From: Panorpa germanica
Lineage: Eukaryota > Arthropoda > Insecta > Mecoptera > Panorpidae
Length of the DNA: 64,000 nucleotides
Direction: 5' to 3'
Assembly (NCBI GenBank): GCA_963678705.1
Contig: OY783204.1
Coordinates: 13,836,759 to 13,900,758, forward strand
This document shows positions 1 through 64,000 of the stretch, piece by piece; position 1 is the stretch's first letter; every line of letters begins with the position of its first letter. Position numbers and translations under genes: made by a program. A model generated the notes under the pieces. The model was not told the origin of the DNA and did not search any database. It saw only the letters and a list, made by a program, of their open reading frames with translations.

Positions 1-210
1 AGTAAGAAACACAGTTCTCGTCAAATACCATGTTCCAGAGCTCAGGCCCCATTACGGATCGCTGAGGACAACCTTTATATAGTTGCCTTTTCATGGAACG
101 GTAATCGGTTTGTAAAATAATGTTCGACAATGAAAATAGTTCTCCATAGCGCAGTAGACGTACGTATAGGTTTTTGCCGGACATAAACAAAGGCACACTG
201 AATTTCTATA
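1..210. repeat. Partial satellite unit at left edge (S0)
   Basis: Last ~210 bp of a ~1586-bp satellite unit, up to the CTATA (206-210) where copia copy A1 begins. On the minus strand it carries the R1-like RT motif B region. A 31-bp stretch present in all other units is missing at 180/181, between two CCGG repeats. It shares ctttatatag (near 75) with the unit left of A2, so it appears to be the counterpart of unit U14. Confidence 0.9.
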
Positions 211-383
211 TATTGAATTTTGTCATATTCAGTAGGCTTTGTTATTAATAAGCTTTTGTTTTTGTGTAATTATTGAAGTTATTAAATTGCCTTCAGCACA
301 TGGTTTTGTTACTCTTATTATTTTATATATTGATATAAAATATTTAATGGTTAATTTTGTTGTCAGTTCATAAAACAACAAAA
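211..383 (+). repeat. 5' LTR of copia A1
   Basis: 173 bp, starting TATTGAATTTTG and ending AACAACAAAA. It carries the 5'-specific base T at LTR position 116 (ttttatatat). Confidence 0.93.
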
Positions 384-401
384 GGTTATGGTACCCAGAT
401 G
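384..401 (+). other. Primer binding site of copia A1 (half-tRNA type)
   Basis: ggttatggtacccagatg abuts the 5' LTR. Drosophila copia is known to prime from an internal fragment of initiator tRNA-Met, with a site beginning GGTTATGGGCCCAG. The present site has the same start with small differences, so the same priming mode is inferred. Equivalent sites are at 6445 (B1), 13610 (C1), 39912 (A2), 45979 (B2), 52045 (C2) and 58107 (B3); B copies read ggttatggtacttagatg. Confidence 0.7.
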
Positions 402-486
402 TTTAAAAAAGAATAAATATTGGTTCTGCGTTTCTGTCGTATTATATTTTTTGGCTACCTAAAACTACATAATCACATGGTGAACA

Positions 487-786
487 ATGGATTCCCTTAG
501 AATACAAATTGGATTACTTCAAGGTAAAAATAACTTGACTACGTGGAAATACAAAGCAATTATTCTATTATGTAGTATAAAGGGAGCATTGGATGTTGTG
601 GAAGGAAAAATAAAAGCTCCTCAGCTGCCTGAGCTAGGTGCTACGACAACTGAGAAATCGGAATTTGACAAGAAACTTGAAGAATTTCTTAAAATTGATA
701 GCTGTGCACTGTTAGTGCTGACAACTAATATGACTGAGGACATTCTGAAGCTTGTAATGAGATTTACAAGTGTTGCTAAAGTTTGA
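487..786 (+). pseudogene. gag: copia A1 gag, N-terminal fragment
   Basis: 99 codons of the copia-type Gag start (MDSLRIQIGLLQGKNN), with the ATG in gaacaATGG about 103 bp after the 5' LTR. It ends where the Trp codon of the AEVWSEL stretch has become TGA. This copy has Leu where B copies have Trp in KNNWTT. Confidence 0.85.
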
Positions 787-843
787 AGTGAACTGAATCG
801 GCTTTTTGATAAGTCTGCTGAGGATTGAGCCTTTGATTTATGT

Positions 844-1284
844 TTGCAATTTTTTAGTTATAAGTGGAATGAATTAGATGAAATTGCAAGTCATACCTCT
901 AAATTGAAAAACATATGGAATGACTTAAATGTTGAACTTACAAAGGATGGAAGTTCAAAATTGCCAGATTTATTATTAACTTGTAAAATATTGGATTCTT
1001 TGCCTGAAAATTATTTTTCATTTAGATCTAGTTGGATGCTTGTGTCTAAAAAAGAAAGGACCTTAGATAACCTCACTACACAACTCTGTATGTATGAGAG
1101 GACGTTAAATGGGAAAGAGAACATTAGTCATGAAGCACTTCTCACTTATAAACCCTCTGGCAGTGGTAAGAATGAGAAATATAGAGGATATAAATCTAAC
1201 CAAAAGCAATATATTTGCAATTATTGTAAAGGTCCACATAAAATAATTTTTTGTAATAAATGGAAGGCAGATGGAAGACCTTAA
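844..1284 (+). pseudogene. gag: copia A1 gag, C-terminal fragment with zinc knuckle
   Basis: Continues Gag in the same frame after two nonsense codons. It includes the CCHC knuckle CNYCKGPHKIIFC, whose spacing C-X2-C-X3-H-X4-C is one residue shorter than the usual CX2CX4HX4C. It ends at a Lys to stop change (AAA to TAA) shared by A and C copies. Confidence 0.85.
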
Positions 1285-1342
1285 CCTGAGATAAGTAATA
1301 AATCAATAATAAATAATAAATAAGTCAAATATACTTTTTGCG

Positions 1343-2065
1343 TTGTCATGTCTTGTTCTGAATACTGAAAAAAGTGATGATTTTTTCTATGTTGACAGTG
1401 GAGCGACGAGTCACATAGTAAATAGAAGTGATGTGTTCTCTGAGTACACACCATTTGATGAAAATATTACTCGTAATGTGATGACTGCAAATGGTGATTG
1501 TGTTAAAGCTGTAGGTAAAGGGACTGTTCAGGTTCAAGCAATGACTAATAACCAATGGAACAACCTAACTTTAACAGATGTGTGGTACGTCCCTGATATT
1601 AAGAAAAATCTGTTTTCTACTCTAGCTGCTCATGACAAACAAATAAATAGTGAATTTGTTTCCAATGTTGCTGGTTGCCAACTTAAAATAAATGGGAAGC
1701 TTATGCTGTTTGGGAGTAGAAATCACCCTGGTGGTCTATATAAACTAGACATGAGAATTGTTTTTCCTCAAGTTTCTGTAAATACTGTGAATAGTAATGA
1801 TATTTTGCAACTGTACCATGAAAGGATGGGACATCAAAATAAACGGCATGTGAAAGCCACAATTAAAAGAGAACTTGGGATTGAGGTAAAAATAGACACT
1901 GAGCTGTGTGAAGGCTGTGTTTACGGTAAAACTCATAGAAGAAAATTTGGAACCAGAGATAAACCTGATAAACCAGGTATGCTAATATCTAGTGACGTAT
2001 GTGGTCCTTTTGAATCATCTAAATCTGGATTTAAATATTATGTGATATTTAAAGATGAACTCTAG
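1343..2065 (+). pseudogene. pol: copia A1 protease and integrase N-terminus
   Basis: Aspartic protease active site DSGATSH is followed by the integrase zinc-binding module (YHERMGHQN, then CEGCVYGK) and the first catalytic Asp in SSDVCGPF. It lies in a shifted frame relative to gag because of the 26-to-18-bp replacement, and ends at a 2-bp deletion. Confidence 0.85.
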
Positions 2066-2243
2066 ATTTAGATTTGTATTCTTTATGAGAGAGAAATCTG
2101 AAGTACCTGAAAAATTAAAATTAATGCTTGCTGCATCGGAAAATTCTGGTCACCGTGTAAGAGTTATTTTGAGTGACAATGGAGGGGAATACGATAGTAA
2201 TGTGGTCATAAAAATATTACAAGAGAAGGGGATTACCCAATGA
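2055..2243 (+). pseudogene. pol: copia A1 integrase core fragment
   Basis: Picks up the integrase core after the 2-bp deletion and contains the second catalytic Asp in LSDNGGEY. It ends at the TGA after GITQ that all seven copies share. Confidence 0.82.
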
Positions 2244-2321
2244 TTGACTATGCCATATACACCACAGCAAAATCCTTGTGAGAGGGAGAATCGCACTGTC
2301 GTAGAGACTGCATGAGCCATA

Positions 2322-3029
2322 ATGCATTCAAGAAATGATTTACCACAGTTCTTATGGGCAGAATTTGTAAATGCTGCCACATATGTATTAAATAGAACTG
2401 GACCTTCTAGTATTTTAGAAAAAACTCCATACGAGTTATGGCATGGGAAACGGCCATATATAAAGCATCTGAGAATAATAGGTTCAGATTGCTATGCTCA
2501 TGTTCCAAAACAGAAGAGAAAGAAAATGGACAAAAAGGCTCTGAAGGGTATACTTGTTGGCTATGACACTGATGGTTATAGAATTTGGTGCAAAAGTGGT
2601 ACTTTCATTCGAAGTCGTGATGTTGTATTTAATGAAAGACCTCTTTCATTAAGTGTTGGTGAAGTCACTGTTATACTAAATAAATTGTTAGAAAATGCAA
2701 ATATTGTACCTCCTCAGAAGGAAATTTGTAAAAATCCTCCTGATGCTGATGAGGATTTGTCTTCTAAAAGTTCACAAGAAGAATTATCGGGTGAGGATGA
2801 ATTGGAAGAATTGGAGAATTTTGGAAGATCTACCGTTCCTAGACTTCGTGACAGAAGTACTTTGAAATTACCTCAAAGATATACCGATTTTGTAATGTCT
2901 TGTGATACCATAATGAATGACTATAATGAACCAACTACATATGAAGAGGCTATGCAGAGCCAGTACTATTCTGAATGGAAACTTGCTATGGATCAGGAAA
3001 TGAAATCCTTATTTGACAACCGTACATAA
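2322..3029 (+). pseudogene. pol: copia A1 integrase C-terminal region and linker
   Basis: Integrase C-terminal part (LPQFLWAEFVNAATYVLNRT, then KGILVGYD) and the acidic linker before RT. It follows a CGA to TGA change shared only with A2, and ends at TAA after FDNRT. Confidence 0.82.
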
Positions 3030-3131
3030 GTATTAGAAAAATTGCCTGATGGTATAAAACCCATACCTTGTAAATGGGTATACAAAGTAAAGAAAAATCC
3101 AGATGGATCTATAGAGCGATTTAAAGCCTGA

Positions 3132-4475
3132 TTGGTTATAAAAGGGTATATGCAGAAGAAGGATGTTGATTACAATCAAACCTTCAGCCCAGTGGCTAGA
3201 GTGAGTACAGTTAGAGCTCTGATAAGCGTTGCTGCAGATGAAAAGTTGCAATTGACTCAATTTGATATATCTACTGCATTTCTATATGGAAATATTGATA
3301 ATGAAGAGAGTCATATTTATATGAAGCAACCTAATGGCTACAAAGATGGTAGTGCACTTGTTTGTAGACTGCAAAAAAGTTTGTATGGATTGAAACAAGC
3401 ACATCGATGCTGGAATCAGCGCTTTAATGAATTTTTGTATAAACTTGGGTTTAAGCAAAGTGATGCTGATCCATGTTTATTTGTAATGAAAAATGGAAAT
3501 GAAAAACTTATGTTGACTATATTTGTTGATGACGGACTTTTAGTTTCAAATATTCAAGAAATGTTAAACCAGTTTCTAATTAATCTGAAAAATGAATTTA
3601 AAATAACATATAAACCTGCAGATTTTTATTTGGGATTAGAAATTGAAAATGTTGAAAATGGAATAAAATTAAGTCAATCTTCTTATGCTAAAAGAATTTT
3701 AGAAAATCTTAAAATGAAAGAATGCAAACCTGTATCAACTCCACTAGAGACATCAACTACTACTAAAGCAGGGAAAGAAATGAATGACATTGCTGGTTAT
3801 TCATATAGACAGGTTGTAGGTGCACTAATGTACCTCATGATTGGATCAAGACCTGATTTAGCTTTTGCAGTGGGAGTATTGTCCAGGTCACTAGAAAATC
3901 CAACCTATCAAGACTGGTTGAAGGTTAAAAGGATTTTAAGATATATAAAAGGAACCTTGGATCGTGGAATCATTTATAAAATTAATTGTGAAAAAGTATT
4001 GTTATGCTATAGTGATGCTGATCATGAAGGGGATATTACAACTGGTAGGTCCACTTCTGGAGTATTAAGCATGTATGCAGGTAGCTGCATTTCCTGGATT
4101 AGTAAGCGGCAGTCATCAGTGGCCATCTCAACCACAGAAGCTGAGATTGTAGCAGCTAGTAAAGCAGCGAAGAAGGCTGTGTGGCTGAAAAGGCTGATGG
4201 CAGATATGGTGGAGCTACAAAGTAATCCTGACCTCTACATTGATAATAAAGCTGCTTTGAAACTTTCACAAAACCCGGAGTTCCATAAAAGAACTAAACA
4301 CATACGTGTAAGACACTTCTTTGCTCGGGAACTTGTAACCGAGGATGAAATCAACGTGAAGAAAATTTCATCTGAAAATCAATTAGCTGACTTATTGACA
4401 AAACCCTTGCCTAGACCGAGACACATAGTGTTATGTAATAAACTTGGACTTAGTGCTATCAAAAATAACCTATAA
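3132..4475 (+). pseudogene. pol: copia A1 reverse transcriptase-RNase H
   Basis: 447 codons, open to the natural end of pol. RT motifs include QFDISTAFLYG, KSLYGLKQA and the catalytic FVDDGLL. RNase H shows CYSDAD, TTEAEI, YIDNKAA and LADLLTKPLP. The first part of RT lies upstream of a TGA. HFFAREL near the end is an A-type marker also seen in C2. Confidence 0.88.
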
Positions 4476-4507
4476 AAGGAATTCCTAACTGTAAAATGAA
4501 GGGAAAG

Positions 4508-4680
4508 TATTGAATTTTGTCATATTCAGTAGGCTTTGTTATTAATAAGCTTTTGTTTTTGTGTAATTATTGAAATTATTAAATTGCCTTTAGCACATGG
4601 TTTTGTTACTCTTATTATTTTAAATATTGATATAAAATATTTAATGGTTAATTTTGTTGTCAGTTCATAAAACAACAAAA
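4508..4680 (+). repeat. 3' LTR of copia A1
   Basis: 173 bp after the polypurine tract, with the 3'-specific A at LTR position 116 (ttttaaatat). It carries cctttagcac, an A-type marker shared with the 3' LTRs of A2 and C2. Confidence 0.93.
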
Positions 4681-6266
4681 CTATAAATATCTCATATACA
4701 TACTTGTACTTATGCCTACTTACTTACCATTTGTTTGTTACCATTGAATGTTCATCAACGATCAATCACTATTTCCAAGAAAACCGCATATATTGTTCAC
4801 TTAATCACTTATAACAATTAATGCACTCTCATTATTATTTAAAACACGCATTTATATAAACTAATTCTTGTGTTTTAATATTATTTATAGTTACTGTTAT
4901 TCGACTTACTTGATAGTGGGCGGCAACCTTTTGTCTTCCGTATATTTGTAGTGTTTATAGGAGGTCTTCCTTATATAGCTCTACAGATTTCTTGAATTTC
5001 TTAACCACTTGATGTTTTAGCACTAACACTAACCTAATTATTATCACTTTTTTGTCTATCGCACTTATTTATGTCTTATATCAAACATCAAAGTTACAAA
5101 TTTGAGGTTATGTTTATAAAACCGCGTGTACGCGTAATGAAAAATTCGTTTTTAACACTGGTTTCCAACTGTCAAACTTTTGTAAAAACACTTTGTTTAG
5201 GTAAATTAACACAAATTTAAAACAAACTTAAATACTTTTCGTTTGAAAAAGTATTCATACAATTTATTTAATTTTTTTCCGTAATTAATTTCTCACTTTT
5301 AATCACTTTTTTCACCTAAAGTAGCAGGAGCCGATCACACACATAGTAGATAGGAACCACTTGTGTTTCAAAGCAATATTAACGTCCTTGTAAACCAATA
5401 CGTAGGTCTACCTTTTTGTATTAAGTCCCATCTGTCTTGCCAGAGCTTATGCATATATGCATTCATCTCTTTGGCAATATATTTGGTATCGTCTCCAGAC
5501 TTTTATCTTACAGCCGCATTAACTTGAAATCCTTGAAATTTGTCGCCCTAACTTTAAATCATCAAAATTTGATTTTTTTCAGTTCTAGCGTAATTTGAAA
5601 TTGAGTAAGTGCATAAGTGATTTTTAAATCTAAAGGAATTGTCCCCAATATCACCTGCACCACTTCTGTAGATACAGTTCTGCAACAACGCGTCATCGTC
5701 AATGACATAGTTGTTTGCATGGAAGATCTGGAAGATTGATCCTGTAATACCATGCTGAAGCACAATACACAACCATTGGCATAAATGCCCGCTTGTATAG
5801 TGTCGGCATAGTTACCGAGTTTAAGCTTTATTCCGTCCTTGTGACACGCGCAAGGTGTGTTACAAGTTTATCATTCGTTGTTACCCTATTTGTTTCGTAG
5901 CTTTGTAGCTTCAAGAAACTACAGATTTTATATATAGCAGGTCGAGAACGGCTTTCTAGTTGTTTTGTACTATTTGCACCGATAAGGATCACATTATCGT
6001 TGGCAAAACATACGTCTACACAACCTTTTGAGTAAGAAACACAATTCTCGTCAAATACCATGTTCCAGAGCTCAGGCCCCATTACGGATCGCTGAGGACA
6101 ACCTTTAGATAGTGGCCTTTTCATGGAATGGTAATCGGTTTGTAAAATAATGTTCGACAATGAAAATAGTTCCCCATAGCGCAGTAGACGTACCTATAGG
6201 TTTTTGCCGGTCTAATTCTTTGAAGGTCACTTGGCCACCGGACATCAACAAAGGCACACTGAATTT
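4681..6266. repeat. Satellite unit between A1 and B1 (S-AB1), 1586 bp
   Basis: One full unit from the right CTATA of A1 to the left CTATA of B1. Composite-type markers are ataaaaccgcg, gaatttcttaaccac and tagttgttttgtac. Its right part is R1 relic; the left ~0.6 kb shows no gene. Confidence 0.92.
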
Positions 6267-6271
6267 CTATA
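5368..6271 (-). pseudogene. R1-like RT relic in S-AB1
   Basis: Minus-strand relic. The open piece 6160-5828 holds KGCPQRSVMGP and FANDN (degenerate RT motifs B and C), and 5765-5562 holds CCRTVSTEVVQVILGTIPLD. The upstream motif A half is cut off by copia B1. Confidence 0.75.
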
Positions 6272-6444
6272 TATTGAATTTTGTCATATTCAGTAGGCTT
6301 TGTTATTAATAAGCTTTTGTTTTTGTGTAATTATTGAAATTATTAAATTGCCTTCAGCACATGGTTTTGTTACTCTTATTATTTTATATATTGATATAAA
6401 ATATTTAATGGTTAATTTTGTTGTCAGTTCATAAAACAACAAAA
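6272..6444 (+). repeat. 5' LTR of copia B1
   Basis: 173 bp, same ends as the other copies, with the 5'-type T at position 116. B-type leader downstream reads tacttagatg and ttggatacc. Confidence 0.93.
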
Positions 6445-6547
6445 GGTTATGGTACTTAGATGTTTAAAAAAGAATAAATATTGGTTCTGCGTTTCTGTCG
6501 TATTATATTTTTTGGATACCTAAAACTACATAATCACATGGTGAACA

Positions 6548-8314
6548 ATGGATTCCCTTAGAATACAAATTGGATTACTTCAAGGTAAAAATAACTGGAC
6601 TACGTCGAAATACAAAGCAATTATTCTATTACGTAGTATAAAGGGAGCATTGGATGTTGTGGAAGGAAAAATAAAAGCTCCTCAGCTGCCTGAGCTAGGT
6701 GCTACGACAACTGAGAAATCGGAATTTGACAAGAAACTTGAAGAATTTCTTAAAATTGATAGCTGTGCACTGTTAGTGCTGACAACTAATATGACTGAGG
6801 ACATTCTGAAGCTTGTAATGAGATTTACAAGTGTTGCTGAAGTTTGGAGTGAACTGAATCGGCTTTTTGATGGGTCTGCTGAGGATCGAGCCTTTGATTT
6901 ATGTTTGCAATTTTTTAGTTATAAGAGGAATGAATTAGATGAAATTGCAAGTCATACCTCTAAATTAAAAAACATATGGAATGGCTTAAATGTTGAACTT
7001 ACAAAGGATGGAAGTTCAAAATTGCCAGATTTATTATTAACTTGTAAAATATTGGATTCTTTGCCTGAAAATTATTTTTCATTTAGATCTAGTTGGATGC
7101 TTGTGTCTAAGAAAGAAAGGACCTTAGATAACCTCACTACACAACTCTGTATGTATGAAAGGACGTTAAATGGGAAAAAGAACATTAGTCATAAAGCACT
7201 TCTCACTCATAAACCCTCTGGCAGTGGTAAGAATGAGAAATATAGAGGATATAAATCTAACCAAAAGCAATATATTTGCAATTATTGTAAAGGTCCACAT
7301 AAAATAATTTTTTGTAATAAATGGAAGGCAGATGGAAGACTTAAACCTGAGATAAGTAATAAATCAAATGATAAGGCATGTAGGACAAATGAGTCAAATA
7401 TACTTTTTGCGTTGTCATGTCTTGTTCTGAATACTGAAAAAAGTGATGATTTTTTCTATGTTGACAGTGGAGCGACGAGTCACATAGTAAATAGAAGTGA
7501 TGTGTTCTCTGAGTACACACCATTTGATGAAAATATTACTCGTAATGTGATGACTGCAAATGGTGATTGTGTTAAAGCTGTAGGTAAAGGGACTGTTCAG
7601 GTTCAAGCAATGACTAATAACCAATGGAACAACCTAACTTTAACAGATGTGTGGTACGTCCTTGATATTAAGAAAAATCTGTTTTCTACTCTAGCTGCTC
7701 ATGACAAACAAATAAATAGTGAATTTGTTTCCAATGTTGCTGGTAGCCAACTTAAAATAAATGGGAAGCTTATGCTGTTTGGGAGTAGAAATCACCCTGG
7801 TGGTCTATATAAACTAGACATGAGAATTGTTTTTCCTCAAGTTTCTGTAAATACTGTGAATAGTAATGATATTTTGCAACTGTACTATGAAAGGATGGGA
7901 CATCAAAATAAACGGCATGTGAAAGCCACAATTAAAAGAGAACTTGGGATTGAGGTAAAACTGGACACTAAGCTGTGTGAAGGCTGTGTTTACGGTAAAA
8001 CTCATAGAAGAAAATTTGGAACCAGAGATAAACCTGATAAACCAGGTATGCTAATATCTAGTGACGTATGTGGTCCTTTTGAATCATCTAAATCTGGATT
8101 TAAATATTATGTGATATTTAAAGATGAATTCTCTAGATTTAGATTTGTAAACTTTATGAGAGAGAAATCTGAAGTACCTGAAAAATTAAAATTAATGCTT
8201 GCTGCATCGGAAAATGCTGGTCACCGTGTTAGAGTTATTTTAAGTGACAATGGAGGGGAATACGATAGTAATGTGGTCAGAAAAATATTACAAGAGAAGG
8301 GGATTACCCAATGA
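6548..8314 (+). pseudogene. gag-pol: copia B1 gag-protease-integrase (first open part)
   Basis: 588 codons with Gag, zinc knuckle, aspartic protease and two thirds of integrase in one uninterrupted frame, which is how copia encodes its polyprotein. It ends at the TGA after GITQ. The integrase HHCC module reads YYERMGHQ, with Tyr for the first His. This is the best-preserved gag in the left block. Confidence 0.9.
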
Positions 8315-9100
8315 TTGACTATGCCATATACACCACAGCAAAATCCTTGTGAGAGGGAGAATCGCACTGTCGTAGAGACTGCCCGAGCCATAATGCATTC
8401 AAGAAATGATTTACCACAGTTCTTATGGGCAGATTTTGTAAATGCTGCCACATATGTATTAAATAGAACTGGACCTTCTAGTATTTTAGAAAAAACTCCA
8501 TACGAGTTATGGCATGGGAAACGGCCATATATAAAGCATCTGAGAATAATAGGTTCAGATTGCTATGCTCATGTTCCAAAACAGAAGAGAAAGAAAATGG
8601 GCAAAAAGGCTCTGAAGGGTATACTTGTTGGCTATGACACTGATGGTTATAGAATTTGGTGCAAAAGTGGTACTTTCATTCGAAGTCGTGATGTTGTATT
8701 TAATGAAAGACCTCTTTCATTAAGTGTTGGTGAAGTCACTGTTATACCAACTAAATTGTTAGAAAATGCAAATATTGTACCTCCTCAGAAGGAAATTTGT
8801 AAAAATCCTCCTGATGCTGATGAGGATTTGTCTTCTAAAAGTTCACAAGAAGAATTATCGGGTGAGGATGAATTGGAAGAATTGGAGAATTTTGGAAGAT
8901 CTACCGTTCCTAGACTTCGTGACAGAAGTACTTTGAAACCACCTCAAAGATATACCGATTTTGTAATGTCTTGTGATACCATAATGAATGACTATAATGA
9001 ACCAACTACATATGAAGAGGCTATGCAGAGCCAGTACTATTCTGAATGGAAACTTGCTGTGGATCAGGAAATAAAATCCTTATTTGACAACCGTACATAA
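8315..9100 (+). pseudogene. pol: copia B1 integrase C-terminal part and linker
   Basis: In frame with the preceding part, starting after the TGA. PYTPQQNPCERENRT carries the third catalytic residue (Glu). The segment before this Glu is one residue shorter than the NGVAER-type sequence typical of the family. It ends at TAA in place of Trp after FDNRT. Confidence 0.88.
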
Positions 9101-9202
9101 GTATTAGAAAAATTGCCTGATGGTATAAAACCCATACCTTGTAAATGGGTATACAAAGTAAAGAAAAATCCAGATGGATCTATAGAGCGATTTAAAGCCT
9201 GA

Positions 9203-10546
9203 TTGGTTATAAAAGGGTATATGCAGAAGAAGGATGTTGATTACAATCAAACCTTCAGCCCAGTGGCTAGAATAAGTACAGTTAGAGCTCTGATAAGCGT
9301 TGCTGCAGATGAAAAGTTGCAATTGACTCAATTTGATATATCTACTGCATTTCTATATGGAAATATTGATAATGAAGGGAGTCATATTTATATGAAGCAA
9401 CCTAATGGCTACAAAGATGGTAGTGCACTTGTTTGTAGACTGCAAAAAAGTTTGTATGGATTGAAACAAGCACCTCGATGCTGGAATCAGCGCTTTAATG
9501 AATTTTTGTATAAACTTGGGTTTAAGCAAAGTGATGCTGATCCATGTTTATTTGTAATGAAAAATGGAAATGAAAAACTTATGTTGACTATATTTGTTGA
9601 TGACGGACTTTTAGCTTCAAATAGTCAAGAAATGTTAAACCAGTTTCTAATTATTCTGAAAAATGAATTTAAAATAACATATAAACCTGCAGATTTTTAT
9701 TTGGGATTAGAAATTGAAAATGTTAAAAATGGAATAAAATTAAGTCAATCTTCTTATGCTAAAGGAATTTTAGAAAATCTTAAAATGGAAGAATGCAAAC
9801 CTGTATCAACTCCACTAGAGACATCAACTACTACTGAAGCAGAGAAAGAAATTAATGACATTGCTGGTTATTCATATAGACAGGTTGTAGGTGCACTAAT
9901 GTACCTCATGATTGGATCAAGACCTGATTTAGCTTTTGCAGTGGGAGTATTGTCCAGGTCACTAGAAAATCCAACCTATCAAGACTGGTTGAAGGTTAAA
10001 AGGATTTTAAGATATATAAAAGGAACCTTGGATCGTGGAATCATTTATAAAATTAATTGTGAAAAAGTATTGTTATGCTATAGTGATGCTGATCATGAAG
10101 GGGATATTACAACTGGTAGGTCCACTTCTGGAGTATTAAGCATGTATGCAGGTGGCTGCATTTCCTGGATTAAAAAGCGGCAGTCATCAGTGGCCATCTC
10201 AACCACAGAAGCTGAGATTGTAGCAGCTAGTGAAGCAGCGAAGGAGGCTGTGTGGCTGAAAAGGCTGATGGCAGATATAGTGGAGCTACAAAGTAATCCT
10301 GACCTCTACATTGATAATAAAGCAGCTTTGAAACTTTCACAAAACCCGGAGTTCCATAAAAGAACTAAACACATACGTGTAAGACACTTCTTTGTTCGGG
10401 AACTTGTAACCGAGGATGAAATCAACGTGAAGAAAATTTCATCTGAAAATCAATTAGCTGACTTATTGACAAAACCCTTGCCTAGACTGAGACACATAGT
10501 GTTATGTAATAAACTTGGACTTAGTGCTATCAAAAATAACCTATAA
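9203..10546 (+). pseudogene. pol: copia B1 reverse transcriptase-RNase H
   Basis: 447 codons after TGA 9200-9202, with QFDISTAF, FVDDGLL and complete RNase H motifs. About 33 further RT codons lie between the two stops (9101-9199). B1 has WIKKRQ near the RNase H start, a variant otherwise found only in A2. Confidence 0.9.
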
Positions 10547-10568
10547 AAGGAATTCTTAACTGTAAAAT

Positions 10569-10578
10569 GAAGGGAAAG
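10569..10578 (+). other. Polypurine tract of copia B1
   Basis: gaagggaaag directly before the 3' LTR, the expected plus-strand primer. Identical tracts are at 4498, 17721, 44032, 50103, 56156 and 62231. Confidence 0.75.
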
Positions 10579-10751
10579 TATTGAATTTTGTCATATTCAG
10601 TAGGCTTTGTTATTAATAAGCTTTTGTTTTTGTGTAATTATTGAAATTATTAAATTGCCTTCAGCACATGGTTTTGTTACTCTTATTATTTTAAATATTT
10701 ATATAAAATATTTAATGGTTAATTTTGTTGTCAGTTCATAAAACAACAAAA
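10579..10751 (+). repeat. 3' LTR of copia B1
   Basis: 173 bp, 3'-type A at position 116, and the B-type variant aaatatttatataaaat. Confidence 0.93.
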
Positions 10752-11650
10752 CTATAAATATCTCATATACATACTTGTACTTATGCCTACTTACTTACCA
10801 TTTGTTTGTTACCATTGAATGTTCATGAACGATCAATCACTATTTTCAAGAAAACCGCATATATTGTTCACTTAATCACTTATAACAATTAATGCACTCT
10901 CATTATTATTTAAAACACGCATTTATATAAACTAATTCTTGTGTTTTAATATCATTTATAGTTAATGTTATTCGACTTACTTGATAGTGGGCGGCAACCT
11001 TTTGTCTTCCGTATATTTGTAGTGTTAATAGGAGGTCTTCCTTATATAGCTCTACAGATTTCTTGAATTTCTTAACCACTTGATGTTTTAGCACTAACAC
11101 TAACCTAATTATTATCACTTTTTTTGTCTATCGCACTTATTAATGTCTTATATCAAACATAAAAGTTACAAATTTAAGGTTATGTTTATAAAACCGCGTG
11201 TACGCGTAATGAAAAATTTGTTTTTAACACTGGTTTCCAACTGTCAAACTTTTGTAAAAACACTTTGTTTAGGGTAAATTAACACAAATTTAAAACAAAC
11301 TTAAATACTTTTCGTTTGAAAAAGTATTCATATAATTTATTTAATTTTTTTCCGTAATTAATTTCTCACTTTTAATTACTTTTTTCACTTAAAGTAGCAG
11401 GAGCCGATCACACACATAGTAGATAGGAACCACTTGTGTTGCAAAGCAATATTAACGTCCTTGTAAACCAATACGTAGGTCTACCTTTTTGTATTAAGTC
11501 CCATCTGTCTTGCCAGAGCTTATGCATATATGCATTCATCTCTTTGGCAATATATTTGGTATCGTCTCCAGACTTTTATCTTACAGCCGCATTAACTTGA
11601 AATCCTCGAAATGTGTCGCATTAATTTTAAATCATCAAAATTTGATTTTT
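10752..11650. repeat. Truncated satellite unit (S-BC1a), first copy of a 1093-bp duplication
   Basis: About 900 bp of satellite, nearly identical to 11845-12743. It stops in gattttt and is joined through a short filler to an LTR. A weak minus-strand open frame of 70 codons lies at 11118-10906; I do not recognise it. Confidence 0.88.
11439..11650 (-). pseudogene. R1-like relic, C-terminal end only (S-BC1a)
   Basis: Carries only the post-RT piece readable on the minus strand as KLWQDRWDLIQKGRPTYW. The RT core was lost at the duplication breakpoint. Confidence 0.6.
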
Positions 11651-11671
11651 TCCTTGTGAGAGGGAGGAAAG
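11651..11671. other. Duplication junction with filler from copia integrase
   Basis: tccttgtgagagggag at 11651-11666 matches the integrase coding sequence of the copia copies (for example 8344-8359), then ggaaag leads into an LTR. It is not part of satellite or LTR, so it looks like templated filler at a breakpoint. Confidence 0.8.
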
Positions 11672-11844
11672 TATTGAATTTTGTCATATTCAGTAGGCTT
11701 TGTTATTAATAAGCTTTTGTTTTTGTGTAATTATTGAAATTATTAAATTGCCTTCAGCACATGGTTTTGTTACTCTTATTATTTTAAATATTTATATAAA
11801 ATATTTAATGGTTAATTTTGTTGTCAGTTCATAAAACAACAAAA
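11672..11844 (+). repeat. Extra LTR, duplicated 3' LTR of B1
   Basis: 173 bp with the 3'-type A at position 116 and B-type aaatatttatataaaat, so it is a copy of the B1 3' LTR and not a solo LTR made by LTR-LTR recombination. It lacks a left CTATA. Confidence 0.9.
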
Positions 11845-13431
11845 CTATAAATATCTCATATACATACTTGTACTTATGCCTACTTACTTACCATTTGTTT
11901 GTTACCATTGAATGTTCATGAACGATCAATCACTATTTTCAAGAAAACCGCATATATTGTTCACTTAATCACTTATAACAATTAATGCACTCTCATTATT
12001 ATTTAAAACACGCATTTATATAAACTAATTCTTGTGTTTTAATATCATTTATAGTTAATGTTATTCGACTTACTTGATAGTGGGCGGCAACCTTTTGTCT
12101 TCCGTATATTTGTAGTGTTAATAGGAGGTCTTCCTTATATAGCTCTACAGATTTCTTGAATTTCTTAACCACTTGATGTTTTAGCACTAACACTAACCTA
12201 ATTATTATCACTTTTTTTGTCTATCGCACTTATTAATGTCTTATATCAAACATAAAAGTTACAAATTTAAGGTTATGTTTATAAAACCGCGTGTACGCGT
12301 AATGAAAAATTTGTTTTTAACACTGGTTTCCAACTGTCAAACTTTTGTAAAAACACTTTGTTTAGGGTAAATTAACACAAATTTAAAACAAACTTAAATA
12401 CTTTTCGTTTGAAAAAGTATTCATATAATTTATTTAATTTTTTTCCGTAATTAATTTCTCACTTTTAATTACTTTTTTCACTTAAAGTAGCAGGAGCCGA
12501 TCACACACATAGTAGATAGGAACCACTTGTGTTGCAAAGCAATATTAACGTCCTTGTAAACCAATACGTAGGTCTACCTTTTTGTATTAAGTCCCATCTG
12601 TCTTGCCAGAGCTTATGCATATATGCATTCATCTCTTTGGCAATATATTTGGTATCGTCTCCAGACTTTTATCTTACAGCCGCATTAACTTGAAATCCTC
12701 GAAATGTGTCGCATTAATTTTAAATCATCAAAATTTGATTTTTTCAGTTCTAGCGTAATTTGAAATTGAGTAAGTGCATGAGTGATTTTTAAATCTAAAG
12801 GAATTGTCTCCAATATCACCTGCACCACTTCTGTAGATACAGTTCTGCAACAACGCGTCATCGTCAATGACATAGTTCTTTGCATGGAAGATCTGGAAGA
12901 TTGATCCTGTAATACCATGCTGAAGCACAATACACAACCATTGGCATAAATGCCCCCTTGTATAGTGTCGGCATAGTTGCCGAGTTTAAGCTTCATTCCG
13001 TCCTTGTGACACGCGCAAGGTGTGTTACAAGTTTATCATTCGTTGTTACCGTATTTGTTTTGTAGCTTTGTAGCTTCAAGAAACTACAGATTTTATATAT
13101 AGCAGGTCGAGAACGGCTTTCTAGTTGTTCTGTACTATTTGCACCGATAAGGATCACATTATCGTTGGCAAAACATACGTCTACACAACCTTTTGAGTAA
13201 GAAACACAGTTCTCGTCAAATACCATGTTCCAGAGCTCAGGCCCCATTACGGATCGCTGAGGACAACCTTTAGATAGTTGCCTTTTCATGGAATGGTAAT
13301 CGGTTTGTAAAATAATGTTCGACAATGAAAATAGTTCTCCATAGCGCAGTAGACGTACCTATAGGTTTTTGCCGGTCTAATTCTTTGAAGGTCACTTGGC
13401 CACCGGACATCAACAAAGGCACACTGAATTT
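11845..13431. repeat. Satellite unit between B1 and C1 (S-BC1b), 1587 bp
   Basis: Complete unit ending at the CTATA (13432-13436) of C1, composite-type. Its first ~900 bp duplicate 10752-11650. No gene beyond the R1 relic; a 70-codon minus-strand frame lies at 12211-11999. Confidence 0.92.
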
Positions 13432-13436
13432 CTATA
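12532..13436 (-). pseudogene. R1-like RT relic in S-BC1b
   Basis: Open pieces 13325-12993 (110 codons: KGCPQRSVMGP at residues 19-29, FANDN at 52-56) and 12996-12685 (103 codons: CCRTVSTEVVQVIL). The two are in different frames, showing an old frameshift. Intact R1-type RTs have CPQGS and YADD here. Confidence 0.78.
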
Positions 13437-13609
13437 TATTGAATTTTGTCATATTCAGCAGGCTTTGTTATTAATAAGCTTTTGTTTTTGTGTAATTATT
13501 GAAATTATTTAATTGCCTTCAGCACATGGTTTTGTTACTCTTATTATTTTATATATTGATATAAAATATTTAATGGTTAATTTTGTTGTCAGTTCATAAA
13601 ACAACAAAA
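13437..13609 (+). repeat. 5' LTR of copia C1
   Basis: 173 bp, 5'-type T at position 116, with attatttaattgcc shared with the 5' LTRs of A2 and C2. Confidence 0.93.
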
Positions 13610-13814
13610 GGTTATGGTACCCAGATGTTTAAAAAAGAATAAATATTGGTTCTGCGTTTCTGCCGTATTATATTTTTTGGCTACCTAAAACTACATAATC
13701 ACATGGTGAACAATGGATTCCCTTAGAATACAAATTGGATTACTTTAAGGTAAAAATAACTGGACTACGTGGAAATACAAAGCAATTATTCTATTACGTA
13801 GTATAAAGGGAGCA

Positions 13815-14510
13815 TTGGATGTTGTGGAAGGAAAAATAAAAGCTCCTCAGCTGCCTGAGCTAGGTGCTACGACAACTGAGAAATCGGAATTTGACAAGAA
13901 ACTTGAAGAATTTCTTAAAATTGATAGCTGTGCACTGTTAGTGCTGACAACTAATATGACTGAGGACATTCTAAAGCTTGTATTGAGATTTACAAGTGTT
14001 GCTGAAGTTTGGAGTGAACTGAATCGGCTTTTTGATGGGTCTGCTGAGGATCGAGCCTTTGATTTATGTTTGCAATTTTTTAGTTATAAGAGGAATGAAT
14101 TAGATGAAATTGCAAGTCATACCTCTAAATTGAAAAACATATGGAATGACTTAAATGTTGAACTTACAAAGGATGGAAGTTCAAAATTGCCAGATTTAAT
14201 ATTAACTTGTAAAATATTGGATTCTTTGCCTGAAAATTATTTTTCATTTAGATCTAGTTGGATGCTTGTGTCTAAAAAAGAAAGGACCTTAGATAACCTC
14301 ACTACACAACTCTGTATGTATGAGAGGACGTTAAATGGGAAAGAGAACATTAGTCATGAAGCACTTCTCACTCATAAACCCTCTGGCAGTGGTAAGAATG
14401 AGAAATATAGAGAATATAAATCTAACCAAAAGCAATATATTTGCAATTATTGTAAAGGTCCACATAAAATATTTTTTTGTAATAAATGGAATGCAGATGG
14501 AAGACCTTAA
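13815..14510 (+). pseudogene. gag: copia C1 gag fragment
   Basis: Gag from DVVEGKIKAP to the zinc knuckle, in frame with ATG 13713 but separated from it by TAA 13746-13748. It ends at the A/C-type Lys to stop change. Confidence 0.84.
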
Positions 14511-14568
14511 CCTGAGATAAGTAATAAATCAATAATAAATAATAAATAAGTCAAATATACTTTTTGCG

Positions 14569-15243
14569 TTGTCATGTCTTGTTCTGAATACTGAAAAAAG
14601 TGATGATTTTTTCTATGTTGACAGTGGAGCGACGAGTCACATAGTAAATAGAAGTGATGTGTTCTCTGAGTACACACCATTTGATGAAAATATTACTCGT
14701 AATGTGATGACTGCAAATGGTGATTGTGTTAAAGCTGTAGGTAAAGGGACTGTTCAGGTTCAAGCAATGACTAATAACCAATGGAACAACCTAACTTTAA
14801 CAGATGTGTGGTACGTCCCTGATATTAAGAAAAATCTGTTTTCTACTCTAGCTGCTCATGACAAACAAATAAATAGTGAATTTGTTTCCAATGTTGCTGG
14901 TTGCCAACTTAAAATAAATGGGAAGCTTATGCTGTTTGGGAGTAGAAATTACCCTGGTGGTCTATATAAACTAGACATGAGAATTGTTTTTCCTCAAGTT
15001 TCTGTAAATACTGTGAATAGTAATGATATTTTGCAACTGTACCATAAAAGGATGGGACATCAAAATAAACGGCATGTGAAAGCCACAATTAAAAGAGAAC
15101 TTGGGATTGAGGTAAAACTAGACACTGAGCTGTGTGAAGGCTGTGTTTACGGTAAAACTCATAGAAGAAAATTTGGAACCAGAGATAAACCTGATAAACC
15201 AGGTATGCTAATATCTAGTGACGTATGTGGTCCTTTTGAATAA
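14569..15243 (+). pseudogene. pol: copia C1 protease and integrase N-terminus
   Basis: DSGATSH protease site, integrase zinc module YHKRMGHQ, and the first catalytic Asp. It ends at a C1-private TAA; C2 still has Ser here. Confidence 0.85.
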
Positions 15244-15267
15244 TCTAAATCTGGATTTAAATATTAT

Positions 15268-15471
15268 GTGATATTTAAAGATGAATTCTCTAGATTTAGA
15301 TTTGTATACTTTATGAGAGAGAAATCTGAAGTACCTGAAAAATTAAAATTAATGCTTGCTGCATCGGAAAATGCTGGTCACCGTGTAAGAGTTATTTTGA
15401 GTGACAATGGACGGGAATACGATAGTAATGTGGTCAGAAAAATATTACAAGAGAAGGGGATTACCCAATGA
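15268..15471 (+). pseudogene. pol: copia C1 integrase core fragment
   Basis: Contains the second catalytic Asp in SDNGREY (Gly to Arg, C-type). It stops at the TGA common to all copies; the Glu motif follows in a short open stretch to TGA 15583-15585. Confidence 0.8.
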
Positions 15472-15753
15472 TTGACTATGCCATATACACTACAGCAAAA
15501 TCCTTGTGAGAGGGAGAATCGCACTGTCGTAGAGACTGCCCGAGCCATAATGCATTCAAGAAATGATTTACCACAGTTCTTATGAGCAGAATTTGTAAAT
15601 GCTGCCACATATGTATTAAATAGAACTGGACCTTCTAGTATTTTAGAAAAAACTCCATACGAGTTATGGCATGGGAAACGGCCATATATAAAGCATCTGA
15701 GAATAATAGGTTCAGATTGCTATGCTCATGTTCCAAAACAGAAGAGAAAGAAA

Positions 15754-16206
15754 ATGGACAAAAAGGCTCTGAAGGGTATACTTGTTGGCTATGACACTGA
15801 TGGTTATAGAATTTGGTGCAAAAGTGGTACTTTCATTCGAAGTCGTGATGTTGTATTTAATGAAAGACCTCTTTCATTAAGTGTTGGTGAAGTCACTGTT
15901 ATACCAAATAAATTGTTAGAAAATGCAAATATTGTACCTCCTCAGAAGGAAATTTGTAAAAATCCTCCTGATGCTGATGAGGATTTGTCTTCTAAAAGTT
16001 CACAAGAAGAATTATCGGGTGAGGATGAATTGGAAGAATTGGAGAATCTTGGAAGATCTACCGTCCCTAGACTTCGTGACAGAAGTACTTTGAAACCACC
16101 TCAAAGATATACCGATTTTGTAATGTCTTGTGATACCATAATGAATGACTATAATGAACCAACTACATATGAAGAGGCTATGCAGAGCCAGTACTATTGT
16201 GAATGA
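15754..16206 (+). pseudogene. pol: copia C1 integrase C-terminal region and linker
   Basis: KGILVGYDTDGYRIW and the acidic linker. It ends with YYCE and TGA in place of Trp, a lesion shared with C2. Confidence 0.8.
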
Positions 16207-16359
16207 AAACTTGCTATGGATCAGGAAATGAAATCCTTATTTGACAACCGTACATAAGTATTAGAAAAATTGCCTGATGGTATAAAACCCATACCTTGTA
16301 AATGGGTATACAAAGTAAAAAAAAATCCAGATGGATCTATAGAGCGATTTAAAGCCTGA

Positions 16360-16989
16360 TTGGTTATAAAAGGGTATATGCAGAAGAAGGATGTTGATTA
16401 CAATCAAACCTACAGCCCAGTGGCTAGAATGAGTACAGTTAAAACTCTGATAAGCGTTGCTGCAGATGAAAAGTTGCAATTGACTCAATTTGATATATCT
16501 ACTGCATTTCTATATGGAAATTTTGATAATGAAGGGAGTCATATTTATATGAAGCAACCTAGTGGCTACAAAGATGGTAGTGCACTTGTTTGTAGACTGC
16601 AGAAGAGTTTGTATGGATTGAAACAAGCACCTCGATGCTGGAATCAGCGCTTTAATGAATTTTTGTATAAACTTGGGTTTAAGCAAAGTGATGCTGATCC
16701 ATGTTTATTTGTAATGAAAAATGGAAATGAAAAACTTATGTTGACTATATTTGTTGATGACGGACTTTTAGCTTCAAATAGTCAAGAAATATTAAACCAG
16801 TTTCTAATTAATCTGAAAAATGAATTTAAAATAATATATAAACCTGCAGATTTTTATTTGGGATTAGAAATTGAAAATGTTAAAAATGGAATAAAATTAA
16901 GTCAATCTTCTTATGCTAAAAGAATTTTAGAAAATCTTAAAATGGAAGAATGCAAACCTGTGTCAACTCCAGACATCAACTACTACTGA
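16360..16989 (+). pseudogene. pol: copia C1 reverse transcriptase fragment
   Basis: RT motifs QFDISTAF and FVDDGLL are intact. The frame is lost at a 5-bp deletion (ccagacatc for ccactagagacatc) diagnostic of C-type copies. Confidence 0.85.
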
Positions 16990-17002
16990 AGCAGGGAAAG
17001 AA

Positions 17003-17413
17003 ATGAATGACATTGCTGGTTATTCATATAGACAGGTTGTAGGTGCACTAATGTACCTCATGATTGGATCAAGACCTGATTTAGCTTTTGCAGTGGGAGT
17101 ATTGTCCAGGTCACTAGAAAATCCAACCTATCAAGACTGGTTGAAGGTTAAAAGGATTTTAAGATATATAAAAGGAACCTTGGATCGTGGAATCATTTAT
17201 AAAATTAATTGTGAAAAAGTATTGTTATGCTATAGTGATGCTGATCATGAAGGGGATATTACAACTGGTAGGTCCACTTCTGGAGTATTAAGCATGTATG
17301 CAGGTGGATGCATTTCCTGGATTAGTAAGCGGCAGTTATCAGTGGCCATCTCAACCACAGAAGCTGAGATTGTAGCAGCTAGTGAAGCAGCGAAGGAGGC
17401 TGTGTGGCTGTAA
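17003..17413 (+). pseudogene. pol: copia C1 RT end and RNase H start
   Basis: Resumes after the 5-bp deletion and covers RSDLAFAVG-type RT end and RNase H CYSDAD and TTEAEI. It ends at AAA to TAA, private to C1. Confidence 0.83.
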
Positions 17414-17419
17414 AGGCTG

Positions 17420-17698
17420 ATGGCAGATATGGTGGAGCTACAAAGTAATATTGACCCCTACATTGATAATGAAGCAGCTTTGAAACTTTCACAAAACCCG
17501 GAGTTCCATAAAAGAACTAAACACATACGTGTAAGACACTTCTATGTTCGGGAACTTGTAACCGAGGATGAAATCAACGTGAAGAAAATTTCATCTGAAA
17601 ATCAATTAGCTGACTTATTGACAAAACCCTTGCCTAGACCGAGAAACATAGTGTTATGTAATAAACTTGGACTTAGTGCTATCAAAAATAACCTATAA
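17420..17698 (+). pseudogene. pol: copia C1 RNase H C-terminus
   Basis: YIDNEAAL and LADLLTKPLP to the natural pol stop. HFYVREL and SNIDPY are variants seen only in this copy. Confidence 0.82.
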
Positions 17699-17730
17699 AA
17701 GGAATTCCTAACTGTAAAATGAAGGGAAAG

Positions 17731-17903
17731 TATTGAATTTTGTCATATTCAGTAGGCTTTGTTATTAATAAGCTTTTGTTTTTGTGTAATTATTGAAATT
17801 ATTAAATTGCCTTCAGCACATGGTTTTTTTACTCTTATTATTTTAAATATTGATATAAAATATTTAATGGTTAATTTTGTTGTTAGTTCATAAAACAACA
17901 AAA
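17731..17903 (+). repeat. 3' LTR of copia C1
   Basis: 173 bp with the 3'-type A at position 116; private variants ggtttttttac and gttgttagttc. Confidence 0.93.
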
Positions 17904-19489
17904 CTATAAATATCTCATATACATACTTGTACTTATGCCTACTTACTTACCATTTGTTTGTTACCATTGAATGATCATGAACGATCAATCACTATTTCCA
18001 AGAAAACCGCATATATTGTTCACTTAATCACTTATAACAATTAATACACTCTCATTATTATTTAAAACATGCATTTATATAAACTAATACTTGTGTTTTA
18101 ATATTATTTATAGTTAATGTTATTCGACTTACTTGATAGTGGGCGGCAACCTTTTGTCTTCCGTATATTTGTAGTGTTTATATAAGGTCTTTCTTATATA
18201 TCTCTACAAATTTCTTGAATTTTAAACCACTTGATGTTTTAGCACTAACACTAACCTAATTATTATCACATTTTTTGTCTATCGCACTTATTAATGTCTT
18301 ATATCAAACATCAAAGTTACAAATTTGAGGTTATGTTTATAAGACTGCGTGTACGCGTAATGAAAAATTCGTTTTTGACACTGGTTTCCAACTGTCAAAC
18401 TTTTGTAAAAACACTTTGTTTAGGGTAAATTAACACAAATTTAAAACAAATTTAAATACTTTTCGTTTGAAAAAGTATTCATATAATTTATTTAATTTTT
18501 TTCCATAATTAATTTTTTACTTTATTTCACTTTTTTCACCTAAAGTAGCAGGAGCCGATCACACACATAGTAGATAGGAACCACTTGTGTTGCAAAGCAA
18601 TATTAACGTCCTTGTAAACCAATACGTAGGTCTTCCTTTTTGTATTAAGTCCCATCTGTCTTGCCAGAGCTTATGCATATATGCATTCATCTCTTTGGCA
18701 ATATATTTGGTATCGTCTCCAGACTTTTATACTACAGCCGCATTAACTTTAAATCCTCGAAATTTGTCGCATTAATTTTAAATCATCAAAATTTGATTTT
18801 TTCAGTTCTAGCGTAATTTGTACTTGAGTAAGTGCATGAGTGATTTTTAAATCTAAAGGAATTGTCCCTAATATCACTTGCACCACATCTGTAGATACAG
18901 TTCTGCAACAACGCGTCATCGTCAATAACATAGTTCTTTGCATGGAAGATCTGGAAGATTGATCCTGTAATACCATGCCGAAGCACAATACACAACTATT
19001 AGCATAAATGCTTCCTTGTATAGTGTCGGCATAGTTGCCGAGTTTAAGCTTCATTCCGTCCTTGTGACACGCGCAAGGTGTGTTACAAGTTTATCATTCG
19101 TTGTTACTGTATTTCTTTCGTAGCTTTGTAGCTTCAAAAAACTACAGATTTTATATATAGCAGGTCGAGAACGGCTTTCTAGGGTTTCTGTACTATTTGC
19201 ACCGATAAGGATCACATTATCGTTGGCAAAACATATGTCTACACAACCTTTCGAGTGAGAAACACAGTTCTCGTCGAATATTATGTTCCAGAGCTCAGAC
19301 CCCATTACAGATCGCTGAGGACAACCTTTAGATAGTTGCCTTTTCATGGAACGGTAATCGGTTTGTAAAATAATGTTCGACAATGAAAGTAGTTCTGCAT
19401 AGCGCAGTAGACGTACCTATAGGTTTTTGCCGGTCTAATTCTTTGAAGGTCACTTGGCCACCGGACATTAACAAAGGCACACTGAATTT
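17904..19489. repeat. Satellite unit U1, 1586 bp
   Basis: Follows directly on the 3' LTR of C1 yet is array-type throughout (ataagactgcg, gaattttaaacc), so the block boundary coincides with the copia end. Confidence 0.93.
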
Positions 19490-19530
19490 CTATAAATATC
19501 TCATATACATACTTGTACTTATGCCTACTT
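18591..19530 (-). pseudogene. R1-clade non-LTR retrotransposon RT relic (U1/U2)
   Basis: Reading on the minus strand from 19530 down: EIFIEIQ then VRWPSDL (motif A; catalytic Asp replaced by Glu), KGCPQRSVMG (motif B, Gly to Arg), FANDN (motif C, normally YADD), thumb region GNYADTIQGSIYAN, then CCRTVSTDVVQVILGTIPLD, and a tail KLWQDRWDLIQKGRPTYW. The RTVSTE-LQVL-G-PLDL type string and the WQ-RWD-KGR-TY tail are what I know from R1/TRAS-type ORF2. Open pieces are 19383-19051 and 19054-18749. The relic has no intact frame and should be non-functional. Jockey-like origin is a less likely alternative. Confidence 0.78.
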
Positions 19531-21075
19531 ACTTACCATTTGTTTGTTACCATTGAATGTTCATGAACAATCAATCACTATTTCCAAGAAAACCGCATAT
19601 ATTGTTCACTTAATCACTTATAACAAATAATACACTCTCATTATTATTTAAAACACGTATTTATATAAACTAATTCTTGTGTTTTAATATTATTTATAGT
19701 TAATGTTATTCTACTTACTTGATAGTGGGCGGCAACCTTTTGTCTTCCGTATATTTGTAGTGTTTATATGAGGTCTTCCTTATATATCTCTACAGATTTT
19801 TTGAATTTCAAACCACTTAATGTTTTAGCACTAACACTAACCTAATTATTATCACTTTTTTTGTGTATCGCACTTATTAATGTATTATATCAAACATCAA
19901 AGTTACAAATTTGAGGTAATGTTTATAAGACCGCATGTACGCGTAATGAAAAATTCGTTTTTAACACTGGTTTCCAACCGTCAATCTTTTGTTAAAACAC
20001 TTTGTTTAGGGTAAATTAACACAAATTTAAAACAAACTTAAATACTTTTCGTTTAAAAAAGTATTCATATAATTTATTTAATTTTTTTCCATATTTAATT
20101 TCTCACTTTTAATCACTTTTTTCACCTAAAGTAGCAGGAGCCGATAACACACATAGTAGATAGGAACCACTTGTATTGCAAAGCAATATTAACGTCCTTG
20201 TAAACCAATACGTAGGTCTTTCTTTTTGTATTAAGTCCCATCTGTCTTACCAGAGCTTATGCATATATGCATTTATCTCTTTGGCAAAATATATAGTATC
20301 GTCTCCAGATTTTTATCCTACAGCCGCATTAACTTTAAATCCTCGAAATTTGTCGCATTAATTTTAAATCATCAAAATTTGATTTTTTCAGTTCTAGCGT
20401 AATTTGTACTTGAGTAAGTGCATGAGTGATTTTTAAATCTAAAGAAATTGTCCCCAATATCACTTGCACCACTTCTGTAGATACAGTTCTGCAACAACGC
20501 GTCATCGTCAATAACATAGTTCTTTGCTTGGAAGATCTGGAAGATTGATCCTGTAATACCATGCCGAAGCTCAATACACAACTATTAGCATAAATGCCTC
20601 CTTGTATATTGTCGGCATAGTTGCCGAGTTTAAGCTTCATTCCGTCCTTGTGACACGCGCAAGGTGTGATACAAGTTTATCATTCGTTGTTACTGTATTT
20701 GTTTCGTAGCTTTGTAGCTTCAAGAAACTACAGATTTTATATATAGCAGGTCGAGAACGGCTTTGTAGAGTTTCTGTACTATTTGCACCGATAAGGATCA
20801 CATTATCGTTGGCAAAACATATGTCTACACAACCTTTCGAGTGAGAAACACAGTTTTCGTCGAATACCATGTTCCAGAGCTCAGGCCCCATTACAGATCG
20901 CTGAGGACAACCTTTAGATAGTTGCCTATTCATGGAACGGTAATCGGGTTGTAAAATAATGTTCGACAATGAAAATAGTTCTTTATAGCGCAGTAGACGT
21001 ACCTATAGGTTTTTGCCGGTCTAATTCTTTGAAGGTCACTTGGCCACCGGACATGAACAAAGGCCCACTGAATTT
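19490..21075. repeat. Satellite unit U2, 1586 bp
   Basis: Near-twin of U7, 7555 bp downstream; both have agaaattgtcc and tttgcttggaag. Confidence 0.93.
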
Positions 21076-21116
21076 CTATAAATATCTCATATACATACTT
21101 GTACTTATGCCTACTT
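20177..21116 (-). pseudogene. R1-like RT relic (U2/U3)
   Basis: Open pieces 20969-20637 and 20640-20335. GTISLDLKI and SSKQRTM are variants shared only with U7. The motif A part (21160-20930) reads FIEIQWAFVHVRWPSDL. Confidence 0.76.
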
Positions 21117-22661
21117 ACTGACCATTTGTTTGTTACCATTGAATGTTCATGAACGATCAATCACTATTTCCAAGAAAACCGCATTTATTGTTCACTTAAT
21201 CACTTATAACAATTAATACACTCTTATTATTATTTAAAACACGTATTTATATAAACTAATTCTTGTGTTTTAATATTATTTATAGTTAATGTTATTCTAC
21301 TTACTTGATAGTGGGCGGCAACCTTTTGTCTTCCGTATATTTGTAGTGTTTATATGAGGTCTTCCTTATATATCTCTACAGATTTTTTGAATTTTAAACC
21401 ACTTAATGTTTTAGCACTAACACTAACCTAATTATTATCACTCTTTTTGTGTATCGCACTTATTAATGTCTTATATCAAACATCAAAGTTACAAATTTGA
21501 GGTTATGTTTATAAGACCGCGTGTACGCGTAATGAAAAATTCGTTTTTTACACTGGTTTCCAATTGTCAAACTTTTGTAAAAACACTTTGTTTTGGGTAA
21601 ATTAACACAAATTTAAAACAAACTTAACTACTTTTCGTTTGAAAAAGTATTCATATAATTTATTTAATTTTTTTCCATAATTAATTTCTCACTTTTAATC
21701 ACTTTTTTCACCTAAAGTAGCAGGAGCCGATCACACACATAGTAGATAGGAACCACTTGTATTGCAAAGCAATATTAACGTCCTTGTAAACCAATACGTA
21801 GGTCTTTCTTTTTGTATTAAGTCCCATCTGTCTTGCCAGAGCTTATGCATATATGCATTTATCTCTTTGGCAAAATATATAGTATCGTCTCCAGATTTTT
21901 ATCCTACAGCCGCATTAACTTTAAATCCTCGAAATTTGTCGCATTAATTTTAAATCATCAAAATTTGATTTTTTCAGTTCTAGCGTAATTTGTACTTGAG
22001 TAAGTGCATGAGTGATTTTTAAATCTAAAGGAATTGTCCCCAATATCACTTGCACCACTTCTGTAGATACAGTTCTGCAACAACGCGTCATCGTCAATAA
22101 CATAGTTCTTTGCATGGAAGATCTGGAAGATTGATCCTGTAATACCATGCCAAAGCTCAATACACAACTATTAGCATAAATGCCTCCTTGTATATTGTCG
22201 GCAAAGTTGCCGAGTTTAAGCTTCATTCCGTCCTTGTGACACGCGCAAGGTGTGATACAAGTTTATCATTCGTTGTTACTGTATTTGTTTCGTAGCTTTG
22301 TAGCTTCAAGAAACTACAGATTTTATATATAGCAGGTCGAGAACGGCTTTCTAGAGTTTCTGTACTATTTGCACCGATAAGGATCACATTATCGTTGGCA
22401 AAACATATGTCTACACAACCTTTCGAGTGAGAAACACAGTTCTCGTCGAATACCATGTTTCAGAGCTCAGGCCCCATTACAGATCGCTGAGGACAACCTT
22501 TAGATAGTTGCCTATTCATGGAACGGTAATCGGGTTGTAAAATAATGTTCGACAATGAAAATAGTTCTTCATAGCGCAGTAGACGTACCTATAGGTTTTT
22601 GCCGGTCTAATTCTTTGAAGGTCACTTGGCCACCGGACATAAACAAAGGCCCACTGAATTT
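21076..22661. repeat. Satellite unit U3, 1586 bp
   Basis: Near-twin of U8; both share gtcggcaaagttgcc. Confidence 0.93.
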
Positions 22662-22702
22662 CTATAAATATCTCATATACATACTTGTACTTATGCCTAC
22701 TT
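21763..22702 (-). pseudogene. R1-like RT relic (U3/U4)
   Basis: Pieces 22456-22223 and 22226-21921. The Trp of ELWNMV is TGA here (22457-22459 region), a change also seen in U7, U8 and U10. Confidence 0.75.
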
Positions 22703-24247
22703 ACTGACCATTTGTTTGTTACCATTGAATGTTCATGAACGATCAATCACTATTTCCAAGAAAACCGCATATATTGTTCACTTAATCACTTATAACAATT
22801 AATACACTCTCATTATTATTTAAAACACGTATTTATATAAACTAATTCTTGTGTTTTAATATTATTTATAGTTAATGTTATTCTACTTACTTGATAGTGG
22901 GCGGCAACCTTTTGTCTTCCGTATATTTGTAGTGTTTATATGAGGTCTTCCTTATATATCTCTACAGATTTTTTGAATTTTAAACCACTTAATGTTTTAG
23001 CACTAACACTAACCTAATTATTATCACTTTTTTTGTGTATCGCACTTATTAATGTCTTATATCAAACATCAAAGTTACAAATTTGAGGTTATGTTTATAA
23101 GACCGCGTGTACGCGTAATGAAAAATTCGTTTTTTACACTGGTTTCCAATTGTCAAACTTTTGTAAAAACACTTTGTTTAGGGTAAATTAACACAAATTT
23201 AAAACAAACTTAACTACTTTTCGTTTGAAAAAGTATTTATATAATTTATTTAATTTTTTTCCATAATTAATTTCTCACTTTTAATCACTTTTTTCACCTA
23301 AAGTAGCAGGAGCCGATCACACACATAGTAGATAGGAACCACTTGTATTGCAAAGCAATATTAACGTCCTTGTAAACCAATACGTAGGTCTTCCTTTTTG
23401 TATTAAGTCCCATCTGTCTTACCAGAGCTTATGCATATATGCATTTATCTCTTTGGCAAAATATATAGTATCGTCTCCAGATTTTTATCCTACAGCCGCA
23501 TTAACTTTAAATCCTCGAAATTTGTCGCAATAATTTTAAATCATCAAAATTTGATTTTTTCAGTTCTAGCGTAATTTGTACTTGAGTAAGTGCATGAGTG
23601 ATTTTTAAATCTAAAGGAATTGTCCCCAATATCACTTGCACCACTTCTGTAGATACAGTTCTGCAACAACGCGTCATCGTCAATAACATAGTTCTTTGCA
23701 TGGAAGATCTGGAAGATTGATCCTGTAATACCATGCCGAAGCTCAATACACAACTATTAGCATAAATGCCTCCTTGTATATTGTCGGCATAGTTGCCGAG
23801 TTTAAGCTTCATTCCGTCCTTGTGACACGCGCAAGGTGTGATACAAGTTTATCATTCGTTGTTACTGTATTTGTTTCGTAGCTTTGTAGCTTCAAGAAAC
23901 TACAGATTTTATATATAGCAGGTCGAGAACGGCTTTCTAGAGTTTCTGTACTATTTGCACCGATAAGGATCACATTATCGTTAACAAAACATATGTCTAC
24001 ACAACCTTTCGAGTGAGAAACACAGTTCTCGTCGAATACCATGTTCCAGAGCTCAGGCCTTATTACAGATCGCTGAGGACAACCTTTAGATAGTTGCCTA
24101 TTCATGGAACGGTAATCGGGTTGTAAAATAATGTTCGACAATGAAAATAGTTCTTCATAGCGCAGTAGACGTACCTATAGGTTTTTGCCGGTCTAATTCT
24201 TTGAAGGTCACTTGGCCACCGGACATCAACAAAGGCCCACTGAATTT
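22662..24247. repeat. Satellite unit U4, 1586 bp
   Basis: Its right half is duplicated with 1210-bp spacing in U5 (both have gttaacaaaacat and caggccttatt). Its left half matches the left half of U9. Confidence 0.93.
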
Positions 24248-24288
24248 CTATAAATATCTCATATACATACTTGTACTTATGCCTACTT
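23349..24288 (-). pseudogene. R1-like RT relic (U4/U5)
   Basis: Pieces 24141-23809 (RSVIRPELWN and FVNDN variants) and 23812-23507. The VIRP and FVND variants recur only in U5. Confidence 0.75.
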
Positions 24289-25457
24289 ACTGACCATTTG
24301 TTTGTTACCATTGAATGTTCATGAACGATCAATCACTATTTCCAAGAAAACCGCATATATTGTTCACTTAATCACTTATAACAATTAATACACTCTCATT
24401 ATTATTTAAAACACGTATTTATATAAACTAATTCTTGTGTTTTAATATTATTTATAGTTAATGTTATTCTACTTACTTGATAGTGGGCGGCAACCTTTTG
24501 TCTTCCGTATATTTGTAGTGTTTATATGAGGTCTTCCTTATATATCTCTACAGATTTTTTTAATTTTAAACCACTTAATGTTTTAGCACTAACACTAACC
24601 TAATTATTATCACTTTTTTTGTGTATCGCACTTATTAATGTCTTATATCAAACATCAAAGTTACAAATTTGAGGTTATGTTTATAAGACCGCGTGTACGC
24701 GTAATGAAAAATTCGTTTTTTACACTGGTTTCCAATTGTCAAACTTTTGTAAAAACACTTTGTTTAGGGTAAATTAACACAAATTTAAAACAAACTTAAC
24801 TACTTTTCGTTTGAAAAAGTATTCATATAATTTATTTAATTTTTTTCCATAATTAATTTCTCACTTTTAATCACTTTTTTCACCTAAAGTAGCAGGAGCC
24901 GATCACACACATAGTAGATAGGAACCACTTGTATTGCAAAGCAATATTAACGTCCTTGTAAACCAATACGTAGGTCTTCCTTTTTGTATTAAGTCCCATC
25001 TGTTGCCGAGTTTAAGCTTCATTCCGTCCTTGTGACACGCGCAAGGTGTGATACAAGTTTATCATTCGTTGTTACTGTATTTGTTTCGTAGCTTTGTAGC
25101 TTCAAGAAACTACAGATTTTATATATAGCAGGTCGAGAACGGCTTTCTAGAGTTTCTGTACTATTTGCACCGATAAGGATCACATTATCGTTAACAAAAC
25201 ATATGTCTACACAACCTTTCGAGTGAGAAACACAGTTCTCGTCGAATACCATGTTCCAGAGCTCAGGCCTTATTACAGATCGCTGAGGACAACCTTTAGA
25301 TAGTTGCCTATTCATGGAACGGTAATCGGGTTGTAAAATAATGTTCGACAATGAAAATAGTTCTTCATAGCGCAGTAGACGTACCTATAGGTTTTTGCCG
25401 GTCTAATTCTTTGAAGGTCACTTGGCCACCGGACATCAACAAAGGCCCACTGAATTT
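24248..25457. repeat. Short satellite unit U5, 1210 bp
   Basis: Lacks 376 bp: cccatctgt at about 24995-25003 runs straight into gttgccgag, which normally lies 376 bp further on. The overlap at the junction is about 2 bp. Confidence 0.93.
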
Positions 25458-25498
25458 CTATAAATATCTCATATACATACTTGTACTTATGCCTACTT
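24935..25498 (-). pseudogene. R1-like RT relic, internally deleted (U5/U6)
   Basis: Piece 25351-25019 has the same sequence as that of U4. The thumb and RTVSTE segment is removed by the 376-bp deletion. Confidence 0.75.
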
Positions 25499-27044
25499 AC
25501 TGACCATTTGTTTGTTACCATTGAATGTTCATGAACGATCAATCACTATTTCCAAGAAAACCGCATATATTGTTCACTTAATCACTTATACCAATTAATA
25601 CACTCTTATTATTATTTAAAACACGCATTTATATAAACTAATTCTTGTGTTTTAATATTATTTATAGTTAATGTTATTCGACTTACTTGATAGTGGGCGG
25701 CAACCTTTTGTCTTTCGTATATTTGTAGTGTTTATATGAGGTCTTTCTTATATATCTCTACAGATTTTTTGAATTTTAAACCACTTGATGTTTTAGCACT
25801 AACACTAACCTAATTATTATCACTTTTTTTCTCTATCGCACTTAATAATGTCTTATATCAAACATCAAAGTTACAAATTTGAGGTTATGTTTATAAGACC
25901 GCGTGTACGCGTAATGAAAAATTCGTTTTTAACACTGGTTTCCAACTGTCAAACTTTTGTAAAAACACTTTGTTTAGGGTAAATTAACACAAATTTAAAA
26001 CAAACTTAAATACTTTTCGTTTAAAAAAGTATTCATATAATTTATTTAATTTTTTTCCATAATTAATTTCTCACTTTTAATCACTTTTTTCACCTAAAGT
26101 AGCAGGAGCCGATCACACACATAGTAGATAGGAACCACTTGTGTTGCAAAGCAATATTAACGTCCTTGTAAACCAATACGTAGGTCTTCCTTTTTGTATT
26201 AAGTCCCATCTGTCTTACCAGAGCTTATGCATATATGAATTTATCTCTTTTGCAAAATATATAGTATCGTCTCCAGATTTTTATCCTACAGCCGCATTAA
26301 CTTTAAATTCTCGAAATTTGTCGCATTAATTTTAAATCATCAAAATTTGATTTTTTCAGTTCTAGCGTAATTTGTACTTGAGTAAGTGAATGTTTGATTT
26401 CTAAATCTAAAGGAATTGTCCCCAATATCACTTGCACCACTTCTGTAGATACAGTTCTGCAACAACGCGTCATCGTCAATAACATAGTTCTTTGCATGGA
26501 AGATCTGGAAGATTGATCCTGTAATACCATGCCGAAGCTCAATACACAACTATTAGCATAAATGCCCCCTTGTATAGTGTCGGCATAGTTGCCGAGTTTA
26601 AGCTTCATTCCGTCCTTGTGACACGCGCAAGGTGTGATACAAGTTTATCATTCGTTGTTACTGTATTTGTTTCGTAGCTTTGTAGCTTCAAGAAACTACA
26701 GATTTTATATATAGCAGGTCGAGAACGGCTTTCTAGGGTTTCTGTACTATTTGCACCGATAAGGATCACATTATCGATGGCAAAACATATGTCTACACAA
26801 CCTTTCGAGTAAGAAACACAGTTCTTGTCGAATACCATGTTCCAGAGCTCAAGCCCCATTACAGATCGCTGAGGACAACCTTTAGATAGTTGCCTATTCA
26901 TGGAACGGTAATCGGGTTGTAAAATAATGTTCGACAATAAAAAAAAGTTCTCTATAGCGCAGTAGACGTACCTATAGGTTTTTGCCGGTCTAATTCTATG
27001 AAGGTCACTTGGCCACCGGACATCAACAAAGGCACACTGAATTT
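25458..27044. repeat. Satellite unit U6, 1587 bp
   Basis: The left part has tctttcgtat, shared with U10. The right part (gtgaatgttt, atcgatggcaa, caataaaaaaaag) is shared with the right part of U9. Confidence 0.93.
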
Positions 27045-27085
27045 CTATAAATATCTCATATACATACTTGTACTTATGCCTACTT
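26145..27085 (-). pseudogene. R1-like RT relic with the longest open piece (U6/U7)
   Basis: The piece 27129-26605 is 174 codons and joins motif A (FIEIQCAFVDVRWPSDL), motif B (KGCPQRSVMGLELWN) and motif C (FAIDN) in one frame, thanks to a local indel (caataaaaaaaag). It confirms the order of RT motifs. Catalytic residues are still wrong, so function is not expected. A second piece is 26608-26303. Confidence 0.8.
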
Positions 27086-28630
27086 ACTGACCATTTGTTT
27101 GTTACCATTGAATGTTCATGAACGATCAATTACTATTTCCAAGAAAACCGCATATATTGTTCACTTAATCACTTATAACAATTAATACACTCTCATTATT
27201 ATTTAAAACACGCATTTATATAAACTAATTCTTGTGTTTTAATATTATTTATAGTTAATGTTATTCTACTTACTTGATAGTGGGCGGCAACCTTTTGTCT
27301 TCCGTATATTTGTAGTGTTTATATGAGGTCTTCCTTATATATCTCTACAGATTTTTTGAATTTCAAACCACTTAATGTTTTAGCACTAACACTAACCTAA
27401 TTATTATCACTTTTTTTGTGTATCGCACTTATTAATGTATTATATCAAACATCAAAGTTACAAATTTGAGGTAATGTTTATAAGACCGCATGTACGCGTA
27501 ATGAAAAATTCGTTTTTAACACTGGTTTCCAACCGTCAATCTTTTGTTAAAACACTTTGTTTAGGGTAAATTAACACAAATTTAAAACAAACTTAAATAC
27601 TTTTCGTTTGAAAAAGTATTCATATAATTTATTTAATTTTTTTCCATATTTAATTTCTCACTTTTAATCACTTTTTTCACCTAAAGTAGCAGGAGCCGAT
27701 AACACACATAGTAGATAGGAACCACTTGTATTGCAAAGCAATATTAACGTCCTTGTAAACCAATACGTAGGTCTTTCTTTTTGTATTAAGTCCCATCTGT
27801 CTTACCAGAGCTTATGCATATATGCATTTATCTCTTTGGCAAAATATATAGTATCGTCTCCAGATTTTTATCCTACAGCCGCATTAACTTTAAATCCTCG
27901 AAATTTGTCGCATTAATTTTAAATCATCAAAATTTGATTTTTTCAGTTCTAGCGTAATTTGTACTTGAGTAAGTGCATGAGTGATTTTTAAATCTAAAGA
28001 AATTGTCCCCAATATCACTTGCACCACTTCTGTAGATACAGTTCTGCAACAACGCGTCATCGTCAATAACATAGTTCTTTGCTTGGAAGATCTGGAAGAT
28101 TGATCCTGTAATACCATGCCGAAGCTCAATACACAACTATTAGCATAAATGCCTCCTTGTATATTGTCGGCATAGTTGCCGAGTTTAAGCTTCATTCCGT
28201 CCTTGTGACACGCACAAGGTGTGATACAAGTTTATCATTCGTTGTTACTGTATTTGTTTCGTAGCTTTGTAGCTTCAAGAAACTACAGATTTTATATATA
28301 GCAGGTCGAGAACGGCTTTGTAGAGTTTCTGTACTATTTGCACCGATAAGGATCACATTATCGTTGGCAAAACATATGTCTACACAACCTTTCGAGTGAG
28401 AAACACAGTTTTCGTCGAATACCATGTTTCAGAGCTCAGGCCCCATTACAGATCGCTGAGGACAACCTTTAGATAGTTGCCTATTCATGGAACGGTAATC
28501 GGGTTGTAAAATAATGTTCGACAATGAAAATAGTTCTTTATAGCGCAGTAGACGTACCTATAGGTTTTTGCCGGTCTAATTCTTTGAAGGTCACTTGGCC
28601 ACCGGACATCAACAAAGGCCCACTGAATTT
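27045..28630. repeat. Satellite unit U7, 1586 bp
   Basis: Twin of U2 at an offset of 7555 bp. Confidence 0.93.
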
Positions 28631-28671
28631 CTATAAATATCTCATATACATACTTGTACTTATGCCTACTT
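27732..28671 (-). pseudogene. R1-like RT relic (U7/U8)
   Basis: Pieces 28425-28192 (begins after a TGA at the ELWN Trp) and 28195-27890 (GTISLDLKI, SSKQRTM as in U2). Confidence 0.75.
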
Positions 28672-30216
28672 ACTGACCATTTGTTTGTTACCATTGAATG
28701 TTCATGAACGATCAATCACTATTTCCAAGAAAACCGCATATATTGTTCACTTAATCACTTATAACAATTAATACACTCTTATTATTATTTAAAACACGTA
28801 TTTATATAAACTAATTCTTGTGTTTTAATATTATTTATAGTTAATGTTATTCTACTTACTTGATAGTGGGCGGCAACCTTTTGTCTTCCGTATATTTGTA
28901 GTGTTTATATGAAGTCTTCCTTATATATCTCTACAGATTTTTTGAATTTTAAACCACTTAATGTTTTAGCACTAACACTAACCTAATTATTATCACTTTT
29001 TTTGTGTATCGCACTTATTAATGTCTTATATCAAACATCAAAGTTACAAATTTGAGGTAATGTTTATAAGACCGCGTGTACGCGTAATGAAAAATTCGTT
29101 TTTTACACTGGTTTCCAATTGTCAAACTTTTGTAAAAACACTTTGTTTAGGGTAAATTAACACAAATTTAAAACAAACTTAACTACTTTTCGTTTGAAAA
29201 AGTATTCATATAATTTATTTAATTTTTTTCCATAATTAATTTCTCACTTTTAATCACTTTTTTCACCTAAAGTAGCAGGAGCCGATCACACACATAGTAG
29301 ATAGGAACCACTTGTATTGCAAAGCAATATTAACGTCCTTGTAAACCAATACGTAGGTCTTTCTTTTTGTATTAAGTCCCATCTGTCTTGCCAGAGCTTA
29401 TGCATATATGCATTTATCTCTTTGGCAAAATATATAGTATCGTCTCCAGATTTTTATCCTACAGCCGCATTAACTTTAAATCCTCGAAATTTGTCGCATT
29501 AATTTTAAATCATCAAAATTTGATTTTTTCAGTTCTAGCGTATTTTGTACTTGAGTAAGTGCATGAGTGATTTTTAAATCTAAAGGAATTGTCCCCAATA
29601 TCACTTGCACCACTTCTGTAGATACAGTTCTGCAACAACGCGTCATCGTCAATAACATAGTTCTTTGCATGGAAGATCTGGAAGATTGATCCTGTAATAC
29701 CATGCCGAAGCTCAATACACAACTATTAGCATAAATGCCTCCTTGTATATTGTCGGCAAAGTTGCCGAGTTTAAGCTTCATTCCGTCCTTGTGACACGCG
29801 CAAGGTGTGATACAAGTTTATCATTCGTTGTTACTGTATTTGTTTCGTAGCTTTGTAGCTTCAAGAAACTACAGATTTTATATATAGCAGGTCGAGAACG
29901 GCTTTCTAGAGTTTCTGTACTATTTGCACCGATAAGGATCACATTATCGTTGGCAAAACATATGTCTACACAACCTTTCGAGTGAGAAACACAGTTCTCG
30001 TCGAATACCATGTTTCAGAGCTCAGGCCCCATTACAGATCGCTGAGGACAACCTTTAGATAGTTGCCTATTCATGGAACGGTATTCGGGTTGTAAAATAA
30101 TGTTCGACAATGAAAATAGTTCTTCATAGCGCAGTAGACGTACCTATAGGTTTTTGCCGGTCTAATTCTTTGAAGGTCACTTGGCCACCGGACATCAACA
30201 AAGGCCCACTGAATTT
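28631..30216. repeat. Satellite unit U8, 1586 bp
   Basis: Twin of U3 at an offset of 7555 bp. Confidence 0.93.
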
Positions 30217-30257
30217 CTATAAATATCTCATATACATACTTGTACTTATGCCTACTT
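29318..30257 (-). pseudogene. R1-like RT relic (U8/U9)
   Basis: Pieces 30011-29778 (TGA at the ELWN Trp) and 29781-29476. Confidence 0.75.
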
Positions 30258-31803
30258 ACTGACCATTTGTTTGTTACCATTGAATGTTCATGAACGATCA
30301 ATCACTATTTCCAAGAAAACCGCATATATTGTTCACTTAATCACTTATAACAATTAATACACTCTCATTATTATTTAAAACACGTATTTATATAAACTAA
30401 TTCTTGTGTTTTAATATTATTTATAGTTAATGTTATTCTACTTACTTGATAGTGGGCGGCAACCTTTTGTCTTCCGTATATTTGTAGTGTTTATATGAGG
30501 TCTTCCTTATATATCTCTACAGATTTTTTGAATTTTAAACCACTTAATGTTTTAGCACTAACACTAACCTAATTATTATCACTTTTTTTGTGAATCGCAC
30601 TTATTAATGTCATATATCAAACATTAAAGTTACAAATTTGAGGTTATGTTTATAAGACCGCGTGTACGCGTAATGAAAAATTCGTTTTTTACACTGGTTT
30701 CCAATTGTCAAACTTTTGTAAAAACACTTTGTTTAGGGTAAATTAACACAAATTTAAAACAAACTTAACTACTTTTCGTTTAAAAAAGTATTCATATAAT
30801 TTATTTAATTTTTTTCCATAATTAATTTCTCACTTTTAATCACTTTTTTCACCTAAAGTAGCAGGAGCCGATCACACACATAGTAGATAGGAACCACTTG
30901 TATTGCAAAGCAATATTAACGTCCTTGTAAACCAATACGTAGGTCTTCCTTTTTGTATTAAGTCCCATCTGTCTTACCAGAGCTTATGCATATATGCATT
31001 TATCTCTTTGGCAAAATATATAGTATCGTCTCCAGATTTTTATCCTACAGCCGCATTAACTTTAAATCCTCGAAATTTGTCGCATTAATTTTAAATCATC
31101 AAAATTTGATTTTTTCAGTTCTAGCGTAATTTGTACTTGAGTAAGTGAATGTTTTATTTCTAAATCTAAAGGAATTGTCCCCAATATCACTTGCACCACT
31201 TCTGTAGATATAGTTCTGCAACAACGCGTCATCGTCAATAACATAGTTCTTTGCATGGAAGATCTGGAAGATTGATCCTGTAATACCATGCCGAAGCTCA
31301 ATACACAACTATTAGCATAAATGCCCCCTTGTATAGTGTCGGCATAGTTGCCGAGTTTAAGCTTCATTCCGTCCTTGTGACACGCGCAAGGTGTGATACA
31401 AGTTTATCATTCGTTGTTACTGTATTTGTTTCGTAGCTTTGTAGCTTCAAGAAACTACAGATTTTATATATAGCAGGTCGAGAACGGCTTTCTAGGGTTT
31501 CTGTACTATTTGCACCGATAAGGATCACATTATCGATGGCAAAACATATGTCTACACAACCTTTCGAGTAAGAAACACAGTTCTTGTCGAATACCATGTT
31601 CCAGAGCTCAAGCCCCATTACAGATCGCTGAGGACAACCTTTAGATAGTTGCCTATTCATGGAACGGTAATCGGGTTGTAAAATAATGTTCGACAATAAA
31701 AAAAAGTTCTCCATAGCGCAGTAGACGTACCTATAGGTTTTTGCCGGTCTAATTCTTTGAAGGTCACTTGGCCACCGGACATCAACAAAGGCACACTGAA
31801 TTT
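30217..31803. repeat. Satellite unit U9, 1587 bp, mosaic
   Basis: Left part like U4 (aacttaactactt, tttttacactgg); right part like U6 (gtgaatgttt, atcgatggcaa). The switch falls roughly between 30780 and 31150. Confidence 0.93.
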
Positions 31804-31844
31804 CTATAAATATCTCATATACATACTTGTACTTATGCCTACTT
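30904..31844 (-). pseudogene. R1-like RT relic with long open piece (U9/U10)
   Basis: Piece 31888-31364 (174 codons) is the counterpart of 27129-26605 in U6, with the same FAIDN and MGLELWN. The second piece 31367-31062 has RCCRTISTE. Confidence 0.78.
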
Positions 31845-33389
31845 ACTGACCATTTGTTTGTTACCATTGAATGTTCATGAACGATCAATTACTATTTCCA
31901 AGAAAACCGCATATATTGTTCACTTAATCACTTATAACAATTAATACACTCTCATTATTATTTAAAACACGCATTTATATAAACTAATTCTTGTGTTTAA
32001 ATATTATTTATAGTTAATGTTATTCGACTTACTTGATAGTGGGCGGCAACCTTTTGTCTTTCGTATATTTGTAGTGTTTATATGAGGTCTTTCTTATATA
32101 TCTCTACAGATTTTTTGAATTTTAAACCACTTGATGTTTTAGCACTAACACTAACCTAATTATTATCACTTTTTTTGTCTATCGCACTTATTAATGTCTT
32201 ATATCAAACATCAAAGTTACAAATTTGAGGTTATGTTTATAAGACCGCGTGTACGCGTAATGAAAAATTCGTTTTTAACACTGGTTTCCAACTGTCAAAC
32301 TTTTGTAAAAACACTTTGTTTAGGGTAAATTAACACAAATTTAAAACAAACTTAAAGACTTTTCGTTTGAAAAAGTATTCATATAATTTATTTAATTTTT
32401 TTCCATAATTAATTTCTCACTTTTAATCACTTTTTTCACCTAAAGTAGCAGGAGCCGATCACACACATAGTTGATAGGAACCACTTTTGTTGCAAAGCAA
32501 TATTAACGTCCTTGTAAACCAATACGTAGGTCTTCCTTTTTGTATTAAGTCCCATCTGTCTTGCCAGAGCTTATGCATATATGCATTCATCTCTTTGGCA
32601 ATATATTTGGTATCGTCTCCAGACTTTTATCCTACAGCCGCATTAACTTTAAATCCTCGAAATTTGTCGCATTAATTTTAAATCATCAAAATTTGATTTT
32701 TTTAGTTCTAGCGTAATTTGTACTTGAGTAAGTGCATAAGTGATTTTTAAATCTAAAGGAATTGTCCCCAATATCACTTGCACCACTTCTGTAGATACAG
32801 TTCTGCAACAACGCGTCATCGTCAATAACATAGTTCTTTGCATGGAAGATCTGGAACATTGATCCTGTAATACCATGCCGAAGCACAATACACAACTATT
32901 AGCATAAATGCCCCCTTGTATAGTGTCGGCATAGTTGCCAAATTTAAGCTTCATTCCGTCCTTGTGACACGCGCAAGGTGTGTTACAAGTTTATCATTCG
33001 TTGTAACTGTATTTGTTTCGTAGCTTTGTAGCTTCAAGAAACTACAGATTTTATATATAGCAGGTCGAGAACGGCTTTCTAGGGTTTCTGTACTATTTGC
33101 ACCGATAAGGATCACATTAACGTTGGCAAAACATATGTCTACACAACCTTTTGAGTGAGAAACACAGTTCTCGTCGAATACCATGTTTCAGAGCTCAGGC
33201 CCCATTACAGATCGCTGAGGACAACCTTTAGATAGTTGCCTTTTCATGGAACGGTAAGCGGTTTGTAAAATAATGTTTGGCAATGAAAATAGTTCTCCAT
33301 AGCGTAGTAGACGTACCTATAGGTTTTTGCCGGTCTAATTCTTTGAAGGTCACTTGGCCACCGGACATCAAAAAAGGCACACTGAATTT
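31804..33389. repeat. Satellite unit U10, 1586 bp
   Basis: Its left part shares tctttcgtat and gaggtctttc with U6; from here on the units read ggcacactg again, not ggcccactg. Confidence 0.93.
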
Positions 33390-33430
33390 CTATAAATATC
33401 TCATATACATACTTGTACTTATGCCTACTT
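32491..33430 (-). pseudogene. R1-like RT relic (U10/U11)
   Basis: Pieces 33184-32951 (FANVN in place of FANDN; TGA at the ELWN Trp) and 32954-32649. Confidence 0.74.
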
Positions 33431-34975
33431 ACTTACCATTTGTTTGTTACCATTGAATGTTTATGAACGATCAATCACTATTTCCAAGAAAACCGCATAT
33501 ATTGTTCACTTAATCACTTATAACAATTAATACACTCTCATTATTATTTAAAACACGCATTTATATAAACTAATTCTTGTGTTTTAATATTATTTATAGT
33601 TATTGTTATTCGACTTACTTGAAAGTGGGCGGCAACCTTTTGTCTTCCGTATATTTGTAGTGTTTATATGAGGTCTTCCTTATAAATCTCTACAGATTTC
33701 TTGAATTTTAAACCACTTGATGTTTTAGCACTAACACTAACCTAATTATTATCACTATTTTTGTCTATCGCACTTATTAATGTCTTATATCAAACATTAA
33801 AGTTACAAATTTGAGGTTATGTTTATAAGACCGCGTGTACGCGTAATAAAAAATTCGTTTTTAACACTGGTTTCCAACTGTCAAACTTTTGTAAAAACAC
33901 TTTGTTTAGGGTAAATTAACACAAATTTAAAACAAACTTAAATACTTTTCGTTTAAAAAAGTATTCATGTAATTTATTTAATTTTTTTCCATAATTAATT
34001 TCTCACTTTTAATCACTTTTTTCACCTAAAGTAGCAGGAGCCGATTACACACATAGTAGATAGGAACCACTTGTGTTGCAAAGCAATATTAACGTCCTTG
34101 TAAACCAATACGTCGGTCTTCCTTTTTGTATTAAGTCCCATCTGTCTTGCCAGAGCTTACGCATATACGCATTCATCTCTTTGGCAATATATTTGGTATC
34201 GTCTCCAGACTTTTATCCTACAGCCGCATTAACTTTAAATCCTCGAAATTTGTCGCATTAATTTTAAATCATCAAAATTTGATTTTTTCAGTTCTAGCGT
34301 AATTTGTACTTGAGTAAGTGCATGAGTGATTTTTAAATCTAAAGGAATTGTCCCCAATATCACTTGCACCACTTCTGTAGATACAGTTCTGCAACAACGC
34401 GTCATCGTCAATAACATAGTTCTTTGCATGGAAGATCTGGAAGATTAATCCTGTAATACCATGCCGAAGCACAATACACAACTATTAGCATAAATGCCTC
34501 CTTGTATAGTGTCGGCATAGTTGCCGAGTTTAAGCTTCATTCCGTCCTTGTAACACGCGCAAGGTGTGTTACAAGGTTATCATTCGTTGTTACTGTATTT
34601 GTTTCGTAGCTTTTTAGCTTTAAGAAACTTTAGATTTTATATATAACAGGTCGAGAACGGCTTTCTAGGGTTTCTGTACTATTTGCACCGATAAGGATCA
34701 CATTATCGTTGGCAAAACATATGTCTACACAACCTTTCGAGTAAGAAACACAGTTCTCGTCGAATACCATGTTCCAGAGCTCAGGCCCTATTACAGATCG
34801 CTGAGGACAACCTTTAGATAGTTGCCTTTTCATGGAACGGTAATCGGTTTGTAAAATAATGTTCGACATTGAAAATAGTTCTTCATAGCGCAGTAGACGT
34901 ACCTATAGGTTTTTGCCGGTCTAATTCTTTGAAGGTCACTTGGCCACCGGACATCAACAAAGGCACACTGAATTT
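33390..34975. repeat. Satellite unit U11, 1586 bp
   Basis: The palindrome ATGCATATATGCAT of other units reads acgcatatacgcat here (34159-34172), with both ATGCAT copies changed to ACGCAT. Confidence 0.93.
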
Positions 34976-35016
34976 CTATAAATATCTCATATACATACTT
35001 GTACTTATGCCTACTT
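34077..35016 (-). pseudogene. R1-like RT relic (U11/U12)
   Basis: Pieces 34869-34630 (79 codons, cut short by a change in aactttagatt) and 34481-34272 or 34429-34235 in other frames. Confidence 0.72.
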
Positions 35017-36561
35017 ACTTACCATTTGTTTGTTACCATTGAATGTTCATGAACGATTAATCACTATTTCCAAGAAAACCGCATATATTGTTCACTTAAT
35101 CACTTATAACAATTATTACACTCTCATTATTATTTAAAACACGCATTTATATAAACTAATTCTTGTGTTTTAATATTATTTATAGTTAATGTTATTCGAC
35201 TTACTTGATAGTGGGCGGCAACCTTTTGTCTTCCGTATATTTGTAGTGTTTATATGAGGTCTTCCTTATATATCTCTACAGATTTCTTGAATTTTAAACC
35301 ACTTGATGTTTTAGCACTAACACTAACCTAATTATTATCACTTTTTTTGTCTATCGCACTTATTAATGTCTTATATCAAACATCAAAGTTACAAATTTGA
35401 GGTTATGTTTATAAGACCGCGTGTACGCGTAATGAAAAATTCGTTTCTAACACTGGTTTCCAACTGTCAAACTTTTGTAAAAACACTTTGTTTAGGGTAA
35501 ATTAACACAAATTTAAAACAAACTTAAATACTTTTCGTTTGAAAAAGTATTCATATAATTTATTTAATTTTTTTCCATAATTAATTTCTCACTTTTATTC
35601 ACTTTTTTCACCTAAAGTAGCAGGAGCCGATCACACACATAGTAGATAGGAACCACTTGTGTTGCAAAACAATATTAACGTCCTTGTAAACCAATACGTA
35701 GGTCTTCCTTTTTGTATTAAGTCCAATCTGTCTTGCCAGAGCTTATGCATATATGCATTCATCTCTTTAGCAATATATTTGGTATCGTCTCCAGACTTTT
35801 ATCCTACAGCCGCATTAACTTTAAATCCTCGAAATTTGTCGCATTAATTTTAAATCATCAAAATTTGATTTTTTTAGTTCTAGCGTAATTTGTACTTGAG
35901 TAAGTGCATGAGTGATTTTTAAATCTAAAGGAATTGTCCCCAATATCACTTGCACCACTTCTGTAGATACAGTTCTGCAACAACGCGTCATCGTCAATAA
36001 CATAGTTCTTTGCATGGAAGATCTGGAAGATTGATCCTGTAATACCATGCCGAAGCACATTACACAACTATTAGCATAAATGCCCCCTTGTATAGTGTCG
36101 GCATAGTTGCCGAGTTTAAGCTTCATTCCGTCCTTGTGACACGCGCAAGGTGTGTTACAAATTTATCATTCGTTGTAACTGTATTTGTTTCGTAGCTTTG
36201 TAGCTTCAAGAAACTACAGATTTTATATATAGCAGGTCGAGAACGGCTTTCTAGGGTTTCTGTACTATTTGTACCGATAAGGATCACATTATCGTTAGCA
36301 AAACATATGTCTACACAACCTTTCGAGTGAGAAACACAGTTCTCGTCGAATACCATGTTTTAGGGCTCAGGCCCCATTACAGATCGCTGAGGATAACCTT
36401 TAGATAGTTGCCTTTTCATGGAACGGTAAGCGGTTTGTAAAATAATGTTCAACAATGAATATAGGTCTCTATAGCGCAGTAGACGTACCTATAGGTTTTT
36501 GCCGGTCTAATTCTTTGAAGGTCACTTGGCCACCGGACATCAACAAAGGCACACTGAATTT
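34976..36561. repeat. Satellite unit U12, 1586 bp
   Basis: Array-type unit with private changes such as gcaaaacaat and aagtccaatc. Confidence 0.93.
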
Positions 36562-36602
36562 CTATAAATATCTCATATACATACTTGTACTTATGCCTAC
36601 TT
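35663..36602 (-). pseudogene. R1-like RT relic (U12/U13)
   Basis: Pieces 36356-36123 and 36126-35821. The ELWN Trp position has become TAA (ccatgttttag). Confidence 0.74.
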
Positions 36603-38148
36603 ACTTACCATTTGTTTGTTACCATTGAATGTTCATGAACGATCAATAACTATTTCCAAGAGAACCGCATATATTGTTCACTTAATCACTTATAACAATT
36701 AATACACTCTCATTATTATTTAAAACACGCATTTATATAAACTAATTCTTGTGTTTTAATATTATTTATAGTTAATGTTATTCGACTTACTTGATAGAGG
36801 GCGGCAACCTTTTGTCTTCCGTATATTTGTAGTGTTTAAATGAGGTCTTCTTTATATATCTCCACAGATTTCTTAAATTTTAAACCACTTGATGTTTTAG
36901 CACTAACACTAACCTAATTATTATTACTTTTTTTGTCTATCGCACTTATTAATGTCTTATATCAAACATCAAAGATACAAATTTGAAGTTATGTTTATAA
37001 GACCGCGTGTACGCGTAATGAAAAATTCGTTTTTAACACTGGTTTCCAACTGTCAAACTTTTGTAAAAACACTTTGTTTAGGGTAAATTAACACAAATTT
37101 AAAACAAACTTAAATACTTTTCTTTTGAAAAAGTATTCATATAATTTATTTAATTCTTTTCCATAATTAATTTCTCACTTTTAATCACTTTTTTCACCTA
37201 AAGTAGCAGGAGCCGATCACACTCATAGTAGATAGGAACCACTTGTGTTGCAAAGCAATATTAACGTCTTTGTAAACCAATACGTAGGTCTTCCTTTTTG
37301 TATTAAGTCCCATCTGTCTTGCCAGAGCTTATGCATATATGCATTCATCTCTTTGGCAATAGATTTGGTATCGTCTCCAGACTTTTATCCTACAGCCGCA
37401 TTAACTTTAAATCCTCGAAATTTGTCGCATTAATTTTAAATCATCAAAATTTGATTTTTTCAGTTCTAGCGTAATTTGTACTTGAGTAAGTGCATGAGTG
37501 ATTTTTAAATCTAAAGGAATTGTCCCCAATATCACTTGCACCACTTCTGTAGATACAGTTCTGCAACAACGCGTCATCGTCAATAACATAGTTCTTTGCA
37601 TGGAAGATCTGGAAGATTGATCCTGTAATAACATGCCGAAGCACAATACACAAACATTGGCATAAATGCTCCCTTGTATAGTGTCGGCATAGTTGCCGAG
37701 TTTAAGCTTCATTCAGTCCTTGTGACACGCGCAAGGTGTGTTAAAAGTTTATCATTCGTTGTTACCGTATTTGTTTTGTAGCTTTGTAGCTTCAAGAAAC
37801 TACAGATTTTATCTATAGCAGGTCGAGAACGGCTTTCTAGTTGTTTTGTACTATTTGCACCGATAAGGATCACATTTTCGTTGGCAAAACATACGTTTAC
37901 ACAACCTTTCGAGTGAGAAACACAGTTCTCGTCGAATACCATGTTCCAAAGCTCAGGCCCCATTACGGAACGCTAAGGGCAACCTTTAGATAGTTGCCTT
38001 TTTATGGAACGGTAATCGGTTTGTAAAATTAATGTTTGACAATAAAAATAGTTCTCCATAGCGCAGTAGACGTACCTAGAGGTTTTTGCCGGTCTAATTC
38101 TTTAAAGGTCACTTGGCCACCAGACATTATCAAAGGCACACTGAATTT
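36562..38148. repeat. Satellite unit U13, 1587 bp, transitional
   Basis: Array-type in its left part but with composite-type markers in the right (tagttgttttgtac, acattggcata, ttacggaacgc). It has many private substitutions. Confidence 0.92.
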
Positions 38149-38189
38149 CTATAAATATCTCATGTACATACTTGTACTTATGCCTACTT
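37249..38189 (-). pseudogene. R1-like RT relic (U13/U14)
   Basis: Pieces 37963-37709 (FANENV; start moved by a stop upstream) and 37712-37407. Confidence 0.73.
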
Positions 38190-39733
38190 ACTTACCATTT
38201 GTTTGTTACCATTGAATGTTCATGAACGATTAATCACTATTTCCACGAAATCCGCACATATTGTTCACTTAATCACTTATAACAATTAATACACTCTCTT
38301 TATTATTTAAAACACGCATTTATATAAACTAATTCTTATGTTTTAATATTATTTATAGGTAGTGTTAATCGACTTACTTGATAGTGGGCGCCAACCTTTT
38401 GTCTTCCGTATATTTGTAGTGTTTATATGAGGTTTTTCTTATATATCTACAGATTTCTTGAATTTCCTAACCACTTGATGTTTTAGCACTAACACTAACC
38501 TAATTAATATCACTTTTTTTGTTTATCGCACTTATTAATGTCTTATTTTAAACATCAAAGTTACAATTTTGAGGTTATGTTTATAAGACCGCGTGTACGC
38601 GTAATGAAAAATTCGTTTTTAACACTTATTTCCAACTGTCAAACCTTTGTAAAAACACTTTGTTTAGGGTAAATTAACAAAAATTTAAAACAAACTTAAA
38701 TACTTTTTGTTTGAAAAAGTATTCATATAATTTATTTAATTTTCTTCCATAATTAATTTCTCACTTTTAATCACTTTTTTTACCTAAAGTTGCAGGAGCC
38801 GATCACACACATAGTAGATAGGAACCACTTGTGTTGCAAAGCAATATTAACGTCCTTGTAAACCAATACGTAGGTCTTCCTTTTTGTATTAGGTCCCGTC
38901 TGTCTTGCCAGAGCTTAAGCATATATGCATTCATCTCTTTGGCAATATATTTGGTATCGTCTCCAGACTTTTATCATACAGCCGCATTACCTTTAAATCC
39001 TCGAAATTTGTCGCATTAATTTTAAATCATCAAAATTTGATTTTTTCAGTTCTAGCGTAATTTGTACTTAAGTAAGTGCATGAGTGATTTTTAAATCTAA
39101 AGGAATTGTCCCCAATATCACTTGCACCACTTCTGTAGATACAGTTCTGCAACAACGCGTCATCGTCAATGACATAGTTCTTTGCATGGAAGATCTGGAA
39201 GATTGATCCTGTAATACCATGCTGAAGCACAATACACCACCATTGTCATAAATGCCCCCTTGTATAGTGTCGGCATAGTTGCCGAGTTTAAGCTTCATTC
39301 CGTCCTTGTGACACGCGCAAGGTGTGTTACAAGTTTATCATTCGTTGTTACCGTATTTGTTTCGTAGCTTTGTAGCTTCAAGAATCTACAGATTTTATCT
39401 ATAGCAGGTCAAGAACGGCTTTCTAGTTGTTCTGTACTATTTGCACCGATAAGGATCACATTATCGTTGGCAAAACATACGTCTACACAACCTTTTGAGT
39501 AAGAAACACAGTTCTCGTCAAATACCATGTTCCAGAGCTCAGGCCCCATTACGGATCGCTGAGGACAACCTTTATATAGTTGCCTTTTCATGGAACGGTA
39601 ATCGGTTTGTAAAATAATGTTCGACAATGAAAATAGTTCTCCATAGCGCAGTAGACGTACCTATAGGTTTTTGCCGGTCTATATCTTTGAAGGTCACTTG
39701 GCCAACGGACATCAACAAAGGCACACTGAATTT
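38149..39733. repeat. Satellite unit U14, 1585 bp, transitional
   Basis: Most divergent unit of the array (ttattttaaacatc, gcgccaacc). Its right half is composite-type (catgctgaagcac, acggatcgctg) and ends at the CTATA of A2. It shares ctttatatag with S0. Confidence 0.92.
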
Positions 39734-39738
39734 CTATA
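38836..39738 (-). pseudogene. R1-like RT relic in U14, cut by copia A2
   Basis: Pieces 39627-39409 (KGCPQRSVMG, FANDN) and 39298-39068. The motif A half lies beyond A2, at 44215 onward. Confidence 0.74.
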
Positions 39739-39911
39739 TATTGAATTTTGTCATATTCAGTAGGCTTTGTTATTAATAAGCTTTTGTTTTTGTGTAATTA
39801 TTGAAATTATTTAATTGCCTTCAGCACATGGTTTTGTTACTCTTATTATTTTATATATTGATATAAAATATTTAATGGTTAATTTTGTTGTCAGTTCATA
39901 AAACAACAAAA
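39739..39911 (+). repeat. 5' LTR of copia A2
   Basis: 173 bp, 5'-type T at position 116, attatttaattgcc variant. Confidence 0.93.
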
Positions 39912-40014
39912 GGTTATGGTACCCAGATGTTTAAAAAAGAATAAATATTGGTTCTGCGTTTCTGCCGTATTATATTTTTTGGCTACCTAAAACTACATAA
40001 TCACATGGTGAACA

Positions 40015-40356
40015 ATGGATTCCCTTAGAATACAAATTGGATTACTTCAAGGTAAAAATAACTTGACTACGTGGAAATACAAAGCAATTATTCTATTATG
40101 TAGTATAAAGGGAGCATTGGATGTTGTGGAAGGAAAAATAAAAGCTCCTCAGCTGCCTGAGCTAGGTGCTACGACAACTGAGAAATCGGAATTTGACAAG
40201 AAACTTGAAGAATTTCTTAAAATTGATAGCTGTGCACTGTTAGTGCTGACAACTAATATGACTGAGGACATTCTGAAGCTTGTAATGAGATTTACAAGTG
40301 TTGCTAAAGTTTGGAGTGAACTGAATCGGCTTTTTGATGGGTCTGCTGAGGATTGA
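40015..40356 (+). pseudogene. gag: copia A2 gag, N-terminal fragment
   Basis: 113 codons from the Gag start through WSELNRLFDGSAED. It retains the Trp that is a stop in A1, and ends at CGA to TGA shared with A1. Confidence 0.85.
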
Positions 40357-40371
40357 GCCTTTGATTTATGT

Positions 40372-40812
40372 TTGCAATTTTTTAGTTATAAGAGGAATGA
40401 ATTAGATGAAATTGCAAGTCATACCTCTAAATTGAAAAACATATGGAATGACTTAAATGTTGAACTTACAAAGGATGGAAGTTCAAAATTGCCAGATTTA
40501 TTATTAACTTGTAAAATATTGGATTCTTTGCCTGAAAATTATTTTTCATTTAGATCTAGTTGGATGCTTGTGTCTAAAAAAGAAAGGACCTTAGATAACC
40601 TCACTACACAACTCTGTATGTATGAGAGGACGTTAAATGGGAAAGAGAACATTAGTCATGAAGCACTTCTCACTCATAAACCCTCTGGCAGTGGTAAGAA
40701 TGAGAAATATAGAGGATATACATCTAACCAAAAGCAATATATTTGCAATTATTGTAAAGGTCCACATAAAATAATTTTTTGTAATAAATGGAAGGCAGAT
40801 GGAAGACCTTAA
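40372..40812 (+). pseudogene. gag: copia A2 gag, C-terminal fragment
   Basis: Gag continuation with zinc knuckle CNYCKGPHKIIFC, ending at the A/C-type Lys to stop change. Confidence 0.85.
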
Positions 40813-40870
40813 CCTGAGATAAGTAATAAATCAATAATAAATAATAAATAAGTCAAATATACTTTTTGCG

Positions 40871-41593
40871 TTGTCATGTCTTGTTCTGAATACTGAAAAA
40901 AGTGATGATTTTTTCTATGTTGACAGTGGAGCGACGAGTCACATAGTAAATAGAAGTGATGTGTTCTCTGAGTACACACCATTTGATAAAAATATTACTC
41001 GTAATGTGATGACTGCAAATGGTGCTTGTGTTAAAGCTGTAGGTAAAGGGACTGTTCAGGTTCAAGCAATGACTAATAACCAATGGAACAACCTAACTTT
41101 AACAGATGTGTGGTACGTCCCTGATATTAAGAAAAATCTGTTTTCTACTCTAGCTGCTCATGACAAACAAATAAATAGTGAATTTGTTTCCAATGTTGCT
41201 GGTTGCCAACTTAAAATAAATGGGAAGCTTATGCTGTTTGGGAGTAGAAATCACCCTGGTTGTCTATATAAACTAGACATGAGAATTGTTTTTCCTCAAG
41301 TTTCTGTAAATACTGTGAATAGTAATGATATTTTGCAACTGTACCATGAAAGGATGGGACATCAAAATAAACGGCATGTGAAAGCCACAATTAAAAGAGA
41401 ACTTGGGATTGAGGTAAAACTAGACACTGAGCTGTGTGAAGGCTGTGTTTACGGTAAAACTCATAGAAGAAAATTTGGAACCAGAGATAAACCTGATAAA
41501 CCAGGTATGCTAATATCTAGTGACGTATGTGGTCCTTTTGAATCATCTAAATCTGGATTTAAATATTATGTGATATTTAAAGATGAACTCTAG
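40871..41593 (+). pseudogene. pol: copia A2 protease and integrase N-terminus
   Basis: DSGATSH, YHERMGHQ, CEGCVYGK and SSDVCGPF in a frame shifted from gag; ends at the A-type 2-bp deletion. Confidence 0.85.
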
Positions 41594-41771
41594 ATTTAGA
41601 TTTGTATACTTTATGAGAGAGAAATCTGAAGTACCTGAAAAATTAAAATTAATGCTTGCTGCATCGGAAAATTCTGGTCACCGTGTAAGAGTTATTTTGA
41701 GTGACAATGGAGGGGAATACGATAGTAATGTGGTCAGAAAAATATTACAAGAGAAGGGGATTACCCAATGA
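41583..41771 (+). pseudogene. pol: copia A2 integrase core fragment
   Basis: LSDNGGEY with the second catalytic Asp, followed by the TGA common to all copies. Confidence 0.82.
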
Positions 41772-41849
41772 TTGACTATGCCATATACACCACAGCAAAA
41801 TCCTTGTGAGAGGGAGAATCGCACTGTCGTAGAGACTGCATGAGCCATA

Positions 41850-43409
41850 ATGCATTCAAGAAATGATTTACCACAGTTCTTATGGGCAGAATTTGTAAAT
41901 GCTGCCACATATGTATTAAATAGAACTGGACCTTCTAGTATTTTAGAAAAAACTCCATACGAGTTATGGCATGGGAAACGGCCATATATAAAGCATCTGA
42001 GAATAATAGGTTCAGATTGCTATGCTCATGTTTCAAAACACAAGAGAAAGAAAATGGACAAAAAGGCTCTGAAGGGTATACTTGTTGGCTATGACACTGA
42101 TGGTTATAGAATTTGGTGCAAAAGTGGTACTTTCATTCGAAGTCGTGATGTTGTATTTAATGAAAGACCTCTTTCATTAAGTGTTGGTGAAGTCACTGTT
42201 ATACCAAATAAATTGTTAGAAAATGCAAATATTGTACCTCCTCAGAAGGAAATTTGTAAAAATCCTTCTGATGCTGATGAGGATTTGTCTTCTAAAAGTT
42301 CACAAGAAGAATTATCGGGTGAGGATGAATTGGAAGAATTGGAGAATTTTGGAAGATCTACCGTTCCTAGACTTCGTGACAGAAGTACTTTGAAACCACC
42401 TCAAAGATATACCGATTTTGTAATGTCTTGTGATACCATAATGAATGACTATAATGAACCAACTACATATGAAGAGGCTATGCAGAGCCAGTACTATTCT
42501 GAATGGAAACTTGCTATGGATCAGGAAATGAAATCCTTATTTGACAACCGTACATGGGTATTAGAAAAAGTGCCTGATGGTATAAAACCCATACCTTGTA
42601 AATGGGTATACAAAGTAAAGAAAAATCCAGATGGATCTATAGAGCGATTTAAAGCCGGATTGGTTATAAAAGGGTATATGCAGAAGAAGGATGTTGATTA
42701 CAATCAAACCTTCAGCCCAGTGGCTAGAGTGAGTACAGTTAGAGCTACTGTACTGATAAGCGTTGCTGCAGATGAAAAGTTGCAATTGACTCAATTTGAT
42801 ATATCTACTGCATTTCTATATGGAAATATTGATAATGAAGAGAGTCATATTTATATGAAGCAACCTAATGGCTACAAAGATGGTAGTGCACTTGTTTGTA
42901 GACTGCAAAAAAGTTTGTATGGATTGAAACAAGCACCTCGATGCTGGAATCAGCGCTTTAATGAATTTTTGTATAAACTTGGGTTTAAGCAAAGTGATGC
43001 TGATCCATGTTTATTTGTAATGAAAAATGGAAATGAAAAACTTATGTTGACTATATTTGTTGATGACGGACTTTTAGCTTCAAATAGTCAAGAAATGTTA
43101 AACCAGTTTCTAATTAATCTGAAAAATGAATTTAAAATAACATATAAACCTGCAGATTTTTATTTGGGATTAGAAATTGAAAATGTTAAAAATGGAATAA
43201 AATTAAGTCAATCTTCTTATGCTAAAAGAATTTTAGAAAATCTTAAAATGGAAGAATGCAAACCTGTATCAACTCCACTAGAGACATCAACTACTACTAA
43301 AGCAGGGAAAGAAATGAATGACATTGCTGGTTATTCATATAGACAGGTTGTAGGTGCACTAATGTACCTCATGATTGGATCAAGACCTGATTTAGCTTTT
43401 GCAGTGTAA
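41850..43409 (+). pseudogene. pol: copia A2 integrase C-terminus through RT, longest pol frame with RT
   Basis: 519 codons, running without a stop from the integrase C-terminal part through the acidic linker (RTWVLEKVPDG, FKAGLVIKGY) and RT motifs QFDISTAF and FVDDGLL. This is the only copy in which integrase end and RT are still joined. Two extra codons (Thr-Val) sit in VRATVLISV. It ends at a private TAA after LAFAV. Confidence 0.9.
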
Positions 43410-43412
43410 GTA

Positions 43413-44009
43413 TTGTCCAGGTCACTAGAAAATCCAACCTATCAAGACTGGTTGAAGGTTAAAAGGATTTTAAGATATATAAAAGGAACCTTGGATCGTG
43501 GAATCATTTATAAAATTAATTGTGAAAAAGTATTGTTATGCTATAGTGATGCTGATCATGAAGGGGATATTACAACTGGTAGGTCCACTTCTGGAGTATT
43601 AAGCATGTATGCAGGTGGCTGCATTTCCTGGATTAAAAAGCGGCAGTCATCAGTGGCCATCTCAACCACAGAAGCTGAGATTGTAGCAGCTAGTGAAGCA
43701 GCGAAGGAGGCTGTGTGGCTGAAAAGGCTGATGGCAGATATAGTGGAGCTACAAAGTAATCCTGACCTCTACATTGATAATAAAGCAGCTTTGAAACTTT
43801 CACAAAACCCGGAGTTCCATAAAAGAACTAAACACATACGTGTAAGACACTTCTTTGTTCGGGAACTTGTAACCGAGGATGAAATCAACGTGAAGAAAAT
43901 TTCATCTAAAAATCAATTAGCTGACTTATTGACAAAACCCTTGCCTAGACCGAGACACATAGTGTTATGTAATAAACTTGGACTTAGTGCTATCAAAAAT
44001 AACCTATAA
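43413..44009 (+). pseudogene. pol: copia A2 RNase H
   Basis: 198 codons with CYSDAD, TTEAEI, YIDNKAA and LADLLTKPLP to the natural end. WIKKRQ, MADIVEL and HFFVREL are B1-like, not A1-like. Confidence 0.86.
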
Positions 44010-44041
44010 AAGGAATTCCTAACTGTAAAATGAAGGGAAAG

Positions 44042-44214
44042 TATTGAATTTTGTCATATTCAGTAGGCTTTGTTAATAATAAGCTTTTGTTTTTGTGTAA
44101 TTATTGAAATTATTAAATTGCCTTTAGCACATAGTTTTGTTACTCTTATTATTTTAAATATTGATATAAAATATTTAATGGTTAATTTTGTTGTCAGTTC
44201 ATAAAACAACAAAA
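44042..44214 (+). repeat. 3' LTR of copia A2
   Basis: 173 bp, 3'-type A at position 116; gttaataataagc and cctttagcac are shared with the 3' LTR of C2. Confidence 0.93.
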
Positions 44215-45800
44215 CTATAAATATCTCATATACATACTTGTACTTATGCCTACTTACTTACCATTTGTTTGTTACCATTGAATGTTCATCAACGATCAAT
44301 CACTATTTCCAAGAAAACCGCATATATTGTTCACTTAATCACTTATAACAATTAATGCACTCTCATTATTATTTAAAACACGCAGTTATATAAACTAATT
44401 CTTGTGTTTTAATATTATTTATAGGTACTGTTATTCGACTTACTTGATAGTGGGCGGCAACCTTTTGTCTTCCGTATATTTGTAGTGTTTATAGGAGGTC
44501 TTCCTTATATAGCTCTACAGATTTCTTGAATTTCTTAACCACTTGATGTTTTAGCACTAACACTAACCTAATTATTATCACTTTTTTGTCTATCGCACTT
44601 ATTAATGTCTTATATCAAACATTAAAGTTACAAATTTGAGGTTATGTTTATAAAACCGCGTGTACGCGTAATGAAAAATTCGTTTTTAACACTGGTTTCC
44701 AACTGTCAAACTTTTGTAAAAACACTTTGTTTAGGTAAATTAACACAAATTTAAAACAAACTTAAATACTTTTCGTTTGAAAAAGTATTCATACAATTTA
44801 TTTAATTTTTTTCCGTAATTAATTTCTCACTTTTAATCACTTTTTTCACCTAAAGTAGCAGGAGCCGATCACACACATAGTAGATAGGAACCACTTGTGT
44901 TTCAAAGCAATATTAACGTCCTTGTAAACCAATACGTAGGTCTACCTTTTTGTATTAAGTCCCATCTGTCTTGCCAGAGCTTATGCATATATGCATTCAT
45001 CTCTTTGGCAATATATTTGGTATCGTCTCCAGACTTTTATCTTACAGCCGCATTAACTTGAAATCCTTGAAATTTGTCGCCCTAATTTTAAATCATCAAA
45101 ATTTGATTTTTTTCAGTTCTAGCGTAATTTGAAATTGAGTAAGTGCATAAGTGATTTTTAAATCTAAAGGAATTGTCCCCAATATCACCTGCACCACTTC
45201 TGTAGATACAGTTCTGCAACAACGCGTCATCGTCAATGACATAGTTGTTTGCATGGAAGATCTGGAAGATTGATCCTGTAATACCATGCTGAAGCACAAT
45301 ACACAACCATTGGCATAAATGCCCGCTTGTATAGTGTCGGCATAGTTACCGAGTTTAAGCTTTATTCCGTCCTTGTGACACGCGCAAGGTGTGTTACAAG
45401 TTTATCATTCGTTGTTACCGTATTTGTTTCGTAGCTTTGTAGCTTCAAGAAACTACAGATTTTATATATAGCAGGTCGAGAACGGCTTTCTAGTTGTTTT
45501 GTACTATTTGCACCGATAAGGATCACATTATCGTTGGCAAAACATACGTCTACACAACCTTTTGAGTAAGAAACACAATTCTCGTCAAATACCATGTTCC
45601 AGAGCTCAGGCCCCATTACGGATCGCTGAGGACAACCTTTAGATAGTTGCCTTTTCATGGAATGGTAATCGGTTTGTAAAATAATGTTCGACAATGAAAA
45701 TAGTTCCCCATAGCGCAGTAGACGTACCTATAGGTTTTTGCCGGTCTAATTCTTTGAAGGTCACTTGGCCACCGGACATCAACAAAGGCACACTAAATTT
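44215..45800. repeat. Satellite unit between A2 and B2 (S-AB2), 1586 bp
   Basis: Counterpart of S-AB1 (both have gttcatcaacg, gtgtttcaaag, atagttgtttgcatgg and ttaccgagtttaagcttta). Left ~0.6 kb without a gene. Confidence 0.92.
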
Positions 45801-45805
45801 CTATA
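44902..45805 (-). pseudogene. R1-like RT relic in S-AB2
   Basis: Pieces 45694-45362 (KGCPQRSVMGP, FANDN, 110 codons) and 45299-45096 (RCCRTVSTEVVQVILG). The frame between them is broken by agctttattcc, where other units have agcttcattcc. Confidence 0.76.
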
Positions 45806-45978
45806 TATTGAATTTTGTCATATTCAGTAGGCTTTGTTATTAATAAGCTTTTGTTTTTGTGTAATTATTGAAATTATTAAATTGCCTTCAGCACATGGTT
45901 TTGTTACTCTTATTATTTTATATATTGATATAAAATATTTAATGGTTAATTTTGTTGTCAGTTCATAAAACAACAAAA
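45806..45978 (+). repeat. 5' LTR of copia B2
   Basis: 173 bp, 5'-type T at position 116. Confidence 0.93.
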
Positions 45979-46081
45979 GGTTATGGTACTTAGATGTTTA
46001 AAAAAGAATAAATATTGGTTCTGCGTTTCTGTCGTATTATATTTTTTGGATACCTAAAACTACATAATCACATGGTGAACA

Positions 46082-47848
46082 ATGGATTCCCTTATAATAC
46101 AAATTGGATTACTTCAAGGTAAAAATAACTGGACTACGTGGAAATACAAAGCAATTATTCTATTACGTAGTATAAAGGGAGCATTGGATGTTGTGGAAGG
46201 AAAAATAAAAGCTCCTCAGCTGCCTGAGCTAGGTGCTACGACAACTGAGATATCGGAATTTGACAAGAAACTTGAAGAATTTCTTAAAATTGATAGCTGT
46301 GCACTGTTAGTGCTGACAACTAATATGACTGAGGACATTCTGAAGCTTGTAATGAGATTTACAAGTGTTGCTGAAGTTTGGAGTGAACTGAATCGGCTTT
46401 TTGATGGGTCTGCTGAGGATCGAGCCTTTGATTTATGTTTGCAATTTTTTAGTTATAAGAGGAATGAATTAGATGAAATTGCAAGTCATACCTCTAAATT
46501 GAAAAACATATGGAATGACTTAAATGTTGAACTTACAAAGGATGGAAGTTCAAAATTGCCAGATTTATTATTAACTTGTAAAATATTAGATTCTTTGCCT
46601 GAAAATTATTTTTCATTTAGATCTAGTTGGATGCTTGTGTCTAAGAAAGAAAGGACCTTAGATAACCTCACTACACAACTCTGTATGTATGAGAGGACGT
46701 TAAATGGGAAAGGGAACATTAGTCATAAAGCACTTCTCACTCATAAACCCTCTGGCAGTGGTAAGAATGAGAAATATAGAGGATATAAATCTAACCAAAA
46801 GCAATATATTTGCAATTATTGTAAAGGTCCACATAAAATAATTTTTTGTAATAAATGGAAGGCAGATGGAAGACCTAAACCTGAGATAAGTAATAAATCA
46901 AATGATAAGGCATGTAGGACAAATGAGTCAAATATACTTTTTGCGTTGTCATGTCTTGTTCTGAATACTGAAAAAAATGATGATTTTTTCTATGTTGACA
47001 GTGGAGCGACGAGTCACATAGTAAATAGAAGTGATGTGTTCTCTGAGTACACACCATTTGATGAAAATATTACTCGTAATGTGATGACTGCAAATGGTGA
47101 TTGTGTTAAAGCTGTAGGTAAAGGGACTGTTCAGGTTCAAGCAATGACTAATAACCAATGGAACAACCTAACTTTAACAGATGTGTGGTACGTCCCTGAT
47201 ATTAAGAAAAATCTGTTTTCTACTCTAGCTGCTCATGACAAACAAATAAATAGTGAATTTGTTTCCAATGTTGCTGGTTGCCAACTTAAAATAAATGGGA
47301 AGCTTATGCTGTTTGGGAGTAGAAATTACCCTTGTGGTCTATATAAACTAGACATGAGAATTGTTTTTCCTCAAGTTTCTGTAAATACTGTGAATAGTAA
47401 TGATATTTTGCAACTGTACTATGAAAGGATGAGACATCAAAATAAACGGCATGTGAAAGCCACAATTAAAAGAGAACTTGGGATTGAGGTAAAACTGGAC
47501 ACTGAGCTGTGTGAAGGCTGTGTTTACGGTAAAACTCATAGAAGAAAATTTGGAACCAGAGATAAACCTGATAAACCAGGTATGCTAATATCTAGTGACG
47601 TATGTGGTCCTTTTGAATCATCTAAATCTGGATTTAAATATTATGTGATATTTAAAGATGAATTCTCTAGATTTAGATTTGTATACTTTATGAGAGAGAA
47701 ATCTGAAGTACCTGAAAAATTAAAATTAATGCTTGCTGCATCGGAAAATGCTGGTCACCGTGTAAGAGTTATTTTAAGTGACAATGGAGGGGAATACGAT
47801 AGTAATGTGGTCAGAAAAATATTACAAGAGAAGGGGATTACCCAATGA
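46082..47848 (+). pseudogene. gag-pol: copia B2 gag-protease-integrase (first open part)
   Basis: 588 codons: Gag (start MDSLIIQIG, one private change), zinc knuckle, DSGATSH protease, integrase zinc module with Tyr for the first His and Arg for Gly (YYERMRHQ), and catalytic D and D. It ends at the shared TGA after GITQ. Confidence 0.9.
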
Positions 47849-48634
47849 TTGACTATGCCATATACACCACATCAAAATCCTTGTGAGAGGGAGAATCGCA
47901 CTGTCGTAGAGACTGCCCGAGCCATAATGCATTCAAGAAATGATTTACCACAGTTCTTATGGGCAGATTTTGTAAATGCTGCCACATATGTATTAAATAG
48001 AACTGGACCTTCTAGTATTTTAGAAAAAACTCCATACGAGTTATGGCATAAGAAACGGCCATATATAAAGCATCTGAGAATAATAGGTTCAGATTGCTAT
48101 GCTCATGTTCCAAAACAGAAAAAAAAGAAAATGGGCAAAAAGGCTCTGAAGGGTATACTTGTTGGCTATGACACTGATGGTTATAGAATTTGGTGCAAAA
48201 GTGGTACTTTCATTCGAAGTCGTGATGTTGTATTTAATGAAAGACCTCTTTCATTAAGTGTTGGTGAAGTCACTGTTATACCAAATAAATTGTTAGAAAA
48301 TGCAAATATTGTACCTCCTCAGAAGGAAATTTGTAAAAATCCTCCTGATGCTGATAAGGATTTGTCTTCTAAAAGTTCACAAGAAGAATTATCGGGTGAG
48401 GATGAATTGGAAGAATTGGAGAATTTTGGAAGATCTACCGTTCCTAGACTTCGTGACAGAAGTACTTTGAAACCACCTCAAAGATATACCGATTTTGTAA
48501 TGTCTTGTGATACCATAAAGAATGACTATAATGAACCAACTACATATGAAGAGGCTATGCAGAGCCAGTACTATTCTGAATGGAAACTTGCTGTGGATCA
48601 GGAAATAAAATCCTTATTTGACAACCGTACATAA
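47849..48634 (+). pseudogene. pol: copia B2 integrase C-terminal part and linker
   Basis: PYTPHQNPCERENRT with the third catalytic residue; His replaces the usual Gln of PYTPQQ. Ends at TAA after FDNRT. Confidence 0.88.
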
Positions 48635-48736
48635 GTATTAGAAAAATTGCCTGATGGTATAAAACCCATACCTTGTAAATGGGTATACAAAGTAAAGAAA
48701 AATCCAGATGGATCTATAGAGCGATTTAAAGCCTGA

Positions 48737-50080
48737 TTGGTTATAAAAGGGTATATGCAGAAGAAGGATGTTGATTACAATCAAACCTTCAGCCCAGTGG
48801 CTAGAATAAGTACAGTTAGAGCTCTGATAAGCGTTGCTGCAGATGAAAAGTTGCAATTGACTCAATTTGATATATCTACTGCATTTCTATATGGAAATAT
48901 TGATAATGAAGGGAGTCATATTTATATGAAGCAACCTAATGGCTACAAAGATGGTAGTGCACTTGTTTGTAGACTGCAAAAAAGTTTGTATGGATTGAAA
49001 CAAGCACCTCGATGCTGGAATCAGCGCTTTAATGAATTTTTGTATAAACTTGGGTTTAAGCAAAGTGATGCTGATCCATGTTTATTTGTAATGAAAAATG
49101 GAAATGAAAAACTTATGTTGACTATATTTATTGATGACGGACTTTTAGCTTCAAATAGTCAAGAAATGTTAAACCAGTTTCTAATTAATCTGAAAAATGA
49201 ATTTAAAATAACATATAAACCTGCAGATTTTTATTTGGGATTAGAAATTGAAAATGTTAAAAATGGAATAAAATTAAGTCAATCTTCTTATGCTAAAAGA
49301 ATTTTAGAAAATCTTAAAATGGAAGAATGCAAACCTGTATCAACTCCACTAGAGACATCAACTACTACTGAAGCAGGGAAAGAAATTAATGACATTGCTG
49401 GTTATTCATATAGACAGGTTGTAGGTGCACTAATGTACCTCATGATTGGATCAAGACCTGATTTAGCTTTTGCAGTTGGAGTATTGTCCAGGTCACTAGA
49501 AAATCCAACCTATCAAGACTGGTTGAAGGTTAAAAGGATTTTAAGATATATAAAAGGAACCTTGGATCGTGGAATCATTTATAAAATTAATTGTGAAAAA
49601 GTATTGTTATGCTATAGTGATGCTGATCATGAAGGGGATATTACAACTGGTAGGTCCACTTCTGGAGTATTAAGCATGTATGCAGGTGGCTGCATTTCCT
49701 GGATTAGTAAGCGGCAGTCATCAGTGGCCATCTCAACCACAGAAGCTGAGATTGTAGCAGCTAGTAAAGCAGCAAAGGAGGCTGTGTGGCAGAAAAGGCT
49801 GATGGCAGATATAGTGGAGCTACAAAGTAATCTTGACCTCTACATTGATAATAAAGCAGCTTTGAAACTTTCACAAAACCCGGAGTTCCATAAAAGAACT
49901 AAACACATACGTGTAAGACACTTCTTTGTTCGGGAACTAGTAACCGAGGATGAAATCAACGTGAAGAAAATTTCATCTGAAAATCAATTAGCTGACTTAT
50001 TGACAAAACCCTTGCCTAGACCGAGACACATAGTGTTATGTAATAAACTTGGACTTAGTGCTATCAAAAATAACCTATAA
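48737..50080 (+). pseudogene. pol: copia B2 reverse transcriptase-RNase H
   Basis: 447 codons with QFDISTAF, FIDDGLL (Ile in the YVDD-type box) and full RNase H. AVWQKRL and SNLDLY are private changes. Confidence 0.9.
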
Positions 50081-50112
50081 AAGGAATTCTTAACTGTAAA
50101 ATGAAGGGAAAG

Positions 50113-50285
50113 TATTGAATTTTGTCATATTCAGTAGGCTTTGTTATTAATAAGCTTTTGTTTTTGTGTAATTATTGAAATTATTAAATTGCCTTCAGCA
50201 CATGGTTTTGTTACTCTTATTATTTTAAATATTTATTTAAAATATTTAATGGTTAATTTTGTTGTCAGTTCATAAAACAACAAAA
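50113..50285 (+). repeat. 3' LTR of copia B2
   Basis: 173 bp, 3'-type A at position 116, variant aaatatttatttaaaat. Confidence 0.93.
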
Positions 50286-51866
50286 CTATAAATATCTCAT
50301 ATATATACTTGTACTTATGCCTACTTACTTACCATTTGTTTTTTACCATTGAATGTTCATGAACGATCAATCACTATTTCCAAGAAAACCGCATATATTG
50401 TTCACTTAATCACTTATAACAATTAATGCACTCTCATTATTATTTAAAACACGCATTTATATAAACTAATTCTTGTGTTTTAATATTATTTATAGTTAAT
50501 GTTATTCGACTTACTTGATAGTGGGCGGCAACCTTTTGTCTTCCGTATATTTGTAGTGTTAATAGGAGGTCTTCCTTATATAGCTCTACAGATTTCTTGA
50601 ATTTCTTAACCACTTGATGTTTTAGCACTAACACTAACCTAATTATTATCACTTTTTTTGTCTATCGCACTTATTAATGTCTTATATCAAACATAAAAGT
50701 TACAAATTTAAGGTTATGTTTATAAAACCGCGTGTACGCGTAATGAAAAATTTGTTTTTAACACTGGTTTCCAACTGTCAAACTTTTGTAAAAACACTTT
50801 GTTTAGGGTAAATTAACACAAATTTAAAACAAACTTAAATACTTTTCGTTTGAAAAAGTATTCATATAATTTATTTAATTTTTTTCCGTAATTAATTTCT
50901 CACTTTTAATCACTTTTTTCACTTAAAGTAGCAGGAGCCGATCACACACATAGTAGATAGGAACCACTTGTGTTGCAAAGCAATATTAACGTCCTTGTAA
51001 ACCAATACGTAGGTCTACCTTTTTGTATTAAGTCCCATCTGTCTTGCCAGAGCTTATGCATATATGCATTCATCTCTTTGGCAATATATTTGGTATCGTC
51101 TCCAGACTTTTATCTTACAGCCGCATTAACTTGAAATCCTTGAAATTTGTCGCATTAATTTTAAATCATCAAAATTTGATTTTTTCAGTTCTAGCGTAAT
51201 TTGAAATTGAGTAAGTGCATGAGTGATTTTTAAATCTAAAGGAATTGTCTCCAATATCACCTGCACCACTTCTGTAGATACAGTTCTGCAACAACGCGTC
51301 ATCGTCAATGACATAGTTCTTTGCATGGAAGATCTGGAAGATTGATCCTGTAATACCATGCTGAAGCACAATACACAACCATTGGCATAAATGTCCCCTT
51401 GTATAGTGTCGGCATAGTTGCCGAGTTTAAGCTTCATTCCGTCCTTGTGACACGCGCAAGGTATGTTACAAGTTTATCATTCGTTGTTACCGTATTTGTT
51501 TTGTAGCTTTGTAGCTTCAAGAAACTACAGATTTTATATATAGCAGGTCGAGAACGGCTTTCTAGTTGTTCTGTACTATTTGCACCGAGAAGGATTACAT
51601 TATCGTTGGCAAAACATACGTCTACACAACCTTTTGAGTAAGAAACACAGTTCTCGTCAAATACCATGTTCCAGAGCTCAGGCCCCATTACGGATCGCTG
51701 AGGACAACCTTTAGATAGTTTCATGGAATGGTAATCGGTTTGTAAAATAATGTTCGACAATGAAAATAGTTCTCCATAGCGCAGTAGACGTACCTATAGG
51801 TTTTTGCCGGTCTAATTCTTTGAAGGTCACTTGGCCACCGGACATCAACAAAGGCACACTGAATTT
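50286..51866. repeat. Satellite unit between B2 and C2 (S-BC2), 1581 bp
   Basis: Carries a 6-bp deletion (agatagtttcatgg for agatagttgccttttcatgg, near 51716) that is also in the unit after B3 but not in S-BC1b. A 70-codon minus-strand frame lies at 50652-50440, not recognised. Confidence 0.92.
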
Positions 51867-51871
51867 CTATA
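50973..51871 (-). pseudogene. R1-like RT relic in S-BC2
   Basis: Pieces 51760-51434 (108 codons, two residues shorter because of the 6-bp deletion before KGCPQRSVMG) and 51437-51126. Confidence 0.76.
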
Positions 51872-52044
51872 TATTGAATTTTGTCATATTCAGTAGGCTT
51901 TGTTATTAATAAGCTTTTGTTTTTGTGTAATTATTGAAATTATTTAATTGCCTTCAGCACATGGTTTTGTTACTCTTATTATTTTATATATTGATATAAA
52001 ATATTTAATGGTTAATTTTGTTGTCAGTTCATAAAACAACAAAA
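51872..52044 (+). repeat. 5' LTR of copia C2
   Basis: 173 bp, 5'-type T at position 116, attatttaattgcc as in C1. Confidence 0.93.
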
Positions 52045-52249
52045 GGTTATGGTACCCAGATGTTTAAAAAAGAATAAATATTGGTTCTGCGTTTCTGCCG
52101 TATTATATTTTTTGGCTACCTAAAACTACATAATCACATGGTGAACAATGGATTCCCTTAGAATACAAATTGGATTACTTTAAGGTAAAAATAACTGGAC
52201 TACGTGGAAATACAAAGCAATTATTCTATTACGTAGTATATAGGGAGCA

Positions 52250-52945
52250 TTGGATGTTGTGGAAGGAAAAATAAAAGCTCCTCAGCTGCCTGAGCTAGGT
52301 GCTACGACAACTGAGAAATCGGAATTTGACAAGAAACTTGAAGAATTTCTTAAAATTGATAGCTGTGCACTGTTAGTGCTGACAACTAATATGACTGAGG
52401 ACATTCTGAAGCTTGTATTGAGATTTACAAGTGTTGCTGAAGTTTGGAGTGAACTGAATCGGCTTTTTGATGGGTCTGCTGAGGATCGAGCCTTTGATTT
52501 ATGTTTGCAATTTTTTAGTTATAAGAGGAATGAATTAGATGAAATTGCAAGTCATACCTCTAAATTGAAAAACATATGGAATGACTTAAATGTTGAACTT
52601 ACAAAGGATGGAAGTTCAAAATTGCCAGATTTATTATTAACTTGTAAAATATTGGATTCTTTGCCTGAAAATTATTTTTTATTTAGATCTAGTTGGATGC
52701 TTGTGTCTAAAAAAGAAAGGACCTTAGATAACCTCACTACACAACTCTGTATGTATGAGAGGACGTTAAATGGGAAAGAGAACATTAGTCATGAAGCACT
52801 TCTCACTCATAAACCCTCTGGCAGTGGTAAGAATAAGAAATATAGAGAATATAAATCTAACCAAAAGCAATATATTTGCAATTATTGTAAAGGTCCACAT
52901 AAAATAATTTTTTGTAATAAATGGAATGCAGATGGAAGACCTTAA
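52250..52945 (+). pseudogene. gag: copia C2 gag fragment
   Basis: Same extent as the C1 gag piece; includes the zinc knuckle. Two nonsense codons (52181-52183 and near 52240) separate it from the start ATG. Confidence 0.84.
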
Positions 52946-53003
52946 CCTGAGATAAGTAATAAATCAATAATCAATAATAAATAAGTCAAATATACTTTTT
53001 GCG

Positions 53004-53906
53004 TTGTCATGTCTTGTTCTGAATACTGAAAAAAGTGATAATTTTTTCTATGTTGACAGTGGAGCGACGAGTCACATAGTAAATAGAAGTGATGTGTTCT
53101 CTGAGTACACACCATTTGATGAAAATATTACTCGTAATGTGATGACTGCAAATGGTGATTGTGTTAAAGCTGTAGGTAAAGGGACTGTTCAGGTTCAAGC
53201 AATGACTAATAACCAATGGAACAACCTAACTTTAACAGATGTGTGGTACGTCCCTGATATTAAGAAAAATCTGTTTTCTACTCTAGCTGCTCATGACAAA
53301 CAAATAAATAGTGAATTTGTTTCCAATGTTGCTGGTTGCCAACTTAAAATAAATGGGAAGCTTATGCTGTTTGGGAGTAGAAATTACCCTGGTGGTCTAT
53401 ATAAACTAGACATGAGAATTGTTTTTCCTCAAGTTTCTGTAAATACTGTGAATAGTAATGATATTTTGCAACTGTACCATAAAAGGATGGGACATCAAAA
53501 TAAACGGCATGTGAAAGCCACAATTAAAAGAGAACTTGGGATTGAGGTAAAACTAGACACTGAGCTGTGTGAAGGCTGTGTTTACGGTAAAACTCATAGA
53601 AGAAAATTTGGAACTAGAGATAAACCTGATAAACCAGGTATGCTAATATCTAGTGACGTATGTGGTCCTTTTGAATCATCTAAATCTGGATTTAAATATT
53701 ATGTGATATTTAAAGATGAATTCTCTAGATTTAGATTTGTATACTTTATGAGAGAGAAATCTGAAGTACCTGAAAAATTAAAATTAATGCTTGCTGCATC
53801 GGAAAATGCTGGTCACCGTGTAAGAGTTATTTTGAGTGACAATGGACGGGAATACGATAGTAATGTGGTCAGAAAAATATTACAAGAGAAGGGGATTACC
53901 CAATGA
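53004..53906 (+). pseudogene. pol: copia C2 protease and integrase core
   Basis: 300 codons: DSGATSH, YHKRMGHQ, CEGC, SSDVCGPF and SDNGREY. It keeps Ser where C1 has TAA, and ends at the shared TGA. Confidence 0.86.
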
Positions 53907-54188
53907 TTGACTATGCCATATACACTACAGCAAAATCCTTGTGAGAGGGAGAATCGCACTGTCGTAGAGACTGCCCGAGCCATAATGCATTCAAGAAATG
54001 ATTTACCACAGTTCTTATGAGCAGAATTTGTAAATGCTGCCACATATGTATTAAATAGAACTGGACCTTCTAGTATTTTAGAAAAAACTCCATACGAGTT
54101 ATGGCATGGGAAACGGCCATATATAAAGCATCTGAGAATAATAGGTTCAGATTGCTATGCTCATGTTCCAAAACAGAAGAGAAAGAAA

Positions 54189-54641
54189 ATGGACAAAAAG
54201 GCTCTGAAGGGTATACTTGTTGGCTATGACACTGATGGTTATAGAATTTGGTGCAAAAGTGGTACTTTCATTCGAAGTCGTGATGTTGTATTTAATGAAA
54301 GACCTCTTTCATTAAGTGTTGGTGAAGTCACTGTTATACCAAATAAATTGTTAGAAAATGCAAATATTGTACCTCCTCAGAAGGAAATTTGTAAAAATCC
54401 TCCTGATGCTGATGAGGATTTGTCTTCTAAAAGTTCACAAGAAGAATTATCGGGTGAGGATGAATTGGAAGAATTGGAGAATCTTGGAAGATCTACCGTT
54501 CCTAGACTTCGTGACAGAAGTACTTTGAAACCACCTCAAAGATATACCGATTTTGTAATGTCTTGTGATACCATAATGAATGACTATAATGAACCAACTA
54601 CATATGAAGAGGCTATGCAGAGCCAGTACTATTGTGAATGA
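54189..54641 (+). pseudogene. pol: copia C2 integrase C-terminal region and linker
   Basis: KGILVGYDTDG and acidic linker, bounded by TGA 54018-54020 upstream and the C-type TGA after YYCE. Confidence 0.8.
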
Positions 54642-54794
54642 AAACTTGCTATGGATCAGGAAATGAAATTCTTATTTGACAACCGTACATAAGTATTAGA
54701 AAAATTGCCTGATGGTATAAAACCCATACCTTGTAAATGGGTATACAAAGTAAAGAAAAATCCAGATGGATCTATAGAGCGATTTAAAGCCTGA

Positions 54795-55424
54795 TTGGTT
54801 ATAAAAGGGTATATGCAGAAGAAGGATGTTGATTACAATCAAACCTACAGCCCAGTGGCTAGAATGAGTACAGTTAAAACTCTGATAAGCGTTGCTGCAG
54901 ATGAAAAGTTGCAATTGACTCAATTTGATATATCTACTGCATTTCTATATGGAAATATTGATAATGAAGGGAGTCATATTTATATGAAGCAACCTAATGG
55001 CTACAAAGATGGTAGTGCACTTGTTTGTAGACTGCAGAAGAGTTTGTATGGATTGAAACAAGCACCTCGATGCTGGAATCAGCGCTTTAATGAATTTTTG
55101 TATAAACTTGGGTTTAAGCAAAGTGATGCTGATCCATGTTTATTTGTAATGAAAAATGGAAATAAAAAACTTATGTTGACTATATTTGTTGATGACGGAC
55201 TTTTAGCTTCAAATAGTCAAGAAATATTAAACCAGTTTCTAATTAATCTGAAAAATGAATTTAAAATAACATATAAACCTGCAGATTTTTATTTGGGATT
55301 AGAAATTGAAAATGTTAAAAATGGAATAAAATTAAGTCAATCTTCTTATGCTAAAAGAATTTTAGAAAATCTTAAAATGGAAGAATGCAAACCTGTGTCA
55401 ACTCCAGACATCAACTACTACTGA
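54795..55424 (+). pseudogene. pol: copia C2 reverse transcriptase fragment
   Basis: QFDISTAF and FVDDGLL present; frame lost at the C-type 5-bp deletion. Confidence 0.85.
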
Positions 55425-55437
55425 AGCAGGGAAAGAA

Positions 55438-56133
55438 ATGAATGACATTGCTGGTTATTCATATAGACAGGTTGTAGGTGCACTAATGTACCTCATGATT
55501 GGATCAAGACCTGATTTAGCTTTTGCAGTGGGAGTATTGTCCAGGTCACTAGAAAATCCAACCTATCAAGACTGGTTGAAGGTTAAAAGGATTTTAAGAT
55601 ATATAAAAGGAACCTTGGATCGTGGAATCATTTATAAAATTAATTGTGAAAAAGTATTGTTATGCTATAGTGATGCTGATCATGAAGGGGATATTACAAC
55701 TGGTAGGTCCACTTCTGGAGTATTAAGCATGTATGCAGGTGGCTGCATTTCCTGGATTAGTAAGCGGCAGTCATCAGTGGCCATCTCAACCACAGAAGCT
55801 GAGATTGTAGCAGCTAGTAAAGCAGCGAAGGAGGCTGTGTGGCTGAAAAGGCTGATGGCAGATATGGTGGAGCTACAAAGTAATCCTGACCTCTACATTG
55901 ATAATAAAGCAGCTTTGAAACTTTTACAAAACCCGGAGTTCCATAAAAGAACTAAACACATACGTGTAAGACACTTCTTTGCTCGGGAACTTGTAACCGA
56001 GGATGAAATCAACGTGAAGAAAATTTCATCTGAAAATCAATTAGCTGACTTATTGACAAAACCCTTGCCTAGACCGAGACACATAGTGTTATGTAATAAA
56101 CTTGGACTTAGTGCTATCAAAAATAACCTATAA
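55438..56133 (+). pseudogene. pol: copia C2 RT end and RNase H, A-type
   Basis: 231 codons to the natural pol end, without the stop that splits this region in C1. SKAAKEAVWLKRL, MADMVEL and HFFAREL follow A1. Confidence 0.86.
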
Positions 56134-56165
56134 AAGGAATTCCTAACTGTAAAATGAAGGGAAAG

Positions 56166-56338
56166 TATTGAATTTTGTCATATTCAGTAGGCTTTGTTAA
56201 TAATAAGCTTTTGTTTTTGTGTAATTATTGAAATTATTAAATTGCCTTTAGCACATGGTTTTGTTACTCTTATTATTTTAAATATTGATATAAAATATTT
56301 AATGGTTAATTTTGTTGTCAGTTCATAAAACAACAAAA
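56166..56338 (+). repeat. 3' LTR of copia C2
   Basis: 173 bp, 3'-type A at position 116; gttaataataagc and cctttagcac as in the A2 3' LTR. Confidence 0.93.
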
Positions 56339-57928
56339 CTATAAATATCTCATATACATACTTGTACTTATGCCTACTTACTTACCATTTGTTTGTTACC
56401 ATTGAATGTTCATCAACGATCAATCACTATTTCCAAGAAAACCGCATATATTGTTCACTTAATCACTTATAACAATTAATGCACTCTCATTATTATTTAA
56501 AACACGCATTTATATAAACTAATTCTTGTGTTTTAATATTATTTATAGTTTCTGTTATTCGACTTACTTGATAGTGGGCGGCAACCTTTTGTCTTCCGTA
56601 TATTTGTAGTGTTTATAGGAGGTCTTCCTTATATAGCTCTACAGATTTCTTAATTTTCTTAACCACTTGATGTTTTAGCACTAACACTAACCTAATTATT
56701 ATCACTTTTTTGTCTATCGCACTTATTAATGTCTTATATCAAACATTAAAGTTACAAATTTGAGGTTATGTTTATAAAACCGCGTGTACGCGTAATGAAA
56801 AATTCGTTTTTAACACTGGTTTCCAACTTTCAAACTTTTGTAAAAACACTTTGTTTAGGTAAATTAACACAAATTTAAAACAAACTTAAATACTTTTCGT
56901 TTGAAAAAGTATTCATACAATTTATTTAATTTTTTTCCGTAATTAATTTCTCACTTTTAATCACTTTTTTCACCTAAAGTAGCAGGAGCCGATCACACAC
57001 ATAGTAGATAGGAACCACTTGTGTTTCAAAGCAATATTAACGTCCTTGTAAACCAATACGTAGGTCTACCTTTTTGTATTAAGTCCCATCTGTCTTGCCA
57101 GAGCTTATTTCACTCTCACATTACTCATCTCTTTGGCAATATATTTGGTATCGTCTCCAGACTTTTATCTTACAGCCGCATTTACTTGAAATCCTTGAAA
57201 TTTGTCGCCCTAATTTTAAATCATCAAAATTTGATTTTTTTCAGTTCTAGCGTAATTTGAAATTGAGTAAGTGCATAAGTGATTTTTAAATCTAAAGGAA
57301 TTGTCCCCAATATCACCTGCACCACTTCTGTAGATACAGTTCTGCAACAACGCGTCATCGTCAATGACATAGTTGTTTGCATGGAAGATCTGGAAGATTG
57401 ATCCTGTAATACCATGCTGAAGCACAATACACAACCATTGGCATAAATGCCCGCTTGTATAGTGTCGGCATAGTTACCGAGTTTAAGCTTTATTCCGTCC
57501 TTGTGACACGCGCAAGGTGTGTTACAAGTTTATCATTCGTTGTTACCGTATTTGTTTCGTAGCTTTGTAGTTTCAAGAAACTACAGATTTTATATATAGC
57601 AGGTCGAGAACGGCTTTCTAGTTGTTTTGTACTATTTGCACCGATAAGGATCACATTATCGTTGGCAAAACATACGTCTACACAACCTTTTGAGTAAGAA
57701 ACACAATTCTCGTCAAATACCATGTTCCAGAGCTCAGGCCCCATTACGGATCGCTGAGGACAACCTTTAGATAGTTGCCTTTTCATGGAATGGTAATCGG
57801 TTTGTAAAATAATGTTCGACAATGAAAATAGTTCCCCATAGCGCAGTAGACGTACCTATAGGTTTTTGCCGGTCTAATTCTTTGAAGGTCACTTGGCCAC
57901 CGGACATCAACAAAGGCACACTAAATTT
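56339..57928. repeat. Satellite unit between C2 and B3 (S-CB), 1590 bp
   Basis: Same type as S-AB1 and S-AB2 (gttcatcaacg, gtgtttcaaag, cactaaatttc). The palindromic core gcatatatgcat is replaced by ttcactctcacattac near 57109-57124, giving the 4 extra bases. Confidence 0.92.
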
Positions 57929-57933
57929 CTATA
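57026..57933 (-). pseudogene. R1-like RT relic in S-CB
   Basis: Pieces 57822-57490 and 57427-57224. The post-RT tail is altered by the replaced palindrome. Confidence 0.75.
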
Positions 57934-58106
57934 TATTGAATTTTGTCATATTCAGTAGGCTTTGTTATTAATAAGCTTTTGTTTTTGTGTAATTATTGAA
58001 ATTATTAAATTGCCTTCAGCACATGGTTTTGTTACTCTTATTATTTTATATATTGATATAAAATATTTAATGGTTAATTTTGTTGTCAGTTCATAAAACA
58101 ACAAAA
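57934..58106 (+). repeat. 5' LTR of copia B3
   Basis: 173 bp, 5'-type T at position 116. Confidence 0.93.
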
Positions 58107-58209
58107 GGTTATGGTACTTAGATGTTTAAAAAAGAATAAATATTGGTTCTGCGTTTCTGTCGTATTATATTTTTTGGATACCTAAAATTACATAATCACA
58201 TGGTAAACA

Positions 58210-59586
58210 ATGGATTCCCTTAGAATACAAATTGGATTACTTCAAGGTAAAAATAACTGGACTACGTGGAAATACAAAGCAATTATTCTATTACGTAGTA
58301 TAAAGGGAGCATTGGATGTTGTGGAAGGAAAAATAAAAGCTCCTCAGCTGCCTGAGCTAGGTGCTACGACAACTAAGATATCGGAATTTGACAAGAAACT
58401 TGAAGAATTTCTTAAAATTGATAGCTGTGCACTGTTAGTGCTGACAACTAATATGACTGAGGACATTCTGAAGCTTGTAATGAGATTTACAAGTGTTGCT
58501 GAAGTTTGGAGTGAACTGAATCGGCTTTTTGATGGGTCTGCTGAGGATCGAGCCTTTGATTTATGTTTGCAATTTTTTAGTTATAAGAGGAATGAATTAG
58601 ATGAAATTGCAAGTCATACCTCTAAATTGAAAAACATATGGAATGACTTAAATGTTGAACTTACAAAGGATGGAAGTTCAAAATTGCCAGATTTATTATT
58701 AACTTGTAAAATATTAGATTCTTTGCCTGAAAATTATTTTTCATTTAGATCTAGTTGGATGCTTGTGTCTAAGAAAGAAAGGACCTTAGATAACCTCACT
58801 ACACAACTCTGTATGTATGAGAGGACGTTAAATGGGAAAGGGAACATTAGTCATAAAGCACTTCTCACTCATAAACCCTCTGGCAGTGGTAAGAATGAGA
58901 AATATAGAGGATATAAATCTAACCAAAAGCAATATATTTGCAATTATTGTAAAGGTCCACATAAAATAATTTTTTGTAATAAATGGAAGGCAGATGGAAG
59001 ACCTAAACCTGAGATAAGTAATAAATCAAATGATAAGGCATGTAGGACAAATGAGTCAAATATACTTTTTGCGTTGTCATGTCTTGTTCTGAATACTGAA
59101 AAAAGTGATGATTTTTTCTATGTTGACAGTGGAGCGACGAGTCACATAGTAAATAGAAGTGATGTGTTCTCTGAGTACACACCATTTGATGAAAATATTA
59201 CTCGTAATGTGATGACTGCAAATGGTGATTGTGTTAAAGCTGTAGGTAAAGGGACTGTTCAGGTTCAAGCAATGACTAATAACCAATGGAACAACCTAAC
59301 TTTAACAGATGTGTGGTACGTCCCTGATATTAAGAAAAATCTGTTTTCTACTCTAGCTGCTCATGACAAACAAATAAATAGTGAATTTGTTTCCAATGTT
59401 GCTGGTTGCCAACTTAAAATAAATGGGAAGCTTATGCTGTTTGGGAGTAGAAATCACCCTTGTGGTCTATATAAACTAGACATGAGAATTGTTTTTCCTC
59501 AAGTTTCTGTAAATACTGTGAATAGTAATGATATTTTGCAACTGTACTATGAAAGGATGAGACATCAAAATAAACGGCATGTGTAA
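58210..59586 (+). pseudogene. gag-pol: copia B3 gag-protease and start of integrase
   Basis: 458 codons: Gag, zinc knuckle, DSGATSH, and the integrase zinc module up to YYERMRHQNKRHV, where a private TAA ends it. Confidence 0.88.
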
Positions 59587-59709
59587 GCCACAATTAAAAG
59601 AGAACTTGGGATTGAGGTAAAACTGGACACTAAGCTGTGTGAAGGCTGTGTTTACGGTAAAACTCATAGAAGAAAATTTGGAACCAGAGATAAACCTGAT
59701 AAACCAGGT

Positions 59710-59976
59710 ATGCTAATATCTAGTGACGTATGTGGTCCTTTTGAATCATCTAAATCTGGATTTAAATATTATGTGATATTTAAAGATGAATTCTCTAGAT
59801 TTAGATTTGTATACTTTATGAGAGAGAAATCTGAAGTACCTGAAAAATTAAAATTAATGCTTGCTGCATCGGAAAATGCTGGTCACCGTGTAAGAGTTAT
59901 TTTAAGTGACAATGGAGGGGAATACGATAGTAATGTGGTCAGAAAAATATTACAAGAGAAGGGGATTACCCAATGA
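59710..59976 (+). pseudogene. pol: copia B3 integrase core fragment
   Basis: Holds SSDVCGPF and SDNGGEY, the first two catalytic Asp residues, up to the shared TGA. The frame is in fact open from 59587. Confidence 0.82.
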
Positions 59977-60543
59977 TTGACTATGCCATATACACCACAG
60001 CAAAATCCTTGTGAGAGGGAGAATCGCACTGTCGTAGAGACTGCCCGAGCCATAATGCATTCAAGAAATGATTTACCACAGTTCTTATGGGCAGATTTTG
60101 TAAATGCTGCCACATATGTATTAAATAGAACTGGACCTTCTAGTATTTTAGAAAAAACTCCATACGAGTTATGGCATGGGAAACGGCCATATATAAAGCA
60201 TCTGAGAATAATAGGTTCAGATTGCTATGCTCATGTTCCAAAACAGAAAAAAAAGAAAATGGGCAAAAAGGCTCTGAAGGGTATACTTGTTGGCTATGAC
60301 ACTGATGGTTATAGAATTTGGTGCAAAAGTGGTACTTTCATTCGAAGTCGTGATGTTGTATTTAATGAAAGACCTCTTTCATTAAGTGTTGGTGAAGTCA
60401 CTGTTATACCAAATAAATTGTTAGAAAATGCAAATATTGTACCTCCTCAGAAGGAAATTTGTAAAAATCCTCCTGATGCTGATGAGGATTTGTCTTCTAA
60501 AAGTTCACAAGAAGAATTATCGGGTGAGGATGAATTGGAATAA
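59977..60543 (+). pseudogene. pol: copia B3 integrase C-terminal part
   Basis: PYTPQQNPCERENRT with the catalytic Glu, then KGILVGYD and the acidic linker, cut by a private GAA to TAA in the Glu-rich stretch. Confidence 0.85.
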
Positions 60544-60762
60544 TTGGAGAATTTTGGAAGATCTACCGTTCCTAGACTTTGTGACAGAAGTACTTTGAAA
60601 CCACCTCAAAGATATACCGATTTTGTAATGTCTTGTGATACCATAAAGAATTACTATAATGAACCAACTACATATGAAGAGGCTATGCAGAGCCAGTACT
60701 ATTCTGAATGGAAACTTGCTGTGGATCAGGAAATAAAATCCTTATTTGACAACCGTACATAA
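60544..60762 (+). pseudogene. pol: copia B3 integrase-RT linker fragment
   Basis: 72 codons between the private TAA and the shared TAA after FDNRT; contains PPQRYTDFVMSCDTI. Confidence 0.8.
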
Positions 60763-60864
60763 GTATTAGAAAAATTGCCTGATGGTATAAAACCCATACC
60801 TTGTAAATGGGTATACAAAGTAAAGAAAAATCCAGATGGATCTATAGAGCGATTTAAAGCCTGA

Positions 60865-62208
60865 TTGGTTATAAAAGGGTATATGCAGAAGAAGGATGTT
60901 GATTACAATCAAACCTTCAGCCCAGTGGCTAGAATAAGTACAGTTAGAGCTCTGATAAGCGTTGCTGCAGATGAAAAGTTGCAATTGACTCAATTTGATA
61001 TATCTACTGCATTTCTATATGGAAATATTGATAATGAAGGGAGTCATATTTATATGAAGCAACCTAATGGCTACAAAGATGGTAGTGCACTTGTTTGTAG
61101 ACTGCAAAAAAGTTTGTATGGATTGAAACAAGCACCTCGATGCTGGAATCAGCGCTTTAATGAATTTTTGTATAAACTTGGGTTTAAGCAAAGTGATGCT
61201 GATCCATGTTTATTTGTAATGAAAAATGGAAATGAAAAACTTATGTTGACTATATTTATTGATGACGGACTTTTAGCTTCAAATAGTCAAGAAATGTTAA
61301 ACCAGTTTCTAATTAATCTGAAAAATGAATTTAAAATAACATATAAACCTGCAGATTTTTATTTGGGATTAGAAATTGAAAATGTTAAAAATGGAATAAA
61401 ATTAAGTCAATCTTCTTATGCTAAAAGAATTTTAGAAAATCTTAAAATGGAAGAATGCAAACCTGTATCAACTCCACTAGAGACATCAACTACTACTGAA
61501 GCAGGGAAAGAAATTAATGACATTGCTGGTTATTCATATAGACAGGTTGTAGGTGCACTAATGTACCTCATGATTGGATCAAGACCTGATTTAGCTTTTG
61601 CAGTTGGAGTATTGTCCAGGTCACTAGAAAATCCAACCTATCAAGACTGGTTGAAGGTTAAAAGGATTTTAAGATATATAAAAGGAACCTTGGATCGTGG
61701 AATCATTTATAAAATTAATTGTGAAAAAGTATTGTTATGCTATAGTGATGCTGATCATGAAGGGGATATTACAACTGGTAGGTCCACTTCTGGAGTATTA
61801 AGCATGTATGCAGGTGGCTGCATTTCCTGGATTAGTAAGCGGCAGTCATCAGTGGCCATCTCAACCACAGAAGCTGAGATTGTAGCAGCTAGTAAAGCAG
61901 CGAAGGAGGCTGTGTGGCTGAAAAGGCTGATGGCAGATATAGTGGAGCTACAAAGTAATCCTGACCTCTACATTGATAATAAAGCAGCTTTGAAACTTTC
62001 ACAAAACCCGGAGTTCCATAAAAGAACTAAACACATACGTGTAAGACACTTCTTTGTTCGGGAACTAGTAACCGAGGATGAAATCAACGTGAAGAAAATT
62101 TCATCTGAAAATCAATTAGCTGACTTATTGACAAAACCCTTGCCTAGACCGAGACACATAGTGTTATGTAATAAACTTGGACTTAGTGCTATCAAAAATA
62201 ACCTATAA
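60865..62208 (+). pseudogene. pol: copia B3 reverse transcriptase-RNase H
   Basis: 447 codons, QFDISTAF, FIDDGLL and complete RNase H; almost the same as the B2 piece but with AVWLKRL and SNPDLY unmutated. Confidence 0.9.
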
Positions 62209-62240
62209 AAGGAATTCTTAACTGTAAAATGAAGGGAAAG

Positions 62241-62413
62241 TATTGAATTTTGTCATATTCAGTAGGCTTTGTTATTAATAAGCTTTTGTTTTTGTGTAAT
62301 TATTGAAATTATTAAATTGCCTTCAGCACATGGTTTTGTTACTCTTATTATTTTAAATATTTATATAAAATATTTAATGGTTAATTTTGTTGTCAGTTCA
62401 TAAAACAACAAAA
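62241..62413 (+). repeat. 3' LTR of copia B3
   Basis: 173 bp, 3'-type A at position 116, B-type aaatatttatataaaat. Confidence 0.93.
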
Positions 62414-63994
62414 CTATAAATATCTCATATACATACTTGTACTTATGCCTACTTACTTACCATTTGTTTTTTACCATTGAATGTTCATGAACGATCAATC
62501 ACTATTTCCAAGAAAACCGCATATATTGTTCACTTAATCACTTATAACAATTAATGCACTCTCATTATTATTTAAAACACGCATTTATATAAACTAATTC
62601 TTGTGTTTTAATATTATTTATAGTTAATGTTATTCGACTTACTTGATAGTGGGCGGCAACCTTTTGTCTTCCGTATATTTGTAGTGTTAATAGGAGGTCT
62701 TCCTTATATAGCTCTACAGATTTCTTGAATTTCTTAACCACTTGATGTTTTAGCACTAACACTAACCTAATTATTATCACTTTTTTTGTCTATCGCACTT
62801 ATTAATGTCTTATATCAAACATAAAAGTTACAAATTTTAGGTTATGTTTATAAAACCGCGTGTACGCGTAATGAAAAATTTGTTTTTAACACTGGTTTCC
62901 AACTGTCAATCTTTTGTAAAAACACTTTGTTTAGGGTAAATTAACACAAATTTAAAACAAACTTAAATACTTTTCGTTTGAAAAAGTATTCATATAATTT
63001 ATTTAATTTTTTTCCGTAATTAATTTCTCACTTTTAATCACTTTTTTCACTTAAAGTAGCAGGAGCCGATCACACACATAGTAGATAGGAACCACTTGTG
63101 TTGCAAAGCAATATTAACGTCCTTGTAAACCAATACGTAGGTCTACCTTTTTGTATTAAGTCCCATCTGTCTTGCCAGAGCTTATGCATATATGCATTCA
63201 TCTCTTTGGCAATATATTTGGTATCGTCTCCAGACTTTTATCTTACAGCCGCATTAACTTGAAATCCTTGAAATTTGTCGCATTAATTTTAAATCATCAA
63301 AATTTGATTTTTTCAGTTCTAGCGTAATTTGAAATTGAGTAAGTGCATGAGTGATTTTTAAATCTAAAGGAATTGTCTCCAATATCACCTGCACCACTTC
63401 TGTAGATACAGTTCTGCAACAACGCGTCATCGTCAATGACATAGTTCTTTGCATGGAAGATCTGGAAGATTGATCCTGTAATACCATGCTGAAGCACAAT
63501 ACACAACCATTGGCATAAATGCCCCCTTGTATAGTGTCGGCATAGTTGCCGAGTTTAAGCTTCATTCCGTCCTTGTGACACGCGCAAGGTGTGTTACAAG
63601 TTTATCATTCGTTGTTACCGTATTTGTTTTGTAGCTTTGTAGCTTCAAGAAACTACAGATTTTATATATAGCAGGTCGAGAACGGCTTTCTAGTTGTTCT
63701 GTACTATTTGCACCGAGAAGGATCACATTATCGTTGGCAAAACATACGTCTACACAACCTTTTGAGTAAGAAACACAGTTCTCGTCAAATACCATGTTCC
63801 AGAGGTCAGGCCCCATTACGGATCGCTGAGGACAACCTTTAGATAGTTTCATGGAATGGTAATCGGTTTGTAAAATAATGTTCGACAATGAAAATAGTTC
63901 TCCATAGCGCAGTAGACGTACCTATAGGTTTTTGCCGGTCTAATTCTTTGAAGGTCACTTGGCCACCGGACATCAACAAAGGCACACTGAATTT
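62414..63994. repeat. Satellite unit after B3 (S-B3), 1581 bp
   Basis: Same 6-bp deletion (agatagtttcatgg near 63841) and same accgagaagg variant as S-BC2, so it is the unit expected to precede a C-type copia copy. A 70-codon minus-strand frame at 62780-62568 is not recognised. Confidence 0.92.
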
Positions 63995-63999
63995 CTATA
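63101..63999 (-). pseudogene. R1-like RT relic in S-B3
   Basis: Pieces 63888-63562 (108 codons) and 63565-63254 (103 codons, CCRTVSTEVVQVIL). Confidence 0.75.
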
Positions 64000-64000
64000 T
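63995..64000. other. CTATA target site and first base of a likely next copia LTR
   Basis: CTATA at 63995-63999 is followed by T at 64000. Plain satellite would continue with A (ctataaatat), whereas every LTR starts with TATTG. One base is weak evidence, but the satellite type also predicts a copia copy here. Confidence 0.6.

Follow-up and report, generated by a model that had tools for sequence, protein, structure and literature searches.

The window, by which we mean the whole stretch of 64,000 nucleotides that was analysed, contains seven complete copia-type elements of 4467-4480 bp, all in one orientation and each placed, to the base, at the same point of a 1586-bp satellite. Our reading, which the sequence makes very likely, is that copia was inserted in the satellite a single time and was then amplified at the DNA level together with the satellite unit; if so, the copies found here would have spread by array copying and not by jumping. 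The first-pass annotation had put forward the same history, and within the window it is supported by an asymmetry of the LTRs, the monophyly of the composite satellite, linked divergence of copia and satellite, a 12.13-kb period and the lack of a third-position excess.

All seven copia elements begin immediately 3' of TTTCTATA and stop immediately 5' of CTATAAATATC, and both LTRs (173 bp each) are present in every one. The motif CTATA is found on both sides of copia in 7/7 cases, and since CTATA occurs once, as TTT-CTATA-AATATC, at 13/13 empty sites where copia-free monomers adjoin (17904-38149), the flanks are a perfect 5-bp target-site duplication. The spacing between composites is 6053-6075 bp, and self-alignments within the window extend over 11-20 kb at 97-99% identity, which rules out chance as the explanation. 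The earlier description of seven copia elements at the identical base of a satellite of about 1586 bp, each flanked by the same CTATA and giving a composite monomer of about 6.06 kb, is thus borne out by the junctions and the spacing.

The array is read on the plus strand. Its left part begins with the 3' end of a satellite monomer (1-205), which borders copy 1 of copia on the left (haplotype A, 211-4680, LTRs 211-383 and 4508-4680), followed by a composite-type satellite monomer of subtype s1 (4681-6266), copy 2 (haplotype B, 6272-10751, LTRs 6272-6444 and 10579-10751), a truncated monomer of subtype s2 (10752-11651), an eighth, deleted copia copy (haplotype B, 11652-11844), a composite-type monomer of subtype s2 (11845-13431) and copy 3 (haplotype C, 13437-17903, LTRs 13437-13609 and 17731-17903). 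The two composite arrays are kept apart by 14 copia-free monomers (17904-39733), which measure 1585-1587 bp each, bar one shortened to 1210 bp (24248-25457). The right array contains copy 4 (haplotype A, 39739-44214, LTRs 39739-39911 and 44042-44214), a composite-type s1 monomer (44215-45800), copy 5 (haplotype B, 45806-50285, LTRs 45806-45978 and 50113-50285), an s2 monomer (50286-51866), copy 6 (haplotype C, 51872-56338, LTRs 51872-52044 and 56166-56338), an s1 monomer (56339-57928), copy 7 (haplotype B, 57934-62413, LTRs 57934-58106 and 62241-62413) and an s2 monomer (62414-63994), after which come CTATA and one base (64000) compatible with the first base of another copia. The repeat extends past both window ends. 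From 17904 to 38149 the satellite period is 1586-1587 bp between successive copies, and the single odd spacing, of 1210 bp, reflects the internal loss of 376 bp near 25003. A scan of 17000-46000 found no RNA genes in the satellite at the gathering score, and an exact 31-base satellite pattern had 0 matches in genome_contigs, whose viral and prokaryotic collections are a weak test for a eukaryote.

The deleted copy retains a complete 3' LTR (11672-11844). Its first 15 bp match sequence that in the seven complete copies lies between pre-integrase and RT regions, and a few bases from the internal region's end sit between these 15 bp and the LTR; a solo LTR was rejected for 11652-11844 because these internal bases are retained, and clean solo LTRs number 0 among the 8 copia copies in the window. 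The truncated monomer to its left differs by 0.0% over the aligned part from the monomer that starts at 11845.

A Pfam scan of five pieces of copy 4, in which gag, pre-integrase and RT regions were recognised, gave matches to Retrotran_gag_2 (1e-06 and 2.9e-07), gag_pre-integrs (2.4e-09), Pol_BBD (7.2e-24), SH3_retrovirus (2.7e-23) and RVT_2 (7.8e-68). The gag, gag-pre-integrase and RVT_2 domains identify the element as Ty1/copia, and the position of gag_pre-integrs (within 40841-41593) upstream of RVT_2 (within 41844-43409) is compatible with the integrase-before-RT order of Ty1/copia. The integrase core domain had no match in the scanned pieces of copy 4, which break off at 41593 and resume at 41844, and the last piece (43410-44009), where RNase H is expected, matched no Pfam family at 0.001 and a chance-level one at 10. 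The LTRs start with TATTG and end with CAAAA in 15/15 cases and so lack TG...CA termini, which are usual and not obligatory, LTR elements with non-canonical termini being known. Directly 3' of the 5' LTR, GGTTATGG is present in 7/7 copies; it may resemble an internal part of the initiator methionine tRNA and is a candidate primer-binding site. The copia RT piece had no pattern match in viral_contigs and the pre-integrase piece had 11 in genome_contigs with 0 confirmed, the collections in both cases being viral and prokaryotic and a weak test for a eukaryote; the RT piece matched no solved structure at 0.001.

Stop codons and codon positions were scored in the reading frame of copy 4. No copia copy is free of premature stops in that frame, and for this reason the copies here probably cannot now move by themselves. 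The first-pass annotation had relied on nonsense codons shared by the copies, a claim that holds in part: premature stops are shared within the copia subgroups, and two RT codons are stops in 6/7 copies and not in copy 4, but not one premature stop is in frame in every copy. We have therefore rejected nonsense codons as proof of a single insertion. Variable sites among the copies number 59, 47 and 32 at codon positions 1, 2 and 3, with no excess at the third.

At insertion the two LTRs of an LTR element are identical. Column 116 of the LTR is T in 7/7 5' LTRs and A in 8/8 3' LTRs, and it is the only LTR column that splits all 5' from all 3' LTRs; homogenisation among the copies could in principle be the source of its spread. 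A common difference of this kind offers a simple general test that distinguishes DNA-level amplification from site-specific retrotransposition. It bears directly on the possibility that copia prefers CTATA at a fixed position of the monomer and was inserted there repeatedly and independently, which would explain why all seven elements share one base and one orientation and which has a precedent in Drosophila melanogaster, where TE dimers are said to arise chiefly through insertion-site preference (McGurk and Barbash, cited in the review PMC12628747). Fresh insertions would carry identical LTRs, yet one 5'/3' difference is common to 7/7 copies; the composite satellite monomers that are complete, six in number, fall in a single clade (100/99), the same site is copia-free at 13/13 intervening junctions, and the subgroup-specific stops go together with the satellite subtype. 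We consider repeated insertion very improbable.

The satellite tree argues for amplification of copia and satellite as one unit. On the tree of 20 satellite monomers the composite label requires one change. The mean satellite difference is 1.58% among the six complete composite monomers, 2.84% among plain monomers and 4.64% between the two kinds, and the copia copies differ pairwise by 0.40-1.81%. For six units the mean of the 15 pairwise differences is 1.32% in copia and 1.67% in the downstream satellite, and the two divergences have a rank correlation of 0.71, to be read with the fact that the 15 pairs are not independent.

A further result, new in this analysis, is that the composites alternate as a dimeric higher-order repeat of 12.13 kb. 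Self-alignment identity is 98.6% at an offset of 12.1 kb vs 97.6% at 6.07 kb, and satellite subtypes s1 and s2 alternate along the composites. The three copia haplotypes run from left to right as A-B-(deleted B)-C, 14 copia-free monomers, A-B-C-B. Counting only composite-type satellite downstream, and including the deleted copy and the truncated monomer, s1 lies downstream of A or C in 3/3 cases and s2 downstream of B in 4/4. Because tandem arrays of 12-kb units that are 98-99% identical are hard to assemble, we considered whether contig pieces of one or two true composites had been repeated or misordered. The differences between copies show structured sharing and are far from those of exact duplicates, copy-specific as well as group-specific indels are present, and the deleted copy has its own junction; an assembly artefact is improbable.

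The edges of the arrays bear on how the units were multiplied. The last of the 14 copia-free monomers (38149-39733), which borders the right composite array on its left, is chimeric, being plain-like to about 39122 and composite-like from about 39171. Composite-specific bases occupy 12/13 positions in its last third and 2/13 earlier (Fisher p 0.0002, with the split chosen post hoc), and it looks like a recombinant between plain and composite monomers, a feature new in this analysis. The monomer to the right of copy 3 (17904-19489) carries 0/26 composite-specific bases and groups with the plain monomers, and the two visible edges are therefore asymmetrical; a label for monomers lying immediately downstream of a copia needs 2 changes on the monomer tree, and both points count against the preferred history. 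A single insertion could also have been followed by amplification through an extrachromosomal circle of copia and satellite that was copied by rolling circle and reinserted. Exact units are what a circle would give, and blocks do recur far apart (99.1% identity over 11.5 kb at an offset of 39.5 kb). The edge monomers are in satellite phase on both sides and the one at 38149-39733 is a chimera, as predicted by homologous exchange, which speaks against a circle, although its homology-based reinsertion would leave the same in-phase, chimeric edges. We regard a circle as possible and rather unlikely.

Exchange between units also appears to have gone on within copia. Among the informative two-state copia sites, 12/67 contradict the grouping, which points to gene conversion between units, again new here. 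Copy 1 is the closest relative of copy 4, and the two RT stops found in 6/7 copies and missing from copy 4 mean that a clean tree does not suffice unless gene conversion or parallel change is added. Support for groups A and B is weak (53/65 and 68/90) when the tree is built from the last third of the insert.

For the preferred history, we infer unequal crossing over rather than rolling-circle amplification, and the following order of events. A copia-type LTR retrotransposon would have inserted once in one monomer of an older 1586-bp satellite, duplicating CTATA, and its two LTRs would have diverged at one base before amplification or early in it. Copia and one monomer could then have been duplicated as a 6.06-kb unit when the satellite monomers on its two sides underwent unequal homologous exchange; the units would have diverged into types, a pair of them (12.13 kb) becoming the repeated unit, and repetition of the paired unit may have given the present order of haplotypes. 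Short exchanges resembling gene conversion would have gone on between units.

The satellite itself probably carries a decayed fragment of a non-LTR retrotransposon on its minus strand. A 121-codon open stretch (45365-45727, minus strand), with equivalents in other monomers, has a weak match to RVT_1 (reverse transcriptase). When seven minus-strand satellite stretches were scanned together, RVT_1 was the top match in 7/7 (E 0.0088-0.054), with 13.6-16.2 bits against a cut-off of 29.6. In another Pfam scan RVT_1 came second to PAN_3 in one stretch (E 0.14), and two shorter stretches gave no RVT_1 and PAN_3 only (E 0.038 and 0.08). Matches to Imm3 and PAN_3 (E 0.038-0.16, below the cut-off) were taken as chance. 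The RT stretch may resemble the R1 clade. Two minus-strand stretches had 12 and 7 pattern matches in viral_contigs with 0 confirmed, a weak test for a eukaryote; satellite stretches had chance-level matches only among solved structures (E 0.78 and above), and two had no match in NCBIfam.

One window thus holds a layered record of a satellite with a probable LINE remnant, a copia insertion, a 12-kb higher-order doubling and gene conversion. A whole LTR element persists in it as a satellite unit, though its LTRs could recombine to solo LTRs. It is conceivable, and in our view a long shot, that the composite is a self-sustaining satellite family in which copia multiplies chiefly by array dynamics, with two LTR promoters per 6-kb unit driving satellite transcription that feeds silencing, one example being a role as piRNA source; such arrays would then hold most genomic copies of the copia family.

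The composite illustrates cleanly a process whose outline is known, the transposon-containing composite satellite. ATHILA copies have reportedly been duplicated after integration in Arabidopsis centromere satellites, and TE copies in composite repeats of the human T2T assembly are said to have been multiplied by satellite homogenisation after integration; both differ from the present case in host, element and scale. The literature matches listed, whose coverage leaves out most subscription papers, include no report of such a copia/satellite composite, and the consulted passages of a published case titled as joint TE and satellite amplification make no mention of a composite monomer that is precise to the base and has a dimeric higher-order period. 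Complete TEs too have been tandemized into satellites (PMC12628747), and TE-derived satellites (PMC12628747), such as maize CRM1TR and CRM4TR (PMC3648361), are alike in holding retrotransposon sequence in a tandem repeat that recombination has homogenised. The maize repeats contain part of the LTR and UTR, whereas here the element is complete, with both LTRs and a target-site duplication, and is embedded in a monomer of an older satellite. Tandem copies of a single LTR element are also described in rice, where they are ascribed to a single insertion (PMC11899658), and in Cassandra arrays, where they are ascribed to recombination (PMC7215508); internal LTRs are common to neighbouring copies in rice and LTR and internal domain alternate in Cassandra, whereas in the present array no LTR is shared, every copy having its own two, and a whole satellite monomer separates each copy from the next.

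The whole window is a tandem array in which, as our self-comparison showed, a satellite unit of 1586 bp is repeated end to end. Seven inserts of 4467-4480 bp, each breaking the satellite unit at one identical base, lie at 211-4680 (copy 1), 6272-10751 (copy 2), 13437-17903 (copy 3), 39739-44214 (copy 4), 45806-50285 (copy 5), 51872-56338 (copy 6) and 57934-62413 (copy 7). The empty satellite junctions between 17904 and 39733 read TTT-CTATA-AATATC in 13 of 13 cases and the filled ones TTT-CTATA-insert-CTATA-AATATC in 7 of 7, which confirms the first-pass annotation of seven copia elements at a single satellite base with CTATA on both sides. Both boundaries of the 173-bp LTRs were located in all seven inserts; the LTR ends are TATTG...CAAAA and not the usual TG...CA. 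Pfam matches in copy 4 comprised the copia-type gag, gag-pre-integrase, an SH3-like polymerase domain and the RVT_2 reverse transcriptase (7.8e-68), while the final open stretch, the expected site of RNase H, gave nothing at 0.001. The window ends on a T that follows CTATA, and this single base is compatible with the start of another copia copy. An eighth, damaged copy occupies 11652-11844, the satellite monomer upstream of it being interrupted at 11651. Its first 15 bp match all seven copies at a point between the pre-integrase and RT regions. After these come a handful of bases from where the internal region ends, and then a full-length 3' LTR that agrees at the variable sites with the 3' LTR of copy 2 and that of copy 7.

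The LTRs of a newly integrated LTR element are identical. Here the 5' and 3' LTRs within one copy show 2-5 differences of 173, and column 116, the only one of 11 variable LTR columns to split all 5' from all 3' LTRs, is T in 7 of 7 5' LTRs and A in 8 of 8 3' LTRs. Because new LTRs are identical and column 116 is common to the copies, independent insertions would need to gain the same asymmetry seven times, and this supports the single insertion proposed earlier. The column-116 asymmetry could have been spread by gene conversion between copies; even then, DNA-level exchange would be needed.

In a tree of 20 monomers, the shortened one included, the six complete composite monomers (those with copia sequence on both sides, counting the monomer at 62414, whose right-hand copia is known by one base only) form one clade (100/99). 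The composite label requires one change on this tree and the label "directly after a copia" requires two, as the one bordering copy 3 on the right falls among the plain, copia-free monomers; the partial monomers 1-205 and 10752-11651 stood outside the tree and entered the distance comparison only. The mean satellite difference was 1.58% among the six composite monomers, 2.84% among plain monomers and 4.64% between them, with monomers 36562, 38149 and the shortened one placed in neither group. Pairwise copia difference was 0.40-1.81% (gaps and 30 columns per piece end omitted). Across six units (all but copy 3, which has plain satellite downstream; copy 2 entered with its truncated monomer) the mean distance was 1.32% for copia and 1.67% for the downstream satellite, with a rank correlation of 0.71 over 15 pairs, whose p-value is disregarded since they are non-independent. 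Counted over the five coding pieces with an assigned frame (the unframed piece, with 11 variable sites, being omitted), variation falls at codon positions 1:2:3 as 59:47:32, which is the opposite of the expectation for lineages under purifying selection. The composite clade, the correlated copia and satellite distances and the lack of a third-position excess bear out the amplification at the DNA level suggested by the first-pass annotation.

The copia sequences form three haplotype groups, A (copies 1 and 4), B (2, 5 and 7) and C (3 and 6). Of the two composite satellite subtypes, s1 lies downstream of A or C in all three cases, copy 3 having a plain monomer downstream instead. Subtype s2 lies downstream of B in all four, a count that takes in both the deleted copy and the truncated monomer. 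The repeat unit is therefore a composite pair of 12.13 kb. Self-alignment identity is 98.6% at the 12.13-kb offset versus 97.6% at the offset of one composite. The group order is A, B, deleted B, C in the left array and A, B, C, B in the right array, and 178-11652 aligns to 39706-51186 with 99.1% identity and 177-11652 to 51838-63314 with 98.8%. Among the plain monomers, 17904-25014 and 25458-32573 represent a duplicated 7.1-kb block (98.2%, offset about 7.55 kb), so the plain array likewise has higher-order structure.

The composite arrays may have arisen by unequal exchange between monomers either side of the original insertion, which predicts inner monomers ending like the left flank of copia. 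We used 26 composite-specific columns, uniform in six composite monomers and with the base present in at most 3 of 13 others (shortened excluded). In the monomer that precedes copy 4 (38149-39733), the part starting at about 39171 has the composite base at 12 of 13 columns and the part up to about 39122 at 2 of 13 (Fisher p 0.0002, the breakpoint being picked after inspecting the data), and this left-edge monomer is consistent with the prediction. Its left neighbour, monomer 36562, carries 8 of those 13 bases, so the composite-like haplotype extends beyond the edge monomer. At the right edge of the left array, monomer 17904-19489, which follows copy 3, has 0 of 26 composite-specific bases and over its first 600 columns is about equally distant from composite and plain monomers; this edge gives the unequal-exchange model no added support. 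Rolling-circle amplification, then reinsertion by homology, is an alternative to unequal exchange that we regard as less likely.

Conflict with groups A, B and C, and with the pair of copies 5 and 7 within B, was found at 12 of 67 informative two-state sites, and trees of three internal pieces recover identical groups, the last piece being weak for A (53/65) and B (68/90). Premature stops are group-dependent, copies 1 and 4 having a common gag stop. Two RT-region codons are stops in 6 of 7 copies, copy 4 being the exception despite grouping with copy 1, which suggests a short converted tract. One further codon, where the pre-integrase piece ends, is a stop in 7 of 7 by the columns of copy 4; in five copies it is not in frame because the reading frame differs just upstream. 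The shared nonsense codons annotated earlier hold for subgroups or for six copies; within the framed pieces, which lie outside 41594-41843 and are read with a provisional frame at the gag-protease boundary, none is in frame in all seven. The element that inserted therefore probably had less damage than the seven copies now in the window, each of which shows one or more stops in the frame applied here. Separately, 40808-40850 of copy 4 and its equivalents, near the gag end, separate haplotype B from A/C by a dense cluster of differences and an 8-bp indel, and look like a converted or template-switched patch. At 42556-42752, copy 4 has four sites unlike the other six copies and a private 6-bp insertion, and either copy 1 or copy 4 may have undergone gene conversion there. 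Across the copies (39739-44214 and equivalents) about ten pairs of adjacent bases vary as tandem double substitutions, mostly with a shared pattern, a raw count among 167 variable columns, gapped ones counted.

On their minus strand the monomers contain a stretch, at most 121 codons long, that weakly matches RVT_1. We listed ten of these, and all but that at the left edge of the window went into the domain scans. RVT_1 was the top match in all seven scanned together, in a single profile register (109-167 of 205) and with scores short of the curated cut-off (E 0.0088-0.054), and ranked second in one more (E 0.14). Two shorter stretches, one among the listed ten, matched PAN_3 only (E 0.038 and 0.08) and not RVT_1, and the adjoining downstream stretch gave nothing or a chance-level Imm3 match in 5 of 5 attempts. 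From these domain matches we read the stretch as a putative decayed non-LTR retrotransposon, which may resemble the R1 clade. If this reading is true, there would be a double nesting, from LINE remnant to satellite to copia to composite satellite. One plain monomer has a clean 376-bp internal deletion at 25002-25003, and within the monomer a 29-bp motif is tandemly duplicated (e.g. 18739-18795), with 15 such places listed in the window.

Searches of viral and prokaryotic sequence collections found no relatives of the copia or satellite pieces. Published accounts, in the passages available, describe satellites derived from transposable elements or their parts, tandem LTR elements that share LTRs, and co-amplification of transposable elements with satellites (PMC12628747, PMC3648361, PMC11899658, PMC7215508, PMC4857426). 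Among the open-access literature matches listed, we found no report of a dimeric higher-order repeat built by amplifying a satellite monomer that contains a complete copia. The published tandem LTR elements cited here differ from the present case in that their LTRs are shared between copies. Arabidopsis centromere cases and human T2T composites are reportedly close in kind to the composite in the window.
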